64,000 nt of DNA, taken from positions 124,001 through 188,000 of the forward strand of contig NZ_FORH01000002.1 of assembly GCF_900113955.1 (NCBI RefSeq), in the 5' to 3' direction. Of this stretch, positions 1 through 64,000 are shown piece by piece. The notes under the pieces were generated by a model that was given only the letters and a program-made list of their open reading frames with translations, was not told where the DNA came from and made no database searches. The translations under genes were made by a program, and so were the position numbers. Numbering within the stretch: the stretch's first letter is position 1; every line of letters begins with the position of its first letter. Source of the DNA: Celeribacter neptunius. GTDB taxonomy: Bacteria; Pseudomonadota; Alphaproteobacteria; Rhodobacterales; Rhodobacteraceae.

Positions 1-569
1 AGAGAACAGGCCTTGTAGCCGCCGGTCTGCTCGCGCGCATTGTGGATGAACTCATAGTCGCCCGAGGGAAAAGGCAGCACCTCCTTGTCGCCTGCGGTGA
101 GATGCGACCAATCCTCGCCCTCGCCGGGCAATTGCACCAGATTCATGAACCACGGGCTCAGCAGCACGCCCAGGGGCCGGCCCTCATGTTCGATGAAGCC
201 CACGGCCTGCACATGCAGGAGCTTGTTGACCATCGGCACATCGCGCATTTTCGCGTGCCAGACCTCGGTGAAATCCGCCACCAGCGCTTCGGTCTTGCGC
301 GCCAGACGGGCGGCTTCGAGCATGGCGTCCGATCCAGGGTCCTCGGAGACCAGAAACTGCGCCTTCGGCGCGTCGCAATTGGGGCATTTCCAATCCTCGG
401 GCAGCGCGGTGAAAGGCGTGCCCGGCAGGACCTGGCGGGTGTCGTCGCCCTCGGCGGGATCATAGGGCGTCCAGCAGATCTTGCATTCCATGATCGCCTG
501 ATCGGAAATCTTGTCATTGGCGCCCAAGTAAGACCCTTCGAACCCGGTCTGGGTGTTGGCAAAGCTCAT
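1..569 (-). CDS. hupJ: HupJ with N-terminal rubredoxin (HupI) domain, partial at window edge
   Basis: This is the N-terminal part (about 189 residues) of a hydrogenase accessory protein; its 3' end lies beyond the left edge. Residues 29-32 (CKIC) and 62-65 (CPNC) are the two CxxC knuckles of a rubredoxin-type iron site. From about residue 85 the sequence is HupJ/HybE-like. Known HupI/HupJ proteins help assemble the uptake hydrogenase small subunit under oxygen, and in R. capsulatus the two are also fused. The ATG overlaps the hupH stop (ATGA), so this is the last visible gene of hupDFGHJ. The reading is direct translation; the family call is from motifs and operon position. Confidence 0.88.
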   Translation of the reverse strand, partial: MSFANTQTGFEGSYLGANDKISDQAIMECKICWTPYDPAEGDDTRQVLPGTPFTALPEDWKCPNCDAPKAQFLVSEDPGSDAMLEAARLARKTEALVADFTEVWHAKMRDVPMVNKLLHVQAVGFIEHEGRPLGVLLSPWFMNLVQLPGEGEDWSHLTAGDKEVLPFPSGDYEFIHNAREQTGGYKACS

Positions 570-1399
570 CTGATCGCCTCCAGCACTTCGCGGATACGTT
601 CCGAACTGTCGGCGAGATCTTCCTGTGCGGCCAAGGCCACCTCCGGCATGTCGGTGACTTCAAACGTGTCGAGAATGAGCGTGTCCATGGAGTTGAAGAA
701 TTGCACCCGCCAGACATGATTGAGCGCGGTTGCACTGACCCGGCAATTGCCATAGCCGCGCGACAGGATGTCGGTCGCCCCCTGCCCCAGCGCCGCGTCC
801 AGCCAGTCGAGATCGGGCTCGGTATGCGGCAGCAGCGTCAGGTTGATGACATGGCTCTCGTCTCCGGGTTTGAACCCTTTCGACTTGTCCTCCAGCTCCA
901 CCAGAAGCGGCGGTGCGTTCACAACACCCAAGGGGCGTTCGGCCTTGTGCATCCGGGCCGGGCGGCGCGGCTCGAAAGCGCGATCTTGCGCAAGCTGTGG
1001 CACGGCGCCGACTTCGATCACGTCCTCATCTGCGCTCTTCAACAGCCAGACCCCGGCGAAGACGCTTTCCTGCACTGCAACGGCGGGAATGCCATGGATG
1101 CGCATGGCGACCTCGCCCTCGCCCATGGTCTCGGCAATGAGGGCGCGGTTTTTCGCGTCCAGCTCCGAGAGATCGAACCGGGCATTGGTGCCGGTTTCGG
1201 CGGCATGGGCACAGGCCTGCGACAGGCCCGCCAGAAGCGTCAGCGCCGGGCGCAGATCCTCGCTCAGCTCGACCTCGGGCGAATGCATGGAATAGGTCCG
1301 CATGTCCTGCGGCATTTCCATATATTCGAGCTCGCCATCCTCAACCGGCTGCGATCCGGGACCGAAGCCCATGGGCGGCAATTGGAAATTATTGACCAT
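566..1399 (-). CDS. hupH: HupH, uptake hydrogenase expression/formation protein
   Basis: This 277-residue protein is a full-length HupH/HyaF-family accessory factor for the membrane uptake hydrogenase. The C-terminal third (GNCRVSATALNHVWRVQFFN onwards) is the conserved HupH domain. Known members act with HupG/HyaE in maturation of the small subunit; no catalytic motif is visible. It lies 12 bases after hupG and overlaps the hupJ start. A second, shorter HupH (179 residues) belongs to the Isp-type hydrogenase operon at 24302-24841, so each hydrogenase seems to have its own copy. Confidence 0.9.
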   Translation of the reverse strand: MVNNFQLPPMGFGPGSQPVEDGELEYMEMPQDMRTYSMHSPEVELSEDLRPALTLLAGLSQACAHAAETGTNARFDLSELDAKNRALIAETMGEGEVAMRIHGIPAVAVQESVFAGVWLLKSADEDVIEVGAVPQLAQDRAFEPRRPARMHKAERPLGVVNAPPLLVELEDKSKGFKPGDESHVINLTLLPHTEPDLDWLDAALGQGATDILSRGYGNCRVSATALNHVWRVQFFNSMDTLILDTFEVTDMPEVALAAQEDLADSSERIREVLEAIR

Positions 1400-1411
1400 C
1401 TCTCGCGCTCC

Positions 1412-1798
1412 TCACACCTGTTCCGGCACAGCCATCGCAAGGATCTGTGCGAGGCGGTTCATGTAGTCGTCCCAATCGCGAACCTTGGGGATGCCGGCAA
1501 GAAAATGCCCGTCACGATAGGTCAGAAGCGACGGGGTCTTGAGCACGCCCGTGGCCTCCCTGAGCGCGGTCTCGATCCCGTCACCGACCACGGCACAGTC
1601 GAAACGGCCCTGGAATGCCAGTTTGAGTTCCGGCAGGATCACCGCCACATCTGCGGTCTCGAGATTGCGTTTCGCATCCCCTGGCACGAAGAGCACATGC
1701 GCCCCCGGACGGCTGGTGAATTCGGTCACGTCATGCATGCTGTCGAGCTGCGGCCAGCCGAATTCGCTGGTCAGCCTGTCGATCAATGGGTGGCTCAT
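1412..1798 (-). CDS. hupG: HupG/HyaE, thioredoxin-fold hydrogenase chaperone
   Basis: This 128-residue protein matches HupG/HyaE, a thioredoxin-like chaperone thought to hold the Tat-exported small subunit during assembly. No CxxC redox motif is present, as is usual for the family, so a chaperone rather than a redox role is expected. The segment GVLKTPSLLTYRDGHFLAGI has the strand-turn pattern of the C-terminal half of a thioredoxin fold. The start overlaps the hupF stop (ATGA), giving translational coupling in hupDFGHJ. Confidence 0.88.
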   Translation of the reverse strand: MSHPLIDRLTSEFGWPQLDSMHDVTEFTSRPGAHVLFVPGDAKRNLETADVAVILPELKLAFQGRFDCAVVGDGIETALREATGVLKTPSLLTYRDGHFLAGIPKVRDWDDYMNRLAQILAMAVPEQV

Positions 1799-2115
1799 GC
1801 GGTGGTCTCCCCTTTGTCCAATGCGGCCTGCAGATGCGGTGGCAATTGCGGGTCTCGCGCCTCGAGATCGGCGAAAGCGTCACCGAGGCCACGCCCCTCC
1901 ATCAGCGCCTGCAAGCCGCCGAGTGCGTTTTTGATTTTGATGGCTTCGTCTTCCGAGAGCACTTCGCGGGCGGCGCCGAGAAAGGTCAGCACCCATGTGC
2001 CCGGCGCCAGAGGCCCGGTGAGCGACAGATCGATCAACCGCTTCTCGGTGCCATCCGTGGCCGTGCCGGCGACGCCTTCGGAAAACAGGATCTGCATCGG
2101 GGTGCCGAGACACAT
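1795..2115 (-). CDS. hupF: HupF, HypC-family chaperone of the uptake hydrogenase
   Basis: This 106-residue protein starts MCLGTPMQI, the HypC/HupF signature in which Cys2 contacts the large-subunit precursor and the iron being delivered. HupF of other Rhodobacterales protects HupL maturation under oxygen. The start follows the hupD stop by one base. The C-terminal extension past about residue 85 is longer than in general HypC proteins, which together with the hup operon position favours HupF. A separate HypC-family protein is encoded at 25757-26059. Confidence 0.9.
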   Translation of the reverse strand: MCLGTPMQILFSEGVAGTATDGTEKRLIDLSLTGPLAPGTWVLTFLGAAREVLSEDEAIKIKNALGGLQALMEGRGLGDAFADLEARDPQLPPHLQAALDKGETTA

Positions 2116-2116
2116 G

Positions 2117-2725
2117 TCAGGCCCCCAGCGGCAGGAAACGGTCGTCGCCGATGCGGCAGGCCTCGTCTTCGGTGGGCCGGCCCTCTTCATAGGCGGAGCG
2201 CAGGATCGACGGGTCGGCGAGATCGCGGGTCTCGCTGTGCCCCTCGCGCGCCGCGATGCCGAGCCCCTGCAGTTTTTCGAGCGCCACCGCGATGGCCGGG
2301 TCGATCTGAGCCGCCACGATGTCGCGCAGGCCGCCGCCGTAATCCTCGAGCTCCTCGGGCTGACACCCGATCAGGATCAGCCGCTCCGGGCAATGGCCCA
2401 TCAGCTCGGCGGTGGCCAAAACGTCCTGGAACCCGGTCTGGTGCAGGGACATCTTCTTGGCGCCCATGAAAGACGGCACATCGCCGTCCTCGACGATCTT
2501 GAGCGTGCCGGGGGCGAGCCCGTAATCCACCGCATCGAACACCAGCAGCGCGTCGATCTCTTCGAGAAACGGCAGAAGGTACAGCCCCTGTGTGCCGCCA
2601 TCGAGCAACTTGACCTCGGGGCCAAAGGCATAGCGTTCGGCCAGACGCTCGACACAGCGCACGCCGAACCCCTCATCTGCCCATAGGACATTGCCGATCC
2701 CAAGGATCAGAACTTTGGCTGCCAT
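2117..2725 (-). CDS. hupD: HupD, maturation endopeptidase for HupL
   Basis: This 202-residue protein is a HybD/HupD-family peptidase that removes the C-terminal peptide of the large subunit after nickel insertion. ILGIGN near the N-terminus and the presumed nickel-sensing residues Glu (DEGFG), Asp (FDAVDYG) and His (SLHQTGF) are all present. The start at 2725 is chosen because a strong Shine-Dalgarno (AAGGAGGAG) lies just upstream. Its likely substrate is HupL, whose tail after the final His is 15 residues. It opens the hupDFGHJ block after a gap of more than 300 bases downstream of hupC. Confidence 0.93.
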   Translation of the reverse strand: MAAKVLILGIGNVLWADEGFGVRCVERLAERYAFGPEVKLLDGGTQGLYLLPFLEEIDALLVFDAVDYGLAPGTLKIVEDGDVPSFMGAKKMSLHQTGFQDVLATAELMGHCPERLILIGCQPEELEDYGGGLRDIVAAQIDPAIAVALEKLQGLGIAAREGHSETRDLADPSILRSAYEEGRPTEDEACRIGDDRFLPLGA

Positions 2726-2997
2726 GCGCCCCTCCTCCTTTATCTGTGCGGCCCATCCCCGGATTGCGCCGCATCGACCGTGCGGCTGCAGCAAAACTGG
2801 ATGGTAAGCTTCCGATCTTTCTTTCCACTGAGAGTAGAGAGAGAGGTTTCGCATCACACGCGTTTTTCGGGATGCAATGGAATACCAACTAGTGCCCTGA
2901 AATACATGGGGTTTTCGTCAAAATGTCGCAGCTAGCGCAAACATATATGGAAGGAAGCCTTCCGATAATTTCAGAATTGGAAGGATAAAATACGGAA
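2726..2997 (-). promoter_or_regulatory. hupC-hupD intergenic region, probable hupD promoter
   Basis: About 270 bases without a gene separate the terminator after hupC from hupD, so hupDFGHJ probably has its own promoter here. Two related elements are visible: AAGCTTCCGATCTTTC at 2806-2821 and AAGCCTTCCGATAATTTC at 2955-2972. The second forms the right arm of the inverted repeat GGAAGG-AAG-CCTTCC (2949-2963). They may be operator copies. I could not place a convincing -35/-10 pair. Confidence 0.35.
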
Positions 2998-3018
2998 AAG
3001 GCGGGGAGCCCCCGCCTT
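2998..3018 (-). terminator. Intrinsic terminator downstream of hupC
   Basis: Read on the minus strand this is a 9-bp perfect GC-rich stem (AAGGCGGGG / CCCCGCCTT) with a 3-base loop. The stem end runs into TTTT, and a second T-run follows a few bases later. It lies 29 bases past the hupC stop, the expected place for partial or full termination of hupSLC transcripts. Confidence 0.75.
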
Positions 3019-3047
3019 CTCACTCGATTCTGACACGGTCGCGCGGC

Positions 3048-3827
3048 CTATTCCGGGCGGTCGTCCTTGAAGGTTCGGGTGCCGGAAATCATCGTCGAGA
3101 CCATGGATTGACGCGACAGGATGTCTTCGCGGATCGCGGCATAGATGTGGATGATCATGAAGACCAGAATGAACCACATGCCGAGACGATGCACCGAATG
3201 CACGATCATCGAATTACCGAACAAGGTCAGGACCCAGCCGGCCACACCGTCGGCAAAGCTGCCCTGGCCTGCGCCTTCGGAATAGAGCGCCCAACCGGTC
3301 AGGATCATGAAGGTGAGCCCGAGCGTCATGAAGAAGAACATGGCGGTCTGCGCCAGCGGGTTGTGACCGACGTATTTCTTCGGCTCACGCTCCAGAAACG
3401 CATACCATTTCAGCTCGAAAAACACCTCTTTCCACCAGCGCTTGTTCCACACCGGAATGTAGAACAATTGCCGCGCGTGGCTGTTGCCGACAAAGGCCCA
3501 GTAGATGCGGCCGAAAAAGCCCACCGTCACGATCATCCCCGCCGCGAAATGCGCGAAGCGGATATAACCGAAGACGAACTGATGCGTGGCCTCAGCGATC
3601 TGCATCGAGGGCAGCGGCTTGCCAATGACATAGCCGGTGACGATCAGCACCGTGATCGCCAGCGCATTGACCCAGTGCCAGAGCCGCACCGGCCATTCAT
3701 AGACGAAAACCGAGGTGCGGGTGCGGATGCTTTCGATATCCGCCGCCGTCGCGTCCCCGGTGAGGCGCGAGGCCTCGAGAGGCTCCGGCATCTCCGGGTT
3801 GGGCGTGTGAATGGAGGTCTCGGACAT
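3048..3827 (-). CDS. hupC: HupC, cytochrome b subunit of uptake hydrogenase
   Basis: This 259-residue integral membrane protein is a HupC/HyaC-type di-haem cytochrome b that passes electrons from the HupSL dimer to the quinone pool and anchors the dimer in the periplasm. After an N-terminal cytoplasmic stretch, four hydrophobic segments are visible, the first at YEWPVRLWHWVNALAITVLI. Conserved histidines fall in or near the membrane spans (LWHWVN, HFAAG, VHSVHRLGMW, IIHIYAA). A strong ribosome site (AAGGAGGA) precedes the start. It lies 3 bases after the small membrane protein gene and is followed by a terminator. Confidence 0.94.
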   Translation of the reverse strand: MSETSIHTPNPEMPEPLEASRLTGDATAADIESIRTRTSVFVYEWPVRLWHWVNALAITVLIVTGYVIGKPLPSMQIAEATHQFVFGYIRFAHFAAGMIVTVGFFGRIYWAFVGNSHARQLFYIPVWNKRWWKEVFFELKWYAFLEREPKKYVGHNPLAQTAMFFFMTLGLTFMILTGWALYSEGAGQGSFADGVAGWVLTLFGNSMIVHSVHRLGMWFILVFMIIHIYAAIREDILSRQSMVSTMISGTRTFKDDRPE

Positions 3828-3830
3828 GTC

Positions 3831-4019
3831 TCATTCCTCCTTGCGGCGCTTGATCCATCCCTTGACGGCTTCGCCCGCCAGCCAGATCACCGCCACCGCC
3901 ACGCTGGCCATGGCCAGATGCGCCAGCGAATGGCCTTCGGTGCCCGGCAGAACCGCGTGGCCCGGATGGGCCAGCGCCGGTGTTGCGAACAGGATTGCCA
4001 ATGTCGTGAGTTTTTTCAT
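3831..4019 (-). CDS. Small membrane protein between hupL and hupC
   Basis: This 62-residue protein has a cleavable-looking signal (MKKLTTLAILFATPALA). A short His-containing stretch follows (HPGHAVLPGTEGHSLAH), then one transmembrane segment (about residues 36-52) and a basic tail (KGWIKRRKEE). A strong ribosome site (GAGGAGG) precedes it, and it is tightly packed between hupL and hupC, so it is very likely expressed. No function can be assigned from sequence. The His-rich periplasmic stretch and position suggest a minor hydrogenase subunit or assembly aid, but this is inference. Confidence 0.75.
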   Translation of the reverse strand: MKKLTTLAILFATPALAHPGHAVLPGTEGHSLAHLAMASVAVAVIWLAGEAVKGWIKRRKEE

Positions 4020-4033
4020 GATACGCCCTCCTC

Positions 4034-5824
4034 TCAGCGCACTTTGACCGTGGTCAGCTCGTCGCCATCGGGCGACATCACATGGGTGGAACAGGCCAGA
4101 CAGGGATCGAAACTGTGCAAGGTGCGCAGGATCTCGACCGGCTCGTCGGGGCGTTCCATCGGCGTGTTCATCAGCGAGGCTTCGAAAGCGCCGATATTGC
4201 CCTGACTGTCACGCGGCGAACCGTTCCAGGTGGTCGGGACCACGCATTGGTAATTCTCGATCCGACCATCCTTGATCTTGATCCAATGGCCCAGCGCGCC
4301 GCGCGGAGCTTCGGTCATACCAACGCCCTTGGCCTCTTTCGGCCAGGTGCTCGGGTCCCATTTCTCGACATTGGCGGTCGAGCTGTCGCCATTCTTGATG
4401 TTGGTCACCAGCTTGTCGAAGAAATGCTTCTGCAACCGGCCACAGTACTCGGACTCGAGTGCACGTGCCGCGGTGCGACCGAGCGTCGAGAACAGCGCCT
4501 CGACCGGCAGATCCATGGTCCTGAGCAGGCCGGTGACCTGATCGGTGATCTCCTCGTGACCCTTGGCATAACCGACGATGTAGCGCGCCAGCGGACCGAC
4601 CTCCATGGCATTGCCGCGCCAGCGCGGCGCCTTGATCCAGCTGTATTTCGCCGCTTCGTCGAGCTCCTTGATGTCGGTCTTGGTGCCTTTGGCGTTCGGA
4701 CCGAGCTCATACTTGGGTTCCGTCACACCATCCCAGGGGTGCAGCCCCATGCCGGCCTCGCCATAAGTGTACCAGGAGTGATCGACGAATTCCTGCACCT
4801 GTTCCGGGTCGCGCGGATCGACATCATGCACGGTCGAGAGATCGCCGTTGATGATGGCGCCACGCGGCAGGTGCAACTGCTCCGGCGAGAAGTCGTTGGC
4901 ATTCTCCGGGATGTCGCCATAGGCAAGACAGGCCTTGGACGACAACCCGCCGCCATAGAGCCAGTTCTTGTAGAACCCACCGATGGCCACGACATCCGGC
5001 AGGTAGACGTTCTTGTTGAACTCGATGCATTTCTCGATGATCGAGGACACCATATTGAGCCGTTCCATGTTGATCGCACCGACGCCGCCGACACCATCGA
5101 CGTTGATCGGGCACGGCACACCGCCCACCAGCCAGTTCGGATGCGGGTTCTTGCCGCCGAAAATGGTGTGGACCTTGACCACCTCTTTCTGAAGATCGAG
5201 CGCCTCGAGATAATGGGTCGTGGCCATGAGATCGGCCTCGGGCGGCAGTTTGTAGGCCGGATTGTCCCAATAGCCGTTCTTGAACAGGCCAAGCTGGCCG
5301 CTCTCGACGAATTTCTTCAGGCGGTTTTGCACATCGCGGAAATAGCCCGCGGAGGAGAGCGGGTGCGATGGCGAAACCGCCTGCTGCAGCTCCGACGTGG
5401 CTTTCGGATCAGCGCGCAGGGCGTTGACCGGATTCACCCAGTCGAGCGCATGCAGATGATAAAAATGCACGATGTGATCGTGGATCTGCAGGTTGAGCTG
5501 CATGATATTGCGGATCGAATTGGCGTTGTCCGGGATGGTGATGCCCAGAGCATCCTCGACCGCACGCACGGAGGTCAGCGCATGGGTGCCGGTGCAGACA
5601 CCGCAGATGCGCTCGGTAAAGGCCCAGGCATCGCGCGGATCGCGGCCCTTGAGAATGACTTCGAGCCCGCGCCACATGGTGCCGGTGGAGACCGCGTTGC
5701 GAATGACGCCATTCTCGTCGACGTTCACTTCGCAGCGCATGTGACCCTCGATCCGGGTCACCGGGTCGACGACGATGCGCCGGCCGGTATTGTCGAGGTC
5801 GAAACCGTTGGGGGTCGTGTTCAT
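4034..5824 (-). CDS. hupL: HupL, large subunit of membrane uptake [NiFe] hydrogenase
   Basis: This 596-residue protein carries the NiFe(CN)2CO active site. The N-terminal ligand motif [10 protein letters not shown] and the C-terminal DPCLACSTH are intact. The 15 residues after the last His are the peptide expected to be cut off by HupD. Overall sequence and length fit group 1d (HupL/HoxG/HyaB) uptake hydrogenases. The protein has no export signal and would leave the cell bound to HupS by the Tat route. It lies 3 bases downstream of hupS. Confidence 0.96.
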
Positions 5825-5827
5825 GGG

Positions 5828-6928
5828 TTACGCCTCCTCTTTCTTGTCTTGGGTTTTTCTCTGAGCCGCCTTGAGTGCGGAGACGGCGGCATGGGCCGCA
5901 ACGCCGGCACCGACGACACCCGCGGCAGCCAGACCGACCTTGTCGGCATTGGCCTCGACCCCGAATTGCGTCAGATCGGTCACCCGGTCATAGAAACTGC
6001 CCTGATCCCAAAACCCGTCTTCGGAACAGCCGATACAGCCGTGGCCCGACTGGATCGGGAAGGAGACACCCTCGTTCCAGCGCACGGTGGAACAGGCGTT
6101 ATAGGTGGTCGGGCCCTTGCAGCCCATCTTGTAGAGGCAATAGCCCTTGCGCGCGTTTTCGTCGTCCCAGGTCTCGACGAACTGGCCCGCGTCGAAATGC
6201 GGACGGCGATAGCATTTGTCGTGGATGCGCTGGGAATAGAACATCGCCGGGCGGCCCTGACGATCGAGCTCCGGCAGGCGATCGAAGGTCAGCATATAGG
6301 TGATCACCCCGGTCATGACTTCGGCGATCGGCGGACAGCCCGGCACTTTGATGATCGGTTTGTCGGTGATCACCTTATGGACCGGCGTGGCCCGTGTCGG
6401 GTTGGGCTTTGCGGCCTGCACACAGCCGTAAGAGGCACAGGCGCCCCAGCTGATGATCGCCTTGGCGTGTTCGGCCGCGTGTTTGAGCTGTTCGACGAAC
6501 GGCTTGCCGCCGATGATACAGAACATCCCGTCTTCGTTGAGAGGCGGGTTGCCCTCGACCGCGAGGATGTAATTGCCCTTGTATTTCTCTATCGTGTCCT
6601 GAAGCGCAGCTTCGGCCTGATGCCCGGCGGCAGCCATCAGCGTGTCGTCGTAATCGAGGCTGATCATCGACAGCACCACGTCTTTCGCCAGCGGATGCGC
6701 AGAACGAATGAAACTCTCGGAACAACAGGTGCACTCGAGCCCGTGGACCCAGATCACCGGCGTGCGCGGCTTGGTCTCCATCGCATGGGCAATCTTCGGC
6801 ACGAAAGAAGGCGACAGCCCCAGCGCCGCCGCCGTCAGCGAACAATATTTCATGAAGCTCCGGCGGGTGATCCCCTGCCGGCGCATGACATCGTAGAATG
6901 TCTCGATCTGACCGTCACTCTGGCCCAA
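5828..6928 (-). CDS. hupS: HupS, small subunit of O2-tolerant-type uptake hydrogenase
   Basis: This protein of about 366 residues carries three Fe-S clusters and a Tat signal (TRRSFMK, residues 21-27, with an AHA cleavage site near 49). The proximal-cluster region has CTCC (66-69) and CASYGC (164-169). These supply the two extra cysteines that define the 4Fe-3S cluster of oxygen-tolerant group 1d enzymes. A C-terminal hydrophobic anchor precedes a basic tail. The start is read as TTG at 6928 because GGGAGGA lies 8 bases upstream and the downstream sequence aligns with R. capsulatus HupS. An upstream in-frame start at 7033 would add about 35 residues and lacks support. Confidence 0.95.
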
Positions 6929-7162
6929 GGTGCGTTCCTCCCTGTTTGGTCTTCGGATTGCCGCGAATGCCATCGCATACAATCGCTCAAGCCTATCCAA
7001 ACAGGCCGAACGCCCGCCGCCAAACCCAAGCACGAAAAACGTAACTTCGAAATTTCGACGTCTTTTCAGAGATCTAAACCGGGGGCGCGCAAAATGCCCG
7101 GTGAGTGGCTAACCGGCTTTCATCGCAACCGGTCAAAGGCTTTTCACCCTTTGCCTCGGCGC

Positions 7163-9451
7163 TCACAAATGCCGCGCGGCGGCAATCAGCGCCTGCCCGA
7201 GCGCCAGCCCGCCGTCATTGGCGGGGGTCTTGGTGTGGGTGAGGATGGGGGTGTTTCCCAGATGCCAAGCCATAAGCTGCAACAGCAACGCATTCTGGAA
7301 ACACCCGCCAGAGAGAACAACAGCCTGCGCCTCTCCGGCCTCAACCAACCGCCGCGCCTCCTGCGCGAAGCCGAGGCTCAGCCCCGCATGTGCCATCCAT
7401 GCTAACCGATCCAGTGACTGTCCGTGTTGTCGCAGACCCTGCAACTCCGCAAACATCGGCGCCGGGTCCAGCTCCCCGTCCCGCAGAGGCAAACTAAATC
7501 CGACCCCCATGTCGGGGGCTTGCGTTGCCATCGCCTCCAACCGCATCGCCGCTTCGCCTTCGAAACTCTGGCCATCGGCGCAAACCCCGAGGCAGGCGGC
7601 AACCGCATCGAACAGCCGCCCGGCGCTCGACGACATCGGGCAATTCATGCCCTTCTCCACCGCCCTGCGCGCCATCGCCAGCGGCTTGTCCGCGAAAAGC
7701 TCATCGGCCCACTCCGACAGGCCGGCCTGATCCAATCGCGCCAGCGCATTGCGCCACGGCTCTTTCGCGGCCCTGTCGCCACCGATCAGCGGCGCGGGTT
7801 TGAGCCAGGCCTTGCGGGTGAACCCGCGATAATCGCCCAAAAGCACCTCGCCGCCCCAGACCGTACCGTCCGTGCCAAGCCCGAGCCCGTCGAGCACTAT
7901 GCCAGCGACCTTGCCCCCCTCCAGAGGCCAGAGATTCTCACCGAGACAGGCGGCCAGATGGGCGTGGTGGTGCTGCACCTCTTCGACCCTCTGCCCTTCC
8001 TTCTCAGCGCGCGCATAGGCGTGGAGCGTGGCGCGGAATTCCGGGTGCAGGTCGCAGGCGATCAGCTCCGGATGGTGATCGAACAGGGCGGCATAATCCG
8101 CATCAGCCTTCAGAAACGCCTCATAGGTCAGCGCCTCGTCCAATTCGCCGAGGTGATGGCCCAGGAGCGCCTGCCCGTCTTTCAACAGGCAAATCGCGCC
8201 TTTCATCTGGCCGCCATAGGCCACGACCTGCGGCGCCTCCTCGAACCCCTTGGGCAATGGCAGCGTGCCCGGCACCCGGCCCCGCGCCCGGCGCAGCACC
8301 ATCGGGCCGTGTTCCGTGATCCGTTCGACCGAGTCATCGAGCCGCCGGGCGATCTCGCGATCATGCATCAGGAAGGCGTCGGCAAAGCCCGCAAGCTTGT
8401 CGCGCGCTTCGGCGTTGCCGATCACCTGCGGCTCGCCCGACAGATTGCCGGAGGTCATCACCAACGGGCCGCCCATGGCGTCGATCAACAGGTGGTGCAG
8501 CGGTGTATAGGGCAACATCCAGCCCAGCGTCGCCTGCCCCGGCGCGATGCCATGGGGCTTGGCGCCCACAGGACGGTGCATCTCCAGAAGCACGATCGGC
8601 GCGGCGGGGTCCTCGAGCAGGGCTTGCTCCTCCTCCGAGACCGCGCACCAGTGCCGGATCGTCTCGAGCGTGCCCATCAGGGCAAAGGGTTTCGCCGGCC
8701 GGTGCTTGCGCCTCCTGAGCAGGGCCACGGCCTCGGCGTTCAGCGCGTCACAGGCAAGGTGGAACCCGCCCAGCCCCTTGATCGCGACGATTTCGCCCGC
8801 GCGCAGGCGCTTTGCCGTCTCAGAGATCGGATCGCCTTCTGTTGCGGGCTCCAACCAGAGCTTCGGGCCGCACTCCGGACAGGCAATCGGCTGGGCATGA
8901 AACCGGCGATCCTCCGGGTCCTCGTATTCCGCGCGGCAGGCCGGGCACATCTCGAACGGCGCCATGGTGGTCTTGGGCCGGTCATAGGGCAGATCGGTGA
9001 CGATGGTGAACCGCGGGCCGCAATGGGTGCAATTGGTGAAAGCGTAGCCATGACGGCGCATGTTCGCATCCCGAACTTCGTTCAGGCAATGATCGCATGT
9101 TGCGGCATCCGGGGTAACGCGCGTGCGCGCAGCGCCGTCTTTCGAGGCGATTATGTCGAATGTCTTCGGGGTTTTCGCCCGCTCACCGGCAATTTCGCAA
9201 AGCTCCACCGCGTCGATCCGCGCCAGCGGCGGCAATTCTGCACGAAGACGGCGCTCGAATATGTCGGTAAAACCCTCACTGCCATCAAAGAGCTGGATCA
9301 GCACCCCCTCGGCATCGTTGCGCACGGTGCCGGTGAGCCCCATGTCGCGCGCCAGATGCCAGACGAAGGGGCGAAACCCGACGCCCTGCACCTGACCGCG
9401 CACGCGGATCTCGACGCCTTTGTTCCCCTCTGCCCCCTTCTCCGCCCCCAC
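7163..9451 (-). CDS. hypF: HypF, carbamoyltransferase for hydrogenase cyanide ligand synthesis
   Basis: This protein of about 762 residues has the full HypF layout. An acylphosphatase domain comes first (GQVQGVGFRPF near residue 20), then paired zinc fingers (CDHC, CTHC, CPAC, CPEC). A YrdC-like domain and a C-terminal carbamoyltransferase domain with HHHAH and LSGGCFQN follow. HypF turns carbamoyl phosphate into carbamoyl-AMP and passes the group to HypE for CN ligand formation. The preferred start is GTG at 9451, one base after the hupV stop; longer in-frame extensions run through hupV and are rejected. No strong ribosome site is seen, which fits coupling to hupV. Confidence 0.92.
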   Translation of the reverse strand: MGAEKGAEGNKGVEIRVRGQVQGVGFRPFVWHLARDMGLTGTVRNDAEGVLIQLFDGSEGFTDIFERRLRAELPPLARIDAVELCEIAGERAKTPKTFDIIASKDGAARTRVTPDAATCDHCLNEVRDANMRRHGYAFTNCTHCGPRFTIVTDLPYDRPKTTMAPFEMCPACRAEYEDPEDRRFHAQPIACPECGPKLWLEPATEGDPISETAKRLRAGEIVAIKGLGGFHLACDALNAEAVALLRRRKHRPAKPFALMGTLETIRHWCAVSEEEQALLEDPAAPIVLLEMHRPVGAKPHGIAPGQATLGWMLPYTPLHHLLIDAMGGPLVMTSGNLSGEPQVIGNAEARDKLAGFADAFLMHDREIARRLDDSVERITEHGPMVLRRARGRVPGTLPLPKGFEEAPQVVAYGGQMKGAICLLKDGQALLGHHLGELDEALTYEAFLKADADYAALFDHHPELIACDLHPEFRATLHAYARAEKEGQRVEEVQHHHAHLAACLGENLWPLEGGKVAGIVLDGLGLGTDGTVWGGEVLLGDYRGFTRKAWLKPAPLIGGDRAAKEPWRNALARLDQAGLSEWADELFADKPLAMARRAVEKGMNCPMSSSAGRLFDAVAACLGVCADGQSFEGEAAMRLEAMATQAPDMGVGFSLPLRDGELDPAPMFAELQGLRQHGQSLDRLAWMAHAGLSLGFAQEARRLVEAGEAQAVVLSGGCFQNALLLQLMAWHLGNTPILTHTKTPANDGGLALGQALIAAARHL

Positions 9452-9452
9452 G

Positions 9453-10898
9453 TCAGTGCACCGTACAGACCATGCAGGGGTCGAAGGAGCGCACGATATG
9501 CTGAACCGCGATGGGCGTGTCTTCACCCGGTTGTACCGGCGCGCCGACCAGCGCCGCTTCCACCGGTCCCGGGATGTTGCTCCGGTCGCGCGGCGAGAAA
9601 TTCCAGGTTGTCGGCGCGATGATCTGGTACGAGGTGATCTCACCCCTTTCGACGCGGAACCAATGGCCAAGCGCACCACGTGCCGCCTCGACCAGCCCGA
9701 CGCCCTCGCCGTCCTGTGGCAATTTCACATGGCGCATGAAAGGCTCGCGCGGGTCGATCTCGGCCAGCAGCCGTTCCATCTCCACCTGGGTGCGGGCCAG
9801 CTCCAACAGCCGACCGGCGACGCGGGCGCGCACCGATCCCTCCTTTGACAGCGCCAGAGCGAGCGGATGACCGTCGATCGCCTGCCGCGCCAGCGCCCCG
9901 GTTTCGAAACTTTCGCCCCGCAATCGCGGCGCCTTGCACCAACTATAGGCGTCCTCGCGCATATCCTCATCCGGCAGGGTCTGCCCATGGAGCGGATGGG
10001 CATCGGGGCCAAGCATCCAGGAATGCGACAGGTCCTCGATGATTCCGGCGGGTTCCAACTCACCGGCGGTGCCGTCGCGCAGAATGCCGGGGACAAAGCG
10101 CCGTCCCTCAGGGGTCGGGTAGGCGCCAAAGGAGAGGTAGCGATGCTCGCCGACGCCAGAGGTCTGTAACATCAAATTATCGGAAATTTCTAAGAACAAA
10201 CCGAAATCACCGGTTTGCCACCCGTTCAATTGTTCGATTTGTGTAAGTTCTAACAGGACCTCCAGAGGCGCACCGATGACCACCTCTTCGAGATAGGCGC
10301 GAAAGGCGGCAAGATCGGCGCCGATGCGCACCTTGTCACGGGCGGTGGGCGCGCGGGTCACCCCACCCGGTTGAATGGCCAGCGTATGCGGCCATTTCCC
10401 GCCCAGAAGCCCGACGATATGCAAAAGCTGCGCCCGCGCCTCCGTCGCGCGTTTGAGGGCGCTGCCGTGCACAGCAGTGAACCGTTCTACCGTGCGTCCA
10501 TGCCATGGCCGGTCGGCATAGATCGGGCGGGCAAAGTCGGGCATGAAGAACAGGTTGAAATGCATCAGATGGTCGGAAACATTTTCGACCATATGCAGGA
10601 GCTGGGCGACCCGGCTGCCATTCGGGATCATTTCGGCACCGGCAAGATCGGCCAAGGCCAGTGCGGCCGCCATGGATTGGCTGATCGAACAGATGCCACA
10701 GATCCGCGGCGTGAGGGTCAGCGCATCCATCGGCCCCTTGCCGCGCAACATGCTCTCGAAGCCGCGAAACATCGGCGAATTGGCATAGGCGGCTGTCACC
10801 CTGCCCTCGGCCACCTCGAGCCGGATTTCAAGATCGCCCTCGACCCGGTTGAACGGGCCGACGAGCAGGGTCGTCGTGTCTGTCATGCGATCAGTCAT
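9453..10898 (-). CDS. hupV: HupV/HoxC, large subunit of H2-sensing hydrogenase
   Basis: This 481-residue protein is the large subunit of a regulatory (group 2b) hydrogenase. The ligand motifs RICGICSISQ and DPCMVCTVH are present. The protein ends exactly at that His, so there is no C-terminal peptide to remove, as known for regulatory hydrogenases. It forms an H2 sensor with HupU that controls HupT autophosphorylation. Its start overlaps the hupU end by 8 bases; an ATG four codons later is an alternative start. The order hupT-hupU-hupV-hypF is that of R. capsulatus. Confidence 0.94.
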   Translation of the reverse strand: MTDRMTDTTTLLVGPFNRVEGDLEIRLEVAEGRVTAAYANSPMFRGFESMLRGKGPMDALTLTPRICGICSISQSMAAALALADLAGAEMIPNGSRVAQLLHMVENVSDHLMHFNLFFMPDFARPIYADRPWHGRTVERFTAVHGSALKRATEARAQLLHIVGLLGGKWPHTLAIQPGGVTRAPTARDKVRIGADLAAFRAYLEEVVIGAPLEVLLELTQIEQLNGWQTGDFGLFLEISDNLMLQTSGVGEHRYLSFGAYPTPEGRRFVPGILRDGTAGELEPAGIIEDLSHSWMLGPDAHPLHGQTLPDEDMREDAYSWCKAPRLRGESFETGALARQAIDGHPLALALSKEGSVRARVAGRLLELARTQVEMERLLAEIDPREPFMRHVKLPQDGEGVGLVEAARGALGHWFRVERGEITSYQIIAPTTWNFSPRDRSNIPGPVEAALVGAPVQPGEDTPIAVQHIVRSFDPCMVCTVH

Positions 10899-11886
10899 GT
10901 TTGCGGCTCTTCACGCTCGGGGGGACGATGACCCGGTCGGCCACGGCATTCTCGGCGACCCGACGCGGGGTCGCACGTTTCGACAGAGAGGCCAGCGCCA
11001 TGAACCAGGCCTTCGGCATATCGGTCGGCAGGCCCACCGGGATGCCGGCGAATTTCGGCGTCTCGGTAAAGCCGTGACCGGGTTCTTCGAACTCGGGCGC
11101 GGTGCAATTGATACAGGGGTAGCCGGCGCGGGTACAGCTGCCCTCGCCGTTCCACAGCCGGATGTTGCAATCGCCAACGGCCTGGGTGCCGATACAGCCC
11201 AAGTGCTCCATCATGCAGCCCATCTGCGACAGTTCCTCGGCCGAGGCCTTGTATTCGTAGAACTCGTTCTTGGTGCAGGCATGATGCACGAGATTGTCGG
11301 CAAAGAACCGCGGCCTTGCGTATTGGTCGAGATCCTCGGGACCGAGCGCGCCCGCGGCCAGCAGCATCAGCGTCTCGGTGACCCAGTCGGGATGCACCGG
11401 ACAGCCGGAAATATTGATCACCGGCAGGCCCGCCTTGTCGCGAAAGGTTGCGGGCAGCACAGCCCCCGCGTGGCTGCCCTCATATTGCAGACCGGCGGCA
11501 TCCGACGGGTTGTCGCCGGCCGAGGTCACCCCGCCATAGGTGGCGCAGGTGCCGACGGCCACGACATGGCGCGCCAGAGGGGCGAGGCTTTCGACCCAGT
11601 CGAGCATGGAGCGCCCGGTGCCCGCCAGCATATGATAGCGCCCGGTGCCCCTCGGCCCGCGGGCGATCGCACCTTCGACACAGAGGATGTCGAGCTGCTG
11701 TTCACCGGCTTCGATGGCATCGAGCAGGCGACGCACTTCGGCCCCTGTCGCCTCGGACAGCGAGGGATGCCAGAGAAACTCGAGCCCCGCGCCGTGGAAC
11801 AGGTCGATGAGCGACGGGCTTTCGGCGCAGAGAAGCGACATGGTGCAGCCGCCGCAGCCCGCCGATTGCAACCAGAGAATATTCAC
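10891..11886 (-). CDS. hupU: HupU/HoxB, small subunit of H2-sensing hydrogenase
   Basis: This 331-residue protein begins MNILWLQSAGCGGC, with no Tat signal, so the sensor stays in the cytoplasm. Cysteines for three Fe-S clusters are visible, including CGGCTMSLLC near the N-terminus and GCMMEHLGC, GEGSC and PCINC toward the C-terminus. The C-terminus lacks the membrane anchor of HupS. The start overlaps the hupT stop (ATGA). Partner: HupV; downstream target: HupT. Confidence 0.94.
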   Translation of the reverse strand: MNILWLQSAGCGGCTMSLLCAESPSLIDLFHGAGLEFLWHPSLSEATGAEVRRLLDAIEAGEQQLDILCVEGAIARGPRGTGRYHMLAGTGRSMLDWVESLAPLARHVVAVGTCATYGGVTSAGDNPSDAAGLQYEGSHAGAVLPATFRDKAGLPVINISGCPVHPDWVTETLMLLAAGALGPEDLDQYARPRFFADNLVHHACTKNEFYEYKASAEELSQMGCMMEHLGCIGTQAVGDCNIRLWNGEGSCTRAGYPCINCTAPEFEEPGHGFTETPKFAGIPVGLPTDMPKAWFMALASLSKRATPRRVAENAVADRVIVPPSVKSRKHD

Positions 11887-13259
11887 CCATTCCCTCCCAG
11901 TTTCGGGGCCTGTCTCGGAGCCCGTTTCAGCGACAGGCGAAAACAGGCGCCCTCGGCCTGATCCGGCAGATAGGTGAGCGCGCCGCCATGTTCCTCGGCG
12001 ATCTTGTAAGAGATCGACAGGCCGAGCCCCGTGCCCTTGCCGACATCCTTGGTCGAGAAGAACGGATCGAAAATGGCCGCCTGCAGCTCTTCCGACACGC
12101 CCGGCCCGTTGTCGCAGACATCGAGCAGGGCGAAATCGCCCTCATAGCGCAGGGTGATGCGGATTTCCGGTGCCGCAACCCCGGTCATGGCGTCGGCGGC
12201 GTTCTGGACCAGGTTCATCACCACCTGTTGCACATGGCCGACCCGGCCCAGCGCGACACAGGGGTCTTCGCCCTCGACGGTGATTTTCATATCGCGTTTC
12301 TGGCCGCGCCGGACCCAATCGGCGCCGATCTTGGCGGTTTGCGTCAGATCGAAGGGCGCCACTTCACCAGAGCCATCCGCGGAGAGACGCCGCAGGTCCT
12401 CGACAATGTCGCGCACCCGCTCGGCGCCGTCATGCGCGCCCTCGATCGCGCTACGCAGGTTCTTGAGGTCGCGGTCGAGCCGCAGGCTCTCGCGCAGCGC
12501 GATCAGCTCATCCCGGCTGGCGCCGCCCTGCACCTGTTCGAAATAGGCCTCGAACCGGTCGAGATATTTCTGCAGGCTGTGGGTATTGGCATAGACGAAG
12601 GAAATCGGGTTGTTCAGCTCATGCGCCACGCCCGCCAGAAGCCGGCCGAGCGAGGCGAGTTTCTCGGTGCGCACCAATTGCGTCTGCGCCTGTTTCAGCT
12701 CGTCGAGGCTGCGTTCCAGCTCGCGATACGCCCGGCGCAGCTCGCCCAGAGGCCGCCCGGTCAGGATGATGCCGGAGACCCGTTTGCGCTTGTCGAGACG
12801 CGGCGCGAGCCGGATATCGACCGGGCTGGCGCCATCCACGGTCTGCAGATCGAGCTCAAGCCGGGTCTCGCCGCGCAGTTTGATCACAGCATCGATCGCC
12901 GCCAGCATGCGGTCCCGCATCTCGCCCTCGAAGAACTGATCGACGGGATGGCCGATCAAAGCCGCCTTGTCGCGCCCCAGAGCGGCGCAAAACGACTGGC
13001 TGACATCGGCGATGACGCCATCCTTGTCGGTGACCACGAGATAATCCGAGATCGACGCCATGATCGAGCCGAGAAAGCCGCGCAGGCTCACCAGCTCGGT
13101 GTTGCGCGCTTCCAATTGTTCCTGATAATCGACCAGCTCGGCATAGGTCTTGTCCACGGCATCGAGCACGTCCACCCAGGCGGTGTCGTCGAGCTCCGGC
13201 CGCGTGCCGCTCCCCAGGCTCCCAGGCAAGTCTATCACGGGATCACCATCCTTGGTCAT
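11883..13259 (-). CDS. hupT: HupT, PAS-domain histidine kinase of H2 signalling
   Basis: This 458-residue soluble sensor kinase has a short coiled N-terminus, a PAS domain (about residues 62-170) and a coiled linker. The phosphoacceptor His is at about 213 in GVAHELNNPISFVYANTHSL. A HATPase domain follows, with NLVQNAADAM, DNGPGV and GKGTGLGLSIS boxes. In R. capsulatus HupT phosphorylates the NtrC-type regulator HupR, and H2 sensed by HupUV stops this. The co-operonic hupU and hupV support that role. hupR is not in the window. The gene is divergent from pepT across 160 bases. Confidence 0.92.
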   Translation of the reverse strand: MTKDGDPVIDLPGSLGSGTRPELDDTAWVDVLDAVDKTYAELVDYQEQLEARNTELVSLRGFLGSIMASISDYLVVTDKDGVIADVSQSFCAALGRDKAALIGHPVDQFFEGEMRDRMLAAIDAVIKLRGETRLELDLQTVDGASPVDIRLAPRLDKRKRVSGIILTGRPLGELRRAYRELERSLDELKQAQTQLVRTEKLASLGRLLAGVAHELNNPISFVYANTHSLQKYLDRFEAYFEQVQGGASRDELIALRESLRLDRDLKNLRSAIEGAHDGAERVRDIVEDLRRLSADGSGEVAPFDLTQTAKIGADWVRRGQKRDMKITVEGEDPCVALGRVGHVQQVVMNLVQNAADAMTGVAAPEIRITLRYEGDFALLDVCDNGPGVSEELQAAIFDPFFSTKDVGKGTGLGLSISYKIAEEHGGALTYLPDQAEGACFRLSLKRAPRQAPKLGGNG

Positions 13260-13419
13260 TACCCGCTCAGCCTATGCCAAGGACCGGAGTTTGGAAAGGG
13301 TTGGCAACATCTGCGACACCGGTCTTCCGGCTGCCGCGAGGTTCACTCTCTCGTGTCATTCCAAGGGCTTGACTCTTCTGCCCGCGCCCGCCCTGATCGG
13401 CGCAACAACAGGAGTTATC

Positions 13420-14682
13420 ATGTCCGACACCACCGCCGCCAAATTCACCGGAAAATTCGATCAGGAACTCGAGGCCCGCCTCACCCGCTACGCCGCGATT
13501 GACAGCCAGAGCGACGCGAACTCTCCGACGGCGCCCAGCACCGAGATCCAATACGACATGCTGCGGCTGTTGGAAAAGGAACTCACCGAGATGGGCGCCG
13601 CCGACGTCGAGATCACCGAGTATGGCGTGGTGCTGGCGACCATTCCAGGCAACACCGAAGGACCGACCGTCGGGCTTCTCGCTCATGTCGACACTGCGCC
13701 GCAATTCAACGCCACGGGCGTGAAACCACGGGTAATCAAGGGCTATAACGGCGGCGAGATCACATTCCCCGACAATCCGGATCTGGTGCTCTCACCCGAG
13801 GAATTCCCCTATCTGGCCGAAAAGCAGGGCCATGACATCGTCACCGCCTCGGGCACCACATTGCTGGGCGCCGATGACAAGGCGGGCGTGGCGATCATCA
13901 TGAGTGCTGCCCGCCATCTGTTGCAGAACCCCGAGATCCCGCACGGGCCGATCCGCGTCGCGTTCACCCCGGATGAGGAGATCGGACGCGGGGTTGGCGA
14001 GGCCCTGCCCAAGGATCTCGGTGTGGATTTCGCCTATACGTTCGACGGCGGCGAAGTGGGCGAGATCACCTATGAGACCTTCTCGGCGGACGGAGCCGAG
14101 ATCACCGTCTCCGGCGTGTCGATCCATCCGGGCAATGCCAAGGAGAAACTGGTCAACGCCATCCACCTCGCCTCGAAGATCATTCAGACCCTGCCGCAGG
14201 CCACGATGACACCGGAGACCACCGATGAGCGCGACGGGTTCATCCATGCCACCGATATGGTCGGCGGCTCGTCCGAGATGAAAATCACTCTCATCCTGCG
14301 CGATTTCGAGCGCGAGGGTCTGGAACAGAAGGGCGAGATCGTGCGTCAGGTCTGTGCCGCCGTCGCCGCCACCGAGCCGCGCGCCACAATCTCCTGCGAG
14401 ATCAAACCGCAATATCGCAATATGCGCTATTGGCTCGAGGACGACATGACGCCGGTGGATCTCGCCCGCGACGCGTTGAAAAGCCTCGGGATCGAACCGA
14501 ACTCGGTGCCGATCCGCGGCGGCACGGATGGCTCGCGCCTGACCGAAATGGGCGTGCCCTGCCCCAACCTGTTCACCGGCATGCAGAACCTGCACGGGCC
14601 GCAGGAATGGATTTCGGTGCAGGACATGGCGGTCGCGACAGAATTCTGTCTGGCGCTGATCGAGCGGGCGGCGAAGGGGTAA
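13420..14682 (+). CDS. pepT: Peptidase T (tripeptide aminopeptidase)
   Basis: This 420-residue cytosolic M20-family metallopeptidase removes N-terminal residues from tripeptides. Motifs include LAHVDTAPQF, LGADDKAGVA (zinc-bridging Asp), TPDEEIGRG (catalytic and zinc Glu) and RGGTDGS. The start at 13420 is preceded by AGGAG at optimal spacing; the frame is open upstream across the hupT start, but that extension has no support. It has no link to hydrogen metabolism and separates the hup and hyn blocks. Confidence 0.93.
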   Translation: MSDTTAAKFTGKFDQELEARLTRYAAIDSQSDANSPTAPSTEIQYDMLRLLEKELTEMGAADVEITEYGVVLATIPGNTEGPTVGLLAHVDTAPQFNATGVKPRVIKGYNGGEITFPDNPDLVLSPEEFPYLAEKQGHDIVTASGTTLLGADDKAGVAIIMSAARHLLQNPEIPHGPIRVAFTPDEEIGRGVGEALPKDLGVDFAYTFDGGEVGEITYETFSADGAEITVSGVSIHPGNAKEKLVNAIHLASKIIQTLPQATMTPETTDERDGFIHATDMVGGSSEMKITLILRDFEREGLEQKGEIVRQVCAAVAATEPRATISCEIKPQYRNMRYWLEDDMTPVDLARDALKSLGIEPNSVPIRGGTDGSRLTEMGVPCPNLFTGMQNLHGPQEWISVQDMAVATEFCLALIERAAKG

Positions 14683-14765
14683 GCGGGCAAGGTTGCTTTG
14701 CGGGACGGAGGGGGCTCTCGAGCGCAGTGTCCTGTTGGCGCGAAACAAGGCGAAGCCGTCGCGCC

Positions 14766-14795
14766 TGCGCTTGCCCGTCCCGGCGGGCAAGCGCA
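14766..14795. terminator. Strong hairpin between convergent pepT and proC-like genes
   Basis: A 12-bp perfect stem (TGCGCTTGCCCG / CGGGCAAGCGCA) encloses a 6-base loop midway between the two convergent stops. No T-run follows on either strand, so it may block read-through as a structured or factor-assisted terminator rather than a classical intrinsic one. Confidence 0.5.
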
Positions 14796-14929
14796 ATATC
14801 ACTCGTGCGCAAGAGATTGAACTTTCACGGGGAGGCGAACATAAAGTGACGACCACATCGGTCGGAGCGCTCACCCACGGGCCAGCGCAGGCGCTCTGTC
14901 CCAACGTCAGAAAAGGGCTCTTTCCCGCC

Positions 14930-15715
14930 TCAGCTCCGCGCCTTGGTGATCCGCTCTGCCACCGTATCCATCGCCGTCACGATCGCATCGCGCCCCCCCT
15001 CTTCGCAGAACACCCGGAACATCTGTTCGTTGAGCCCGCCGGGGGTCGAATGGCCCTCGCGCAGCGCGGCAAAGCTCAGATCGGAGCCCTCCGCCGTGCG
15101 CGCCAGTGCAGCAAAGACATTGGCGAGAAAGCTGCGCGCCTCGGTCTCCGTGCCGCCCTGCGCCACGATCCAGCTGGCAACGATGTCCTGAAAGCCAAAA
15201 TAGGTCCCCATCATCGAGCCGGGCACGGTATAGGCGTCGAATTCCTGGAGGCTTTGGGTGACGATCACCCCGCCCAGGGCCTCGAAAATCGCCTCCATCC
15301 GCTCGGACTGCCCGGAAAGAACCGTGATGCCCGCAAGTTCGGCCACCGGCGGCAGCGGCACTGCGCGGGTGATCAGGGCCACCTCGCCGCCCCAAGCGGT
15401 GATCTTTTCCACCGGCAGGGTGGCGATCAGGCTGCAGATCTCCTGGTCCGGGCGGAACGCGAGCTGAGAGAGCACCTGTTGTGCCACCTGCGGCAGCACC
15501 GCGAGAAACAAGAGATCGCTCTGATCGACGATCGTCTGATTGTCATTCACGACCCGCACCATCTCGTAGCGCTCGGACAGCGCCGTCGAGATCGCCTGGC
15601 TGCGCGTGGAAACCACGATCTCCTCGACCCCCAGCCGTTCTGCGATGCCGCTTTTCATCATGCCGGTGATCACCGCTTCGGAAATCACCCCTGTGCCAAT
15701 AAAGCCGATCTTCAT
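14930..15715 (-). CDS. Pyrroline-5-carboxylate reductase family protein (ProC-like)
   Basis: This 261-residue oxidoreductase begins with the NADP-binding motif MKIGFIGTGVISEAVITGM and has the P5C-reductase C-terminal dimer domain (GTYFGFQDIVASWIVAQGG, and REGHSTPGGLNEQ near the end). The family makes L-proline from pyrroline-5-carboxylate. The STPGG motif is kept, but several other family positions (for example around LLFLAVLPQVAQQVL) are divergent. A related imine reductase role is therefore possible, and the proC symbol is withheld. It is convergent with pepT. Confidence 0.8.
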   Translation of the reverse strand: MKIGFIGTGVISEAVITGMMKSGIAERLGVEEIVVSTRSQAISTALSERYEMVRVVNDNQTIVDQSDLLFLAVLPQVAQQVLSQLAFRPDQEICSLIATLPVEKITAWGGEVALITRAVPLPPVAELAGITVLSGQSERMEAIFEALGGVIVTQSLQEFDAYTVPGSMMGTYFGFQDIVASWIVAQGGTETEARSFLANVFAALARTAEGSDLSFAALREGHSTPGGLNEQMFRVFCEEGGRDAIVTAMDTVAERITKARS

Positions 15716-15762
15716 GCCCTACCCTCGCGTGTCTGCTGTCTCAGCCCAAGGGGGTAGCGCGG

Positions 15763-15791
15763 CCTCGGCACGATCTCAAGCCGTGCCGAGG
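15763..15791. terminator. Hairpin between FAH-family gene and ProC-like gene
   Basis: A 10-bp perfect stem (CCTCGGCACG / CGTGCCGAGG) with a 9-base loop lies just past the end of the FAH-family gene on the minus strand. No T-run follows, so a terminator role is only probable. Confidence 0.4.
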
Positions 15792-15835
15792 GTTTCGCCC
15801 TGCACAGGGGGTGAGAGGCACTGAGGCAAGCGCGA

Positions 15836-16675
15836 TCAATCGTCGGCGACGCAGAGCTGGCGCTGCGTGCCCAGCCCTTCGATCCCCAGCTCGACCACAT
15901 CGCCCGCCTTCAGATAGCGCGGCGGCTTCATCCCCATGCCGACGCCCGGCGGCGTGCCGGTGGAGATGATATCGCCGGGCTCAAGCGTGAAGAAATGCGA
16001 CAGATACGAAATCAGGAACGGCACCTTGTAGACCATGGTGGCCGTGCTGCCGCTCTGCATCCTTGTGCCGTTGACATCGAGCCACATCGGCAGCGCGTCA
16101 ATGTCGCCCAACTCGTCCGGCGTCACCAGCCACGGCCCGGTCGGCCCGAAATTGTCACAGGATTTGCCCTTGACCCATTGGCCGGACCGCTCGGTCTGAA
16201 AGGCGCGCTCCGAGACATCATTGGCGAGACAGAAGCCCGCCACATGCTCCATCGCCTCCGCTTCGGAGACATATTTCGCCGGCCTGCCGATCACCACCGC
16301 CAGTTCGACTTCCCAATCGGTCTTCTCGGCGCCGCGCGGGATGAGGATCGGATCGTTGGGGCCGCAGATGGCCGAGGTGTATTTCGCAAAGATCAGCGGC
16401 TCGGGCGGCACATCCATGCCGCTTTCCTCGGCGTGATCGGCATAGTTGAGCCCGATGCAGATGAATTTTCCGATCTGCCCGACACAGGCGCCGAGACGCG
16501 GCTCTCCCGCAACGAGCGGCAGGCTCTCCGGATCGATGCCTTTCAGCGCTTCAAGCCGGCTCAGCATCTCGCCGCCGATATCCGGCACATGGCCCGACAG
16601 ATCCCGCAAATTGCCGTCCCCATCGACCAAAGCGGGCTTTTCCGCCCCGCGGTCCCCATAACGTGCGAATTTCAT
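15836..16675 (-). CDS. Fumarylacetoacetate hydrolase (FAH) family protein
   Basis: This 279-residue protein has the FAH fold with a divalent-metal site. Family landmarks include IGLNYADHAEESG, EVELAVVIG, GKSCDNFGPTGPWLVTPDE and IISTGTPPGVGMG. Homologues hydrolyse C-C bonds in acylpyruvates or isomerise and decarboxylate aromatic ring-cleavage products; the substrate cannot be told here. The start at 16675 has GGAGGAG upstream; the frame extends 27 codons further without a ribosome site. It may take part in aromatic catabolism, but it stands apart from the iac cluster. Confidence 0.88.
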   Translation of the reverse strand: MKFARYGDRGAEKPALVDGDGNLRDLSGHVPDIGGEMLSRLEALKGIDPESLPLVAGEPRLGACVGQIGKFICIGLNYADHAEESGMDVPPEPLIFAKYTSAICGPNDPILIPRGAEKTDWEVELAVVIGRPAKYVSEAEAMEHVAGFCLANDVSERAFQTERSGQWVKGKSCDNFGPTGPWLVTPDELGDIDALPMWLDVNGTRMQSGSTATMVYKVPFLISYLSHFFTLEPGDIISTGTPPGVGMGMKPPRYLKAGDVVELGIEGLGTQRQLCVADD

Positions 16676-16801
16676 CTGGCTCTCTCCTCCCGAATGACGC
16701 CCATCGGCCCTGCGCCGCCCTCCATGACTGGCGCGGGTCACCGACCCGGCCGTCATAACAGGATTTGCGGCACAGTTCAGGTCTCGATTATCGCAAAGGG
16801 C

Positions 16802-17740
16802 TTACTCGGCGGCCTGAACGCTGTCCTGCTTTGCCTTGAGCCTTTGGTCGAGCCAGTCGAGCCAGTCCTGCATGCCCTCACCGGTGCGGGCCGAGAGGCG
16901 CAGCACCGTGATGCCGGGGGTCACCCGTCTGAGGTTCGCCTCATAGAGATCGAGATCGACGTCGCAATGCGGCGCCAGATCGACCTTGTTCAGGAGCGCG
17001 ATCTCGGAAACGGTGAACATATCCGGGTATTTCAGAGGCTTGTCCTCGCCCTCCGTCACCGACAGGATCGCCACCTTGCAATCCTCGCCCAAGTCAAACC
17101 CCGCCGGGCACACCAGATTGCCGACATTTTCAATGAACAGATAGGACGCCGGATCGATCTCCAGATGTTCCATCGCGTGACCGACCATATGGCCGTCGAG
17201 GTGACAGCCCTTGCCGGTGTTGACCTGCACGGCCCTTGCCCCCGTCGCCCGAATGCGCTCGGCGTCATTGGCGGTCTGCTGATCGCCCTCGATCACGGCG
17301 AGCGGCGTGTCTCCGGCGCGGGCGTTCAGCATCTCGATGGTCTTGCACAGAAGCGTCGTCTTGCCGGAGCCGGGCGAAGACACGAGGTTCACCGCAAAGG
17401 CGCCGAGCCTGCCCAGCACCCGGCGATTGCCCTCGGCGTAGCGGTCGTTCTTGGCCAGGATATCGGTCTCCAGCGCGATCAGCCGCTCCTGCGACATGCC
17501 CGGCACTTCGGTGCCCGCCGGGCCCTGGCCGAAATGCATGTCATCGCCATGGTGGTGATGCGCGTGATGATGGTGATGACCATGATCGTGATCGTGGAAA
17601 TGCCCGTGCTCATGGGGATGATCGTGGGAATGGTCATGCCCGTGAGAATGCCCGTGAGAATGACTGTGAGAGGGGCCGTGTTCATGACCATGCGCATGCC
17701 CCTCAACGCTCGAAGTGCCGCAGCCGCATACCGTACACAT
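16802..17740 (-). CDS. hypB: HypB, nickel-storing GTPase for hydrogenase maturation
   Basis: This 312-residue SIMIBI-class GTPase delivers nickel to the hydrogenase large subunit with HypA. It starts MCTVCGCG, the CxxCGC high-affinity nickel site, then has a very His-rich stretch (about 29 His between residues 15 and 69), suited to nickel storage. The GTPase P-loop [11 protein letters not shown] is at about 121-131, and [14 protein letters not shown] and NKVD follow. [10 protein letters not shown] is the second metal site at the dimer interface. A ribosome site (GGAGG) lies in the end of hypA, whose stop overlaps this start by one base. Confidence 0.96.
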
Positions 17741-18081
17741 CAGGTAACCTCCAAATCCTTGATCCGCATTTCGTCACCGCCCATCGGCATCAGCTTGCCG
17801 CCGCCGCAAATGGGACAATTGTCCAGCCGGTTCTCGATCTCCACCTCCTTGGCACAATCGTAGCACATCGCACGCCCCGGCAGGTCGATCATCTCAAGCG
17901 CCGCGCCCTCGGCCACGGAACCCCGCATCACCACGTCAAAGGCAAAGGCCATCGCGGGTTTCTCCACCCCCGCGAACCTGCCGATCTCGAGCCGCACCCG
18001 CGACACAGACGAAAACCCGTTCGCCAAAGCCGCCTCCTCGATCACCGACCGAACCCCTTCGCACAATGACATCTCATGCAT
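17740..18081 (-). CDS. hypA: HypA, nickel metallochaperone
   Basis: This 113-residue protein starts [10 protein letters not shown], where His2 is the nickel ligand, and has a zinc knuckle with CYDC and CPIC pairs. HypA hands nickel from HypB to the large subunit. It overlaps hupK by 8 bases and hypB by one base. Confidence 0.96.
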
Positions 18082-18964
18082 TGCGCAGTCCTCCGAGCGC
18101 CCCGCCGCGCAGCTCGACCACGGTGCAGGGATCGAGAATATCGATCACCACCTGCGCCAGATGATGTTTGGCGGGCGGCAGGCTGGCGAGGCTTTGTTCC
18201 ATGATCCCGCCCGGCGCCATCAGATGATCGGTCGGCGTGGTGCGGGTAAACTCCGCGACCTGCCCGTCGGCAATCGCGGCTTTGACCACATAGCTGCCAC
18301 GCGAGGCCGGCACCATGGCGGTGCCATCGGCGAGCCGCGTCGGTGCTGGCGCCTCGCCCTTGAGACAGGCGGCAAGATCGAGCATCCGCGCCGTGGCGCG
18401 CCAGAGCGGCCCGCGGCCCTTGCGCGCCTCGACCACCTGCATCAGCGGATGGTCGAGATGGCGCCCGGCGGTGGAATTCTCACACGCCCTGCGGGACATG
18501 AGCTCTCCGGGCGCCGGCGCGGGGAGATCCGCGATGGCTTCGCCCGCCTCAAATGCCTCGTCCAAGGCTTTGAACAGCGGCGCAAATCCGTCATCCCCCG
18601 AGAGAAATTCTTCGAATTCTGTGTCACTCGCGGGCATCACCTCCGGCAAGAGCGCCGCGGCGCCCTGCGCCACCGGCAGAGGCTCTATCCCGAGCCCCCG
18701 CGGCACGATGATGCCGAGCCGCATCAGGTGATCGCGGGCGAAATCGGCACAAAGCGCGTGTTGCACATCACCGGCCAGAGGCAGATCGAGCGCCAGACGC
18801 ACCGCCGCCTCCTGCGCCGAACGGCACAGGTTGAACAGCCGCGGCACGAGCATCGCCACCTCTTCGACCGGCTTGCCGATCACCAATTGTGCGATCGGCA
18901 GGTCCGGGGCGATCACGGCGTGGAGCCGCTCCGCCCCGGCAGTGTTCATGGGATCATCACGCAT
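18074..18964 (-). CDS. hupK: HupK, hydrogenase large-subunit-like maturation factor
   Basis: This 296-residue protein resembles a degraded [NiFe] large subunit. The C-terminal active-site motif survives only as DPCTVV, with the second Cys lost, and the N-terminal CxxC motif is absent, so it cannot bind the NiFe centre in the normal way. HupK/HoxV proteins are thought to act as scaffolds for Fe(CN)2CO assembly. In R. capsulatus hupK follows hupJ and precedes hypAB; here hupK-hypA-hypB sits behind the Isp-type hydrogenase genes instead. The start is uncertain by five codons. Confidence 0.85.
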
Positions 18965-18987
18965 GGTGCTTCAAAATCCGGGCCGGT

Positions 18988-19386
18988 TCAGGCCACTTTG
19001 CTCATCGCCGCGAAACTCTTGATGAACGGCCCGGCCATGCGCGGGTCCTTGATCATGGCGCTGTAGTCCCCGACGGCAAACTTGAGCTTGCCGGTGGTGT
19101 AGGCCACGCCCAGAGTCATCATGTTCGGCGGTTTCTTCATCCAGGTGTCCCAATTGGCCGCGGGCATGCGGATGTCCCAATTCAGCTCCTGGCCGTCGAA
19201 AGCCCCCGAGGACACGGCCTTGCCGTTTTCCACGACGAGCAGCCCCTTAGGGGCATCATCACCGGCATAGCCATAGGCGATGTTCGAACTGAACCCGATG
19301 TCAGCGAGCGCGCCGCTCAGTTGCGGGTCAGCATTCCAGGCTTCGGCAAAGCCTTCCATCCATTCCGGGGAGAAAAGTTCACTCAT
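18988..19386 (-). CDS. SCP2 sterol-carrier-like domain protein in hydrogenase operon
   Basis: This 132-residue protein has the pattern of an SCP2 lipid-binding domain. An N-terminal helix (LFSPEWMEGFAEAWNADPQL) precedes strands, and the family-like end MTLGVAYTTGKLKFAVGDYSAMI comes before a final helix. It has no signal peptide and no Cys. The start at 19386 is chosen because TTGGAG lies 7 bases upstream; a longer frame overlapping the hynL stop exists. It lies between hynL and hupK, so co-expression with the Isp-type hydrogenase is likely. Role unknown; a hydrophobic-ligand or large-subunit chaperone role is inference. Confidence 0.75.
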   Translation of the reverse strand: MSELFSPEWMEGFAEAWNADPQLSGALADIGFSSNIAYGYAGDDAPKGLLVVENGKAVSSGAFDGQELNWDIRMPAANWDTWMKKPPNMMTLGVAYTTGKLKFAVGDYSAMIKDPRMAGPFIKSFAAMSKVA

Positions 19387-19433
19387 TGCAATGCTCCAAT
19401 ATTCTGAACCACTTACACTGTAGTCCTTAGGTT

Positions 19434-21151
<1,718 letters not shown>

Positions 21152-21155
<4 letters not shown>

Positions 21156-22543
21156 GCCCTATCTCCCTCGGCTTTGTCTTTTTGCGGCAGATGCGCCGCG
21201 ATGATGGCGGCCAGACTTTCGACCGGCATGCTGTCGCCCGCTTTCACCTTGCCCACTTCGAAATTCATCCGACACGAGCCGCAGGACACCACGAGTTCCT
21301 CGGCACCGGTGGCCTCGATCTCGCCCATCTTGATGCGATAGCCGACGCGTTTGAGCTTGTCGGCCGAAGGCAGGAGGAAGTTCCCCGCCCCGCCGCCACA
21401 GCAGAAATTATACTGCTTGTTGGACTCGGTCTCGTGCAGATCGTAGCCGCAGGCCTTGAGAATGGCGCGCGGTTCGTCGAACACGCCGCCCCAGCGCCCG
21501 ACCTTGCACGGGTCGTGCAGCGCGATCGGCGTCGGGTGGTCTTTCTTTTCGAGCTTCAGGCGCCCGTCCATGACGGCGCGACCGAAATATTCGGACACGG
21601 TCATCACCTCGAATTTCACATCCCGGCCCACGGCCTCGGCGGCGCCAAAGCGCAGCGCCGGATAGGAATGGCCGCATTCCGGCACGATGACGGTCTTGAC
21701 CCCGAGTTCCTCGATCGCCGCAGTGCTGTCCTTGGTCAGCTTCTTCTTGGTGGCGTCATAGCCCGAGAGCGAGCCGAAATTGGCGCCCTCATAGCCCGGG
21801 GTCTTCGAGGCCAGGGTGAAATCCACCCCCATGTGATGCAGGGTCTCGATGGCGCCGCCGGTGGCATCGGCAAACAGGTGGATGTCGAGACCGGAGGTCA
21901 TCAACAGCACATCGGCGCCCTTCTTGTCGATCGGGATCTCGAAGCCGAGTTTTTGTTCGATGTCCTGAATGCGGAAATTGAACAGGTCCTCGTCGGCGCC
22001 GAATATCGTCCCGTCGGCCTCCTGCCCGTCGCGCATATAGCGCAGCTCGGCGGGCGCCAGACCCGCCGCCGCCATGGCGGAGCGATTGAGCGCGACCATG
22101 TCACCGATGTTGATCGCCGAGGGGCAGACCATATTGCAGCGGCCGCACATGGTGCAGCTGTCATAGACCAGTTCCACCTGATCGCGCAGATCGTCGGCGG
22201 TGATGTCCGGCGTCAGGAACTTATTGAGCCAGCTCATCGGGCTGAGTTCGCGCTTGTAGACCTTTTTCAGCAGATCCAGCTTGTGGATCGGCGTGTATTT
22301 CGGGTCTTCCGTACCGAGGAAGAACTGACAGGCCTGGGCGCAGGCGCCGCAATGAACGCAAGCGTCCAGTTGCACGGCGACATTGTTGTCGATGCCCTTG
22401 AGAAAGACCTCCTTGGCCCGCTCGACACGTTCCTCGTCGGTCATTTCCGGGGCCGGCTCGGCCAGTTCGCCGATCGAGGCCGCCATGCCATAGAACATGG
22501 CAAAGGCTTCTTCGCGTTCTTGTTTGGTGATGACTTCGGTCAT
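21152..22543 (-). CDS. isp2: Isp2, HdrD-like iron-sulfur subunit
   Basis: This 463-residue cytoplasmic-side electron-transfer subunit has two N-terminal 4Fe-4S motifs (CVHCGACAQACQFF near 61 and CTMCGRCNMVCPS near 130). A C-terminal CCG domain (NFCCGGGAG, then CGSCRMNF) of the heterodisulfide reductase/GlpC type follows. An earlier partial CCG-like segment has only single cysteines. With Isp1 it is thought to carry electrons between the periplasmic HynSL dimer and cytoplasmic sulfur or thiol redox chemistry. It overlaps both neighbours by ATGA. Confidence 0.93.
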
Positions 22544-23196
22544 GCTTCAACCCCCCGACGCCAGAATTTCACTCCCAGAATGTAACGGGACGGGAGCACG
22601 GTGATGACATGGAACAGTTTCGAGAACGGGAACCATACGAGCAAAAGCGCGACCGAGAGGAAGTGCAACGCCAGAAGCGTCTCATAGGCCAGTGCCGGAA
22701 TATGGGTGAAGGTGGCAAAGCCCGTGACGAAAGGCAGAAGCGTCACGATCACGCTCGAATAGTCGTTGAAATTGGAGATGTAGCGCAGCATCGGGTTGGT
22801 CATCCGCCGCACCAGCAGGATCAGCAGGATGCCCAGGGTCACAGCCGCGACGGGCAGCACCACCGCATTCGGCAACGCCGGCCAGGAAAAGCCGAAGACG
22901 CCCTTGAAGAACAGCACATGGACCTGGAAGAAGAACAGGGTCAGCACGAAACCGACATGCCAGACCCAGCCCAGCAGGAACTGGAAACCGACGCGCTTGG
23001 CAAAGACCTTGGGCAACAGAAAGCGCGAGAACATGGTTTTCACACCCGCACCGGCGAGCCCGCTTTTGCGGTCTTTCGACAGCGGTCTGGAGCGCAGCAT
23101 CAGCAAAAGCCCGACGGTGCGCCAGAGCATGCCGATGACGAAAATCACAGCGGCCCATTGCAGCGCCGGGCCACGCGCGAAATCAAGCAGGCTCAT
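22540..23196 (-). CDS. isp1: Isp1, NarI-like cytochrome b membrane subunit
   Basis: This 218-residue membrane protein has about five transmembrane segments and paired histidines in two of them (GWVWHVGFVLTLFF; LLALHFLSVALLLVWFPFSKLFH), the di-haem b pattern of NarI/DsrM-type subunits. It would move electrons across the membrane between HynSL and Isp2. The start at 23196 is set by the ATGA overlap with the hynS stop; the frame is open much further upstream within hynS, which is not credible. Confidence 0.92.
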   Translation of the reverse strand: MSLLDFARGPALQWAAVIFVIGMLWRTVGLLLMLRSRPLSKDRKSGLAGAGVKTMFSRFLLPKVFAKRVGFQFLLGWVWHVGFVLTLFFFQVHVLFFKGVFGFSWPALPNAVVLPVAAVTLGILLILLVRRMTNPMLRYISNFNDYSSVIVTLLPFVTGFATFTHIPALAYETLLALHFLSVALLLVWFPFSKLFHVITVLPSRYILGVKFWRRGVEA

Positions 23197-24305
23197 TGGC
23201 TCTCCTCCTCTGCCTTTGCTTCGGCCTTGGTCGGCGTCCACGCTTTCGCGGGCGCGGATTTGATCTTTTTCTGGCGGGCGCGCGCCGCGACACCGGCGGC
23301 GGCACCGACACCGACACCGACCGCACCGGCGAGCGCCACGGTCCCGGCATTGAGACGCGTGCTGGTCGACAGCGGGCTGTAGAAACTGCCGGCATCCCAG
23401 AAATTCGGTTCGGAGCAGCCGAGACAGCCATGGCCGGATTCGATCGGGAAGGATGTCCCCTCGTTCCATTTCAACACCGCGCAGGCGTTGTAGGTGGTCG
23501 GGCCCTTGCAACCGAGCTTGTAGAGGCACCAGCCCTTTTTCGCGCCTTCGTCGTCGAAGCTTTCGGCGAACTGGCCGCGCTCGTAGAAGGGCCGGCGATA
23601 ACAGCGGTCGTGGATGTTCTGACCGTAGAACACCATCGGCCGGTTAAGATGATCGAGCTCCGGCAAGCTGCCGAAGGCGAGATAATGCGCCAGGACCGAG
23701 GTCATCACCGCCGGGATCGGCGGGCAGCCGGGAATATTGACGATCGGCTTGTCCTTGACCACATCGGAGACGGAGACCGCGCCGGTGGGGTTCGGATTGG
23801 CATAGGGGATGCCGCCGAAGGAGGAACATGTGCCGATGGAGATCACCGCCGCGGCACCTTCGGCAACGCGTTTGAGCGTCTCGATATTGCTTTCGCCCGC
23901 CGTGGTGGAATAGCCCATGTTGCCGGTCGGGATCGAGCCATCGACGAGCACCAGGTAATTGCCCCAGTTCTCTTTCATCGCGATCTCGCGCGCTTCTTCG
24001 GCCTGATGACCGGCGGCGGCCTGCAACGTGTGGTGATAATCGAGCGAGATGGTCTCGAAGATCATGCTCTCGATCGACGGGCTGGCCGAGCGGGTCAGCG
24101 ACTCGGTACAGCCGGTGCATTCCTGAAACGACAGCCAGATCACCGAGGGGCGACGCTGCGCCTCGAGCGCCGCGGCGATGCGCGGGGCCATGGCGGGCGG
24201 CAGGGCCAGAAGCGAGGCGGTGGTCGCGCAATATCTGAGGAAGGCACGCCGTGACACGCCACGCGCCTGCATGCGTTCCCCTAAGGTGAGTTCTTTTCGG
24301 GTCAT
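23193..24305 (-). CDS. hynS: HynS, small subunit of Isp-type [NiFe] hydrogenase
   Basis: This 370-residue protein has a Tat signal (SRRAFLRYC, residues 18-26) and the proximal-cluster motif ECTGCTES (62-69). The positions that hold the extra cysteines in HupS are Gly here (Gly65, Gly165 in CSSFGG), so a standard 4Fe-4S proximal cluster and lower oxygen tolerance are expected. A glycine/alanine-rich hydrophobic segment near 320 may anchor it, followed by a charged Lys/Glu tail. The start overlaps the hupH2 stop. Confidence 0.94.
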   Translation of the reverse strand: MTRKELTLGERMQARGVSRRAFLRYCATTASLLALPPAMAPRIAAALEAQRRPSVIWLSFQECTGCTESLTRSASPSIESMIFETISLDYHHTLQAAAGHQAEEAREIAMKENWGNYLVLVDGSIPTGNMGYSTTAGESNIETLKRVAEGAAAVISIGTCSSFGGIPYANPNPTGAVSVSDVVKDKPIVNIPGCPPIPAVMTSVLAHYLAFGSLPELDHLNRPMVFYGQNIHDRCYRRPFYERGQFAESFDDEGAKKGWCLYKLGCKGPTTYNACAVLKWNEGTSFPIESGHGCLGCSEPNFWDAGSFYSPLSTSTRLNAGTVALAGAVGVGVGAAAGVAARARQKKIKSAPAKAWTPTKAEAKAEEESQ

Positions 24306-24841
24306 AGGGCCTCCTCCTCGCTGGACAGTTCCAATCTGGCTTTGAGACGGGTGAGAGCGCGCTGCATGTCGGGTCTTTGCGACAGCAGGATCTCCGGAAT
24401 GACGGTAATCTCGATATAACGGGCGAGGACCATGTCCCCGCTGGCGTCGGAGGCGGCGCGATGGGTGACGCGCCAGACCCCGGCAAAACCGGTCTCGATG
24501 ATCTCGGAGGGGCCGCCCGCATCGAGGCTCACCCTGACCTCGCCCTCGCCCAATGCGCGGTCGAATTCCTCGGTCTCGGCCTTGGTCATCGGAATGCCGC
24601 TCAGATCGAGCGTGGTCGGCTCACCTGTGTCGATCAGGCGCTGGAGGGCATGGCGGATCTCATTGAGGAGCAACACGACATTGCCGGTCTCGGGAAGATC
24701 GGGCTCCGGGGCCGCCTCGGCGCCCTGCCCCGGCTTCGGCATGAAGTCTTTCAGCTCAAGCCCGTCATTGAATCTATCATCGGACTTGCCGCCGAACTTG
24801 CCACCAAATTTGTCGCCAGATTTACCATTCACATCGCTCAT
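24302..24841 (-). CDS. Short HupH-family protein of the Isp-type hydrogenase operon
   Basis: This 179-residue protein contains only the C-terminal HupH domain (from about residue 50), without the first half present in the 277-residue HupH at 566-1399. The N-terminus is low-complexity, with repeated Lys-Phe/Ser-Gly-Gly units (residues 5-22) encoded by near-perfect 12-base repeats. It overlaps hupD2 and hynS by ATGA on both sides. It is likely dedicated to HynS maturation. Confidence 0.82.
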   Translation of the reverse strand: MSDVNGKSGDKFGGKFGGKSDDRFNDGLELKDFMPKPGQGAEAAPEPDLPETGNVVLLLNEIRHALQRLIDTGEPTTLDLSGIPMTKAETEEFDRALGEGEVRVSLDAGGPSEIIETGFAGVWRVTHRAASDASGDMVLARYIEITVIPEILLSQRPDMQRALTRLKARLELSSEEEAL

Positions 24842-25365
24842 GCCTCGACCTCCTCGGATGTGGCGATCCAGCCACTGACCACGCCATGCGCGATCTCGAC
24901 GGCTTTCGGCAGGGCCGCCGCCACGGCGGGGCTCAACTCGAGCCCCCAGCCGATCTCGGCGGGTTCGATGGCCACGAGCGCGCGGCGCCTTGGCAGATCG
25001 CCGGTCATCCGCGCCATGTCCAGAAGATCGGTGAGCCCGACCTCATGCACGGTGAGCTTGCCGGAGCGGACGAAGTCGTCCATGTCCTGCCCCTCAAGGA
25101 GTTGCACAGCACCGGGTTCGGCCTTCAGCCGCGCCGCATCGAAGACAATCAACGCATCCGCCGCGCCGATCTCGTCGGCCAGGGTAAAGGACAGCGTGCC
25201 GGCATCCAGGAAACGCACCCCCGGCAGATCGCCGTGCAGCCGTTCGAACAGCGCCAGCGCGCCTGGCCCGGCGGCCTCATCGGTCAACAACGTGTTGCCA
25301 ACGCCCATGACGAGAATAGTCACAGCTTCGTCGCGTTGGTCTGTCTGAGGGTCAGCCTTTTGCAA
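24838..25365 (-). CDS. Second hydrogenase maturation protease (HupD/HyaD family)
   Basis: This 175-residue peptidase has the ILVMGVGN motif and the nickel-sensing triad Glu (TDEAAG), Asp (VFDAARL) and His (TVHEVGLTDLL). It is clearly diverged from HupD at 2117-2725 and lies first in the hynS operon, so HynL is the likely substrate. The following gene overlaps by ATGA. Confidence 0.9.
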   Translation of the reverse strand: MQKADPQTDQRDEAVTILVMGVGNTLLTDEAAGPGALALFERLHGDLPGVRFLDAGTLSFTLADEIGAADALIVFDAARLKAEPGAVQLLEGQDMDDFVRSGKLTVHEVGLTDLLDMARMTGDLPRRRALVAIEPAEIGWGLELSPAVAAALPKAVEIAHGVVSGWIATSEEVEA

Positions 25366-25476
25366 AGCCCGTCTCCTCCTCCTGTCGCATCAACATGTTA
25401 CGATGTTTTAGGACATTCCCAAAGCGGGTCTTTGCGCTATGACAATTTTGCCAAGCCGCACAAAAGTTTGGAGCGA

Positions 25477-25489
25477 ATTCAAACAATTA
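25477..25489. promoter_or_regulatory. IHF-like site
   Basis: ATTCAA-ACAA-TTA matches the IHF consensus (WATCAA-N4-TTR) with one mismatch and sits in an AT-rich stretch between the HupR-like site and hupD2. IHF bending of hup promoters is known in R. capsulatus. Confidence 0.3.
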
Positions 25490-25513
25490 GAACATATTTT
25501 CAACAGCAACCCG

Positions 25514-25524
25514 TTGAAAAACAA
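25514..25524. promoter_or_regulatory. HupR-like binding site upstream of hyn operon
   Basis: TTGAAAAACAA fits the TTG-N5-CAA recognition pattern described for HupR in R. capsulatus, about 150 bases upstream of hupD2 and upstream of the IHF-like site. I found no exact match in the hupS upstream region (6929-7162). The motif is short, so chance is possible. Confidence 0.3.
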
Positions 25525-25756
25525 TACATTCTTTTTAATGAATTTTTCTATGCGTTTTGGGTGCCGCGCCGCAGCGCACCCGACAATCTGAAAAGTGTCC
25601 TTCCAGACTTCCATCAGTCCGGAAATTCTTCTTCCACTCTTTCATTCTCGCACAGGGACTATGACGCCAGCCAGAGCGCGTCCGGGAGACCAAGTGCGAT
25701 TCTTACCCCGTTCCCGAACCGCAAAGCCGCGTCACGTAACGGCCTCCTGAGGGGCG

Positions 25757-26059
25757 TCAGCTTTCGCCCGAGACCGGCGGGCGCGGCGGCACGCGATCGA
25801 CGAGATCGGAGAACAGATGATCCACATCGGTCTCTCCGGCCCGCACCATATCGAGCGCCTTCAATGCGTCCCGGATCTGGCCTGCATCCGCTTCGGAAAT
25901 CTTTTCCCGGGCGATGCCGAGGTGAACGGTGACCCAATCGCCCGGCTCGGCCTCGGCAAGAAAGGTCATGTCGACACGATGCTGCTGCCCGTCGCGATCA
26001 CAGATGGCGACATGCGCCCCGGGCTTGGAAAGGATTTTCATCGGGTAGGACAGGCACAT
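25757..26059 (-). CDS. hypC: HypC-family hydrogenase maturation chaperone
   Basis: This 100-residue protein begins MCLSYPMKI, the HypC signature with Cys2 as the iron and large-subunit contact. A strong ribosome site (AAGGAG) precedes it. It differs from HupF (1795-2115) in sequence and length. Whether it serves as the general HypC or as a HynL-specific chaperone cannot be told; its position just upstream of the hyn operon allows either. hypD and hypE are not adjacent. Confidence 0.85.
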   Translation of the reverse strand: MCLSYPMKILSKPGAHVAICDRDGQQHRVDMTFLAEAEPGDWVTVHLGIAREKISEADAGQIRDALKALDMVRAGETDVDHLFSDLVDRVPPRPPVSGES

Positions 26060-26170
26060 GGCGCGCTCCTTGGATCAGACGGCGCGAGCATAGGCGAGTC
26101 GCGCGGCGGCACATTGATCTAATCCCGATCCGCACCGCGACGCAAACCCGCCCTTTCCAAGAGAGGAGCG

Positions 26171-26953
26171 TCAGGCGAACTCCGGACGCTCCCGTTTCAT
26201 CTTGCGCACCATGGCGTCGAACAGCAGCGTGGCGAAGGCGGAATTGTCCTTGAGCCGCTGTGCATCGGCGGCGCATTTCGCCTTGATCGCCTCCGGCAGC
26301 GCGACATTCGGGCCGGGGATGGCGGCGGCGGCGCATTGGATCTCGGCGGCGCGCTGCACGGTCCACAACAGGAAGAAGGTCAGCGGAATATCCGCCTCAC
26401 AGACCGCGATGCCGTGGTTGCGGAGCACGAGGACATGTTTGTCGCCGAGGCTCTCGAGCATCCGGTCGCGTTCCTCGTCATAGATGGTGATGCCTTCGAA
26501 GTCGTGATAGCCGACCCGGCCATAGAGCTGCGCGCCGTTGAAATTGTTATGATCGATCGCCGCCTCTTTCATCACGATGGCCGAGATCGGCGTGGTGTGG
26601 GTATGGGCGATACAGCCGACATCCGGACGGTGTTCGTGGATCACCCCATGCAGCGCAAACCCGGCCGGATTGGGCTTGTAAGGGCTCTCGCGCAAGAGCT
26701 TGCCATCGACCCCCACGACCAGAAGATTCTCCGGCGTCACCTCGTCGTAATGCAGCCCCATCGGGTTCACCAGATAGGCATGCTCTTCGCCGGGAAGGCG
26801 CACGGAGATGTGGTTGAAGATCAGCTCGGTCCAGCCGAGATAGCTCACCAGATGGTAGAAATCCGCCAGTTGTACCCGCAGCTCGGCTTCACTCATGCCC
26901 GCCATGGGGCTCGTTTCGGTTGTCTGTGCGATCGCGGCCGATGTGTTCATCAT
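26171..26953 (-). CDS. Class II aldolase/adducin family protein
   Basis: This 260-residue protein has the class II aldolase fold. The zinc-binding pair lies in IAHTHTTP and a third ligand in VLRNHGIAV; NHISVRLP and NPMGLHYDE are family landmarks. Members cleave or decarboxylate small hydroxy acids and sugars, or act in aromatic side-chain metabolism; the substrate is not evident. It is divergent from the NTF2-like gene, and its predicted promoter carries an operator shared with the iac operon. The first methionine pair is ambiguous by one residue. Confidence 0.87.
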   Translation of the reverse strand: MMNTSAAIAQTTETSPMAGMSEAELRVQLADFYHLVSYLGWTELIFNHISVRLPGEEHAYLVNPMGLHYDEVTPENLLVVGVDGKLLRESPYKPNPAGFALHGVIHEHRPDVGCIAHTHTTPISAIVMKEAAIDHNNFNGAQLYGRVGYHDFEGITIYDEERDRMLESLGDKHVLVLRNHGIAVCEADIPLTFFLLWTVQRAAEIQCAAAAIPGPNVALPEAIKAKCAADAQRLKDNSAFATLLFDAMVRKMKRERPEFA

Positions 26954-27007
26954 CTCACCCTGTTGTTGGCTGTATTTCGGAGTATATGCGGTGCCCTTTT
27001 GGGTCTA

Positions 27008-27029
27008 TTTACAGTAATTTTCATGCATT
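27008..27029. promoter_or_regulatory. 22-bp operator, copy C (aldolase promoter)
   Basis: Halves TTTACAGTAAT and TTTCATGCATT match copy A upstream of iacH at 16 of 22 positions. On the minus strand a TTGACG -35 (27044-27039) and AAAATT -10 (27021-27016) with 17-base spacing put the operator over the -10, exactly as at iacH. Confidence 0.6.
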
Positions 27030-27044
27030 ATTCCCTCCCGTCAA
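27016..27044 (-). promoter_or_regulatory. Predicted sigma-70 promoter of aldolase gene
   Basis: TTGACG and AAAATT are spaced 17 bases apart, 63 bases upstream of the aldolase start. The same arrangement, with near-identical sequence around it, occurs upstream of iacH. Confidence 0.5.
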
Positions 27045-27096
27045 GCACGAACAGGAATAAATCACAAAGGAGAGTTGCGATTTATGCGAAAGCGCC

Positions 27097-27118
27097 ACTA
27101 CAGTAATCTTACCGCTTC
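27097..27118. promoter_or_regulatory. 22-bp operator, copy D (NTF2-like gene side)
   Basis: Halves ACTACAGTAAT and CTTACCGCTTC keep the core of the shared motif (TACAGTAA, TTACCGC). It overlaps a possible plus-strand -10 (TACAGT, 27099-27104) placed 18 bases after TTGCGA (27075-27080), so it could control the NTF2-like gene. Confidence 0.45.
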
Positions 27119-27122
27119 AAAC

Positions 27123-27178
27123 ACAGGCAGCCACAGACTGGCAGGACCAAACTGGCAGCAACAGACTGGCAGGCGCAA
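27123..27178. repeat. Four tandem 14-bp units in leader of NTF2-like gene
   Basis: The units are ACAGGCAGCCACAG, ACTGGCAGGACCAA, ACTGGCAGCAACAG and ACTGGCAGGCGCAA. All share GGCAG at the same place. They lie between operator D and the NTF2-like start. Function unknown. Confidence 0.7.
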
Positions 27179-27235
27179 AGACGCACATCGCCCCTGCTCC
27201 GCCTGCAATTCCGACCAGAAAGATATCAAGAGCTC

Positions 27236-27814
27236 ATGACCGACATCCAGACCGCCCCCCAGACCATCGCCGCCCTCACCCGCCGGATCGAAAATCTCGA
27301 AGCCGCGAACGCGGTGCGCAACGTTCAGATGCGCTACATGTTCCTCTGCGACACGCCACTGCCGGAGTACGGCGTCAAGGACGACGCCGAGCGTATCGAC
27401 CGGATCATGGAGCTGTTCGCGGAAGAGGCCGTCTGGGAAGGCGTCGGCGAATATTACGACGGTCAGTTCGGCCGCGCCGAGGGCAAGGCGGCGGTGCGCA
27501 AGCATTTCGAAGGCTTCTGGGGCGGCAAACAGGACCCGGCGCTCATTCTCAACTGTCACTATGTGACCTCGGAACAGATCCACGTCGCCGAGGACGGCCA
27601 GACCGCCACCGGCCAATGGGTGCATATGCAGCCCTGGCTGTTCTCCGATGGCAAGGCGCTCCTGCGGTCTTCGCGGCTCTTCAACGCCTTCAGGAAATGC
27701 GAGGACGGTGCCTGGCGCTACACGAGAAATCGCACCGAGAATGTCTTCGTCGCGCCGCTGCCCGCCACCTGGGCCTCGGATTACCCGTCGAAATCCGTGC
27801 TGATGAAGCCCTGA
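27236..27814 (+). CDS. NTF2/SnoaL-like fold protein
   Basis: This 192-residue soluble protein has an NTF2-like (SnoaL) pattern: a long N-terminal helix pair (ALTRRIENLEAANAVRNVQMRYMFLCD), then the acidic MELFAEEAVWEG, then a curved sheet (LNCHYVTSEQIHVAEDGQTATGQWVHMQPW). Many relatives are small dehydratases, isomerases or hydroxylase partners. The substrate is unknown. Shared operators with the iac operon suggest a step in, or next to, indoleacetate breakdown; it could correspond to the uncharacterised IacI, but I cannot confirm that from sequence. Confidence 0.75.
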   Translation: MTDIQTAPQTIAALTRRIENLEAANAVRNVQMRYMFLCDTPLPEYGVKDDAERIDRIMELFAEEAVWEGVGEYYDGQFGRAEGKAAVRKHFEGFWGGKQDPALILNCHYVTSEQIHVAEDGQTATGQWVHMQPWLFSDGKALLRSSRLFNAFRKCEDGAWRYTRNRTENVFVAPLPATWASDYPSKSVLMKP

Positions 27815-27818
27815 GGGA

Positions 27819-28847
27819 TCAGGCCCCGGCCATACGCACGGTCTGGAGGCGCGCCAGCGCCTTCGACACGGCCTCCGGCGGCACCGGCAACTCGGTTGCC
27901 CGGTCCAACTCGTCGATCAGCCGCGCCAGAAGCGGCATATCGCCCCCCTCGCGCCGCGCCATTTCCAACGGCGCGCGACAGATCGCATCCAGCTCCAAAG
28001 GCCTGCCAGCGCGGGCGTCCTGCAACATCGAGGTCGGGAAATCCCCGGCATCGATGAACAGATCGACCAGCCAGTCGTTGGACGGCAGCGCGTAGCCCTG
28101 GGTCCCGGCCCAGAGCCGGAATTCATCGGCCAGAGCGGTGGCGATCTCACGCAGCTCTGCGGTTTCACCGACCTCTCTGAGCGTCGCACCAGTGAGCGCG
28201 GTCAGCGGATTGGTGGCGAGATTGGCGATCAGCTTCACCAGCACTTTCTCGCGAACATCGGCGCTCAATTCGCTGCGCACCCCGCCCGCCTCCAGACAGG
28301 CGATCAGCCGGGAGAGCGCAGCCTCGTTCCCCCCGTCGCAGATCGGGCCAAGGCCGAGCGTCGGGGTATTGGACGAGATCGCCCGGCCATGATCGTCCAT
28401 GCGCACGGTCATCAGCATCACCGCGCCGAGGATCTGCGCCGGCGACAAGATCGCGGCCAGTTCGCCTCGCGGATCGAGATAGGGCAGATGGCCGATCTCT
28501 CCGGGCTTGGCGTAGAACCAGAACGGCATGCCATTGGCCAGGGGGATCACCAGCGTCTCCGGGCCAATCGCGGCCTTGTTGGTCGCAACCGCTGCGGCGA
28601 GCCCTTGCGCTTTCACACAGATGAACAGCGCATCGACCGGGCGCTCCAGGATCTCACAGGCCGCGATCCGCGCCTCGATCACATCGCCACGGTCGTCGAG
28701 CTTCACCCCGGCCTCGCGCACCGCCTCGAGCCGTGCGCCGCGCGCGACAAGACAAACCTCGGCGCCGGAGCGTGACAGCAGTGCGGCCAGTGCCGTGCCA
28801 ATATTGCCGGCACCGATGATGCCGATTTTCAGATCTTCAAAAGACAT
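27819..28847 (-). CDS. Ketopantoate reductase family oxidoreductase (PanE/ApbA-like)
   Basis: This 342-residue NADP-dependent reductase has GIIGAGNIGTALAALLSRSG at the N-terminus, the catalytic Lys/Asn region (VKLIANLATNPLTALTGA) and the C-terminal helical domain. PanE makes pantoate, but many such paralogues near catabolic genes reduce other 2-keto acids. Its position beside a TRAP transporter and the iac locus, and its convergence with the NTF2-like gene, favour a catabolic role. It ends 4 bases from the NTF2-like stop. Confidence 0.82.
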   Translation of the reverse strand: MSFEDLKIGIIGAGNIGTALAALLSRSGAEVCLVARGARLEAVREAGVKLDDRGDVIEARIAACEILERPVDALFICVKAQGLAAAVATNKAAIGPETLVIPLANGMPFWFYAKPGEIGHLPYLDPRGELAAILSPAQILGAVMLMTVRMDDHGRAISSNTPTLGLGPICDGGNEAALSRLIACLEAGGVRSELSADVREKVLVKLIANLATNPLTALTGATLREVGETAELREIATALADEFRLWAGTQGYALPSNDWLVDLFIDAGDFPTSMLQDARAGRPLELDAICRAPLEMARREGGDMPLLARLIDELDRATELPVPPEAVSKALARLQTVRMAGA

Positions 28848-28860
28848 AGAACTCTCTTTC

Positions 28861-30141
28861 TCAGGTCAGCAAAAGCACCAGCGAAGGCACCAGCGTCAGC
28901 AGGCCCACCCGCAGCACATCCATCACCACGAAAGGCCCGAGCCCCTTGAAGATCGTGCCAAGACGGACATCCGGCACCACCGAGCGCAGCACGAAGGCGT
29001 TCATCCCGACGGGCGGGGTGATATAGGAAATCTCGGTCACCATGACGACGAAGATGCCGAACCAGATCAGGTCGATGCCCTGCGCCGCCGCGATCGGGTA
29101 GAACACCGGCACGGTGAGCATGATCATCGACAGGCTCTCCAACACACAGCCCAGCACCAGGTAGATCACCAGGATCACCAGGATGAAGCTTAGCCGGCTG
29201 TCGCCGAAGAGCGCGAGAAAAGCCTGAATGTCGCGGGTCATGCCGGACATGTTGACGTAATTGGTGAAGGTCAGCGCGCCAAACAGGATGAAGAACATCA
29301 TCGCCGTGGTCTTCATCGTGTCATAGAGCACGATGAGCATGGAATTGAGCGAGAATTTGCGCTGCAGGATGACGAGCAAGAGCGCGCCCCCGGCCCCCAT
29401 GCCGGCGCTTTCCGTGGGGGTGAAGACCCCGAGGTAAATCCCGCCCATGACGAAGGTGAACAGCGCCAGCGCGCCGGCCGTGCCCTTGAGCGCGCGGAAC
29501 CGGTCGATGAGCGGCAGTTTTTCCTCCACCGGCAGGTCGATCTTGCCGAGTTTCAAGGTGATCCGCACGGCGATGGCATAGCCGATGATGCCAATCACCC
29601 CGGGGATGATGCCGGCGAGGAACAGCTTGCCGATATCCTGCTGGGTCATGATGCCGTAGAACACGAGGATGACCGAGGGCGGAATGAGAATGCCCAGGGT
29701 GCCCCCCGCCGCAATCGAGGCGGTGGAGAGCTGATCCGGGTAGCCGAACCGCCGCATCGAGGGCAGCGCGATCCGGGTCATCGTCGCCGCCGTCGCCATC
29801 GAGGAGCCGCAGACCGAGGAAAACGCGCCGCAGGCGATCACGGTCGCGGTCGCCAGCCCGCCCTTGCGATGCCGCAGCCAAGCATAGGCGGAATTGTAGA
29901 GCTCGTTGGCCACGCCCGATTGCACCACGAAATTCCCCATCATCAGGAACAGCGGCAGAACCGAAAGCGAGTAGTCCCGGCCATTGTCGAAAAACGCCGA
30001 TCCGAGCAGCGAAAGCGCCGGGGTCCAGCCAATGATCGAGGCGACGCCGACGAGGCCGACACCGGCCAGCGAGAAAGAAATCGGCACGCCCAGAAGCAGC
30101 AGAACGCCGAGAATTGCCATGCCAACGGGCCAATGTTCCAT
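28861..30141 (-). CDS. dctM: TRAP transporter large permease (DctM family)
   Basis: This 426-residue membrane protein has about a dozen hydrophobic segments and family landmarks (GGTLGILIPPSVILVFYGIMT; ITPPVGMNAFVLRSV). It is the sodium-driven translocation subunit of a tripartite uptake system for organic acids. It lies 12 bases after the small permease gene and 13 before the PanE-like gene. Confidence 0.93.
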   Translation of the reverse strand: MEHWPVGMAILGVLLLLGVPISFSLAGVGLVGVASIIGWTPALSLLGSAFFDNGRDYSLSVLPLFLMMGNFVVQSGVANELYNSAYAWLRHRKGGLATATVIACGAFSSVCGSSMATAATMTRIALPSMRRFGYPDQLSTASIAAGGTLGILIPPSVILVFYGIMTQQDIGKLFLAGIIPGVIGIIGYAIAVRITLKLGKIDLPVEEKLPLIDRFRALKGTAGALALFTFVMGGIYLGVFTPTESAGMGAGGALLLVILQRKFSLNSMLIVLYDTMKTTAMMFFILFGALTFTNYVNMSGMTRDIQAFLALFGDSRLSFILVILVIYLVLGCVLESLSMIMLTVPVFYPIAAAQGIDLIWFGIFVVMVTEISYITPPVGMNAFVLRSVVPDVRLGTIFKGLGPFVVMDVLRVGLLTLVPSLVLLLT

Positions 30142-30153
30142 TGCTCAGATCCT

Positions 30154-30693
30154 TCAGACAGTATGGCGCGCCACGAGGCGCTTGAGCGGCAGAAAAGCGG
30201 TGATCAACCCGCCCAGAGCGGCGCAGATGGCGCAGAAATAGCCCAGCGGCGCAATCGGAATGGCGAGATTGGTGGTCGAGCCGCCATAGCCGCCGATCTG
30301 TGCCGCATAGATCCAGAGCCGCCAGCTCACCACGAGAAGCACACCGCCGCTGAACAGCCCGGCAAGCGCCAGCCGATAAGGCTGGATGAAGCTGGGCATC
30401 TTGTCGGTCACCAGATCGACGGTGACGTGATCCTCTTTCAGCGACACGGCGCCGAGACCGAGAAAAATCGTCGCGCAGAGCAGCACTTCGGTCAGTTCCG
30501 CCGCGCCCTTGATCGGGGAATTGAACAGGTAGCGGCCGATGACGTCACAGACCGTGAGCCCCATCATCGCCGTGAGCATGACGCCGCCAAGCGCGGCCAG
30601 CGCCACGCCCGCCGGGCCGAGAAGCTTGCCCGGAGGCAGCTCTTTGCGAGCCGCCTCCTGTTGCTTTTCATCCATGAGAACAGGCTGTCTCAT
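30154..30693 (-). CDS. dctQ: TRAP transporter small permease (DctQ family)
   Basis: This 179-residue protein has four hydrophobic segments, the usual DctQ layout, and VCDVIGRYLFNSPIKGAAELTEVLL, which is typical of the family. Its start overlaps the stop of the binding-protein gene; a methionine at residue 7 is an alternative start. Confidence 0.9.
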   Translation of the reverse strand: MRQPVLMDEKQQEAARKELPPGKLLGPAGVALAALGGVMLTAMMGLTVCDVIGRYLFNSPIKGAAELTEVLLCATIFLGLGAVSLKEDHVTVDLVTDKMPSFIQPYRLALAGLFSGGVLLVVSWRLWIYAAQIGGYGGSTTNLAIPIAPLGYFCAICAALGGLITAFLPLKRLVARHTV

Positions 30694-31721
30694 TCTCCGC
30701 TCTCGAGTTTGGCGATCTCGTCGCGCAGCATCTGATAGGCGGCGGGGCCATCGACACCGGTCTCGGAGACCTGGGCAATCTTGGCGTCGATCACCGGCTG
30801 CAACGCGCTCTGCCAGCTTGCCATCTGCGCCTCGGTGGCGGGGGTGACAGTAATCTCGCCCTCCATGGCGGCGAGCCCCTTGGCATCCACGTCATCCCAC
30901 ATCTGCCCGGCCATGCGCGACAGGGCCTCGCCGGTGACGCTGTCGATCGCCGCCTGCTGTTCCGGCGTCAGGCTGTCGAACTTGGCCTTGTTCATCACGA
31001 TGTAGAACGAGGTGTTGTAGAGCCCGCCGGGGACCGAGACACCGACATCGAGCTGCGGGATCAGCTTGAAGAAGTTCACGGACTCGTAGGGGAAGAGGAT
31101 ACCGTCGGCAACGCCCTGAGACAGCAGCTCATAGGCCTTCGACGACGGGCCTTCGACCGGCACGGCGCCAAGGGTCGACGCGACCTCATGGACGATGCCG
31201 CCACCGACACGGAGCTTCTTGCCGTCGAGCAGATCGGGAGCCGTCGCATCGCCGTCCTTCAGAAAGATCTCGCCCGGACCATGGGTGAAGACCGCGAGCA
31301 CTTTGACGCCGTCATATTCGCCGGCCTGTTTCAGCATCGAATCCCAGACCCGCCAGTAGGCGACCGAGGTCACCTCGGCGCTGTCACCGATGAACGGGAT
31401 CTCGGCGATATTCGTGGTCTTGAACCGGCCCGGGTTATAGCCCTGGACGCCAAAGGTGATATCGGCCACGCCATTCACCGCGAAGTCGAAATGCGCGCCC
31501 GGCGGTCCAAGCGGCGCCGGCAGGATATTGGCGACAACCTCACCACCGGTGGCCTCCTTGATCTGTTCCGTCATCGGTACGATCACGTCGGAGACGAGCG
31601 GGTGCGAGGGCGGCAGCCAGTTCGCCACGGTGATCGTGGTTTCGGCCTGTGCCAGACCGGAGCAGAGTGCGAATGCCGCCGTCAGCCCGGCGGTCTTTTT
31701 AAGTTTCACGTTCATTTTCAT
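30690..31721 (-). CDS. dctP: TRAP transporter substrate-binding protein (DctP family)
   Basis: This 343-residue periplasmic protein has a cleavable signal (first about 27 residues, ending GLAQA) and DctP-family features (VANWLPPSHPL; LRVGGGIVHEVASTLGAVPV; YNTSFYIVMNKAKFDSL). The ligand is probably an organic acid. Adjacency to a MarR gene and the iac operon makes indole-3-acetate or a related aromatic acid a reasonable guess; known iac loci more often carry MFS or ABC carriers. Confidence 0.9.
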   Translation of the reverse strand: MKMNVKLKKTAGLTAAFALCSGLAQAETTITVANWLPPSHPLVSDVIVPMTEQIKEATGGEVVANILPAPLGPPGAHFDFAVNGVADITFGVQGYNPGRFKTTNIAEIPFIGDSAEVTSVAYWRVWDSMLKQAGEYDGVKVLAVFTHGPGEIFLKDGDATAPDLLDGKKLRVGGGIVHEVASTLGAVPVEGPSSKAYELLSQGVADGILFPYESVNFFKLIPQLDVGVSVPGGLYNTSFYIVMNKAKFDSLTPEQQAAIDSVTGEALSRMAGQMWDDVDAKGLAAMEGEITVTPATEAQMASWQSALQPVIDAKIAQVSETGVDGPAAYQMLRDEIAKLESGE

Positions 31722-31781
31722 ATTCCCTGTTGGAACTCGTTGGTGGTATGACGCCTTGGACGAGCGTTTCTATTGTTGCGG

Positions 31782-31807
31782 GATATCTGAGACAAACGCC
31801 AGATATC
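31782..31807. promoter_or_regulatory. Perfect inverted repeat between dctP and marR gene
   Basis: GATATCTG (31782-31789) and CAGATATC (31800-31807) are perfect 8-bp arms around a 10-base spacer, in the 152-base divergent region. Centre-to-centre spacing is 18 bases, close to two helical turns, which suits a dimeric regulator. The adjacent MarR protein is the obvious candidate. Confidence 0.55.
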
Positions 31808-31873
31808 AAATCCGTTTTTATGAATGTTGCCGCGTGGAGGACGACCGGACGCGGGCAGTTTGGGAGGAATGAC

Positions 31874-32344
31874 ATGTCCGAAGACATCCCACAGAATGAC
31901 AAGGACGCGCCGGAGCATTTTCGTGATACCTGGCCCTATTTCTGGATCAACCGGGTCAATGCCTATTACACCCGCGCGCTCGAGAAACGCCTGAAACCGA
32001 TCGGGGTGGATGCGCCGCGCTGGCGGGTTCTGATGTCGCTCTACGGTCAGAATTACATGTCGGTCTCCGAGATCGCGGAATTTTCCACCGTCAAACTGAA
32101 CACCACGACCAAGATCGTGCAACGGCTGATCACCGACGGCCTGGTCGAGACCCGGGTCCGTCCGACCGATGGCCGGGTGACCGAGGTCTGCCTGACCGAG
32201 GCCGGCGACGCGCTGCGCGCAAAGGCGCTGGTCGAGGTGGAACGCATTCGCGATGAAAGTTTCTTCAACACCACGCCCGCCGAATTGCAGACCGTCAACG
32301 AGATCCTCGCCAAGATCAGCACGGATCTGGCACGGATGATCTGA
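31874..32344 (+). CDS. iacR: MarR-family regulator, IacR-like
   Basis: This 156-residue protein has the MarR winged-helix layout: dimer helices at the ends, recognition region MSVSEIAEFSTVKLNTTTKIVQRLITDG and wing VRPTDGRVTEVCLTEAG. The start at 31874 is preceded by GGGAGGA; an in-frame extension of 48 codons lacks such a site. IacR is a MarR repressor released by indole-3-acetate in pseudomonads. Here the gene is convergent with iacG and divergent from the TRAP genes. Assignment as IacR rests on context. Confidence 0.75.
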   Translation: MSEDIPQNDKDAPEHFRDTWPYFWINRVNAYYTRALEKRLKPIGVDAPRWRVLMSLYGQNYMSVSEIAEFSTVKLNTTTKIVQRLITDGLVETRVRPTDGRVTEVCLTEAGDALRAKALVEVERIRDESFFNTTPAELQTVNEILAKISTDLARMI

Positions 32345-32346
32345 CC

Positions 32347-32382
32347 GCCTGAGATTTGGGCGCCGGCGCTGTTTCATCAGGC
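32347..32382. terminator. Possible bidirectional terminator between marR and iacG
   Basis: GCCTGA (32347-32352) and TCAGGC (32377-32382) are complementary arms around a GC-rich self-complementary core (GCGCCGGCGC) in the 32 bases between the convergent genes. The right arm includes the iacG stop. No T-run is seen. Confidence 0.3.
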
Positions 32383-32880
32383 TTGCTCCGCATTCAGGTG
32401 ATGATAGTCGCGACTGAACCACACCAGCCCGTGGCGGGCTTCTTCGGAGAGCCGCACGGCGACGACCTGGCAGAAGAACACCGAATGCGTCCCCTCCTCG
32501 TGGCGACCGGTGATGCGGCAATCGAAAGCGACATTGGCATCCGCCAGCATCGGTGAGCCGGTCCTGGCCGTATCCCAGTCGCCAAAGGCAAAGCGGTCGA
32601 CGCCCTCGACATAGCGGGCGAAATGCGCCGAGAGCGCCTGATGCTCGGAGGCCAGGACATTGACCGCCAGAACACCGTTTTCGACAAACCTATCATGCGC
32701 ATAGGCGGACTTGTTGATGCAGGTGATCAAGGTCGGCGGCGCATCGGTGACGGAACAGACCGCCGAGGCGGTGATCCCGTGTCGGCCCGCCGGGCCATCG
32801 GTGGTGATCAGGTTCACCGCCGCGCCAAGCCGACTCATGCCTTCGCGAAAATCGCGCTGGGTTTGCGTCAGTTCAACCAT
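32377..32880 (-). CDS. iacG: Flavin reductase, IacG-like
   Basis: This 167-residue protein is a HpaC-type NAD(P)H:flavin reductase (FREGMSRLGAAVNLITTDG; GITASAVCSVTDAPPTLITCIN; HSVFFCQV). It would supply reduced FAD to the acyl-CoA-dehydrogenase-fold monooxygenase IacA. It is the last gene of the operon, three bases after iacF. Confidence 0.85.
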   Translation of the reverse strand: MVELTQTQRDFREGMSRLGAAVNLITTDGPAGRHGITASAVCSVTDAPPTLITCINKSAYAHDRFVENGVLAVNVLASEHQALSAHFARYVEGVDRFAFGDWDTARTGSPMLADANVAFDCRITGRHEEGTHSVFFCQVVAVRLSEEARHGLVWFSRDYHHLNAEQA

Positions 32881-32883
32881 GGC

Positions 32884-33852
32884 TCAGATCTCCAGCACCA
32901 GTTTCGGCCCCTTGGCCCGGGAACAACAGGCACAGATCACGTCGCCGTCTTCGCGTTCCTCGTCGGTGAGGAACTGGTCGCGGTGATCGATCTCGCCCTC
33001 GAGCACATCGGTGAGGCAGGTGCCACAGACGCCCTCTTCGCATTTCACCTCGATCTTGATGCCCGCGCGCGCCAACGCCTTGGCGATCGTATCATCGGGA
33101 CCGACCGTGATGGTCACGCCGCTCTCGGCGCATTCCACCTCGAATGTGTCGCCGGTCACGTCGACATCGGCGGAGAAATATTCGCGATGCACATTGGCGG
33201 AGGCATGCCCCGCCGCCTCGGCCGTGTCGATCACCCAATCCATAAAGCCCTGCGGGCCACAGACATAGAGATGGGTGCCGGCACCCGGCGCGGGCAGATC
33301 GCGTGTGAGATCGAGCTTTTGATCCGCGTCCTTGTCATCGAAGTGGAACACCACCCTGTCGGCGAAACCGCAGCCGTTGAGCTCGTCCAGGAACGCCGTC
33401 ACCTCTTCCGAACGGGTGCAGTAATGCAGGGTGAAGTCCTTGCCCAGAGCATCCAGGCGCTTGGCCATGGCGATCATCGGCGTGATGCCGATGCCACCGC
33501 CCAAGAGCACGGTCGTTTCCGCCGTCTCGTCGAGCGGGAAGTGATTGCGCGGGCCTTCGACGGTGAAGATCGCACCTTCGGCGGCCGTCTCATGTACCTT
33601 GAGCGAACCGCCGCGACTTTGCGGGTCTTTCAGCACACCGATCTCGTAAAACCCGGTTTCCGACGGATCGGAGCAGAGCGAATATTGCCGCCAGAGATCG
33701 AGCTCCGGCAGGTAGAGATCGAGATGCGCCCCGGCCTCGAAACCGATGATGTCCCCGCCTTCGACCGGTGCAAACCGGATGCGGGAAATATCGCCGCGAT
33801 CATCTATGCGGGACAAGACCCTGAGCTGTTGTGCATTAGTCATGCTCATCAT
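32884..33852 (-). CDS. iacF: Oxygenase reductase with FMN, NAD and [2Fe-2S] domains, IacF-like
   Basis: This 322-residue phthalate-dioxygenase-reductase-type protein has an FMN-binding region (RQYSLCSDP), an NAD domain (LLGGGIGITPMIAMAKRL) and a C-terminal plant-type ferredoxin (CEEGVCGTC, then CACC). It passes electrons from NAD(P)H to the Rieske oxygenase IacCD. It might also serve the Rieske-less oxygenase system further right, for which no reductase is seen. Confidence 0.88.
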   Translation of the reverse strand: MMSMTNAQQLRVLSRIDDRGDISRIRFAPVEGGDIIGFEAGAHLDLYLPELDLWRQYSLCSDPSETGFYEIGVLKDPQSRGGSLKVHETAAEGAIFTVEGPRNHFPLDETAETTVLLGGGIGITPMIAMAKRLDALGKDFTLHYCTRSEEVTAFLDELNGCGFADRVVFHFDDKDADQKLDLTRDLPAPGAGTHLYVCGPQGFMDWVIDTAEAAGHASANVHREYFSADVDVTGDTFEVECAESGVTITVGPDDTIAKALARAGIKIEVKCEEGVCGTCLTDVLEGEIDHRDQFLTDEEREDGDVICACCSRAKGPKLVLEI

Positions 33853-34613
33853 TACCTCACGTAGAGCCCGCCATTGGCATCCCAGCAGGCGCCATTGACG
33901 AAACCGGCCTCGGGACTGGCGAGCATCACCACCATCCGGGCGACGAAATCCGGATCGCCGAATTGGCCGACCGGGATGTTCTTCAGGAACGCTTCGACAT
34001 TGTCACCAACCACATCACGCACCATCGGCGTGTCCATCGGACCGGGTGCCACGGCGTTGCAGGTGATGCCGAAGGGCGCGAGATCGCGGGCGAAGACCTT
34101 GGTCAGGGTCAGGATCGCGCCCTTGGAGGCCGCATAATGCGCGCCCGTGGCGGTGCCGCCATTCTGCCCCGCGAGCGAGGCCATGTTGACGATCCGGCCA
34201 TAGCCCCGCTCTTTGAAATGCCGGGCAAAGATCTGGCTGCCGGCGAAAGTGCCGCCAGCATTGGTCGCCATGATCTCGTTGAACGTGGCGGGATCGATCT
34301 CCATCAGCGGCTGCACCATGGTGCGGGCGGCATTGTTCACCAGCACCTCGACGGAACCATAGCGCTCGATACATTTGTCGAGCACCTCCTGAAAATCTTC
34401 GGGCTTCGAAACATCGAGCGTCGCGGTCACCGCGGTCTCGCCGGCGAGATCGAGCGCGGAGGCCAAGGCCTTGCCCTCCTCGCCCGGGTTGATGTCGGCA
34501 ATCACCACGCGGTAGCCGGCCTTGTGCAGCGCGCGCACGACAGAGGCACCGAAGCCACGGGCCCCGCCCGTGACGACGGCGGTTTGGATCTTCTCAGGCA
34601 AAGGGGCCACCAT
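33852..34613 (-). CDS. iacE: Short-chain dehydrogenase, IacE-like
   Basis: This 253-residue SDR has the Rossmann motif GGARGFGASV, NNAA, and the catalytic Ser-Tyr-Lys set (Ser in MASLAGQ, then YAASK). IacE is thought to reduce or oxidise an oxindole intermediate between the IacA and IacC steps. It overlaps both neighbouring genes by one base. Confidence 0.87.
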   Translation of the reverse strand: MVAPLPEKIQTAVVTGGARGFGASVVRALHKAGYRVVIADINPGEEGKALASALDLAGETAVTATLDVSKPEDFQEVLDKCIERYGSVEVLVNNAARTMVQPLMEIDPATFNEIMATNAGGTFAGSQIFARHFKERGYGRIVNMASLAGQNGGTATGAHYAASKGAILTLTKVFARDLAPFGITCNAVAPGPMDTPMVRDVVGDNVEAFLKNIPVGQFGDPDFVARMVVMLASPEAGFVNGACWDANGGLYVR

Positions 34614-35107
34614 CAGAACAAATAGCTGAACGAGTTCAGCATCCCGTCGGAATTCAGAAGACGGATCACCTTCTGTTGCAGCTTGAAGCCCGCGTCGGTG
34701 ATCTTGAGGATATATTCGACATTGCCCGCCCAGATGCGCTGGCGACCGAATTTGTCTTCGACCAGATGCTCTGCACAGGAGACTGTGACCAGATCGCCCT
34801 CGGCGGCCTCGATGCGAAACCGCGACAGGGTGCGAACGGTCTGGGCCGGCGGCGCAGAGGAGATCGAGAAGCCCTGATGAAACCGGCCGATCCGGTCGCG
34901 TCGCATCTTGTCATTGTCATAGCACAGGTTGACGGCGTTCTTGTAATCCACCGTGTCGCCGATGGGCATGATATAGAGCCCCTCGGCCACCCACAGGTCG
35001 AGCCAGTCGTCATACTCCTTGAGATCGAGCATGGCGCTTTCGGCCCAGATGAATTCGGTGACATCGGCCAGCATGGATTTGGCGTCGATCTTGCTCATCT
35101 CGGTCAT
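34613..35107 (-). CDS. iacD: Rieske oxygenase beta subunit, IacD-like
   Basis: This 164-residue protein has the NTF2-like fold of ring-hydroxylating dioxygenase beta subunits (FIWAESAMLDLKEYDDWLDLWVAEGLYIMP; RTLSRFRIEAAEGDLVTV). It has no cofactor and stabilises the alpha subunit. The start at 35107 is set by the ATGA overlap with the iacC stop; an upstream GTG would add seven residues. Confidence 0.88.
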   Translation of the reverse strand: MTEMSKIDAKSMLADVTEFIWAESAMLDLKEYDDWLDLWVAEGLYIMPIGDTVDYKNAVNLCYDNDKMRRDRIGRFHQGFSISSAPPAQTVRTLSRFRIEAAEGDLVTVSCAEHLVEDKFGRQRIWAGNVEYILKITDAGFKLQQKVIRLLNSDGMLNSFSYLF

Positions 35108-36381
35108 TGCGACATCATCCTTTTCCACATTTGATAGGCGGCGCGCATGCCGGTCTCGGCAGAGATATGGCCGCGCGGACCGTCGGGGCCGGCGTCTTCG
35201 TCGACCATGCCGCGATTGACCAGGATCTTGAGATCCGGCCCGCCCTTGGTGCCGCGCTGGATGCGTTCCCAGACCTCCGCGTCATCGGGAGAGCCGAAGC
35301 CCATCGGGCCCTGAAAATGTTCGTGCAGACGGATCCGTGCCTGATTGGCGACATCCGGTCCGCCATCCATGCCGATGGCGATGTGGCGGATATCGGTCTG
35401 CTCGACCGAGATCGGCGTGAGCACCCGGAAGAAGGCCAGTGAGAAGGACACATTCGGGAAGAGGTTCAGGTTGAACCCGGCCCCGCCGACGGCGCGGACG
35501 ATCTTTTTCACCTGATCTTCCGGGTAGCCCTCGGCGCGGATCTCCTCGGCCAGCTCGGCAAAGCGCTCCGGGATCGGCGCATCGAGATCCTTATCGAGAT
35601 CTTCAAGCTCCGGGATCATCATCATGATCGAATGGCCATTGCCCAAGTCCTCGACCCAGCCCTTGCCCTTGTCGAGAAAGTCGAACATCTCCTCGGTGGC
35701 GCCATCGAGCGTCTGCATGAAGCTCTTGTGCACGATCGGGAAATGATAGGCGTCGGTGGTGTTCTCGAGCTGCACCTTCCAGTTCATCGGCACGGTGAAC
35801 TGATGCTCGCCCAGAACCTTCACCGGGAAGCCGCCGCCCTGTTTCATGAACAGGTCGATATAGCGACAGACCGCCTCGCCGAGGAAGTCCTCGAGCGGTT
35901 CGATATCTTCCTTGAACGTGGCAAAGACCATGCCGTTGTAAGATTCCGTGCGCAGCTTGAGCAGGCCATGTTGGGCCTTGTCGAAATCGTCGCCATATTG
36001 CTCCGGATAGGGCAGCGCCCGCAGGCTACCGTCGAGCCCGTAGCCCCAGCCGTGATAGGGGCATTGGAAGGACGAGGTCTTGCCCTTTTTCACTTCGCAG
36101 ACGGTGGCGGCCCGGTGGCGGCAGCGGTTGACCATGCAATGGATCTTGCCCTTGCGGTCGCGCACCACGATCACCGGTTCGAGCCCGACCTGGCTCAGCT
36201 TGAACGATCCCTTGTCGGGAAATTCGCTCTCATGCGCGATCCAGACCCAGGTGTTCTTGAAAATCTTCTCCATCTCTTCGGAGAAGAGCTCCGGGTCCTC
36301 GTACATGGAGGTGGCGACCAAGGCGTTCTCGCTATCATAGAGCGCGTCGAGATCGCTGAACTTTGGCATATCGAGCGACAT
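35104..36381 (-). CDS. iacC: Rieske oxygenase alpha subunit, IacC-like
   Basis: This 425-residue protein has a Rieske centre (CRHR at 87-90, CPYH at 107-110) and the mononuclear iron motif DAYHFPIVH in the catalytic domain. IacCD of pseudomonads converts dioxindole-3-acetate toward catechol. The start at 36381 is preceded by AAAGGAG; a methionine five residues upstream overlaps that site and is less likely. In contrast to the two oxygenases further right, both metal centres are present in one chain. Confidence 0.9.
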   Translation of the reverse strand: MSLDMPKFSDLDALYDSENALVATSMYEDPELFSEEMEKIFKNTWVWIAHESEFPDKGSFKLSQVGLEPVIVVRDRKGKIHCMVNRCRHRAATVCEVKKGKTSSFQCPYHGWGYGLDGSLRALPYPEQYGDDFDKAQHGLLKLRTESYNGMVFATFKEDIEPLEDFLGEAVCRYIDLFMKQGGGFPVKVLGEHQFTVPMNWKVQLENTTDAYHFPIVHKSFMQTLDGATEEMFDFLDKGKGWVEDLGNGHSIMMMIPELEDLDKDLDAPIPERFAELAEEIRAEGYPEDQVKKIVRAVGGAGFNLNLFPNVSFSLAFFRVLTPISVEQTDIRHIAIGMDGGPDVANQARIRLHEHFQGPMGFGSPDDAEVWERIQRGTKGGPDLKILVNRGMVDEDAGPDGPRGHISAETGMRAAYQMWKRMMSQ

Positions 36382-36428
36382 GTCAGCTCCTTTCATCGGG
36401 CTCGCCTCTCGGGCGGAGCCGCATCAGT

Positions 36429-36791
36429 TCACAGTTGCGGGATTTCGAGGGCACGGCCCATGCGCGCCTCGACCGTCATGTATTTCCACAGCCGGTCATT
36501 GCCCTCGCCCACCACGATGGTGCGCAACAGGTTGCAGGCGGCCTTGACCGCATCGCGGCTCGGAAAATCGGCCATGATGTACCAGGTGTAGGGAAAGCCC
36601 ACCGAGGCGCCGACAAAGGTCTGATCGTCATCGAATGTGCCGACGATCTCGACACCTTCCATCTGGTCGATCGAGGCCATCAGCTCCTGCGTGGCTTTCC
36701 AGACCGGGCCGATCTGATCGAACGGCAGGCTGAAGAACGCCGCGTGGTTGTTGAAACACAGAAGGGTTCGGATCGGTTGGGTCTCGCTCAT
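36429..36791 (-). CDS. iacB: Small conserved protein, IacB-like
   Basis: This 120-residue soluble protein is alpha/beta and has no signal, Cys-rich motif or known catalytic signature. The pattern resembles a dimeric ferredoxin-like (EthD/Dabb) barrel: VEIVGTFDDDQTFVGASVGFPYTWYIMADFPSRDAVKAACNLL. A good ribosome site (GGAG) precedes it. It sits between iacA and iacC where known iac operons carry iacB, of unknown role. The symbol is given by position and size, not by recognised sequence. Confidence 0.65.
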   Translation of the reverse strand: MSETQPIRTLLCFNNHAAFFSLPFDQIGPVWKATQELMASIDQMEGVEIVGTFDDDQTFVGASVGFPYTWYIMADFPSRDAVKAACNLLRTIVVGEGNDRLWKYMTVEARMGRALEIPQL

Positions 36792-36877
36792 GTCTTTGCT
36801 CCGCTTTGGGGGATGTCTGGGGGGGGAATGTCTGGTTCAGATCTGGTTTGGCTCCAGGATAGCCCGGCGCCACCCCG

Positions 36878-38029
36878 TCATGGGTATCCCGGCATTGTCG
36901 GCTGATCGAAGAAGGCCGCACCCGCCGCCGACCATGTGCCCTCGCCCATAAAGGCGTGTTGCGCGACACAGGCGGCATCCACCATGCAGCGCCCGAGCGT
37001 GTGGCCGGTGGCCATGACGCCGGAACCGCCGATGACAAAGGCCAGCCGGGCCGCCTCCGCGCCGTCACGCGCCGCCTTGGTGGCGACGAGCCGCAGGCGC
37101 ACTTTCATGTCGGGGGAAACATCGCCGGTGGTTTTCAACTCCTCCCAGGCGGCTTCGATCGTGTCGTAGAAGGCCGCGCGCGCGCCCATCAACAGGCCCT
37201 CGGCCCTGGCGAATTCGCTTTGCACATAGGGGCGTGCGCCGGGGTTCGGGGCGCCGGTGATCGAGGCACGTTTGCGGGCATCCTCCACGAGAAAGTCCAG
37301 CGCCTCCCGTGCTGCACCGAGCGCGACCACGGCCAGCACCTGCGCCGCCAGCGCCATCGCCGGGAAACGGAAGATCGCATCGTCCATGGTCGGCTTGCCA
37401 CCTCGGATGAAGGTCCATTCGGGGTCGACCACGACATCTTCAACCACGGCGTCATGCGACCCTGTGGCGGACAGGCCGATGGTGTCCCACACCTCGTCCA
37501 CCGTCACCTTGTCACGCGGCAGCACGGCAACGCGCGGCAGCGGCGTGTCATCGCCCTCGACCTTGATGCCGGTGCCGACAAGCGACGCCCCCATGATGCC
37601 GGAACACCAGGGCCAGCGGCCGTTGACCTTGAACCCGCCGTCGACCTTTTCGGCCTTTTGCGGCGGAAACATTGCGCCGGCAAACACCGTGTCCGGGTCC
37701 TGACCATAGATCGCGGCATAGGTATTCGGCGGCAGAGCGGCAAGATAGGTGGCGGAAACACCGAAGGAGGCGACCCAGCCGGTGGAGGCATCGGCGGCGG
37801 AAATGTCTTCGATCAGCCGACAGAAATCCGCAGGCGACAGCTCGTCGCCGCCGAAACGCGCCGGCACGAAGGCGCGATAGGCGCCGATGCGCTGAAGCTT
37901 TTCGACCATGTCGAGCGGCACATGCCGCAGGCTGGTGAATTCGGCGCGACGGCGGCGGATCTCTTCGAGAACGGCGAGATAGCCGGCATCATCGGCCTGC
38001 TCGAAAGCCAGTTTGGAAAGATAGGTCAT
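36878..38029 (-). CDS. iacA: Acyl-CoA-dehydrogenase-fold flavin monooxygenase, IacA-like
   Basis: This 383-residue group D flavin monooxygenase (HsaA/HpaB-related) has VNGRWPWCSGIMGAS in the middle domain and a C-terminal helical bundle. IacA oxygenates the indole ring of indole-3-acetate as the first step, using reduced flavin from IacG. It overlaps the amidase stop by ATGA. Confidence 0.86.
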   Translation of the reverse strand: MTYLSKLAFEQADDAGYLAVLEEIRRRRAEFTSLRHVPLDMVEKLQRIGAYRAFVPARFGGDELSPADFCRLIEDISAADASTGWVASFGVSATYLAALPPNTYAAIYGQDPDTVFAGAMFPPQKAEKVDGGFKVNGRWPWCSGIMGASLVGTGIKVEGDDTPLPRVAVLPRDKVTVDEVWDTIGLSATGSHDAVVEDVVVDPEWTFIRGGKPTMDDAIFRFPAMALAAQVLAVVALGAAREALDFLVEDARKRASITGAPNPGARPYVQSEFARAEGLLMGARAAFYDTIEAAWEELKTTGDVSPDMKVRLRLVATKAARDGAEAARLAFVIGGSGVMATGHTLGRCMVDAACVAQHAFMGEGTWSAAGAAFFDQPTMPGYP

Positions 38030-39189
38030 TGGGTGCGGTCCTTTGACTGAAACAGCGGAATGCAGGACGTGATCCAGCGCGCGATGGCGCAGAGTTTCGC
38101 GTCCTCGCCCTTGCGGCCGACGATCTGCAACCCGATGGGCAGACCGGCATTGTTGCGCGCGGGCAATGTGAGAGCGGGGTGACCCGAGAGGTTGAAGGGC
38201 CTCTGATAGCGGGTGAGCGAAAGCACGTTTTGCGGGTCTTTCGCCGCATCGAGTGTCGGCGGCACCATGGGCAACGAGGGCGTGACCAGCGCATCATAAC
38301 GGCTGAGCAGCGCATCGACCTCGGCGGTGAAACGGGTGCGGATCTCTTCCGCCTCGGCCAGCTGTGCTGCGCTCACCGTCTGCGCCTTGGCGAGACGGGC
38401 GGCGATGTCAGGGCCAAAAGGCGCGCCGCGATCAAGCATCGGCCCGAATTCCTGCGCCATCTCATGCGACATGACGACCATGCCGGCGTCAAAGGCTGCC
38501 TCGAATGAGGGCAGCAGCTCATAGGGCATATCAGGATAGGCATCCATCAGCGCATAGACCAGCGGATCGCCGACCTCGGGCGCCACGCCTTCGGATTTGA
38601 TCCGCCCGAGCTTGGGCGCGTGGATTAGGGTCTCGGCCTGGAAGCTCGGATCGATCGCCGCCATGCCCCGGGTCAGCATTTCCATGTCGCGGGCGAGAAT
38701 GCCCGGGCAATCGAGCGAACTGTGGCGCGGGGTCAGGCCCTTGCGGCTCACCCGTCCGAATGTGGGTTTGATGCCGAAGACGCCGCAACAGGTGGCGGGC
38801 TGACGGATCGAGCCGCCGGTGTCGGTCCCCACCGCGAAATCGCAGAGCCCGGCGGCCACGGCGACCGCGGAGCCCGAGGACGAGCCGCCCGGAATACGGT
38901 CCGGCCAGATCGGATTGACCGGCGTGCCGGTGAAACCATTCACCCCGGTCATGCCGAAAGCAAGCTCATGCATATTGGCCTTGCCCACGATCTTGCAACC
39001 TGCGTCGAGCAGTGCCCCGACGATCTCTGCATGCTCGGTTGCCGGGACAGCCCCGGCGAAAGCCGCTGAGCCACAGCCGGTGACGGTGCCCGTGATATCG
39101 ATGCAATCTTTGACGGCCACACGTGGTCCATCGCCCCCGAGGTCGAGGGCCTGAACCAGCGCGGCGTTGCGGCTGGCAGGTGCGTTCAT
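38026..39189 (-). CDS. iacH: Amidase-signature hydrolase, IacH-like
   Basis: This 387-residue amidase has the Ser-cisSer-Lys triad: Lys in VAVKDCID, Ser in GGSSSGSAVAVA and the nucleophile Ser in GTDTGGSIRQPA. In iac loci IacH may act on indoleacetamide or an amide intermediate. It is the first gene of the iacHABCDEFG transcript, behind two operator copies. Confidence 0.88.
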   Translation of the reverse strand: MNAPASRNAALVQALDLGGDGPRVAVKDCIDITGTVTGCGSAAFAGAVPATEHAEIVGALLDAGCKIVGKANMHELAFGMTGVNGFTGTPVNPIWPDRIPGGSSSGSAVAVAAGLCDFAVGTDTGGSIRQPATCCGVFGIKPTFGRVSRKGLTPRHSSLDCPGILARDMEMLTRGMAAIDPSFQAETLIHAPKLGRIKSEGVAPEVGDPLVYALMDAYPDMPYELLPSFEAAFDAGMVVMSHEMAQEFGPMLDRGAPFGPDIAARLAKAQTVSAAQLAEAEEIRTRFTAEVDALLSRYDALVTPSLPMVPPTLDAAKDPQNVLSLTRYQRPFNLSGHPALTLPARNNAGLPIGLQIVGRKGEDAKLCAIARWITSCIPLFQSKDRTQ

Positions 39190-39254
39190 GGTCTTTCCCT
39201 GTTGTCCCGCCCGTCAGAGGATCTGTTCAGGCGAGCTGTCGTTCGTTGCGACTA

Positions 39255-39276
39255 TTTACAGTAACTTTCACGTAAA
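39255..39276. promoter_or_regulatory. 22-bp operator, copy A (iacH promoter)
   Basis: The halves TTTACAGTAAC and TTTCACGTAAA form an imperfect palindrome (TTTAC / GTAAA ends, AA / TT inner). It covers the predicted -10 of the iacH promoter, a position typical of a repressor site. Confidence 0.65.
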
Positions 39277-39291
39277 ATTCTCCCCCGTCAA
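39263..39291 (-). promoter_or_regulatory. Predicted sigma-70 promoter of iacH operon
   Basis: TTGACG (39291-39286) and AAAGTT (39268-39263) are spaced 17 bases apart, 74 bases upstream of the iacH start. The sequence CTATTTACAGTAA through CCCGTCAAG is largely shared with the aldolase promoter region. Confidence 0.55.
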
Positions 39292-39354
39292 GGAAAAAGA
39301 AAACCGAACCCTGCACTATTTGCGCAAGGCGTAAATTTCCTGATCCGGGAATGA

Positions 39355-39376
39355 TTTAGGGTAACTTTACCGCAAA
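39355..39376. promoter_or_regulatory. 22-bp operator, copy B
   Basis: The halves TTTAGGGTAAC and TTTACCGCAAA contain the palindrome GGTAA-CT-TTACC with TTT/AAA ends. It matches copy A at 17 of 22 positions and begins exactly 100 bases from it, so two dimers could contact by looping. Confidence 0.6.
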
Positions 39377-39632
39377 TTTTCCCGGCATGCCCCGAGAAAG
39401 CGCGCGGAAAAAATATGCAGTTTCGGATTTCAGGCGCCCTCAAAGTGAGTCGCACGGAGAGTCATCCCGCGCAGACAAATCGAGGCAGCGCGCCCGGCGG
39501 CGCATGCCAGCGGGATGAGAAATTCCGAGTGGGTCACGGCCGGTCCGCAAAGTGGCGCGACCGGGGGTGCCTCTCTGATCTGACGCAATAGTTCAGTTCA
39601 GCGCAGCTCCGATCGGAGCGGAGCGGAGCGGC

Positions 39633-41141
39633 TCAGATGACCATGCAGACGGTCTTGTTCTCGAGATAATTGTCGAGCCCCTGTGCGCCGTTTTCGACGC
39701 CCCAGCCGGAGGTTTTCATGCCGCCTTTCGGCAATTCCGGCGAGAAATAGCTGTGGCAATTGACCCAGACCGTGCCCGCGCGCACCGCCGCCGAGAGCCG
39801 ATGCGCCGAGGACAGGCTTTCGGTCCAGACCGACGCGGCAAGCCCGTATTCCGTGTCATTGGCCATGGCGATCACCTCATCGGCGTGATCGAACGGCGTC
39901 AGCGTGGTGACGGGGCCGAAGATCTCTTCGCGCATCAGCGCCATATCGGGCGTCACATGCGCCAGAACCGTCGGGCGGTAGAAGGCCGGATGCTCCGCAT
40001 TGCCCTGCCCGCCCGCGAGAACCTCGGCGCCCTCTTGGCGCCCGGCCTCGACCATCCCCGCCACCCGCGCGGCATGGGCCGGGTTGATCAGCGGCCCGAG
40101 ATCGCTCCCCGGGGCGAGCCCGTGCCCCAGACGCAGCGCGCCCGCGGCCTTGGCAAAGCCCTCGGCGAAAGCGTCATAGATTTTGCGATGCACATAGACC
40201 CGCGAGGCGGCGACACAAACCTGACCGGAATTGCCGAAGATCCCCCGCGCCACCCCCGGCACGGCCAAGGCAAGATCGGCATCCTCCAGGACGATCGCCG
40301 GGGATTTGCCGCCAAGCTCCAGGGTCAGCTTCTTGAGATTGCCCTGGGCCGATCCCAAAAGGTGCCGCCCGATCTCGGTCGAACCGGTAAAGGCGACTTT
40401 CGCCACGCCCGAATGGGTGCCGAGCGCCTCGCCCACCTCGTGTCCGAAGCCGGTCAAAAGATTGACGACCCCGGCAGGTACCCCGGCCTCTTCGAGCAAC
40501 TCGCAAAGGCGCACAGCGGTCAACGAGGTCTCTTCCGCCGGTTTCAGGATCACCGTACAGCCCGCGCAAAGCGCCGGCGCCAGTTTCATCGCCGCCATCA
40601 GCAGCGGCGAATTCCACGGCACGATGGCCGCGACCACACCGACGGGTTCGCGCCTTGTGTAGGCCATCACCTGTTTGCCCTCGGGCGCATAACCGATTGA
40701 GGGGGTAATGGTCTGGCCGCCCAACTTGGTGGCATAGCCCACGTAATAGCGAAACTGCGCAATCGCGCCGTTCAGCTCGCCAAACCGCGCCGTGGCATAG
40801 GTCTTGCCCTGATCGAGACATTCGAGCTCGGCCAGCTCATCGGCATGGGCCTCGATCAGATCAGCGATCCGCCACAGGAGCGCCTGACGCGCTGCCGGCA
40901 GCATCTGCGCCCAGTCCGGCGCGGAAAGCGCGCGAGTGGCCGCCGCCACCGCCTCATCGGCCTCATCCTGACCGGCGCGCGACAGCCGCGTCAGCAAGCC
41001 CCCCGTGGCCGGGTCATGGCTGTCGAAAGTCTCTGACAACACGCGCCAGTCGCCCCCGATCCAGACCGGCTGCACCGCGCGCGCGAGAAAGGCTTTCGCG
41101 CCTTCGGTCTTGAGGGCGGGGGCGGTCACGGTGATCGTCAT
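39633..41141 (-). CDS. Aldehyde dehydrogenase (NAD-dependent family)
   Basis: This 502-residue ALDH has the catalytic Glu in TLELGGKSP, the nucleophilic Cys in GNSGQVCVAASR, and VAFTGSTEIGR of the NAD site. The start at 41141 overlaps the stop of the 2Fe-2S subunit gene; the frame is open further upstream but lacks support. It is the last gene of the minus-strand LysR-linked operon. A substrate could be the aldehyde released by the split ThDP decarboxylase, or formaldehyde from demethylation; neither can be decided here. Confidence 0.92.
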   Translation of the reverse strand: MTITVTAPALKTEGAKAFLARAVQPVWIGGDWRVLSETFDSHDPATGGLLTRLSRAGQDEADEAVAAATRALSAPDWAQMLPAARQALLWRIADLIEAHADELAELECLDQGKTYATARFGELNGAIAQFRYYVGYATKLGGQTITPSIGYAPEGKQVMAYTRREPVGVVAAIVPWNSPLLMAAMKLAPALCAGCTVILKPAEETSLTAVRLCELLEEAGVPAGVVNLLTGFGHEVGEALGTHSGVAKVAFTGSTEIGRHLLGSAQGNLKKLTLELGGKSPAIVLEDADLALAVPGVARGIFGNSGQVCVAASRVYVHRKIYDAFAEGFAKAAGALRLGHGLAPGSDLGPLINPAHAARVAGMVEAGRQEGAEVLAGGQGNAEHPAFYRPTVLAHVTPDMALMREEIFGPVTTLTPFDHADEVIAMANDTEYGLAASVWTESLSSAHRLSAAVRAGTVWVNCHSYFSPELPKGGMKTSGWGVENGAQGLDNYLENKTVCMVI

Positions 41142-41602
41142 GTCGTTTCGTCCTTGAGCATCTTCCGCGCCAGTCTGGCCCCGCGCAGGATGGAATGATA
41201 GCCGGTACAGCGGCAAATATTGCCTTCGAGCGCCTCCTCGAGGCCCGCATCCGAGGGCGCAGGATCGCGCGACAGCAACCCGGTGAGGCTCATCATCACC
41301 CCCGGGGCGCAATAGCCGCATTGGAACCCGTTCTCGATTTCCATGGCGCGGATCAGCACGGCGCCAGCAGCCAGCGTGCCGATCCCCTCGATGGTGGTGA
41401 TCTCCGAGCCCTCGATCTGCCAGCCCATCAAGAGACAGGCATTCATCGGCGCGCCATCGCAAAGCACGGTACAGGCACCACAGCGGCCGATCTCGCAACC
41501 GGCTTTGGTGCCGGTGGCGCCAATATTCTCGCGCAGCGTGGCGAGCAGCATCGCATCGGGCGCAATTTCGGCGGGCTGACCGTTGAGTGTGAACCGGATC
41601 AT
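41138..41602 (-). CDS. [2Fe-2S] subunit of xanthine-dehydrogenase-family enzyme
   Basis: This 154-residue protein has the plant-type cluster motif GCEIGRCGACTVLC and the second helical cluster motif CGYC with CRCTG. It is the electron-transfer subunit for the molybdenum protein encoded just upstream, with which it overlaps by ATGA. Together they form a two-gene version of the usual three-subunit (S-M-L) enzyme. Confidence 0.93.
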   Translation of the reverse strand: MIRFTLNGQPAEIAPDAMLLATLRENIGATGTKAGCEIGRCGACTVLCDGAPMNACLLMGWQIEGSEITTIEGIGTLAAGAVLIRAMEIENGFQCGYCAPGVMMSLTGLLSRDPAPSDAGLEEALEGNICRCTGYHSILRGARLARKMLKDETT

Positions 41603-44600
41603 CGCGCCGCCTCCATCAGATCGAGGATCATCTCCGGCGGGAAAGGCGTCACCACGGGCCAGCGCCCGATCGCATCGGCCACGGCATTGGCGATCGCCGG
41701 GGTCACCGCGCCGATGCCCAGCTCCCCCGCGCCGCGCGGCCCGAACGGATCGCCGGGGTCGAGCCCCTCATGCGCCGTCACCCGCATGGTCCCCGGCACA
41801 TCGCGCACACCCGGCATCATGTAAGTGTCGAAGTTCTTTGCCACCGGCCGGCCCTTCACCATCGGCATGTCTTCGGTCAGGGTGAACCCCACACCCTGCA
41901 CCAGCCCGCCCTCCATCTGGCCGAGATAGGAGGCCATGTCGATCACCGGACCCGCCGCCGTGTGCATCTCGAGATCGAGGATGCGCAGCGCACCGGTGAT
42001 CCGGTTGACCGCGACCCGGGCCAGGGTGGCGCCAAAGGCAAAGATGAACCGGGCATTGCCCTTGAAATAGTCGGATTTCGGGAAGGCGTAATGCGCCTGT
42101 ACCGGGGCGATCTCGCCCAGTTCGGCAAAACTCAGGACCGGCTTGGGCTGATTGAGGCGCGCCTCGCCGATGCCCCCCGGTACGATGGCAAGCTCTTCGA
42201 TCGGGCGGTGCAACAGCTCGGAAGCGCGTTCCAGCAGGGCGGCGGTGAACCCCGGGGCGGTCTCCTCCACCCCGCGCCAGACCACATAGCCGCCGCGCGA
42301 GGCGGTGGTCGAACCGCTGTCCGGCGCGCGCTTCGTGTCTCCGAAAATCGCCGAAACATCGTCGCGGCCACAGCCGAGCCGGGTCGAAATGGCAGCGTGC
42401 AGCGAGGCCACCATGCCCTGGCCGATCTCATCGAGACCGCAGCGGGCCTCGATCTTGCCGCCCTTGAGCGCCAGCGCGAAATCCGCCTCGTCCTCGGGGA
42501 TCGTGCCCAGACCATTGCCCTGGTAATTCAGCGCCATGCCGACGCCCGCGATCTCCTCCGGCCCAATCTCCTCCGACCTCATCTCCTCTGCCCCGAACTC
42601 CTTTGGCCCGAACTCCTTTGGCCCGGTCTCGCCCCCCCGCCACAGGGGCGAGGCGCCAGCTGCGTCGAGCATCTCAATGAGCCGCTCCGAGGGGGCGACT
42701 TTCTGGCCCAGAACACCCGGACTGCCGGGCCTGCGCAGGTTCAGCCGCCGCATCGCAATCGGGTCGAGCCCGACCTTCTCGGCCAGACGGTCGATCTGGC
42801 ATTCAATGGCGAAAGTCATCTGATTGGCGCCGAAGCCGCGAAACGCGCCACCGATGCCATTGTTGGTATAGGCCAGCCGCCCGCGGGCGTGGAAATTGCC
42901 AACCTCATAGGGGCCGACCACATGTTCCATCGCGGTTTCCAGAACCCCGGGCGAAAGCGAGGCATAGGCGCCGCTGTCCGAGAGCACCTCGACCTCCTGT
43001 GCCACGATCCGGCCTCGGGCATCGCAGCCGGTCTTCATCCTGAGCCACATCGGATTGCGTTTGATCCCGGCCTCGACGCTTTCCGCCCGCGACAGGTGCA
43101 GCCGGACCGGACGGCCGGATTTCTGCGCCAGAAGCGCCAGCGCCGGTTGCACCGTCAGCTCATCCTTGCCGCCGAAAGCGCCGCCGGTGGGGGACGTGAT
43201 CACCCGCAGCTTGTCCTCAGGCAGGGCCAAGATGCGCGAGAGCTGCATCCGGTCGCGCGCGCCATGCTGGCCACCGACACAAACCACCAGCCCCTCGCCC
43301 TCGGGTGCGGCCCAGCCGCCTTCGGTCTCCATGAACCCGTGCATCTGGCGCGGGGTCACGTAAGTGTCTTCGACGACATGCACCGCCTCGGCCCAGCCCG
43401 CCGCGAGATCGCCCTTGTCGTGGATCACCTCGGTGACGAGGTTGCCGCGCTCATGCACGGCGGGCGACTCCTCCGCGAGCGCAGCCTCGACAGAGGTCAC
43501 GACCGGCAGGTCTTCATAAATCACCTCGATCAGTGCAAGCGCCCGCGCCGCCGTCTCGGCATCGACGGCGGCGACGGCGGCCACCGGATCACCGGTATAG
43601 CGCACCTTGTCGGCACAGAGCGCCGGCTGGTCCTGAAACAGGATGCCGAACCCATTGAGCCCCTTGATGTCACGATGGGTGACCACGGCCGCAACACCGT
43701 CGAGCGCCTCGGCTTTGGCCGTGTCGATCGAGAGAATGCGGGCATGCGGCCGCCCGGCGCGCAGGATACGGCCCACCAGCATGTCGGGGGAACGTCTGTC
43801 GGTCAGATAGGTGAGCTCGCCGCGGATTTTCGCCGGCATGTCGGGCCGGGTGTGCCAGCGCGCCCCGCCGTCGGCGCGGGACAGTTCGGTCAGCTCTGGC
43901 GGTATCGTCGCCTTCGGGCGCGACACCGGGCGGATCGCATGACGTTCCGGCAGACCAAAGAGCCCGGCGCTCAGCGCCGCAGCGGCGACGCGTTTGCGGT
44001 AGCGCGCGGACCGGAAGGCACAATCCGGAGCGGAGATTGCCTGTTCGAGACGCTCTCGCAGGATATCGCGATCGACAGCCTCGGGCGTCTGACCGATCAG
44101 CCAGTCCTCGACCGTCTGCAAGCGTTGCGGCGGGGTGGCGCCACCACCGACGGCCAGCCGTACAGCGGTGATCTTGCCCCGCTCCAGCGTCATCGCCCCG
44201 GCGGAGGCGATGATCGAGGCGGTAAACGCCTGTCTGAGGCCAATCTTGCGCCATGTCTGCCGCGCCAGAGGGCGCAGGGTGAGATAGAGAACGATCCCTT
44301 TCGGCTCCGCGAGATAGTCGAGGATATTCACCTCGCCCTCGCGGGTCTCGACAGTGGCGTCGAGCGCGATCAGCGCCGGGATCAGACAGCCCTTGCCCCA
44401 GGCGAGATTGCCGCCCAATGTGGCCAGCCGCCGGATATTGGGCGCGGCGACATCGCGGCAGGCTTCGGAGAGGAGTGGCAGGCCAGCCTGGCGGATCTCC
44501 TCGAGCGGCGTCCCGGCGCCGATGCACAGCCCGTCGATCTCGCGATAGATCCCCATCGGCAGAAGATGACCGATCCGCACGTAATGCGCGGGCGCCACCG

Positions 44601-44709
44601 CGCCTTGGGAAAATTCGAGCTGAAAGCCGGAGCCGCCGGCGACCGGCACACCGCCCCCGGCGATCAGCGCCTCGGCCTCCGCAAGTGTCTCGGGGCGCGA
44701 GATCCTCAT
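41599..44709 (-). CDS. Fused FAD and molybdopterin subunits of xanthine-dehydrogenase-family enzyme
   Basis: This 1036-residue protein joins a CoxM-type FAD domain (residues 1 to about 265; VAGGSGFQLEF, RRLATLGGNLAWG) to a CoxL-type molybdopterin domain. The latter has GGAFGGKDE, GGAFRGFGANQ and the catalytic Glu in GAGELGIGA. Known relatives hydroxylate purines or other N-heterocycles and aldehydes. Between about residues 695 and 719 is an insertion of five pentads ending Glu-Phe/Met/Ile. The start at 44709 overlaps the previous stop. Neighbouring deaminases favour a purine-type substrate, by inference. Confidence 0.9.
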   Translation of the reverse strand: MRISRPETLAEAEALIAGGGVPVAGGSGFQLEFSQGAVAPAHYVRIGHLLPMGIYREIDGLCIGAGTPLEEIRQAGLPLLSEACRDVAAPNIRRLATLGGNLAWGKGCLIPALIALDATVETREGEVNILDYLAEPKGIVLYLTLRPLARQTWRKIGLRQAFTASIIASAGAMTLERGKITAVRLAVGGGATPPQRLQTVEDWLIGQTPEAVDRDILRERLEQAISAPDCAFRSARYRKRVAAAALSAGLFGLPERHAIRPVSRPKATIPPELTELSRADGGARWHTRPDMPAKIRGELTYLTDRRSPDMLVGRILRAGRPHARILSIDTAKAEALDGVAAVVTHRDIKGLNGFGILFQDQPALCADKVRYTGDPVAAVAAVDAETAARALALIEVIYEDLPVVTSVEAALAEESPAVHERGNLVTEVIHDKGDLAAGWAEAVHVVEDTYVTPRQMHGFMETEGGWAAPEGEGLVVCVGGQHGARDRMQLSRILALPEDKLRVITSPTGGAFGGKDELTVQPALALLAQKSGRPVRLHLSRAESVEAGIKRNPMWLRMKTGCDARGRIVAQEVEVLSDSGAYASLSPGVLETAMEHVVGPYEVGNFHARGRLAYTNNGIGGAFRGFGANQMTFAIECQIDRLAEKVGLDPIAMRRLNLRRPGSPGVLGQKVAPSERLIEMLDAAGASPLWRGGETGPKEFGPKEFGAEEMRSEEIGPEEIAGVGMALNYQGNGLGTIPEDEADFALALKGGKIEARCGLDEIGQGMVASLHAAISTRLGCGRDDVSAIFGDTKRAPDSGSTTASRGGYVVWRGVEETAPGFTAALLERASELLHRPIEELAIVPGGIGEARLNQPKPVLSFAELGEIAPVQAHYAFPKSDYFKGNARFIFAFGATLARVAVNRITGALRILDLEMHTAAGPVIDMASYLGQMEGGLVQGVGFTLTEDMPMVKGRPVAKNFDTYMMPGVRDVPGTMRVTAHEGLDPGDPFGPRGAGELGIGAVTPAIANAVADAIGRWPVVTPFPPEMILDLMEAAR
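42551..42625. repeat. Five tandem 15-bp units inside the molybdenum hydroxylase gene
   Basis: On the plus strand the units are ATCTCCTCCGGCCCA, ATCTCCTCCGACCTC, ATCTCCTCTGCCCCG and AACTCCTTTGGCCCG twice. Read in the gene they encode GPKEF, GPKEF, GAEEM, RSEEI, GPEEI. They keep frame and add an acidic loop. Confidence 0.9.
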
Positions 44710-45545
44710 GCCGCCTCCGGCGTGGTGGTGCCGAAGGTAAGGCCCTTCTGCTTGAGCCATCGGCGGTAGGCGACCGAGGAACTGTCGGCCCGGGTCGGGA
44801 TCTCGGCACGTGCCTCGAGCGGCAACAAGAGCGGGCGCTGGTTTTCGACGATGATCCGATCCTGCAGGAAGATCACCTGTTCAAAGCGCAAAAGCTGGGT
44901 CTGGGTGGCCTGCTGATCGGTCAGGTACATGACCGGGATGGCGCGCACGAGATCCTCTTCGATCGGATGGATGAACAGCGCAATCGCATCCTCCACCCCT
45001 TCCCGGTCGGGCACGACGCGGTAGAGCATGACCACAAAGGGCGACGGCACCCGGTAAGTGAGCTGGGCAAATTCACCATCGGGGCGGGTACTGGTCATCT
45101 GCGGCTGAAAGAATTTGCAGTTGGTGGCCCAGACCTCGTCCACCTCATGGCGGATTTCGGATTTGTAGCCCAGGACCTCGGTATGCGGTTCCGAGCCGAG
45201 AATATCGGTGTGGACAAAGGGGAAATGCGCCATATCGAGGAAATTCTCGACCACGCGCAGGCCGGAGGCCCGCATTTTCACCCAGCCGCAGGGCACGAAA
45301 CGCCGGGTCGCATCTTCGCTCTCGGCAATGTCGAAAATCTCCTTGTTCGGCGTACCGAGCGTGGTCCAGAGCACCCCGAATTTCTCCCGCACCGGCAGGG
45401 CGACACCGTTGCGGGTGACGCATTTGCCCGGCCCCACGGTGATCGGATGGCCCAAGAGCTTGGTCTCTTCGGCCCGGGTGAGATCGGTGAGACTCGCTAC
45501 CGCGTACCAGTCATTGAGTGCCACGGGATCCTGCGTTCCGGTCAT
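44706..45545 (-). CDS. Rieske-less Rieske-oxygenase catalytic subunit, NdmC-like
   Basis: This 279-residue protein has the mononuclear iron motif NFLDMAHFPFVH (Asp104, His107, His112) of VanA/NdmA-type oxygenases. It lacks both CxH and CxxH cluster loops. The N-terminus keeps the flanking strands of a Rieske domain (DWYAVASLTDL and EKFGVLWTTLG) with the cluster-binding part missing. Known NdmC, the N7-demethylase of caffeine catabolism, has this architecture and about this length, and takes electrons from a Rieske domain on another protein. A close paralogue is at 58668-59561. The substrate is inferred to be a methylated purine. Confidence 0.85.
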   Translation of the reverse strand: MTGTQDPVALNDWYAVASLTDLTRAEETKLLGHPITVGPGKCVTRNGVALPVREKFGVLWTTLGTPNKEIFDIAESEDATRRFVPCGWVKMRASGLRVVENFLDMAHFPFVHTDILGSEPHTEVLGYKSEIRHEVDEVWATNCKFFQPQMTSTRPDGEFAQLTYRVPSPFVVMLYRVVPDREGVEDAIALFIHPIEEDLVRAIPVMYLTDQQATQTQLLRFEQVIFLQDRIIVENQRPLLLPLEARAEIPTRADSSSVAYRRWLKQKGLTFGTTTPEAA

Positions 45546-45586
45546 TGATCGCTCCTTTCGCGTGCTTCACGCCTCAATCGGTCCAC

Positions 45587-46957
45587 TCAATCGGTCCATT
45601 GCGCCGTGCCGCCGCCATTGGCATCGAGCCAGGTCTGACGGCGGGCGAAATGCCCGGGCGCGAGCCGGGTGACCCGCTCGATGATCTCGCCCATGTCGCC
45701 GGTGACCAGACGGCCCTCATCGACACAGATCTCGCCATTGACCATGGTCATGCGCACATCGCCGCCGCGCACGGCATGGACCAGATTGTGCTGCAGGTTG
45801 AACCAGCGCCCATCGGGGAAAAACGGCGTCATCCGCGGGCTCTTGCCGTCCACGGCGATGATATCGGCCTTTTTGCCCACCTCCAGCGATCCGGTGATGG
45901 CGTCGAGCCCAACCGCCTTGGCGCCCAGAGAGGTGGCCATTTCCAGAACCGACCAGCTGTCCATCGCCGCCGCGTCCAGCTCGCGCAGCTTGCCCTTGAG
46001 CGAGGCGGTTTTCATCTCTTCGAACATGTCGAAATTGTTGTTTTCCTTCTCGCCATCGGTGCCAATCCCCACGGGTACACCGGCGGCGAGCATTTCCTTG
46101 ATCGGGGCGATGCCGGAAGCGAGTTTCATGTTCGACACCGGGTTATGGGCGACCGAGACATTGTAATCGGCGATCATCTCCACCTCTTCGGGCGAGAACC
46201 AGACCGCATGCGCGAACATCGCCAGCGGCGTCTCGAAGAAGCCGAGATCGCGGAACACCTCCATCGGTCTCTTGCCATAGCGCGTATCGAACTCCGCCAG
46301 TTCGATCTCCGCCTCGGAACAATGGGTGTGAAAGGGCACGCCGTGCTTTTTCGACAGGTCGATGGCGCGCTGCTGTCCCGCCGCGTCGGCGTAGAACAGA
46401 TGCTCGAGCCCGACCCAGACATTGACCCGGCCCTGCGCCTTGCCATGCCAGCGTTCGATCAGCCCCTCGTTCATGTCGAGCCTGTCGAAATAATCATATT
46501 CCGGATGTTCGCCGACGTAAGGCACGGCGATCAGCCGGTTGCCCAATACATCGGCAGCCCGCGCCGAGCCGTCCATATAGCGCCACATATCGACCACGGT
46601 GGTGGTGCCGGAAAGCAGGCTCTCGGCATAGGCGAGATAGCTTGCGGCCTCGGCCTCTTCCGGCAGGAGCACCCGGTGCATCGGGTTGATATGCTGGGTC
46701 AGCCAGTCCCAGACCGGCAGGTGCTCGGCGGTGCCGCGCAGAAAGCCGGAATGGGCATGGGCGTTGATCAGCCCGGGCATCAGCACGGCGCGTCCGAAAT
46801 CCTTGACCGGCACATCCGGATGGGCGGCGATCACCTCCGCCTTTGGCCCGATCATCGCGATCTCGTCGCCCTTGACCAGAATGGCCCCGTCGCAGAGGGT
46901 CTCGCGCTCCGGATTCATGGTCACGATGGCTTCGGCGCTCAGGATCAAATCGCTCAT
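45587..46957 (-). CDS. Amidohydrolase, MTA/SAH-deaminase or TrzN-like (COG0402)
   Basis: This 456-residue metal-dependent hydrolase has the metal ligands NAHAH, FHTHCSE and GTDGEKENNN. The family deaminates aminopurines and s-triazines. It is distinct from the two deaminases on the plus strand, giving the locus three COG0402 enzymes. It overlaps the GMC oxidoreductase stop by ATGA. The substrate is probably an amino-purine or similar heterocycle. Confidence 0.88.
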   Translation of the reverse strand: MSDLILSAEAIVTMNPERETLCDGAILVKGDEIAMIGPKAEVIAAHPDVPVKDFGRAVLMPGLINAHAHSGFLRGTAEHLPVWDWLTQHINPMHRVLLPEEAEAASYLAYAESLLSGTTTVVDMWRYMDGSARAADVLGNRLIAVPYVGEHPEYDYFDRLDMNEGLIERWHGKAQGRVNVWVGLEHLFYADAAGQQRAIDLSKKHGVPFHTHCSEAEIELAEFDTRYGKRPMEVFRDLGFFETPLAMFAHAVWFSPEEVEMIADYNVSVAHNPVSNMKLASGIAPIKEMLAAGVPVGIGTDGEKENNNFDMFEEMKTASLKGKLRELDAAAMDSWSVLEMATSLGAKAVGLDAITGSLEVGKKADIIAVDGKSPRMTPFFPDGRWFNLQHNLVHAVRGGDVRMTMVNGEICVDEGRLVTGDMGEIIERVTRLAPGHFARRQTWLDANGGGTAQWTD

Positions 46958-48477
46958 GCATCCTCCAGGATGAATTGGGCCGCCCGCTCGCCGATCATGG
47001 TGACCGGCGCATGGGTGTGACAGGCGGGAATTTCGGGAATGACGGAGGCATCCGCGACCCAGAGGCCGCGAATGCCTTTGACGCCCAACCTCGGGGACAC
47101 GGGGGCGTCATCATCGGCACCCATCTGGACGGTGCCGCAACAGTGGAAGAAGGTCGAGCACGACCGCCGCACGAAGGTCTCGATGTCATCAGTGCTCCGC
47201 GGCGCGATATGGTCCTTGAAAAACGGCTGAAACCCGTCGGAGCCGACCATCTCCATCAGGAATTCGACCCCTTGGATCAGTGCTGTCAGGTCGCGCGGAT
47301 CGGACAGGAGATTGGGCTGAATGTCGAGCGCTGCGGCCGGATCGGCCGAGGTGAGACGGATCTCTCCTCGGGAATGGGACCGCATCACGCCGAGACCGAT
47401 GGCAAAGACATCGTCGCCCTCAAGATCGTACTGCTCCCAGAGCGCGGGCACCGCGGAACGGCCCTGAACCGGAAAGGCCAGCAGATCGGCCTGCGGCAGC
47501 TCAGCTTTGGATTTCCAGATCGTCAGCGTACCACCGCCATTGCCCTTCATCGGACCCAAGGGGGTGGAAGCCCGGAAATTCAGCGCCCGGAGCAAAGGGT
47601 GGTCCTGAAGGTTCTGGCCAACGGCCTCGGATTTGAGCCGCACAGCAATGCCAAGCCGCGCCAGCGCCGCCTCCGACCCGATGCCCGAGAGCATCAACAG
47701 CCGCGGGGTCTCGAGCGCGCCGGCCGCCAGAATGACGCCGATGCTTGCGGTCAGATCGGCAACGCCTTCGGGCCCGCTGACTTGCACGCCGGTAGCCCGA
47801 TCCCCCTCGAAAATCAGCCCGAGCGCCAAAGTCTCCGTCAGCACGGTGAGCCGCTCCGAGCCGATGATCGGCGCGAGATAGGCCGCGGCAGAGGTGTGCC
47901 GCCGCCCGGCTGCATCGATGTTGAAATTCGCCAGCCCGACGCCCAGCGGCTCCGGCCCGTTCGGGTCCTCGATCACCGGCAGCCCCATGGCCGCGCCGCC
48001 TTTCAGCATGGCCTGCGTCAGCGGATGATCCGCGTCGGGGCGAGTGATTTCCAGCGGGCCGGAGCCACCGCGCAAGGCCCTCTCACCGCCTTGCCAGCGC
48101 TCGCTTGCCTTGAACGCCGGCAGACAGTCCTCCCAGGACCAGCCCGGCGCCACGGCGTCCCAGCGGGCATAATCGGCCGGCACACCGCGATACCACATCA
48201 TCGCATTGGTGGCCGAGGAGCCGCCCAACCCCTTGCCACGCGGAATGGCGATGTCCCGGCCCAGAATGCGCTCTGTCGGCGTGTAGTGATGGCCCCAGTC
48301 CCAGGCCCCGCTTTGCAGGCCGAACCATTGCGACGGGTCTTCGATCTCGGCCACGCCGAGGGTGGACCTGCCGGCCTCGATCACCGCGACCCTAGCGCCG
48401 GCGTCATGCAGGCGACGGGCCACCGCCGCACCGCCGGAGCCGGAACCAATCACGATATAATCGAAGCCCTCTGGCAT
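46954..48477 (-). CDS. GMC-family FAD oxidoreductase
   Basis: This 507-residue choline/alcohol oxidoreductase-type enzyme has the FAD motif DYIVIGSGSGGAAVARRL, GKGLGGSSATNAMMWYRG and the C-terminal catalytic His region (FFHCCGTVQMG; LWVADASVIPEIPACHTHAPVTMIGE). It oxidises an alcohol to an aldehyde. The start at 48477 has GAGG upstream; an ATG five codons earlier is possible. It has no signal peptide. Confidence 0.9.
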   Translation of the reverse strand: MPEGFDYIVIGSGSGGAAVARRLHDAGARVAVIEAGRSTLGVAEIEDPSQWFGLQSGAWDWGHHYTPTERILGRDIAIPRGKGLGGSSATNAMMWYRGVPADYARWDAVAPGWSWEDCLPAFKASERWQGGERALRGGSGPLEITRPDADHPLTQAMLKGGAAMGLPVIEDPNGPEPLGVGLANFNIDAAGRRHTSAAAYLAPIIGSERLTVLTETLALGLIFEGDRATGVQVSGPEGVADLTASIGVILAAGALETPRLLMLSGIGSEAALARLGIAVRLKSEAVGQNLQDHPLLRALNFRASTPLGPMKGNGGGTLTIWKSKAELPQADLLAFPVQGRSAVPALWEQYDLEGDDVFAIGLGVMRSHSRGEIRLTSADPAAALDIQPNLLSDPRDLTALIQGVEFLMEMVGSDGFQPFFKDHIAPRSTDDIETFVRRSCSTFFHCCGTVQMGADDDAPVSPRLGVKGIRGLWVADASVIPEIPACHTHAPVTMIGERAAQFILEDA

Positions 48478-48497
48478 GGGGTTTGACCTCATCCGCC

Positions 48498-49106
48498 TCA
48501 GTTGTGCTCCGACGGGCCCATGATGGTGATCCCTTCGGTCTTTTCGACATGGCGCACGAAGATGTATTTGTCCTCGCGCCCGTCGGAATGTTTGCGTTTG
48601 ATTTCCGGCTGCACCGTACCGGCGACCTTCGCCACCACCACATAAGGCGTGTCGGATTTCAGACCGGCCTCGCAATGGGCGTCGAACTCTTCGAGCGTGG
48701 TGGCGGTATAGGCATGATCGATGCCCGAGGCCCGCGCGATCCCGGCGAGATCCACCCGCCCCGAGGCAGTATGGGTCTTTGGCCCGCCAATCGATTGATA
48801 TTGCTCGTTATCCCAGACCACAACAAAGAGGTTCTTCGGCTGTTCATTGCCCAGGGTGGCGAGAATGCCGAGGTTGAACAGCAGCCCGCCATCGGTGTCG
48901 AGCGAGACGATCTGCCGCTCTGGCAGGCCACAGGCAAGCCCGAAGGCCTGCGGCGTCACACAGCCGAGCTGTTGCTGAAACAGCGAGGCTTCGCGCATAT
49001 GCGGCGCGGCGTTGTACCATTCGTCGACGGAGGCCCCGAGCGACAGGATCACCAGCTCGTCGGAGAGCCGCGCGGCGAGTTTGCTCATACAGTCGAAACG
49101 TTTCAT
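48498..49106 (-). CDS. ThDP-dependent decarboxylase, ThDP-binding (beta) subunit
   Basis: This 202-residue protein matches the C-terminal ThDP-binding half of 2-keto-acid decarboxylases. The diphosphate/magnesium motif is seen as DTDGGLLFNLG, with the later Asn in WDNEQYQSIGG. Such split enzymes include sulfopyruvate decarboxylase (ComDE); phosphonopyruvate decarboxylase is the fused form. It overlaps the alpha gene by ATGA. The substrate is unknown. Confidence 0.83.
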   Translation of the reverse strand: MKRFDCMSKLAARLSDELVILSLGASVDEWYNAAPHMREASLFQQQLGCVTPQAFGLACGLPERQIVSLDTDGGLLFNLGILATLGNEQPKNLFVVVWDNEQYQSIGGPKTHTASGRVDLAGIARASGIDHAYTATTLEEFDAHCEAGLKSDTPYVVVAKVAGTVQPEIKRKHSDGREDKYIFVRHVEKTEGITIMGPSEHN

Positions 49107-49603
49107 CGCACGAAACTCCCGGACAGGGCCACGGCCGTGTGGTAATAAGAGGAATAGGCCAGCTCATAGGCATCGACGATGGCCTGTTCGATCCGCTCTT
49201 CCTCGCGCTCCACCACATAGGGGATGCGCAGCGCCTTGAGCACCGGCTCCATGGTGGTCCCGTGCGGCACGGCCCACCAGTTGTTCTCGCCCATATCGCC
49301 GCGATAGCTCATCAGCATCACCACCGGGATACCGGCGCCGAGCCCCATGCGGGCCAAGGGTTCGACCGAGGCGCGCAGACCGGAGTTCTCCATCACCAGC
49401 GCCGCGCGTTGCCCCGACAGGAACACACCGCCGCAGATCGCGGCCCCCTCGCCCTCGTTGGTCACCTGAATGGTTCGGATATCCGGATCGGCATCAAGCG
49501 CCGGGTAAAGCTCCTTGAACAAGCTGTCGGGGAGATAACAGACGAGGGTGACACCGGCGCGCTTGAGCCCCCGGATCACCGCCTCAACGGCACTTTGTTG
49601 CAT
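49103..49603 (-). CDS. ThDP-dependent decarboxylase, pyrimidine-binding (alpha) subunit
   Basis: This 166-residue protein matches the N-terminal PYR half of 2-keto-acid decarboxylases, with the catalytic Glu in TNEGEGAAICGG. MENSGLRASVEPL and SYRGDMGENNWW are typical of the sulfopyruvate/phosphonopyruvate decarboxylase group. A strong ribosome site (AGAGGA) precedes it. It is the first gene after lysR in the minus-strand operon. Confidence 0.83.
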   Translation of the reverse strand: MQQSAVEAVIRGLKRAGVTLVCYLPDSLFKELYPALDADPDIRTIQVTNEGEGAAICGGVFLSGQRAALVMENSGLRASVEPLARMGLGAGIPVVMLMSYRGDMGENNWWAVPHGTTMEPVLKALRIPYVVEREEERIEQAIVDAYELAYSSYYHTAVALSGSFVR

Positions 49604-49689
49604 CTTTTTCCTCTGGCGTTTCTTGTTGGAATTCCCATGTGTTAGGCACAGCCTGTCAGGAAAAAGTTGTTCCGAAAAGACGATAATAA

Positions 49690-49706
49690 TCGAACGAAAT
49701 GTTCGA
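49690..49706. promoter_or_regulatory. Inverted repeat, possible LysR operator
   Basis: TCGAAC-GAAAT-GTTCGA is a perfect 6-bp dyad in the 115 bases between lysR and the decarboxylase alpha gene. It would suit control of the downstream operon by the neighbouring LysR protein. Confidence 0.4.
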
Positions 49707-49718
49707 CTTTACGCAACA

Positions 49719-50642
49719 CTAGGCTTTCATCGCCTCGAGCATGGAGGCGAGCGTTGCCGCCAGCGCCTGCGCCGCTTCCGACACCTCGCCTTTCGGCCGT
49801 GACACCAGCGACAGACGACGCAGCCCGAGCCCCGGATCGGTCAGCGGGATGAACACCAGCTGGCCGCGGGCGATTTCGGCCTGCACCCCGATCTTGGTCT
49901 GCAGAATCGTGCCGAGCCCGCGGGTCGCCAGATCGATCATCAGCCCGATGGAATTGGTACGGGCACGGCGGGAGAACTCGACGAAGGAGCCGGAGAACAT
50001 CTGTTCGACCGAGCTGCCGAGCGTCAGCGAACCGTCCGAGAGGATCACCCGCTCGCCCGCCAGATCATAGCCCTTGAGCTTGCCCTGCAACTTGATCAGC
50101 GGACTGCCCGGCGGCACCAGAACGCCAAGCGGCAGCGCCACCGATGTCAGCCGCCGGGCATTGCGCGGCACCCGCACATCAAAGGCCAGCGCCAGATCGG
50201 CTTCGCCCTGATGCACCAGATCGACCGCCTCCTGCGAACCGACGACACGGACATCGACGCTGATCTCGGGATGGCGCACCCAATAGCCCGCGAGCACGTC
50301 GGGCAGGATGCCGCGCGCCGCGCTTTCGATCACCGCCACGGTCACCGTGCCCCGCCGGAGCCCTTGCAGATCGCCGATCTCGGTCACCGCGCGGTTCATT
50401 TCCACCGCGGATTGCTTGATGTGATATTCCAGCAGCTCGCCGGCCGAGGTCAGGCGCAGCCGTTGTTTGGTGCGCTCGAACAGCGGCGTGCCGAGATCGT
50501 CCTCGAGCTGCTTGATCGCCCGCGAGATCGAGGACGGCGCGACATTGAGCGTCAGCGCCGCCTGACGGATCGAGCCGAGACGCGCCACCAGAGCGAAATG
50601 GTGGACGCGCGAGGACACAAGACCGAGACGATGAAGATCCAA
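49719..50642 (-). CDS. LysR-family transcriptional regulator
   Basis: This 307-residue protein has an N-terminal winged helix (FALVARLGSIRQAALTLNVAPSSISRAIKQLEDDLGTPLFER) and a periplasmic-binding-fold effector domain. The start is a TTG at 50642, chosen because AGGAG lies five bases upstream and overlaps the stop of the GST-like gene. It sits in mid-operon between the GST-like gene and the decarboxylase genes. Its ligand may be a purine-related metabolite of this locus. Confidence 0.9.
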   Translation of the reverse strand: MDLHRLGLVSSRVHHFALVARLGSIRQAALTLNVAPSSISRAIKQLEDDLGTPLFERTKQRLRLTSAGELLEYHIKQSAVEMNRAVTEIGDLQGLRRGTVTVAVIESAARGILPDVLAGYWVRHPEISVDVRVVGSQEAVDLVHQGEADLALAFDVRVPRNARRLTSVALPLGVLVPPGSPLIKLQGKLKGYDLAGERVILSDGSLTLGSSVEQMFSGSFVEFSRRARTNSIGLMIDLATRGLGTILQTKIGVQAEIARGQLVFIPLTDPGLGLRRLSLVSRPKGEVSEAAQALAATLASMLEAMKA

Positions 50643-50650
50643 GGCGGCTC

Positions 50651-51271
50651 CTAATGGTAATCCGGGATGCCCGGCATGGTGATGAAGCCCTCGATCTGAC
50701 GCATCCGCCGCGCCCAGAGCCTGAGCTGCGGGAATTCATCGTGATCGAGGTTGAAATCGCGGCTCAGCGCAAAGGCCGGGAAAAGCGCGAGATCGGCGAG
50801 GCTCGGCGTCGCACCGGCGACGAATCCTTCGCCTTTGAGCGCTTGCCGGGTGAGATGATCGTCGAGAACGCGAAACAGCTCCCGGACCTTGGCACGCAGG
50901 GATGCGACATCGCCCGGCGCATCGAGAAGCGCCACGGCGCGTGCCTCGGCGGCCAGGGCGAGATCGCGGCAGGCAAAACCGAGCCAGTCGAACATCCGCG
51001 CCCGGGCCGCCGGATCTTTCGGCAGAAAACGCTGTTCCGAATCCTTTTCCGCCAGATAGATCAGAATCGCCGAAAGATCGCGCAGGGTCAGATCGCCGTC
51101 CTGGAGGATCGGCAGACGCCCCAGTGGATTAAGCTCCAGATAGGCGGGGGACTTTTCCTCCGCGCCCGGGAAAGCATCGACGTTCACCAGCTCCAATGCC
51201 TGATTTGTGCAAGACGCCAGCAGGCGTACCCGATAGCAATCTTCAAAAAGATCGTAATTGTGCAGGATCAT
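50651..51271 (-). CDS. Glutathione-S-transferase-like protein, possible NdmE counterpart
   Basis: This 206-residue protein has a thioredoxin-like N-terminal domain (LFEDCYRVRLLASCTNQALELVNVD; NPLGRLPILQDGDLTLRDLSAILIYLAE) and an all-helical GST C-domain (GATPSLADLALFPAF). In caffeine degradation the GST-like NdmE is needed to hold NdmC and the Rieske-bearing NdmD together. Co-localisation here with a Rieske protein and two Rieske-less oxygenases suggests the same structural job, though a classical GST role is not excluded. It overlaps the Rieske gene by ATGA. Confidence 0.82.
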   Translation of the reverse strand: MILHNYDLFEDCYRVRLLASCTNQALELVNVDAFPGAEEKSPAYLELNPLGRLPILQDGDLTLRDLSAILIYLAEKDSEQRFLPKDPAARARMFDWLGFACRDLALAAEARAVALLDAPGDVASLRAKVRELFRVLDDHLTRQALKGEGFVAGATPSLADLALFPAFALSRDFNLDHDEFPQLRLWARRMRQIEGFITMPGIPDYH

Positions 51272-51906
51272 GCGACCGCCTCCCGGGCTTCGACCTGCCG
51301 CCGCAGCGCCTCGCACCAGTCGAGCAGCATTGGTTTCGCCGAGTCGGGCGTGCCCTCCGGCAGGGTGATATGGAGCGCGGAACGGCGCTCACTCACGGCC
51401 TGAACCCCGATGCGCAAGGCGACGCCCGCATGTTCGATCGCGATCATGGAACCGGTGCGTTCAGCCCCGAGTGCGGCAATCACATCGGCCAGCGGCGCAT
51501 CGAGATAGAGCGAGCGCAGCCCCTCCATCACGGGCAATTCCGACGCGGCTGCGGGCTCCGAGCCGAGCGGCAGATGCGCCCAGATCATGCCGCCACTTTC
51601 GGCCACGCCATAGCGGGCGACACAGATCGATTTCGGCACCTCGAGATCCGGATGCGCCGGAATATACTGGCAGGTGCCGCTCTCGTCATATTCCCAGCCG
51701 TGGTAAAGGCAGGCGATGTGATCGCCCCGCACAAAGCCGAAACTCATTTTCATGCCGCGATGCGGGCAGCGATCTTCCCAGGCATGGGCCGTGCCAGAGG
51801 TGTCGCGCCAGACGACGATCTCCGCCCCCTCCGCAACCACGCCCGCCGAAGTCCCCGGCTCGATCATTTTCGACAGCGCAACGGGCACCCAGCCGGTCTG
51901 CGTCAT
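51268..51906 (-). CDS. Stand-alone Rieske [2Fe-2S] protein with C-terminal extension
   Basis: This 212-residue protein has an N-terminal Rieske domain of oxygenase type with ligands in CPHRG (Cys47, His49) and CLYHGWEY (Cys66, His69). It has no mononuclear iron site. The C-terminal about 90 residues form an unassigned alpha/beta extension. The two catalytic-only oxygenases in the locus lack exactly this domain, so it is the likely electron donor to them. Unlike NdmD it has no FMN or NADH domain, so a reductase must come from elsewhere. Confidence 0.87.
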   Translation of the reverse strand: MTQTGWVPVALSKMIEPGTSAGVVAEGAEIVVWRDTSGTAHAWEDRCPHRGMKMSFGFVRGDHIACLYHGWEYDESGTCQYIPAHPDLEVPKSICVARYGVAESGGMIWAHLPLGSEPAAASELPVMEGLRSLYLDAPLADVIAALGAERTGSMIAIEHAGVALRIGVQAVSERRSALHITLPEGTPDSAKPMLLDWCEALRRQVEAREAVA

Positions 51907-52172
51907 GGCTCAACTCCTTTGTCTGTGTCAGCATCCTCGCCGGCGCGAAACACCTCATGGACGATGCAATCGCGCGGCCCGAGGCTCATCGCCATTTCAA
52001 ACGCATCGAGCAGATCGGCCTGTCCGGTCACCTGCATCTCGGCATGCGTGTCACTTTGGTTCCGCGTCACCAGACCGATCGACAACCGGGCCGCACGGTG
52101 TTGCGCAAACTCCGCAAAACTCGCCTCAGGCAAAATGCCCTGAAATGTGAATGTCACCTGTTCGGCCTTCAT
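51903..52172 (-). CDS. Small acylphosphatase-like fold protein lacking the usual catalytic Arg
   Basis: This 89-residue protein resembles acylphosphatase: VTFTFQGI at the first strand, IGLVTRN, then AEMQVTGQADLLDAFEMAMSLGP like the second helix region. The usual VQGVGFR loop, which holds the catalytic Arg, is replaced by a longer FQGILPEASF. The catalytic Asn position (TRN) is kept. It may be a non-catalytic small subunit or binding protein. It is the first gene of the minus-strand operon and overlaps the Rieske gene by ATGA. The fold call is from pattern only. Confidence 0.6.
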   Translation of the reverse strand: MKAEQVTFTFQGILPEASFAEFAQHRAARLSIGLVTRNQSDTHAEMQVTGQADLLDAFEMAMSLGPRDCIVHEVFRAGEDADTDKGVEP

Positions 52173-52539
52173 GATCTTCTTTCACGGGATCTGACAGAAT
52201 TCCTTTGAATTCCTCCCTTTTTCGGGAGAGCCACAGCATGACGCGCCGCAGCATCGACAGTAAGACGATGGAAACATCCGCCGTCAAGTGTTGTCATGAA
52301 AGCAACATAAAGGTGTCGAAATTCGCTCTATTCAGCGCCCTAGACATTTGGAATCGTGCTCTCATCAAGACAACAGATGGGCATGTCAGACCGCCCGAGA
52401 TCGAACACGAGTTTCACGTTTCCGGTTCGCCGGAAACGGAGTGTCCACGCACGTTCATTTGCGGCCCGCCGGGGACAACCCCGCTGCCAAAACCGGGGAA
52501 CCGGCGCGGCCCGCACCAACAGACAAGAGGTTTCTGCCA
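52173..52539. promoter_or_regulatory. Divergent control region of the purine-type locus
   Basis: These 367 bases lie between the divergent operons and hold no credible gene. Visible elements are a direct repeat (GAATTCCT twice, 52199-52216) and a CTCCC/GGGAG hairpin next to it on the left side. A TGTTG/CAACA dyad lies around 52289-52307. A structured GC-rich leader (52419-52520) precedes the transporter operon. Confidence 0.5.
52419..52440 (+). promoter_or_regulatory. UUCG-tetraloop hairpin in leader of transporter operon
   Basis: A perfect 9-bp stem (CGTTTCCGG / CCGGAAACG) closes on a TTCG loop 100 bases before the binding-protein start. A second small stem (CGGGG-ACAA-CCCCG) follows near 52470-52490. 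This may be part of a structured 5' leader, a riboswitch or an attenuator; I could not match it to a known class. Confidence 0.5.
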
Positions 52540-53664
52540 ATGATATCCACCAAATCCCTGTCCCGCCGCGGCTTTCTCAACATGGGTGCGGCTGCCGGCG
52601 CCGGGTTGCTGCTGCCGAAAACCGGGCTGATCACACCGGCCCATGCCGCAGGCCCGCTCGCCCCGGTGGCCGAGGAAGACGCGCATATCGCCTTTGGCCA
52701 TACCGGCCCGACTTCGGATGAGGGCTGGACCTGGGCGCATGATCAGGGGATGAAAGCGGTCGCGGCGGCTTTCCCGAAACTGCGCACCTCTTACGTCGAG
52801 AGCATTCCCTATTCCGCCGATGCCACCCGGATCTATCGCCAATTCGTCGCCGATGACGCCTGCATGGTCTTTGCCACGTCGAACTATGGCGATTTTCTTT
52901 ATGACGTGGCCAAGCGCGCGCCCGATGTGGCCTTCTATGAATGCGACGGCCGCAACCCGCTCGACAATCTCGGGACCTATTACGTCTCGCATTGGTACCC
53001 GTCCTATGTTGCGGGCATCGCGGCGGGCGCGATGTCGCCCTCGGGCAAGCTGGGCTATGTCGCCTCTTTCCCGGTGCCGTCGGTCTATTCCGGCACCAAC
53101 GCCTTTTTGATGGGCGCGCGCACGGTGAACCCGGAGGCCACGCTTCAGACCATCGTGATCAACAGCTGGTTCGACCCGCAGGCCGCGACCCAGGCCGGCA
53201 CCGCACTGATCGACAACGGTTGTGACGTGCTCTTTGGCATCATGGATGAGGCGGGCTATCTGCAGGTAGCCGAGGAACGCGGCGCCAAGGCCGTGATGTG
53301 GAACACCGATCTGCGCCGCTACGGCCCGAATGCCTATATTTCCTCGATCATCGTCGATTTCAAAGCCTTCTATGTCGAACAGGTGCGCCGTCGCCTCGTC
53401 GGCGAATGGACCCCGACCTATGATCTCCTGCCTTTCGGCGGCGGCGTCGATGTCGATGCCTGGGGTGAAACCGTTCCGGCCGATGTGGCGGCCAAGGCCG
53501 ATGCGGTGAAAGCCTCGATCATGGACGGCTCGTTCAACCCGTTCTCGGGCGAAATCAAGGACAGCAAGGGCAATGTCAAAGTCGCCAAGGGCGAGACCAT
53601 GAGCGAGCAAGAGCTCTATCACTGGAACTGGTCGATCGAGGGCGTCTCCGGTCTCGACGCCTGA
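52540..53664 (+). CDS. BMP-family ABC transporter substrate-binding protein
   Basis: This 374-residue periplasmic protein has a Tat-type signal (SRRGFLNMGAAAGAGLLLP, ending AHA) and the basic-membrane-protein (PF02608) fold: FGHTGPTSDEGWTWAHDQG, VFATSNYGDF, GKLGYVASFPVPSVYSGTNAF. The family binds nucleosides and purines. The start at 52540 has GAGG upstream. It is the first gene of the plus-strand operon. Confidence 0.92.
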   Translation: MISTKSLSRRGFLNMGAAAGAGLLLPKTGLITPAHAAGPLAPVAEEDAHIAFGHTGPTSDEGWTWAHDQGMKAVAAAFPKLRTSYVESIPYSADATRIYRQFVADDACMVFATSNYGDFLYDVAKRAPDVAFYECDGRNPLDNLGTYYVSHWYPSYVAGIAAGAMSPSGKLGYVASFPVPSVYSGTNAFLMGARTVNPEATLQTIVINSWFDPQAATQAGTALIDNGCDVLFGIMDEAGYLQVAEERGAKAVMWNTDLRRYGPNAYISSIIVDFKAFYVEQVRRRLVGEWTPTYDLLPFGGGVDVDAWGETVPADVAAKADAVKASIMDGSFNPFSGEIKDSKGNVKVAKGETMSEQELYHWNWSIEGVSGLDA

Positions 53665-53678
53665 TCGGATCTCGCAAG

Positions 53679-55253
53679 ATGACGGACATTCCCGATCCGA
53701 TCCAACAGCGTCTCGGGCTCGCGCCCGGGACGCCGCCCATTCTCGCCCTCAAGGGGGTGAGCAAGTATTTCCCCGGGGTGATCGCCAATGAGGCGGTCGA
53801 TCTCGAGGTCTACCCCGGTGAGATTCACGCGCTTCTGGGCGAGAATGGCGCCGGCAAATCGACCCTGATGAATATCGTCACCGGCATTTACAAGATGGAT
53901 GCCGGCGAGGTGATCGTCGAAGGCGAGGCACGCGACTTCGGCTCGCCCACCGATGCGATCGAGGCCGGGATCGGCATGGTGCACCAGCATTTCAAACTGG
54001 TGCGCGCCTTTACCGTGGCCGAAAACATCCATCTCGGCTGGCCCGACACGCCGAAGCGGATTTCGCGCCGGGTGCTCGAAGCGCGCACCTCGGCCCTCTC
54101 CGACACATTGGGCCTGGCGGTCCAGCCCGAGGCGGTGGTGGCGGATCTTTCGACCGGCGAACAGCAACGTGTCGAGATCCTGCGGGTTCTGGCGCGCGAT
54201 GCCAAGCTGCTCATTCTCGACGAGCCCACCGCCGTGCTGACCCCGGAAGAGGCGCGCGAGCTGTTCGTGGCGCTGCGGGCCTTTGTGGCGCGTGGCAATG
54301 CGGTGATCTTCATCTCGCACAAGCTCGACGAGGTGATGGAGATTTCCAACCGCGTCACGGTGCTGCGCGGCGGGCGCAAGGTGGCGACGGAATGGACCGA
54401 ACGTTGCTCCGAAAAGAGCCTCGCCCAGATGATGGTCGGGCGCGAGATTGTCCTGACCGAAGCCGGCCAGCGCGCGCCCCTGCCCAAGGACACGCCCCCC
54501 TGTCTCTCGCTCGCCAATGTCAGCCTGACAAGCGATCAGGGCACGGTGCTGAAAGATATTTCCCTCGATCTGCGCCCCGGTGAAATCCTCGGCATCGCCG
54601 GGGTCGCCGGCAATGGCCAGCGCGAATTGACCTATGTGATGACCGGGCTTGCGACGCCCAGCGCCGGCACGATCACCCTGGACGGCAAAGATGTCACCCG
54701 GATCGGCGCCCGTGCCATGGCCGAGAAAGGCATCGGGCATATCCCCGAAGACCGGCTGCAGTCCGGCATGGCGCCGACGCTGTCGATCACCGACAATGCG
54801 GTATTGCGCGAATACGGCCAGCCGCCTCTGACCCGCAAGGGCTGGTTCTCGCCCCGTGGCGCCGGCAATCTGGCGCGCGAGATCGCCAAGGCGGCCGAGG
54901 TCATGGTGCCGGATTTCGCCATGCCCGCGCGCAATCTCTCTGGCGGCAACCAGCAACGTCTTGTGGCCCGGCGCGAAATGCGCATCGCCGACAAGATCCT
55001 GATCGCCGCCTACCCGTCGCGCGGGCTCGATGTCGGGGCGATCAACACGATGATGCGCTATTTCGTCGAGCTGCGCGATCAGGGCGTCGCCGTGGTGCTG
55101 ATTTCCGAAGAACTGGAAGAGTTGATGAATTTCTCAGACCGGATCGCCGTGATGTTTCATGGTGAGATCATGGGCATGGTCGCCACCGAGGGCGCGGATG
55201 TCGAGGAAATCGGGCTGATGATGGGCGGCAAACGCCGGGAGGTCGCGGCATGA
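53679..55253 (+). CDS. ABC transporter ATPase with two nucleotide-binding domains (nucleoside/purine type)
   Basis: This 524-residue protein has a first domain with Walker A GENGAGKSTL, signature STGEQQRVEIL and Walker B LLILDEPTAVL. The second domain has a degenerate Walker A (GVAGNGQREL), signature LSGGNQQRLV, and AYPSRGLD at the Walker B/D-loop region. This is the usual RbsA/YufO layout for sugar and nucleoside importers. Confidence 0.93.
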   Translation: MTDIPDPIQQRLGLAPGTPPILALKGVSKYFPGVIANEAVDLEVYPGEIHALLGENGAGKSTLMNIVTGIYKMDAGEVIVEGEARDFGSPTDAIEAGIGMVHQHFKLVRAFTVAENIHLGWPDTPKRISRRVLEARTSALSDTLGLAVQPEAVVADLSTGEQQRVEILRVLARDAKLLILDEPTAVLTPEEARELFVALRAFVARGNAVIFISHKLDEVMEISNRVTVLRGGRKVATEWTERCSEKSLAQMMVGREIVLTEAGQRAPLPKDTPPCLSLANVSLTSDQGTVLKDISLDLRPGEILGIAGVAGNGQRELTYVMTGLATPSAGTITLDGKDVTRIGARAMAEKGIGHIPEDRLQSGMAPTLSITDNAVLREYGQPPLTRKGWFSPRGAGNLAREIAKAAEVMVPDFAMPARNLSGGNQQRLVARREMRIADKILIAAYPSRGLDVGAINTMMRYFVELRDQGVAVVLISEELEELMNFSDRIAVMFHGEIMGMVATEGADVEEIGLMMGGKRREVAA

Positions 55254-56305
55254 GCACGATCCGCCTGCAACGCATGCCGATTGCCCCGGCGCGCATCGCC
55301 CTCGTGCTGCGGCTCCTGTCGGTGGTGCTGGCACTTTTGACCACGGCGATCCTGCTCTGGGCGACCGGGCGCGATCCGATCGCTCTGGGCGCCAAGGTCC
55401 TCTCCTCGACCTTCGGCTCGTCCTTTGGCCTCGAAGATCTGGCGCTCTTGTTTTCGCCGCTGATCTATTGCGGGCTGGCGGTGGCCGTCGCCCTGCGCAT
55501 CGGCGCCTGGAACATCGGCGCCGAGGGGCAGTTCAATTTCGGTGCCTTTTGCGCCACGGGAATCGCGCTCTTCGTGCCCGGCCCGACATGGCTGATGCTG
55601 CCGCTGATGGCGCTTGCGGGCATGATCGGCGGGGCACTGTGGATCCTGGTGCCGACGCTGGCGCGGGCCTATGCCGATGTCTCGGAGCTGATCACCACGC
55701 TATTGATGAATTTCATCGCCATGCTACTGGTCTATTGGGTCGCCACCGGGCCTTGGCTCGACCCGTCGGGCATGGCGCTCGCGACCACCGCGCGGCTGCC
55801 CGTCTCGGTGCCGCCGATCTGGGGCATCGTCCATTGGGGCCTGCCGGTGGCCGTGATGCTCGCCATCGCGCTGGCGCTCGTCTTCACCTACACCCGCTGG
55901 GGCTATGAGGTGCGGATCGCCGGCGCCAATCCCGGCGCTGCGGCCTATGCCGGCATGCCGGTGAAACGCCAGCTCATCGCCGTGATGCTGCTGTCGGGCG
56001 CGCTGGCGGGTCTTGGCGGCATGATGGAAGCGGCCGGAACGGTCGGCCGGCTGCAAGGCGGGATTTCCAACAATTACGGCTATATCGGCATCATGGTGGC
56101 GGTGCTCGCCCGCGCCGCGCCCTTGGGCGTGCTGGCCACGGCGTTTTTCATGGCGGTTATCCTGAACGGTGGCATCGTCCTGCAATCGCAGGGGTTGACC
56201 ACGCACACCGTTCTGGCGGTGACGGGTCTGATCCTGCTCTATGCCGCGATCGGCGACGAGGCGGCACATTACAAGATCCTGCGCAACAAGACGGGGGAAA
56301 GCTGA
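55250..56305 (+). CDS. ABC transporter permease (nucleoside/purine type)
   Basis: This 351-residue inner-membrane protein has about ten hydrophobic segments and the family motif ALRIGAWNIGAEGQFNFGAF. It pairs with the next gene's product as a heterodimeric channel. It overlaps the ATPase stop by ATGA. Confidence 0.92.
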   Translation: MSTIRLQRMPIAPARIALVLRLLSVVLALLTTAILLWATGRDPIALGAKVLSSTFGSSFGLEDLALLFSPLIYCGLAVAVALRIGAWNIGAEGQFNFGAFCATGIALFVPGPTWLMLPLMALAGMIGGALWILVPTLARAYADVSELITTLLMNFIAMLLVYWVATGPWLDPSGMALATTARLPVSVPPIWGIVHWGLPVAVMLAIALALVFTYTRWGYEVRIAGANPGAAAYAGMPVKRQLIAVMLLSGALAGLGGMMEAAGTVGRLQGGISNNYGYIGIMVAVLARAAPLGVLATAFFMAVILNGGIVLQSQGLTTHTVLAVTGLILLYAAIGDEAAHYKILRNKTGES

Positions 56306-56306
56306 G

Positions 56307-57242
56307 ATGGATATTCTCGCGGGTCTCATTCAAACGGCCTTTCTCGCCGGGGGCGTGCTGGCTCTGGCGGCGCTTGGCGAAGTGCTCGCCGAACGCGTCG
56401 GCGTGGTGAACCTCGGCGTCGAAGGGCTCATCGCGCTCGGCGCCATGTCGGCGGTCGCGACCGTGGTGGGCACCGGCTCGCCCTGGCTCGGGCTCATGGT
56501 GGCGCTGCTGGTCGGTCTGGGCGCGGGGATGGTCTTTGCCACCGCCACCGTCCTCATTCGCGCCAATCAGGTGCTCTGCGGTCTGGCGCTGACCTATATC
56601 GGCACCGGCATGGCGGCGACCCTCGGCAAGCCGTTTTCCGGCTCACCGGTGCCCGCCACATTCGACGATATCCAGATCCCGATCCTCTCGGATCTGCCGT
56701 TTTTTGGACGTGCATTTTTCAGCCATAACATTCTGGTCTATGTGATCTTTCTCGCCCTGCCCTTGGCGCTTCATTACCTGATGTTCTACACCCGGCACGG
56801 GCTCAACATGCGCGCCGTGGGCGAGAACCCCGCCGCCGCCGATGCCGCCGGCATTCCGGTGATGAAAATGCGCTTCTGGTACACCTCGCTGGGCGCATCC
56901 CTCGCCGCCGGTGCCGGGGCCTATCTCACGCTCTCCTTCGTACCGAGCTGGTCCGAGGGCGTGGTGGCGGGCCGTGGCTGGATCGCCGTGGCTCTGGTGA
57001 TCTTCGCGGGTTTCCGACCGGTGAACGCGGTGCTGGCCGGGCTGCTCTTCGGCTTCGTCACGGCGCTCGGCTTTGTCGGGCAGGCCCGCAACTGGCCGGT
57101 TGCCGCCTCGATCCTGTCGATGCTGCCGTATCTGGGCACCATGGCGCTGATGATCGTGCCGGTGATCACCTGGCAGCGCATGCGCCGGCTGATGGCGGCG
57201 CCCGAGGGCATCACCCAACCCTATTTTCGGGATCAACGATGA
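56307..57242 (+). CDS. ABC transporter permease (nucleoside/purine type)
   Basis: This 311-residue inner-membrane protein has EVLAERVGVVNLGVEGLIALGAM, the motif matching its partner, and about eight or nine hydrophobic segments. The start at 56307 follows the previous stop by one base; the frame open further upstream lies within that gene. Confidence 0.92.
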   Translation: MDILAGLIQTAFLAGGVLALAALGEVLAERVGVVNLGVEGLIALGAMSAVATVVGTGSPWLGLMVALLVGLGAGMVFATATVLIRANQVLCGLALTYIGTGMAATLGKPFSGSPVPATFDDIQIPILSDLPFFGRAFFSHNILVYVIFLALPLALHYLMFYTRHGLNMRAVGENPAAADAAGIPVMKMRFWYTSLGASLAAGAGAYLTLSFVPSWSEGVVAGRGWIAVALVIFAGFRPVNAVLAGLLFGFVTALGFVGQARNWPVAASILSMLPYLGTMALMIVPVITWQRMRRLMAAPEGITQPYFRDQR

Positions 57243-58657
57243 GCACCACCCTTCTGAAACACATCTCGCATCTCGCCACATTCGACGGCGCGCACCGCGA
57301 CGCCGGCACTGAAATCTCCGACGGCTATGTGCTGCTCCGCGACAATGTCATCACGGCCTGCGGGCCGATGACGGAGTGCAGCGATGCGACCTGTCGCGCC
57401 GCCGAACGCGTGCTCGACATGTCGGATCACGTGGTGATGCCCGGCATGGTCAACACGCACCATCATTTCTATCAGAACCTCACCCGGGTGATGGTGCAGG
57501 ACGACGCGCTTTTCGTCTGGCTCAAGACGCTCTACCCGATCTGGGCGCGGCTCGATGATCGGGCGATGGCGACCGCCTCACGCATGGCGATGGCGGAGCT
57601 GATCATGTCCGGCTGCACCACCAGCTCGGATCATCAATATATCATGCCCAATGATTGCACGCTCGACACGCCCATTCGCGTGGCCCGCGAAATGGGGCTG
57701 CGGTTTCACGCCGCGCGTGGCGCGATGAGCCGGGGCGAGAGCAAGGGCGGTTTGCCGCCCGACAGCTGTGTCGAAGAAGAGGAGGACATCCTCAAGGACG
57801 CCGAGCGGCTGATCAATCGCTATCACGACATGTCGGATCACGCGATGACGCGGATCGTGCTGGCGCCGTGCTCGGCCTTTTCGGTCACGCAAGGGTTGAT
57901 GAAGGACGCGGCGGCGCTGGCGCGCTCCCATGAAGGCGTGCGGCTGCATTCGCATATCGCCGAGGTGCTCTCGGAAGAGGAATATTGCCTCGCAACCTAT
58001 GGCATGCGCTCGGTCGCCTATGCCGAAAGCTGTGACTGGCTCGGTCCTGATGTCTGGTTCGCTCATGCGATCTTTCTCAACGATGCCGAGATCCGCGCCT
58101 TTGCCGAGAGCGGTACGGGGGCAACCTTCTGCCCCTCGGCGCATATGCGCTGCGGCCTTGGCATCATGCGGGCGCGCGAGATGCTCGACGCCGGCGTCAC
58201 CATCGGTCTCGGGGTCGATGGTTCGGCCTCGAATGACACGTCGAACATGTTCTCCGAGGTCCGGTTTGCACAATTCCTGCAACGCGTCGCCCCGGATCGC
58301 TATCTCTCGGAGACTCCCGGCGGGCGCGGCGGCTTTGGCGGCACACCAGGGGCGCTCTCGGCGCGCGAAGCCCTTTGGATGGCGACCCGCGGCGGCGCCA
58401 AGCTTCTCGGCCGCGACGACATCGGCCAGATCGCCCCGGGCAAATCCGCCGATCTCATCGCCGTCAAACGCACCCGTCTGGGCATGGCCGGGACCCAGCG
58501 CGATCCGCTCGCCGCCCTGGTGATGTGCGGGCCGTTCGATGTCGATTATTCTTTCATCAACGGTCAGCCGGTGGTTGAAAAAGGCACATTCACCCGTCTG
58601 GATCTCGACGCCGCTCTCAGCGATCATGCGGCAACGATGGATCGCATTTACGCCTGA
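57239..58657 (+). CDS. 8-oxoguanine deaminase
   Basis: This 472-residue amidohydrolase has metal ligands NTHHHFYQNLTR, HSHIAE and GVDGSASND, and the family segments LYPIWARL, GCTTSSDHQY and RGAMSRGESKGGLPPD. The enzyme turns 8-oxoguanine into urate. The loop CPSAHMRCGLGIM differs from the more usual CPSSN-type sequence, so specificity may be shifted. It overlaps the permease stop by ATGA, which links uptake directly to deamination. Confidence 0.87.
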   Translation: MSTTLLKHISHLATFDGAHRDAGTEISDGYVLLRDNVITACGPMTECSDATCRAAERVLDMSDHVVMPGMVNTHHHFYQNLTRVMVQDDALFVWLKTLYPIWARLDDRAMATASRMAMAELIMSGCTTSSDHQYIMPNDCTLDTPIRVAREMGLRFHAARGAMSRGESKGGLPPDSCVEEEEDILKDAERLINRYHDMSDHAMTRIVLAPCSAFSVTQGLMKDAAALARSHEGVRLHSHIAEVLSEEEYCLATYGMRSVAYAESCDWLGPDVWFAHAIFLNDAEIRAFAESGTGATFCPSAHMRCGLGIMRAREMLDAGVTIGLGVDGSASNDTSNMFSEVRFAQFLQRVAPDRYLSETPGGRGGFGGTPGALSAREALWMATRGGAKLLGRDDIGQIAPGKSADLIAVKRTRLGMAGTQRDPLAALVMCGPFDVDYSFINGQPVVEKGTFTRLDLDAALSDHAATMDRIYA

Positions 58658-58667
58658 GGAACATGAG

Positions 58668-59561
58668 ATGACCCAAGCCTGCCCCCCGGAACTCGACCAG
58701 GCCACGCTCGATCAATGGTATTGCATCCAGAACCTCGCCGAAATTCCCGCCGCGGGCATGACGACCCGGCTTCTGGGGGTCGATCTCGATCTGACCGGAA
58801 GAGAAAGCCCCTCGGTCGTCGCCCAAGAAACAGCAGGGCCGCGCGCCCTGCCCACCCGGCAGCGCTATGGCTATCTCTGGTCCACGCTGGGCAATCCCAA
58901 CACGGATGTGCCCGATATTCCCGAGGCCGACGAAGCAGACCGGCGCTATGTGCCCTGTGGCGTGGTCAAGGTCCGCTCCTCGGCCCCACGGGTGATCGAG
59001 AATTTCCTCGACATGGCGCATTTTCCCTTTGTCCACACCGATATTCTCGGCTCGGAAGAGCATCCCGAGGTCGAGAAATACAAATGCGAGATCCGTCGCG
59101 ATGTCGATGAGGTCTGGGCCACGGATTGCGTTTTTACCCAGCCGCAGGCGGCGAAATCGGCTCAGGGCGCGATCCAGACCGATTACATCTATCGCGTCAC
59201 CACGCCCTTCACCGTGCTCTTGTACAAGACCTGTCCGATCTCAGACAGCCGCTGGGACGTGATCGGGCTTTTCGTGCAGCCGATGGAGCCGGGGCTGTGC
59301 CGGGCCCATCCGGTGATGTTCCTTCTGGACGAAGAGAACAGCGATGCCGATCTCATTGCCTTTCAACAGGTGATCTTCCTGCAGGATCGGATCATCCTCG
59401 AGAACCAGCGGCCGCTGCTGTTGCCGCTCGAGCCGCGCACGGAGACGCCGACCCGGGCCGATGCCTCCTCCATCGCCTATCGCCGCTGGCTCAAGGAAAA
59501 GGGCTGTGTCTACGGCACGACGCTCGGCCCCGCGCTCAATGCAGGCGATCAAGCCGCATGA
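58668..59561 (+). CDS. Rieske-less Rieske-oxygenase catalytic subunit, NdmC-like paralogue
   Basis: This 297-residue protein is a close paralogue of the protein at 44706-45545 (shared ENFLDMAHFPFVHTDILGSE and LQDRII-ENQRPLLLPLE). Iron ligands Asp115, His118 and His123 are present, and the Rieske cluster loops are absent. Flanking strands of the lost domain remain (DQWYCIQNLAEI; QRYGYLWSTLG). The start at 58668 has GAGGA upstream. It lies between two guanine-type deaminases, so a methylated guanine or xanthine is the favoured substrate, by inference. Confidence 0.85.
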   Translation: MTQACPPELDQATLDQWYCIQNLAEIPAAGMTTRLLGVDLDLTGRESPSVVAQETAGPRALPTRQRYGYLWSTLGNPNTDVPDIPEADEADRRYVPCGVVKVRSSAPRVIENFLDMAHFPFVHTDILGSEEHPEVEKYKCEIRRDVDEVWATDCVFTQPQAAKSAQGAIQTDYIYRVTTPFTVLLYKTCPISDSRWDVIGLFVQPMEPGLCRAHPVMFLLDEENSDADLIAFQQVIFLQDRIILENQRPLLLPLEPRTETPTRADASSIAYRRWLKEKGCVYGTTLGPALNAGDQAA

Positions 59562-60919
59562 CCCTACCTGATCTTGCCGATCTGCGCGGGCGCCGGATCG
59601 TGTTTTCCGGCTATCACGCGCCGCGCCTGGGTGAAATCGAGGCGTTTCATGACGCGGTTCTGAGCCTCGATGAGAATGGCGTGATCACCTCCGTCGAACC
59701 GAAGCGCGCGCCGGACGGCAACACCGAAGACGCGATCCGCCTGCCCGAAGGCTGGCTCCTGATCCCCGGCCTCGTCGATCTGCATGTGCATGCGCCGCAA
59801 TATGCCCAGCTCGGCACGGCGCTCGATGTGCCGCTGGAAGATTGGCTGCAAAGCTACACCTTCCCGCTCGAAGCGCGGTTTTCCGATCTCGCCTATGCCG
59901 AAGAGGTCTATTCTGCGCTGATCGACGATATGCTGGCGCTCGGCACCACCACGGCGCTGCATTTCGCCACCGTCCATGTGCCCGCGACCAAACGTCTGGC
60001 GGAGATCTGCCTTGAGAAAGGCCAGCGCGCGCTGATCGGCAAGGTGGCGATGGACGATCCCACGCAATGCCCGGCGTATTACCGCGACGCCTCGCCCGAG
60101 GCAGCGGTCGACGGCACCCGTGCGGTGATCGATCACATCCGCGCCCTTCCCGGCAATGATGGCCTGGTCTGGCCGGTGATCACCCCGCGCTTCATCCCGT
60201 CCTGTACGGACACCTGTCTCGAAGGGCTCGGGCAGCTTGCCGCCAAGACCGGCGCGCATATCCAGAGTCATATTTCGGAAAGCGACTGGCAACACGGGTA
60301 TGTGCAGGACCGCTGTGGCTGCTCGGATGCCGAGGCCTTCGAGCGTTTCGGCTTGATGCGCGACAAGGCAGTCTTTGCCCATGGCACGCATCTCTCGGAG
60401 AGCGACATGGATCTGATGGTCACACGCGGCGCCGGTGTCGCCCATTGCCCGCTGTCCAACGCCTATTTCGCCGGCGCGGTGTTTCCGCTGCGCCGGGCCT
60501 TGGAGAAAGGCCTCCGTGTCGGCTTTGGCTCCGACATTTCCGGCGGGCCCTCCGGCTCGATCTGGGAAACGGCGCGGATGGGGATTGCCGCGGCCCGCCT
60601 CCGGGAAAGCGGCACCGATGCTGCGACCCCGCCAGAGGCCCGGGGCACTTCGGAGCGGCGGATCGATTTTCGCGAGGCGTTCCACCTCGCCACCCGTGGT
60701 GGCGCCGAGGCGCTCGACCTGCCGGTCGGGGCCTTTGAGCCGGGGATGCGCTTCGACGCCGTCGCCCTCGATCCGACCTGCCCGGCCGGCACGGTGCGGC
60801 TCTGGCCGGAAAATCAGGGGGATCTCAGGCTCGAGAAGCTGCTCTACACCGTGTCGAAACCCAATATCGCCACGGTCTGGACCGATGCGCAGGCGCGCAG
60901 CGGCTCGACCCGCGCCTGA
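59558..60919 (+). CDS. guaD: Guanine deaminase
   Basis: This 453-residue COG0402 amidohydrolase has guanine-deaminase landmarks (GLVDLHVHAPQYAQLGTALDVPLEDWLQSYTFPLE; QSHISESDW; AHCPLSNAYFAGAVFPLRRAL; GFGSDISGGPSGSIW). It converts guanine to xanthine. The start overlaps the preceding stop by ATGA. It ends the plus-strand operon, 18 bases from the convergent Lrp gene. Confidence 0.9.
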   Translation: MTLPDLADLRGRRIVFSGYHAPRLGEIEAFHDAVLSLDENGVITSVEPKRAPDGNTEDAIRLPEGWLLIPGLVDLHVHAPQYAQLGTALDVPLEDWLQSYTFPLEARFSDLAYAEEVYSALIDDMLALGTTTALHFATVHVPATKRLAEICLEKGQRALIGKVAMDDPTQCPAYYRDASPEAAVDGTRAVIDHIRALPGNDGLVWPVITPRFIPSCTDTCLEGLGQLAAKTGAHIQSHISESDWQHGYVQDRCGCSDAEAFERFGLMRDKAVFAHGTHLSESDMDLMVTRGAGVAHCPLSNAYFAGAVFPLRRALEKGLRVGFGSDISGGPSGSIWETARMGIAAARLRESGTDAATPPEARGTSERRIDFREAFHLATRGGAEALDLPVGAFEPGMRFDAVALDPTCPAGTVRLWPENQGDLRLEKLLYTVSKPNIATVWTDAQARSGSTRA

Positions 60920-60937
60920 ATAGCCATCGCCCCATCG

Positions 60938-61450
60938 TCAAAGATAATTGGTCGGAATCGCCGTGGTGAATTTCAGCTCTTCCATCGAGATCATCGAATT
61001 GACCTGACTGAATTCCAGCCTCTGGATCATCTGTTTGTAGACCGCGTCATAAGAAGCCATGTCCGGCACCACCACCTTGAGGATGTAATCCACCGTGCCG
61101 GTGAGCCGATAGGCCTCGACCACCTCGGGGATTTCATCGATCAGGTCGCGAAACCGGTTGAGCCAGTCGATCTCGTGGCGCGAGGTGCTGATGCCGATGA
61201 AGACCGTCAGGGGCACATTGGCCCGGGTCTGATCGACGAGCACCACGCGTTTCTTGATCAGCCCGGCTTCCTCCATCCGCTTGATCCGCCGCCAACAGGG
61301 GTTGGTCGACAGGCCCACGGCCTCGGAAATCGCCTGAATCGGCGTATCACTGTCCTTTTGCAACATTTCGAGAATGCGCTGATCGATCTCGTCAAAGGTA
61401 ATGCTTTCAATCGGTTTCGATCCGGTCTTGCGGGGACGCGGTTCTGTCAT
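60938..61450 (-). CDS. Lrp/AsnC-family regulator
   Basis: This 170-residue protein has an N-terminal helix-turn-helix (DQRILEMLQKDSDTPIQAISEAVGLSTNPCWRRIKRMEEAGLI) and a C-terminal RAM ligand domain (VEAYRLTGTVDYILKVVVPDMASYD). It overlaps the VOC gene by ATGA. It probably controls the SDR-VOC-lrp operon or the divergent ABC transporter. Confidence 0.92.
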   Translation of the reverse strand: MTEPRPRKTGSKPIESITFDEIDQRILEMLQKDSDTPIQAISEAVGLSTNPCWRRIKRMEEAGLIKKRVVLVDQTRANVPLTVFIGISTSRHEIDWLNRFRDLIDEIPEVVEAYRLTGTVDYILKVVVPDMASYDAVYKQMIQRLEFSQVNSMISMEELKFTTAIPTNYL

Positions 61451-62307
61451 GCCGGGACAAACTCCATAATTACACCTGCTGCAAATTCCGGGCCGGTGGC
61501 GAGGCCCAGCGCGGTCTCACAAATAGTCACATTCGCATCTCTAAGGCAATCTTTTGCCGCCGCGAGGTCTTTCACCTTTACCCGCAAGACCGTGAACGCG
61601 CCGCGGGTGGTGGCCGAAAGGTCGATCCCGGGATAGGCCGCGGCCAGACGTTCCGCCGTCGCCAGAATGAGCGGTGCGGAGTTGGGCCCGGTGGCGATGC
61701 TGGTGAAGCCATCCTCGGTGCTCACCGCGCCCTCGGCCCAGAGCCGGGCGAATCCCCTGGCCTCGTCTTCGGGATCTTCCGAGATCGCCAGAATGGCCGC
61801 GAGACCACAGGCGGTGTTGGCATGGTCCAGAAGCTCCGGCACCCAGACGGTGTCGCGGGTCTTGTGCTGACACATGAAGACCATGCCACGCGGCGTGTCG
61901 GCGGGCGTGAAGGACACGGTCGAAAAGGCCGCGACGCCCTCGCTGCCATCCGGAAGCGGCACCGGGCGCGAGAAACTGCCCAGCCCCTGTGTCGCCAGAC
62001 CGAGCGCGTTCAGCGCCTCTGCCGCCGCTTCGGCATCGTCGATCCGGCAGGCGATCGCATGCAGCCCCTGCCCCATCCGCGCCAGGGTCTCCCGGCGCGC
62101 GGCGTTCAGATCGGTGGCCGTCAGAATGCCCAGAAGCTCGAAATAATCCTCCGGGAACATGATGGTGTAATTCGCCGTGCCCTTGGCCGCCGAATGGGTG
62201 CCGCGCGGCGACAGGGTGAAGCCCAGCGCCCGGTATTGCGCGGCGGCCGCGTCGAGATCGTCAACGAGGGCAAAGCAATGGTCGATGCCTTTGACGGGAT
62301 GGGTCAT
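61447..62307 (-). CDS. VOC-superfamily (glyoxalase-like) protein
   Basis: This 286-residue protein has a glyoxalase_3-like pattern: KGIDHCFALVDDLDAAAAQYRALGFTLSPRGTH, then a second module (GPNSAPLILATAERLAAAYPGID; FTVLRVKVKDLAAAKDCL). Catalysis would need a metal site; His and Glu candidates include HCF and YFELLG. The start at 62307 has GGAG upstream. Function unknown. Confidence 0.85.
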   Translation of the reverse strand: MTHPVKGIDHCFALVDDLDAAAAQYRALGFTLSPRGTHSAAKGTANYTIMFPEDYFELLGILTATDLNAARRETLARMGQGLHAIACRIDDAEAAAEALNALGLATQGLGSFSRPVPLPDGSEGVAAFSTVSFTPADTPRGMVFMCQHKTRDTVWVPELLDHANTACGLAAILAISEDPEDEARGFARLWAEGAVSTEDGFTSIATGPNSAPLILATAERLAAAYPGIDLSATTRGAFTVLRVKVKDLAAAKDCLRDANVTICETALGLATGPEFAAGVIMEFVPA

Positions 62308-62350
62308 GATTGTCTCCAAATGTGCGATTTCATTGAATTTTGATGAGGTC

Positions 62351-63061
62351 TTAACGGCGGACCGGCGCCAGCACGATTTCCGGCAGGCTGATCCCCGGCT
62401 GCATCTCGGCCACGAAGAGCGCGGTCTTTGCCATATCCTCCGGCTGGATCATCGCCGCCATTTTCTCGGCGTCGAAACCGGGCCGTTTGGCGAGAAGCGG
62501 CGTCGCCACCTCGGCGGGACAAAGCGCGGTGGAGCGAATGCCGTTCCTGCCCTCCTCGTCATTGAGGCTGAGCGAGAGATCCGAGAGCGCGTGTTTCGAG
62601 GCACCATAGACGACGCCGCTCACCGGCGAATGGAACCGCCCGGCCCAGCTCGAGGTATGGATCATCACCCCGTCCTGTTGCGCCCGCATAATCGGCAGGC
62701 AAGCGCCGATGACATTGAGCGCGCCGGTGATATTGACATTGATCACCTGATCCCAGCTCTGCCAATCCAGCTCAGCCCATGTGCGTTTGGGGATGTTGAG
62801 CCCGGCATTGTTGCAGAGCACAGTGAGATCACCGGACCAGGCAGCGATCTCGCGGGCGGCCCCGGCCATGCCGCTGCGATCGGTGACATCGCCGGGCCGG
62901 ATATAGATGTCCTCAGAGACCGGCAACGCGGCCGCGACGGCCTCGAGCGCCGCCGCATTGCGCGCCGTCAGCGCCACACGATAGCCCGCCTCGGCAAAGG
63001 CTTTTGCCATGGCCGCGCCGATTCCCGAGCCTGCGCCGGTAATCCATGCAGTTTTCTTCAT
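62351..63061 (-). CDS. Short-chain dehydrogenase/reductase
   Basis: This 236-residue SDR has the Rossmann motif TGAGSGIGAAMAKAFAEAG, CNNAGLN, catalytic Ser in HTSSWAG and YGASK. A C-terminal family segment (MAAMIQPEDMAKTALFVAEM) is typical. Substrate unknown. It is probably the first gene of the SDR-VOC-lrp unit. Confidence 0.9.
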   Translation of the reverse strand: MKKTAWITGAGSGIGAAMAKAFAEAGYRVALTARNAAALEAVAAALPVSEDIYIRPGDVTDRSGMAGAAREIAAWSGDLTVLCNNAGLNIPKRTWAELDWQSWDQVINVNITGALNVIGACLPIMRAQQDGVMIHTSSWAGRFHSPVSGVVYGASKHALSDLSLSLNDEEGRNGIRSTALCPAEVATPLLAKRPGFDAEKMAAMIQPEDMAKTALFVAEMQPGISLPEIVLAPVRR

Positions 63062-63131
63062 GTGTTTTCCCTAATTTTTCAAATTTATAGGATCGTAACA
63101 CCGATTTTTAATCAGAGTGTAGGTTAAAATA

Positions 63132-63153
63132 CCAATTTTTGAAAAAATATTGG
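63132..63153. promoter_or_regulatory. AT-rich imperfect palindrome in SDR / ABC divergent region
   Basis: CCAAT at 63132-63136 and ATTGG at 63149-63153 enclose an A/T-only core apart from one G, 16 of 22 positions symmetric. It lies in the strongly AT-rich 196-base divergent region, a plausible Lrp-type target. Confidence 0.4.
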
Positions 63154-63257
63154 GTTTTAATGTTGACTGAGCGGAAAGCCTCTCGTCATGTGAAGCTGCG
63201 CAACACATGCACAGGGCCGCGAACAGGCCACCCAACCGACCGGGAGAACCAGAACAC

Positions 63258-64000
63258 ATGAATTGGAAGATGAAAAACATGAGCCTGACGCTCGCCGTGA
63301 CCGGCGCGCTGTCCGGCGCGCTGAGCACCGTAGGCTTTGCCGCGGCGGCAGAGGAAGAGGTCCAGAAAGGCGGCACTGTCGTCGTTCACATGATTTCGGA
63401 ACAGCGCATCCTGAACCCGGGGCTGCGCGCCTCGACCGGGGTGTACAACATCACCGGCAAGATCATGGAGCCGCTGATCGACAAGAGCTATGACGGCTAT
63501 GAGCCGGTGCTGGCGACCGACTGGTCCGGCTCCGAGGATGGCAAGACCATCACGCTGAAACTGCGCGAGGAGGTGAACTGGCACGATGGCGAGCCCTTCA
63601 CCTGTGACGACGTGGCGTTTTCGGCGATGGAGCTCTGGAAAAAGCTGCTGAACTATTCCTCGGCGCTGCAGGCCAATCTCGAAAGCGTCGACTGCCCGGA
63701 CCCGCACACCGCGGTGTTCAACTACTCGAAGCCGATGCCGCTCGAACTGTTCGTCGCCGCCATGCCCGATCTCGGACACCCGGTGCCGAAACACCTCTAT
63801 GAGGGCACCGATATCCTGAAGAACGAATACAACACCGCGCCGGTCGGCACCGGCCCGTTCAAATTCGTAGAATATCAGCGCGGTCAATATGTTCTGGCCG
63901 AAAAGAACAAGGATTACTGGCGCGAAGGCTATCCCTATCTCGACCGCGTGGTCTGGCGCTTCATCAAGGACAAATCCGCCGCCGCCGCCGCGCTGGAGGC
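63258..64000 (+). CDS. ABC transporter substrate-binding protein, family 5, partial
   Basis: The first 247 residues are visible; the gene runs off the right edge. A signal peptide spans about residues 1-30 (ending FAAAAE). Family 5 features (VQKGGTVVVHMISEQRILNPG; TDWSGSEDGKTITLKLREEVNWHDGEPFTCDDVAFS; VGTGPFKFVEYQRGQ) mark a dipeptide, oligopeptide or opine-type binding protein. A ribosome site (GGGAG) lies upstream. It is divergent from the SDR gene. Confidence 0.92.
   Translation, partial: MNWKMKNMSLTLAVTGALSGALSTVGFAAAAEEEVQKGGTVVVHMISEQRILNPGLRASTGVYNITGKIMEPLIDKSYDGYEPVLATDWSGSEDGKTITLKLREEVNWHDGEPFTCDDVAFSAMELWKKLLNYSSALQANLESVDCPDPHTAVFNYSKPMPLELFVAAMPDLGHPVPKHLYEGTDILKNEYNTAPVGTGPFKFVEYQRGQYVLAEKNKDYWREGYPYLDRVVWRFIKDKSAAAAALE

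Follow-up and report, generated by a model that had tools for sequence, protein, structure and literature searches.

In a 64,000-nucleotide stretch of the Celeribacter neptunius genome (the window), two tight divergent operons encode what is probably a heteromeric oxygenase of the NdmCDE kind with a free Rieske subunit (rough probability 0.6). A stand-alone Rieske protein (RIE) and a GST-like protein (GST) would both serve two Rieske-less mononuclear iron oxygenases, OX1 and OX2, most likely in the N-demethylation of purines. The NdmCDE-like make-up, the Rieske domain as a protein of its own, the pair of oxygenases, and the purine-catabolic setting had all been proposed in an initial annotation and are supported here. 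That annotation had also described the parts as scattered; instead, the genes are closely packed, with several 4-nt overlaps.

OX1 (279 amino acids [aa]; positions 44706 to 45545, minus strand) and OX2 (297 aa; 58668 to 59561, plus strand) matched the Pfam model VanA_C with E values of 6e-18 and 1.5e-20, respectively, and the profile search returned no Rieske model match for either. A motif scan agreed with this result and with the initial annotation, placing D-x2-H-x4-H at residue 104 in OX1 and residue 115 in OX2 and detecting C-x-H...C-x2-H in neither. N101, D104, H107, H112, and D229 were invariant in all 47 aligned rows, OX1 and OX2 included. The AF2 model of OX1 (pLDDT 84.5) resembled SxtT (Foldseek TMq up to 0.88) but its confidence was lowest around the iron ligands (residues 101 to 120; mean pLDDT 67 and 52), which counts against the main reading.

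RIE (212 aa; 51268 to 51906, minus strand) matched the Pfam Rieske model at 2e-23 and carries the Rieske motif at residue 47, as initially annotated; the iron motif was absent from it in the motif scan. A small C-terminal domain follows the [2Fe-2S] part and the protein ends there, with no fusion to an FNR-type reductase as in NdmD. Its AF2 model (pLDDT 94.7) resembled SxtT and GxtA (TMq up to 0.77), which ranked first among PDB matches for RIE and for OX1, whether by sequence or by Foldseek E value, but differ in being single full-length proteins. RIE aligned to the N terminus of NdmD (hhalign, 100%), whereas its C-terminal part alone aligned weakly (48.5%), a second point against the main reading; we read this C-terminal domain as a vestigial catalytic domain. 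The gene for the GST-like protein (50651 to 51271, minus strand) overlaps that of RIE by 4 nt, and its product matched several Pfam GST models, in line with the initial annotation, and was 36% identical to NdmE of Pseudomonas putida MT178 over 205 columns. RIE is the counterpart of the NdmD N-terminal region, and the GST-like protein that of NdmE. RIE and OX seem to derive from duplicates of a single Rieske oxygenase that degenerated reciprocally, in which OX may have retained the iron site and RIE the cluster.

OX1 and OX2 were 42% and 45% identical, respectively, to NdmC of the P. putida MT178 ndm cluster but only 20 to 27% identical to NdmA and NdmB of the same strain, which are near-identical to the PDB chains. 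NdmA and NdmB (N1/N3 demethylases) share the catalytic fold and iron-ligand pattern but are full-length Rieske oxygenases on a separate branch. Phylogenetic analysis placed all 23 Rieske-less rows, NdmC among them, on one side of a branch from 10 full-length oxygenases (support 100/100; 100% of 200 bootstrap trees), with the L119 outgroup row in its corrected frame and the L150 row left out; the Rieske-less trait has a single origin among the sampled rows. Three oxygenases with a stop inside the aligned stretch (L032, L080, and L084) and one full-length L018 row were dropped before counting. An earlier extended tree without a single Rieske-less branch (one-clade test P = 0.435) is void, its L119 row having been misframed; the L150 row had been placed beside that misframed row. 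The initial annotation would have been undercut by oxygenases falling outside the NdmC branch and having a known non-purine substrate. Both do lie outside the NdmC subgroup (joint clade, AU P = 0.010; the subgroup was named after the first tree was seen), but they remain inside one Rieske-less branch with NdmC. Since this shared branch is accompanied by the RIE/NdmD N terminus and GST/NdmE correspondences, the window system may be expected to work like NdmCDE. We know of no member of the Rieske-less branch with a non-purine substrate.

The neighborhood is rich in genes for purine catabolism, as the initial annotation had noted. On the plus strand, a BMP-type transporter set (52534 to 57242) comprises a substrate-binding protein (52534 to 53664), which had no NCBIfam match at 1e-20 but resembles annotated BMP proteins in relative loci L013 and L015, and an ABC ATPase with two permeases (53679 to 57242; assigned from translation and comparison with L013). 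An 8-oxoguanine deaminase (57239 to 58657) reached the equivalog cutoff of NF006055 (570.6 bits; cutoff, 532), and a guanine deaminase (59558 to 60919), whose gene overlaps OX2 by 4 nt (ATGA), narrowly missed that of TIGR02967 (372.5 versus 375.4 bits). On the minus strand lie a LysR-type regulator (49719 to 50642; from translation, with similar genes annotated LysR in L013), the N half of a ThDP enzyme (49103 to 49603; sulfopyruvate decarboxylase alpha-like, below cutoff) and its C half (48498 to 49106), and a GMC oxidoreductase (46954 to 48489, with translation actually starting a few codons downstream of the latter position), all three enzyme genes being assigned by profile search. These are followed by AH1, an amidohydrolase of the MTA/SAH/5'-deoxyadenosine deaminase kind (45587 to 46957), and, beyond OX1, by a molybdenum hydroxylase (41138 to 44709) and an aldehyde dehydrogenase (39633 to 41141); for AH1 and the aldehyde dehydrogenase, none of the 25 listed models reached its cutoff. 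The hydroxylase consists of a fused FAD and Mo protein (41599 to 44709; XDH-like by profile search), whose start overlaps the OX1 stop (ATGA), and a [2Fe-2S] small subunit (41138 to 41602; from translation, its L013 counterpart being annotated as (2Fe-2S)-binding). We rejected the name XDH for the fused protein, which reached the cutoff of none of the 20 listed models (best, pucD, 663.8 versus 783.65) and matched nicotinate dehydrogenase best in the PDB. Demethylation alone leaves the ThDP, GMC, and aldehyde dehydrogenase genes unaccounted for.

Among 385 genomes of the class, that of C. neptunius included, eight had OX and the same eight had a RIE-type protein (P = 9e-17 under independence of genomes, which does not hold); the association is far above chance. 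We also scanned the best-scoring 80 loci of at least 529 relatives, located on 73 contigs (seven of which contributed two loci each) and reaching up to 10 kb per side, with 8 of the 80 under 18 kb. Gene presence was scored by the best tblastn match (E value of 1e-10; 35% identity except for RIE and GST). In these best 80, RIE and GST were found together in 76 loci: 30 of 34 with OX1 only, all 45 with OX2 only, and the single locus with both oxygenases. Both were absent from four loci, two of which (L033 and L036) had full flanks, and genome G033, which has OX, gave no RIE match. A relative of guanine, 8-oxoguanine, adenine, or adenosine deaminase was present in 56 of the 80 best loci and a BMP protein in 59. 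The purine context is thus strong, and the free Rieske subunit itself appears common among these loci, which suggests a route to studying how a Rieske oxygenase can function when its two metal centers sit on different polypeptides.

In the proposed mechanism, an N-substituted purine would be imported by the BMP-type transporter and oxidized by OX1 or OX2, with NADH as the electron source. A reductase whose gene lies elsewhere would pass the electrons to the [2Fe-2S] cluster of RIE, which we infer to be the Rieske supplier, and from there they would reach the mononuclear iron of either oxygenase. The reaction would most likely be N-demethylation with release of formaldehyde. Bases produced by OX2 could then pass to the neighboring guanine and 8-oxoguanine deaminases, while OX1 may be partnered with the coupled molybdenum hydroxylase. 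Such a system could provide a pathway for purine bases that carry methyl groups or other modifications. As a point against this mechanism, the reductase, FrmA, and FghA queries matched none of the best 80 loci at 35% identity and an E value of 1e-10, although the C. neptunius genome contains FrmA relatives and several VanB-type reductases. One of the latter, on a contig with no PF00355 match, was rejected as the partner of RIE, since its neighbors resemble a dimethylamine monooxygenase set.

The two oxygenases probably differ in substrate, because they differ at a residue position governing the N1/N3 selectivity of NdmA, where the PDB structures of NdmA (6ick) and its QL mutant (6icp) also differ. 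Glu occupies this position (Glu222 in OX1) in 38 of 38 OX1-group rows, whereas Gln occupies it in 48 of 48 OX2-group, 2 of 2 NdmC, and 10 of 10 R. etli-type rows and in nearly all others. The substrate question is therefore approachable through single residue swaps at this position. The same difference makes 7-methylxanthine, one of the substrates suggested initially, unlikely for both enzymes. The other, 7-methylguanine, would be our guess for OX2 only, and a base with an N-H donor our guess for OX1. 7-Methylguanine is the base of RNA caps and of alkylated DNA; a literature search found nothing fitting on its bacterial breakdown by a Rieske enzyme or via guanine deaminase. A joint reading, which we offer as speculative and rather unlikely, is that RIE and GST drive two catalytic subunits of differing selectivity, with OX2 an N7-demethylase of 7-methylguanine feeding guanine deaminase and OX1 using Glu222 to dealkylate an amino or N-H-donor purine, e.g., an N6- or N2-substituted base. 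If this were true, the NdmCDE of caffeine degraders would be a late branch, with fused parts, of an ancient and widespread system for salvaging modified bases, and that system would have been assembled when two copies of a single Rieske oxygenase each lost what the other retained.

N-demethylation is likely. C-hydroxylation is also possible, because HpxD (of HpxDE, xanthine hydroxylase by annotation), a purine-oxidizing enzyme of the Rieske family, is a full-length relative with about 30% identity over 223 to 230 columns. Ring-carbon hydroxylation of purines without any demethylation (e.g., guanine to 8-oxoguanine, followed by deamination) is an unlikely account of the locus, but several observations fit it. 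An 8-oxoguanine deaminase gene adjoins OX2 and was found in 16 of the 45 OX2-only loci of the best 80; R. etli-type operons, 8 of 20 family loci that were chosen for having OX, pair OX with a relative of that enzyme (372.5 bits, under the cutoff of 532); and the FrmA and FghA queries matched none of the best 80 loci. On the other hand, OX1 and OX2 branch with NdmC apart from HpxD, which contains a Rieske motif itself and around which no GST is annotated within 6.7 kb. The window oxygenases have neither the Rieske domain nor the linked VanB-type reductase that define HpxDE, the locus already contains a molybdenum hydroxylase for ring oxidation, and some split sets lie close to FrmA or fghA.

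Two further explanations concern the substrate. OX1, but not OX2, might remove a larger N substituent, such as the cytokinin side chain of N6-alkyl adenines, with the GMC, ThDP, and aldehyde dehydrogenase proteins processing the released aldehyde. This would account for the company of OX1, as the OX1-only loci of the best 80 carried GMC (34/34), both ThDP halves (31/34), aldehyde dehydrogenase (26/34), and an adenine deaminase relative (16/34), and it would suit both the restriction of Glu222 to OX1 and the many hosts recorded as rhizobia. We nevertheless consider it quite improbable: the module also occurs in Rhodobacter-group bacteria, Rhodococcus, and Komagataeibacter, the ThDP enzyme would have no clear role, and a literature search on cytokinin and Rieske found nothing fitting. 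A non-purine N-heterocycle, with purine genes as neighbors by chance or through shared regulation, is less likely still. Purine deaminase, BMP, XDH-like, and AH1 genes were all absent from 11 of the best 80 loci within the stretch covered, the best PDB match of the molybdenum hydroxylase is nicotinate dehydrogenase, and the nearest PDB folds, SxtT and GxtA, act on saxitoxin-type compounds (ligands per PDB titles). Against this, OX repeatedly has deaminases of various families as neighbors, and the OX2 and guanine deaminase genes overlap.

The closest known system to the proposed demethylase remains NdmCDE, the 7-methylxanthine N7-demethylase of P. putida CBB5, which removes the final methyl group in caffeine degradation and is an alpha3beta3gamma3 complex according to PMC10380055. 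It shares with the window a Rieske-less oxygenase of the same branch, a GST-like subunit, a Rieske domain in a separate protein, and a purine setting, so that the window system belongs to the NdmCDE-type branch in the broad sense: Rieske-less iron subunit, GST-like partner gene, and Rieske domain in another protein. It lies outside NdmCDE in the strict sense, in which the Rieske domain is fused to a reductase and the oxygenase falls within the NdmC subgroup; here RIE is free, no reductase is linked, and there are two oxygenases per set, both outside that subgroup, with Glu in OX1 where NdmC has Gln. PMC4408171 describes NdmCDE as unique among Rieske oxygenases in having its Rieske domain relocated onto the reductase, and it also quotes a 2013 report of ndmCDE homologues in Sinorhizobium and Mesorhizobium. 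The system had been called possibly undescribed initially; this would hold for the split, free-Rieske form, which our literature search did not find, but not for the homologues.

The split form is widespread, and the textbook NdmD fusion looks derived, perhaps in a single later event, with moderate support. Elsewhere, split sets are also found in contexts of demethylation. Plasmid pKNA08 of Komagataeibacter nataicola (kombucha) likewise has a free Rieske protein beside a Rieske-less oxygenase and GST, but differs in having two sets, NdmA/NdmB relatives, a free VanB-type reductase, and fghA 15 kb away, with no deaminase annotated within the 33 kb examined. In another genome (G659), the split set has the order RIE-OX-GST-FrmA.

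The locus lies on contig C9 of a 4.4-Mb genome in 18 contigs and consists of two divergent gene runs. The minus-strand run comprises the stand-alone Rieske protein RIE (51268-51906; 212 aa), a GST-like protein (50651-51271; 206 aa), LysR, the N- and C-terminal halves of a ThDP enzyme (49103-49603 and 48498-49106), GMC, the amidohydrolase AH1 (45587-46957), the oxygenase OX1 (44706-45545; 279 residues), a two-subunit XDH-like Mo hydroxylase (41138-44709), and aldehyde dehydrogenase. The plus-strand run comprises a BMP transporter, 8-oxoguanine deaminase, the second oxygenase OX2 (58668-59561; 297 residues), and guanine deaminase. The genes for RIE and the GST-like protein share 4 nt, as do those for OX1 and the Mo hydroxylase and for OX2 and guanine deaminase. 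The split ThDP enzyme (48498-49603) was the most conserved pair of the OX1 module, with 72 to 96% identity among the loci listed and 80 to 83% in a Rhodococcus locus.

Both oxygenases matched the VanA_C domain and neither matched a Rieske model. A motif scan found D-x2-H-x4-H but no C-x-H...C-x2-H in OX1 and OX2 and the reverse in RIE, and the iron-site residues of OX were unchanged in 47 of 47 aligned rows. The initial annotation's description of an oxygenase pair that keeps its iron site without a Rieske cluster, alongside a separate Rieske protein, is therefore borne out. Its comparison with the caffeine demethylase NdmCDE also held. A complete ndm-like cluster on a plasmid of P. putida MT178 encodes near-copies of PDB NdmB and PDB NdmA, and on the strength of these surroundings its Rieske-less oxygenase was taken as NdmC. 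OX1 and OX2 had 42% and 45% identity to this NdmC and 20 to 27% to the MT178 NdmA and NdmB; RIE had 36% identity to NdmD (108 columns), and the GST-like protein had 36% to NdmE (205 columns).

In a 71-row tree, the 65 Rieske-less rows grouped together (support, 100/99), and in a tree rebuilt with 10 full-length oxygenases, including HpxD, 23 of 23 Rieske-less rows fell on one side of a branch (100/100). OX1, OX2, and their kin lay outside the NdmC subgroup, in a clade (100/99) that divides into two supported halves. Thus, the placement expected against NdmA/B/C stood as far as the Rieske-less branch shared with NdmC (100/100) but not for the NdmC subgroup itself: a joint clade of the OX1/OX2 group with that subgroup was rejected (AU test, P = 0.010), the grouping having been named once the first tree had been seen. 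We conclude that this variant of NdmCDE, in which the Rieske subunit is free and there are two oxygenases, is real, conserved, and widespread. It most likely acts on modified purines, with both reaction and substrates inferred. The NdmCDE complex is given as alpha3beta3gamma3 with a mass of 360 kDa (PMC10380055), and a passage of a 2026 paper describes its structure as still unsolved (PMC13237722). Judged by titles and abstracts among the matches listed, no free-Rieske version of NdmCDE was found in the open-access literature.

The association of OX with RIE exceeds chance. A profile search found OX in 8 of 385 genomes of the class, including the source genome, and RIE matches in 11. Three of these (G862, G945, and G976) were taken as full-length Rieske oxygenases because the matches end at position 113 to 117 of 216 inside frames of 394 to 427 residues; the remaining eight genomes are the same eight that have OX. 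In these genomes, the window's own locus aside, RIE matches immediately adjoin an OX match. RIE in G845 and G825 may be fused, given frames of 600 and 466 residues. In the family, 21 of 295 genomes had OX at E values of 1e-50 or better, and 20 had a RIE match on the same contig, including two (G281 and G242) with the match in 569- and 642-residue frames that carry NdmD-like matches; G033 had no RIE match on its OX contig. A genome_contigs scan kept the best 80 loci of at least 529 relatives. RIE and GST were both present in 76 of these best 80, at a distance of 81 nt or less in 71 of the 76.

The purine-catabolic surroundings proposed for the locus recur in the same best 80 of at least 529: a relative of guanine, 8-oxoguanine, adenine, or adenosine deaminase was found in 56 and a BMP protein in 59, while 11 had no deaminase relative, BMP, XDH-like, or AH1 gene. 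When checked, an adenine-deaminase relative scored below its cut-off (348.7 versus 472.5 bits), and an adenosine deaminase exceeded one cut-off. A smaller operon in R. etli CFN 42 and IE4803 has the order RIE-OX-GST-amidohydrolase-BMP transporter, repeated in 8 of 20 further family loci picked for having OX (L107 to L112, L116, and L117); the closest model for the R. etli amidohydrolase was 8-oxoguanine deaminase, with a score below its cut-off.

Each oxygenase row was also assigned a state, free or reductase-fused, for its Rieske partner. On the tree, a single change accounts for the 11 fused rows (support, 78/75; 76% of 200 bootstrap trees), including L145, whose label came from two separate pieces resembling NdmD; two changes are needed for the 21 free rows. 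The simplest reading of these sequences would make NdmD a later fusion, on a tree in which the deep forks of the Rieske-less branch lack resolution. Variovorax has a third arrangement, with a free Rieske protein and the oxygenase fused to a reductase. A full-length Rieske oxygenase in Leptolyngbya (L147, 2749-3723), encoded after an ABC ATPase and two permeases, was placed, with weak support, closer to the Rieske-less branch than any other full-length row.

The RIE AlphaFold2 model, which was confident (mean pLDDT, 94.7), places a small domain, built of strands and two helices, after the Rieske domain. In Foldseek, it aligned with full-length Rieske oxygenases, with the best E values for SxtT/GxtA (TM-score normalized by query length, up to 0.77; 262 to 283 columns with gaps; rmsd, 3.8 to 6.4 Å). 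The OX1 model (pLDDT, 84.5, lower around the iron ligands) reached a TM-score of 0.88 with SxtT, and its residues 1 to 61 form strands without cluster ligands. In sequence searches, the best PDB match of RIE was also that of OX1. Both proteins may thus trace back to two copies of a single oxygenase, with the iron site lost in RIE and the Rieske cluster lost in OX1. The RIE profile matched the NdmD N terminus over its whole length (hhalign, 100%); since the C-terminal parts alone gave 48.5%, common descent of that part of RIE rests mainly on fold.

OX1 and OX2 probably take different substrates. Printed alignments of PDB entries 6ick (NdmA) and 6icp (titled NdmA QL mutant) show two differences, N to Q and F to L, directly ahead of the third iron ligand, the first corresponding to OX1 residue 222. 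In an alignment of 107 Rieske-less and 6 NdmA/NdmB-type rows, this position was Glu in 38 of 38 OX1-group rows and Gln in 48 of 48 OX2-group rows, rows being grouped under whichever of the two oxygenases they matched better, near-copies included. Gln was also found in both NdmC rows, two of two further gamma rows, and 10 of 10 R. etli-type rows; Sinorhizobium had Gln twice and Met once, four ungrouped rows had Gln three times and Tyr once (L101), and NdmA/NdmB-type rows had Asn and Gln three times each. Just six positions, 222 among them, split the two groups at 90% on both sides. On this pattern, OX1 would favor a ring or amino N-H donor.

Links to demethylation came from other genomes. Plasmid pKNA08 of a kombucha-culture K. 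nataicola carries two free-Rieske sets with GST, a free VanB-type reductase, fghA 15 kb away, and two NdmA/NdmB relatives, one of 359 aa matching PDB NdmA at 4e-167 and the second clustering with NdmA/NdmB in the tree. With its two free-Rieske oxygenase sets, relatives of NdmA/NdmB, and unfused reductase, the kombucha Komagataeibacter plasmid (L104, 10923-17474) would allow split demethylases to be tested directly. Genome G659 has a single-strand run of RIE-OX-GST-FrmA. In the best 80 loci of at least 529 relatives, searches for a reductase, FrmA, and FghA gave no match. The C. neptunius genome itself contains FrmA relatives and four VanB-type reductases with 37 to 43% identity to that of K. 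nataicola, one of which (32884-33852) lies within another oxygenase operon in the window and could in principle serve RIE too. That separate operon (32377-39189), mostly read from translations, encodes a two-subunit Rieske oxygenase, the VanB-type reductase, an SDR, a flavin reductase, an acyl-CoA-dehydrogenase-like protein, and an amidase. Elsewhere in the genome, on contig C11, L141 (7132-10951) encodes a GcvT-like protein, a VanB-type reductase, and a third protein that resembles parts of dimethylamine monooxygenase. Translations of 3048-25365 in the window include several [NiFe]-hydrogenase subunits, maturation proteins, and a sensor kinase, seemingly from more than one hydrogenase set.
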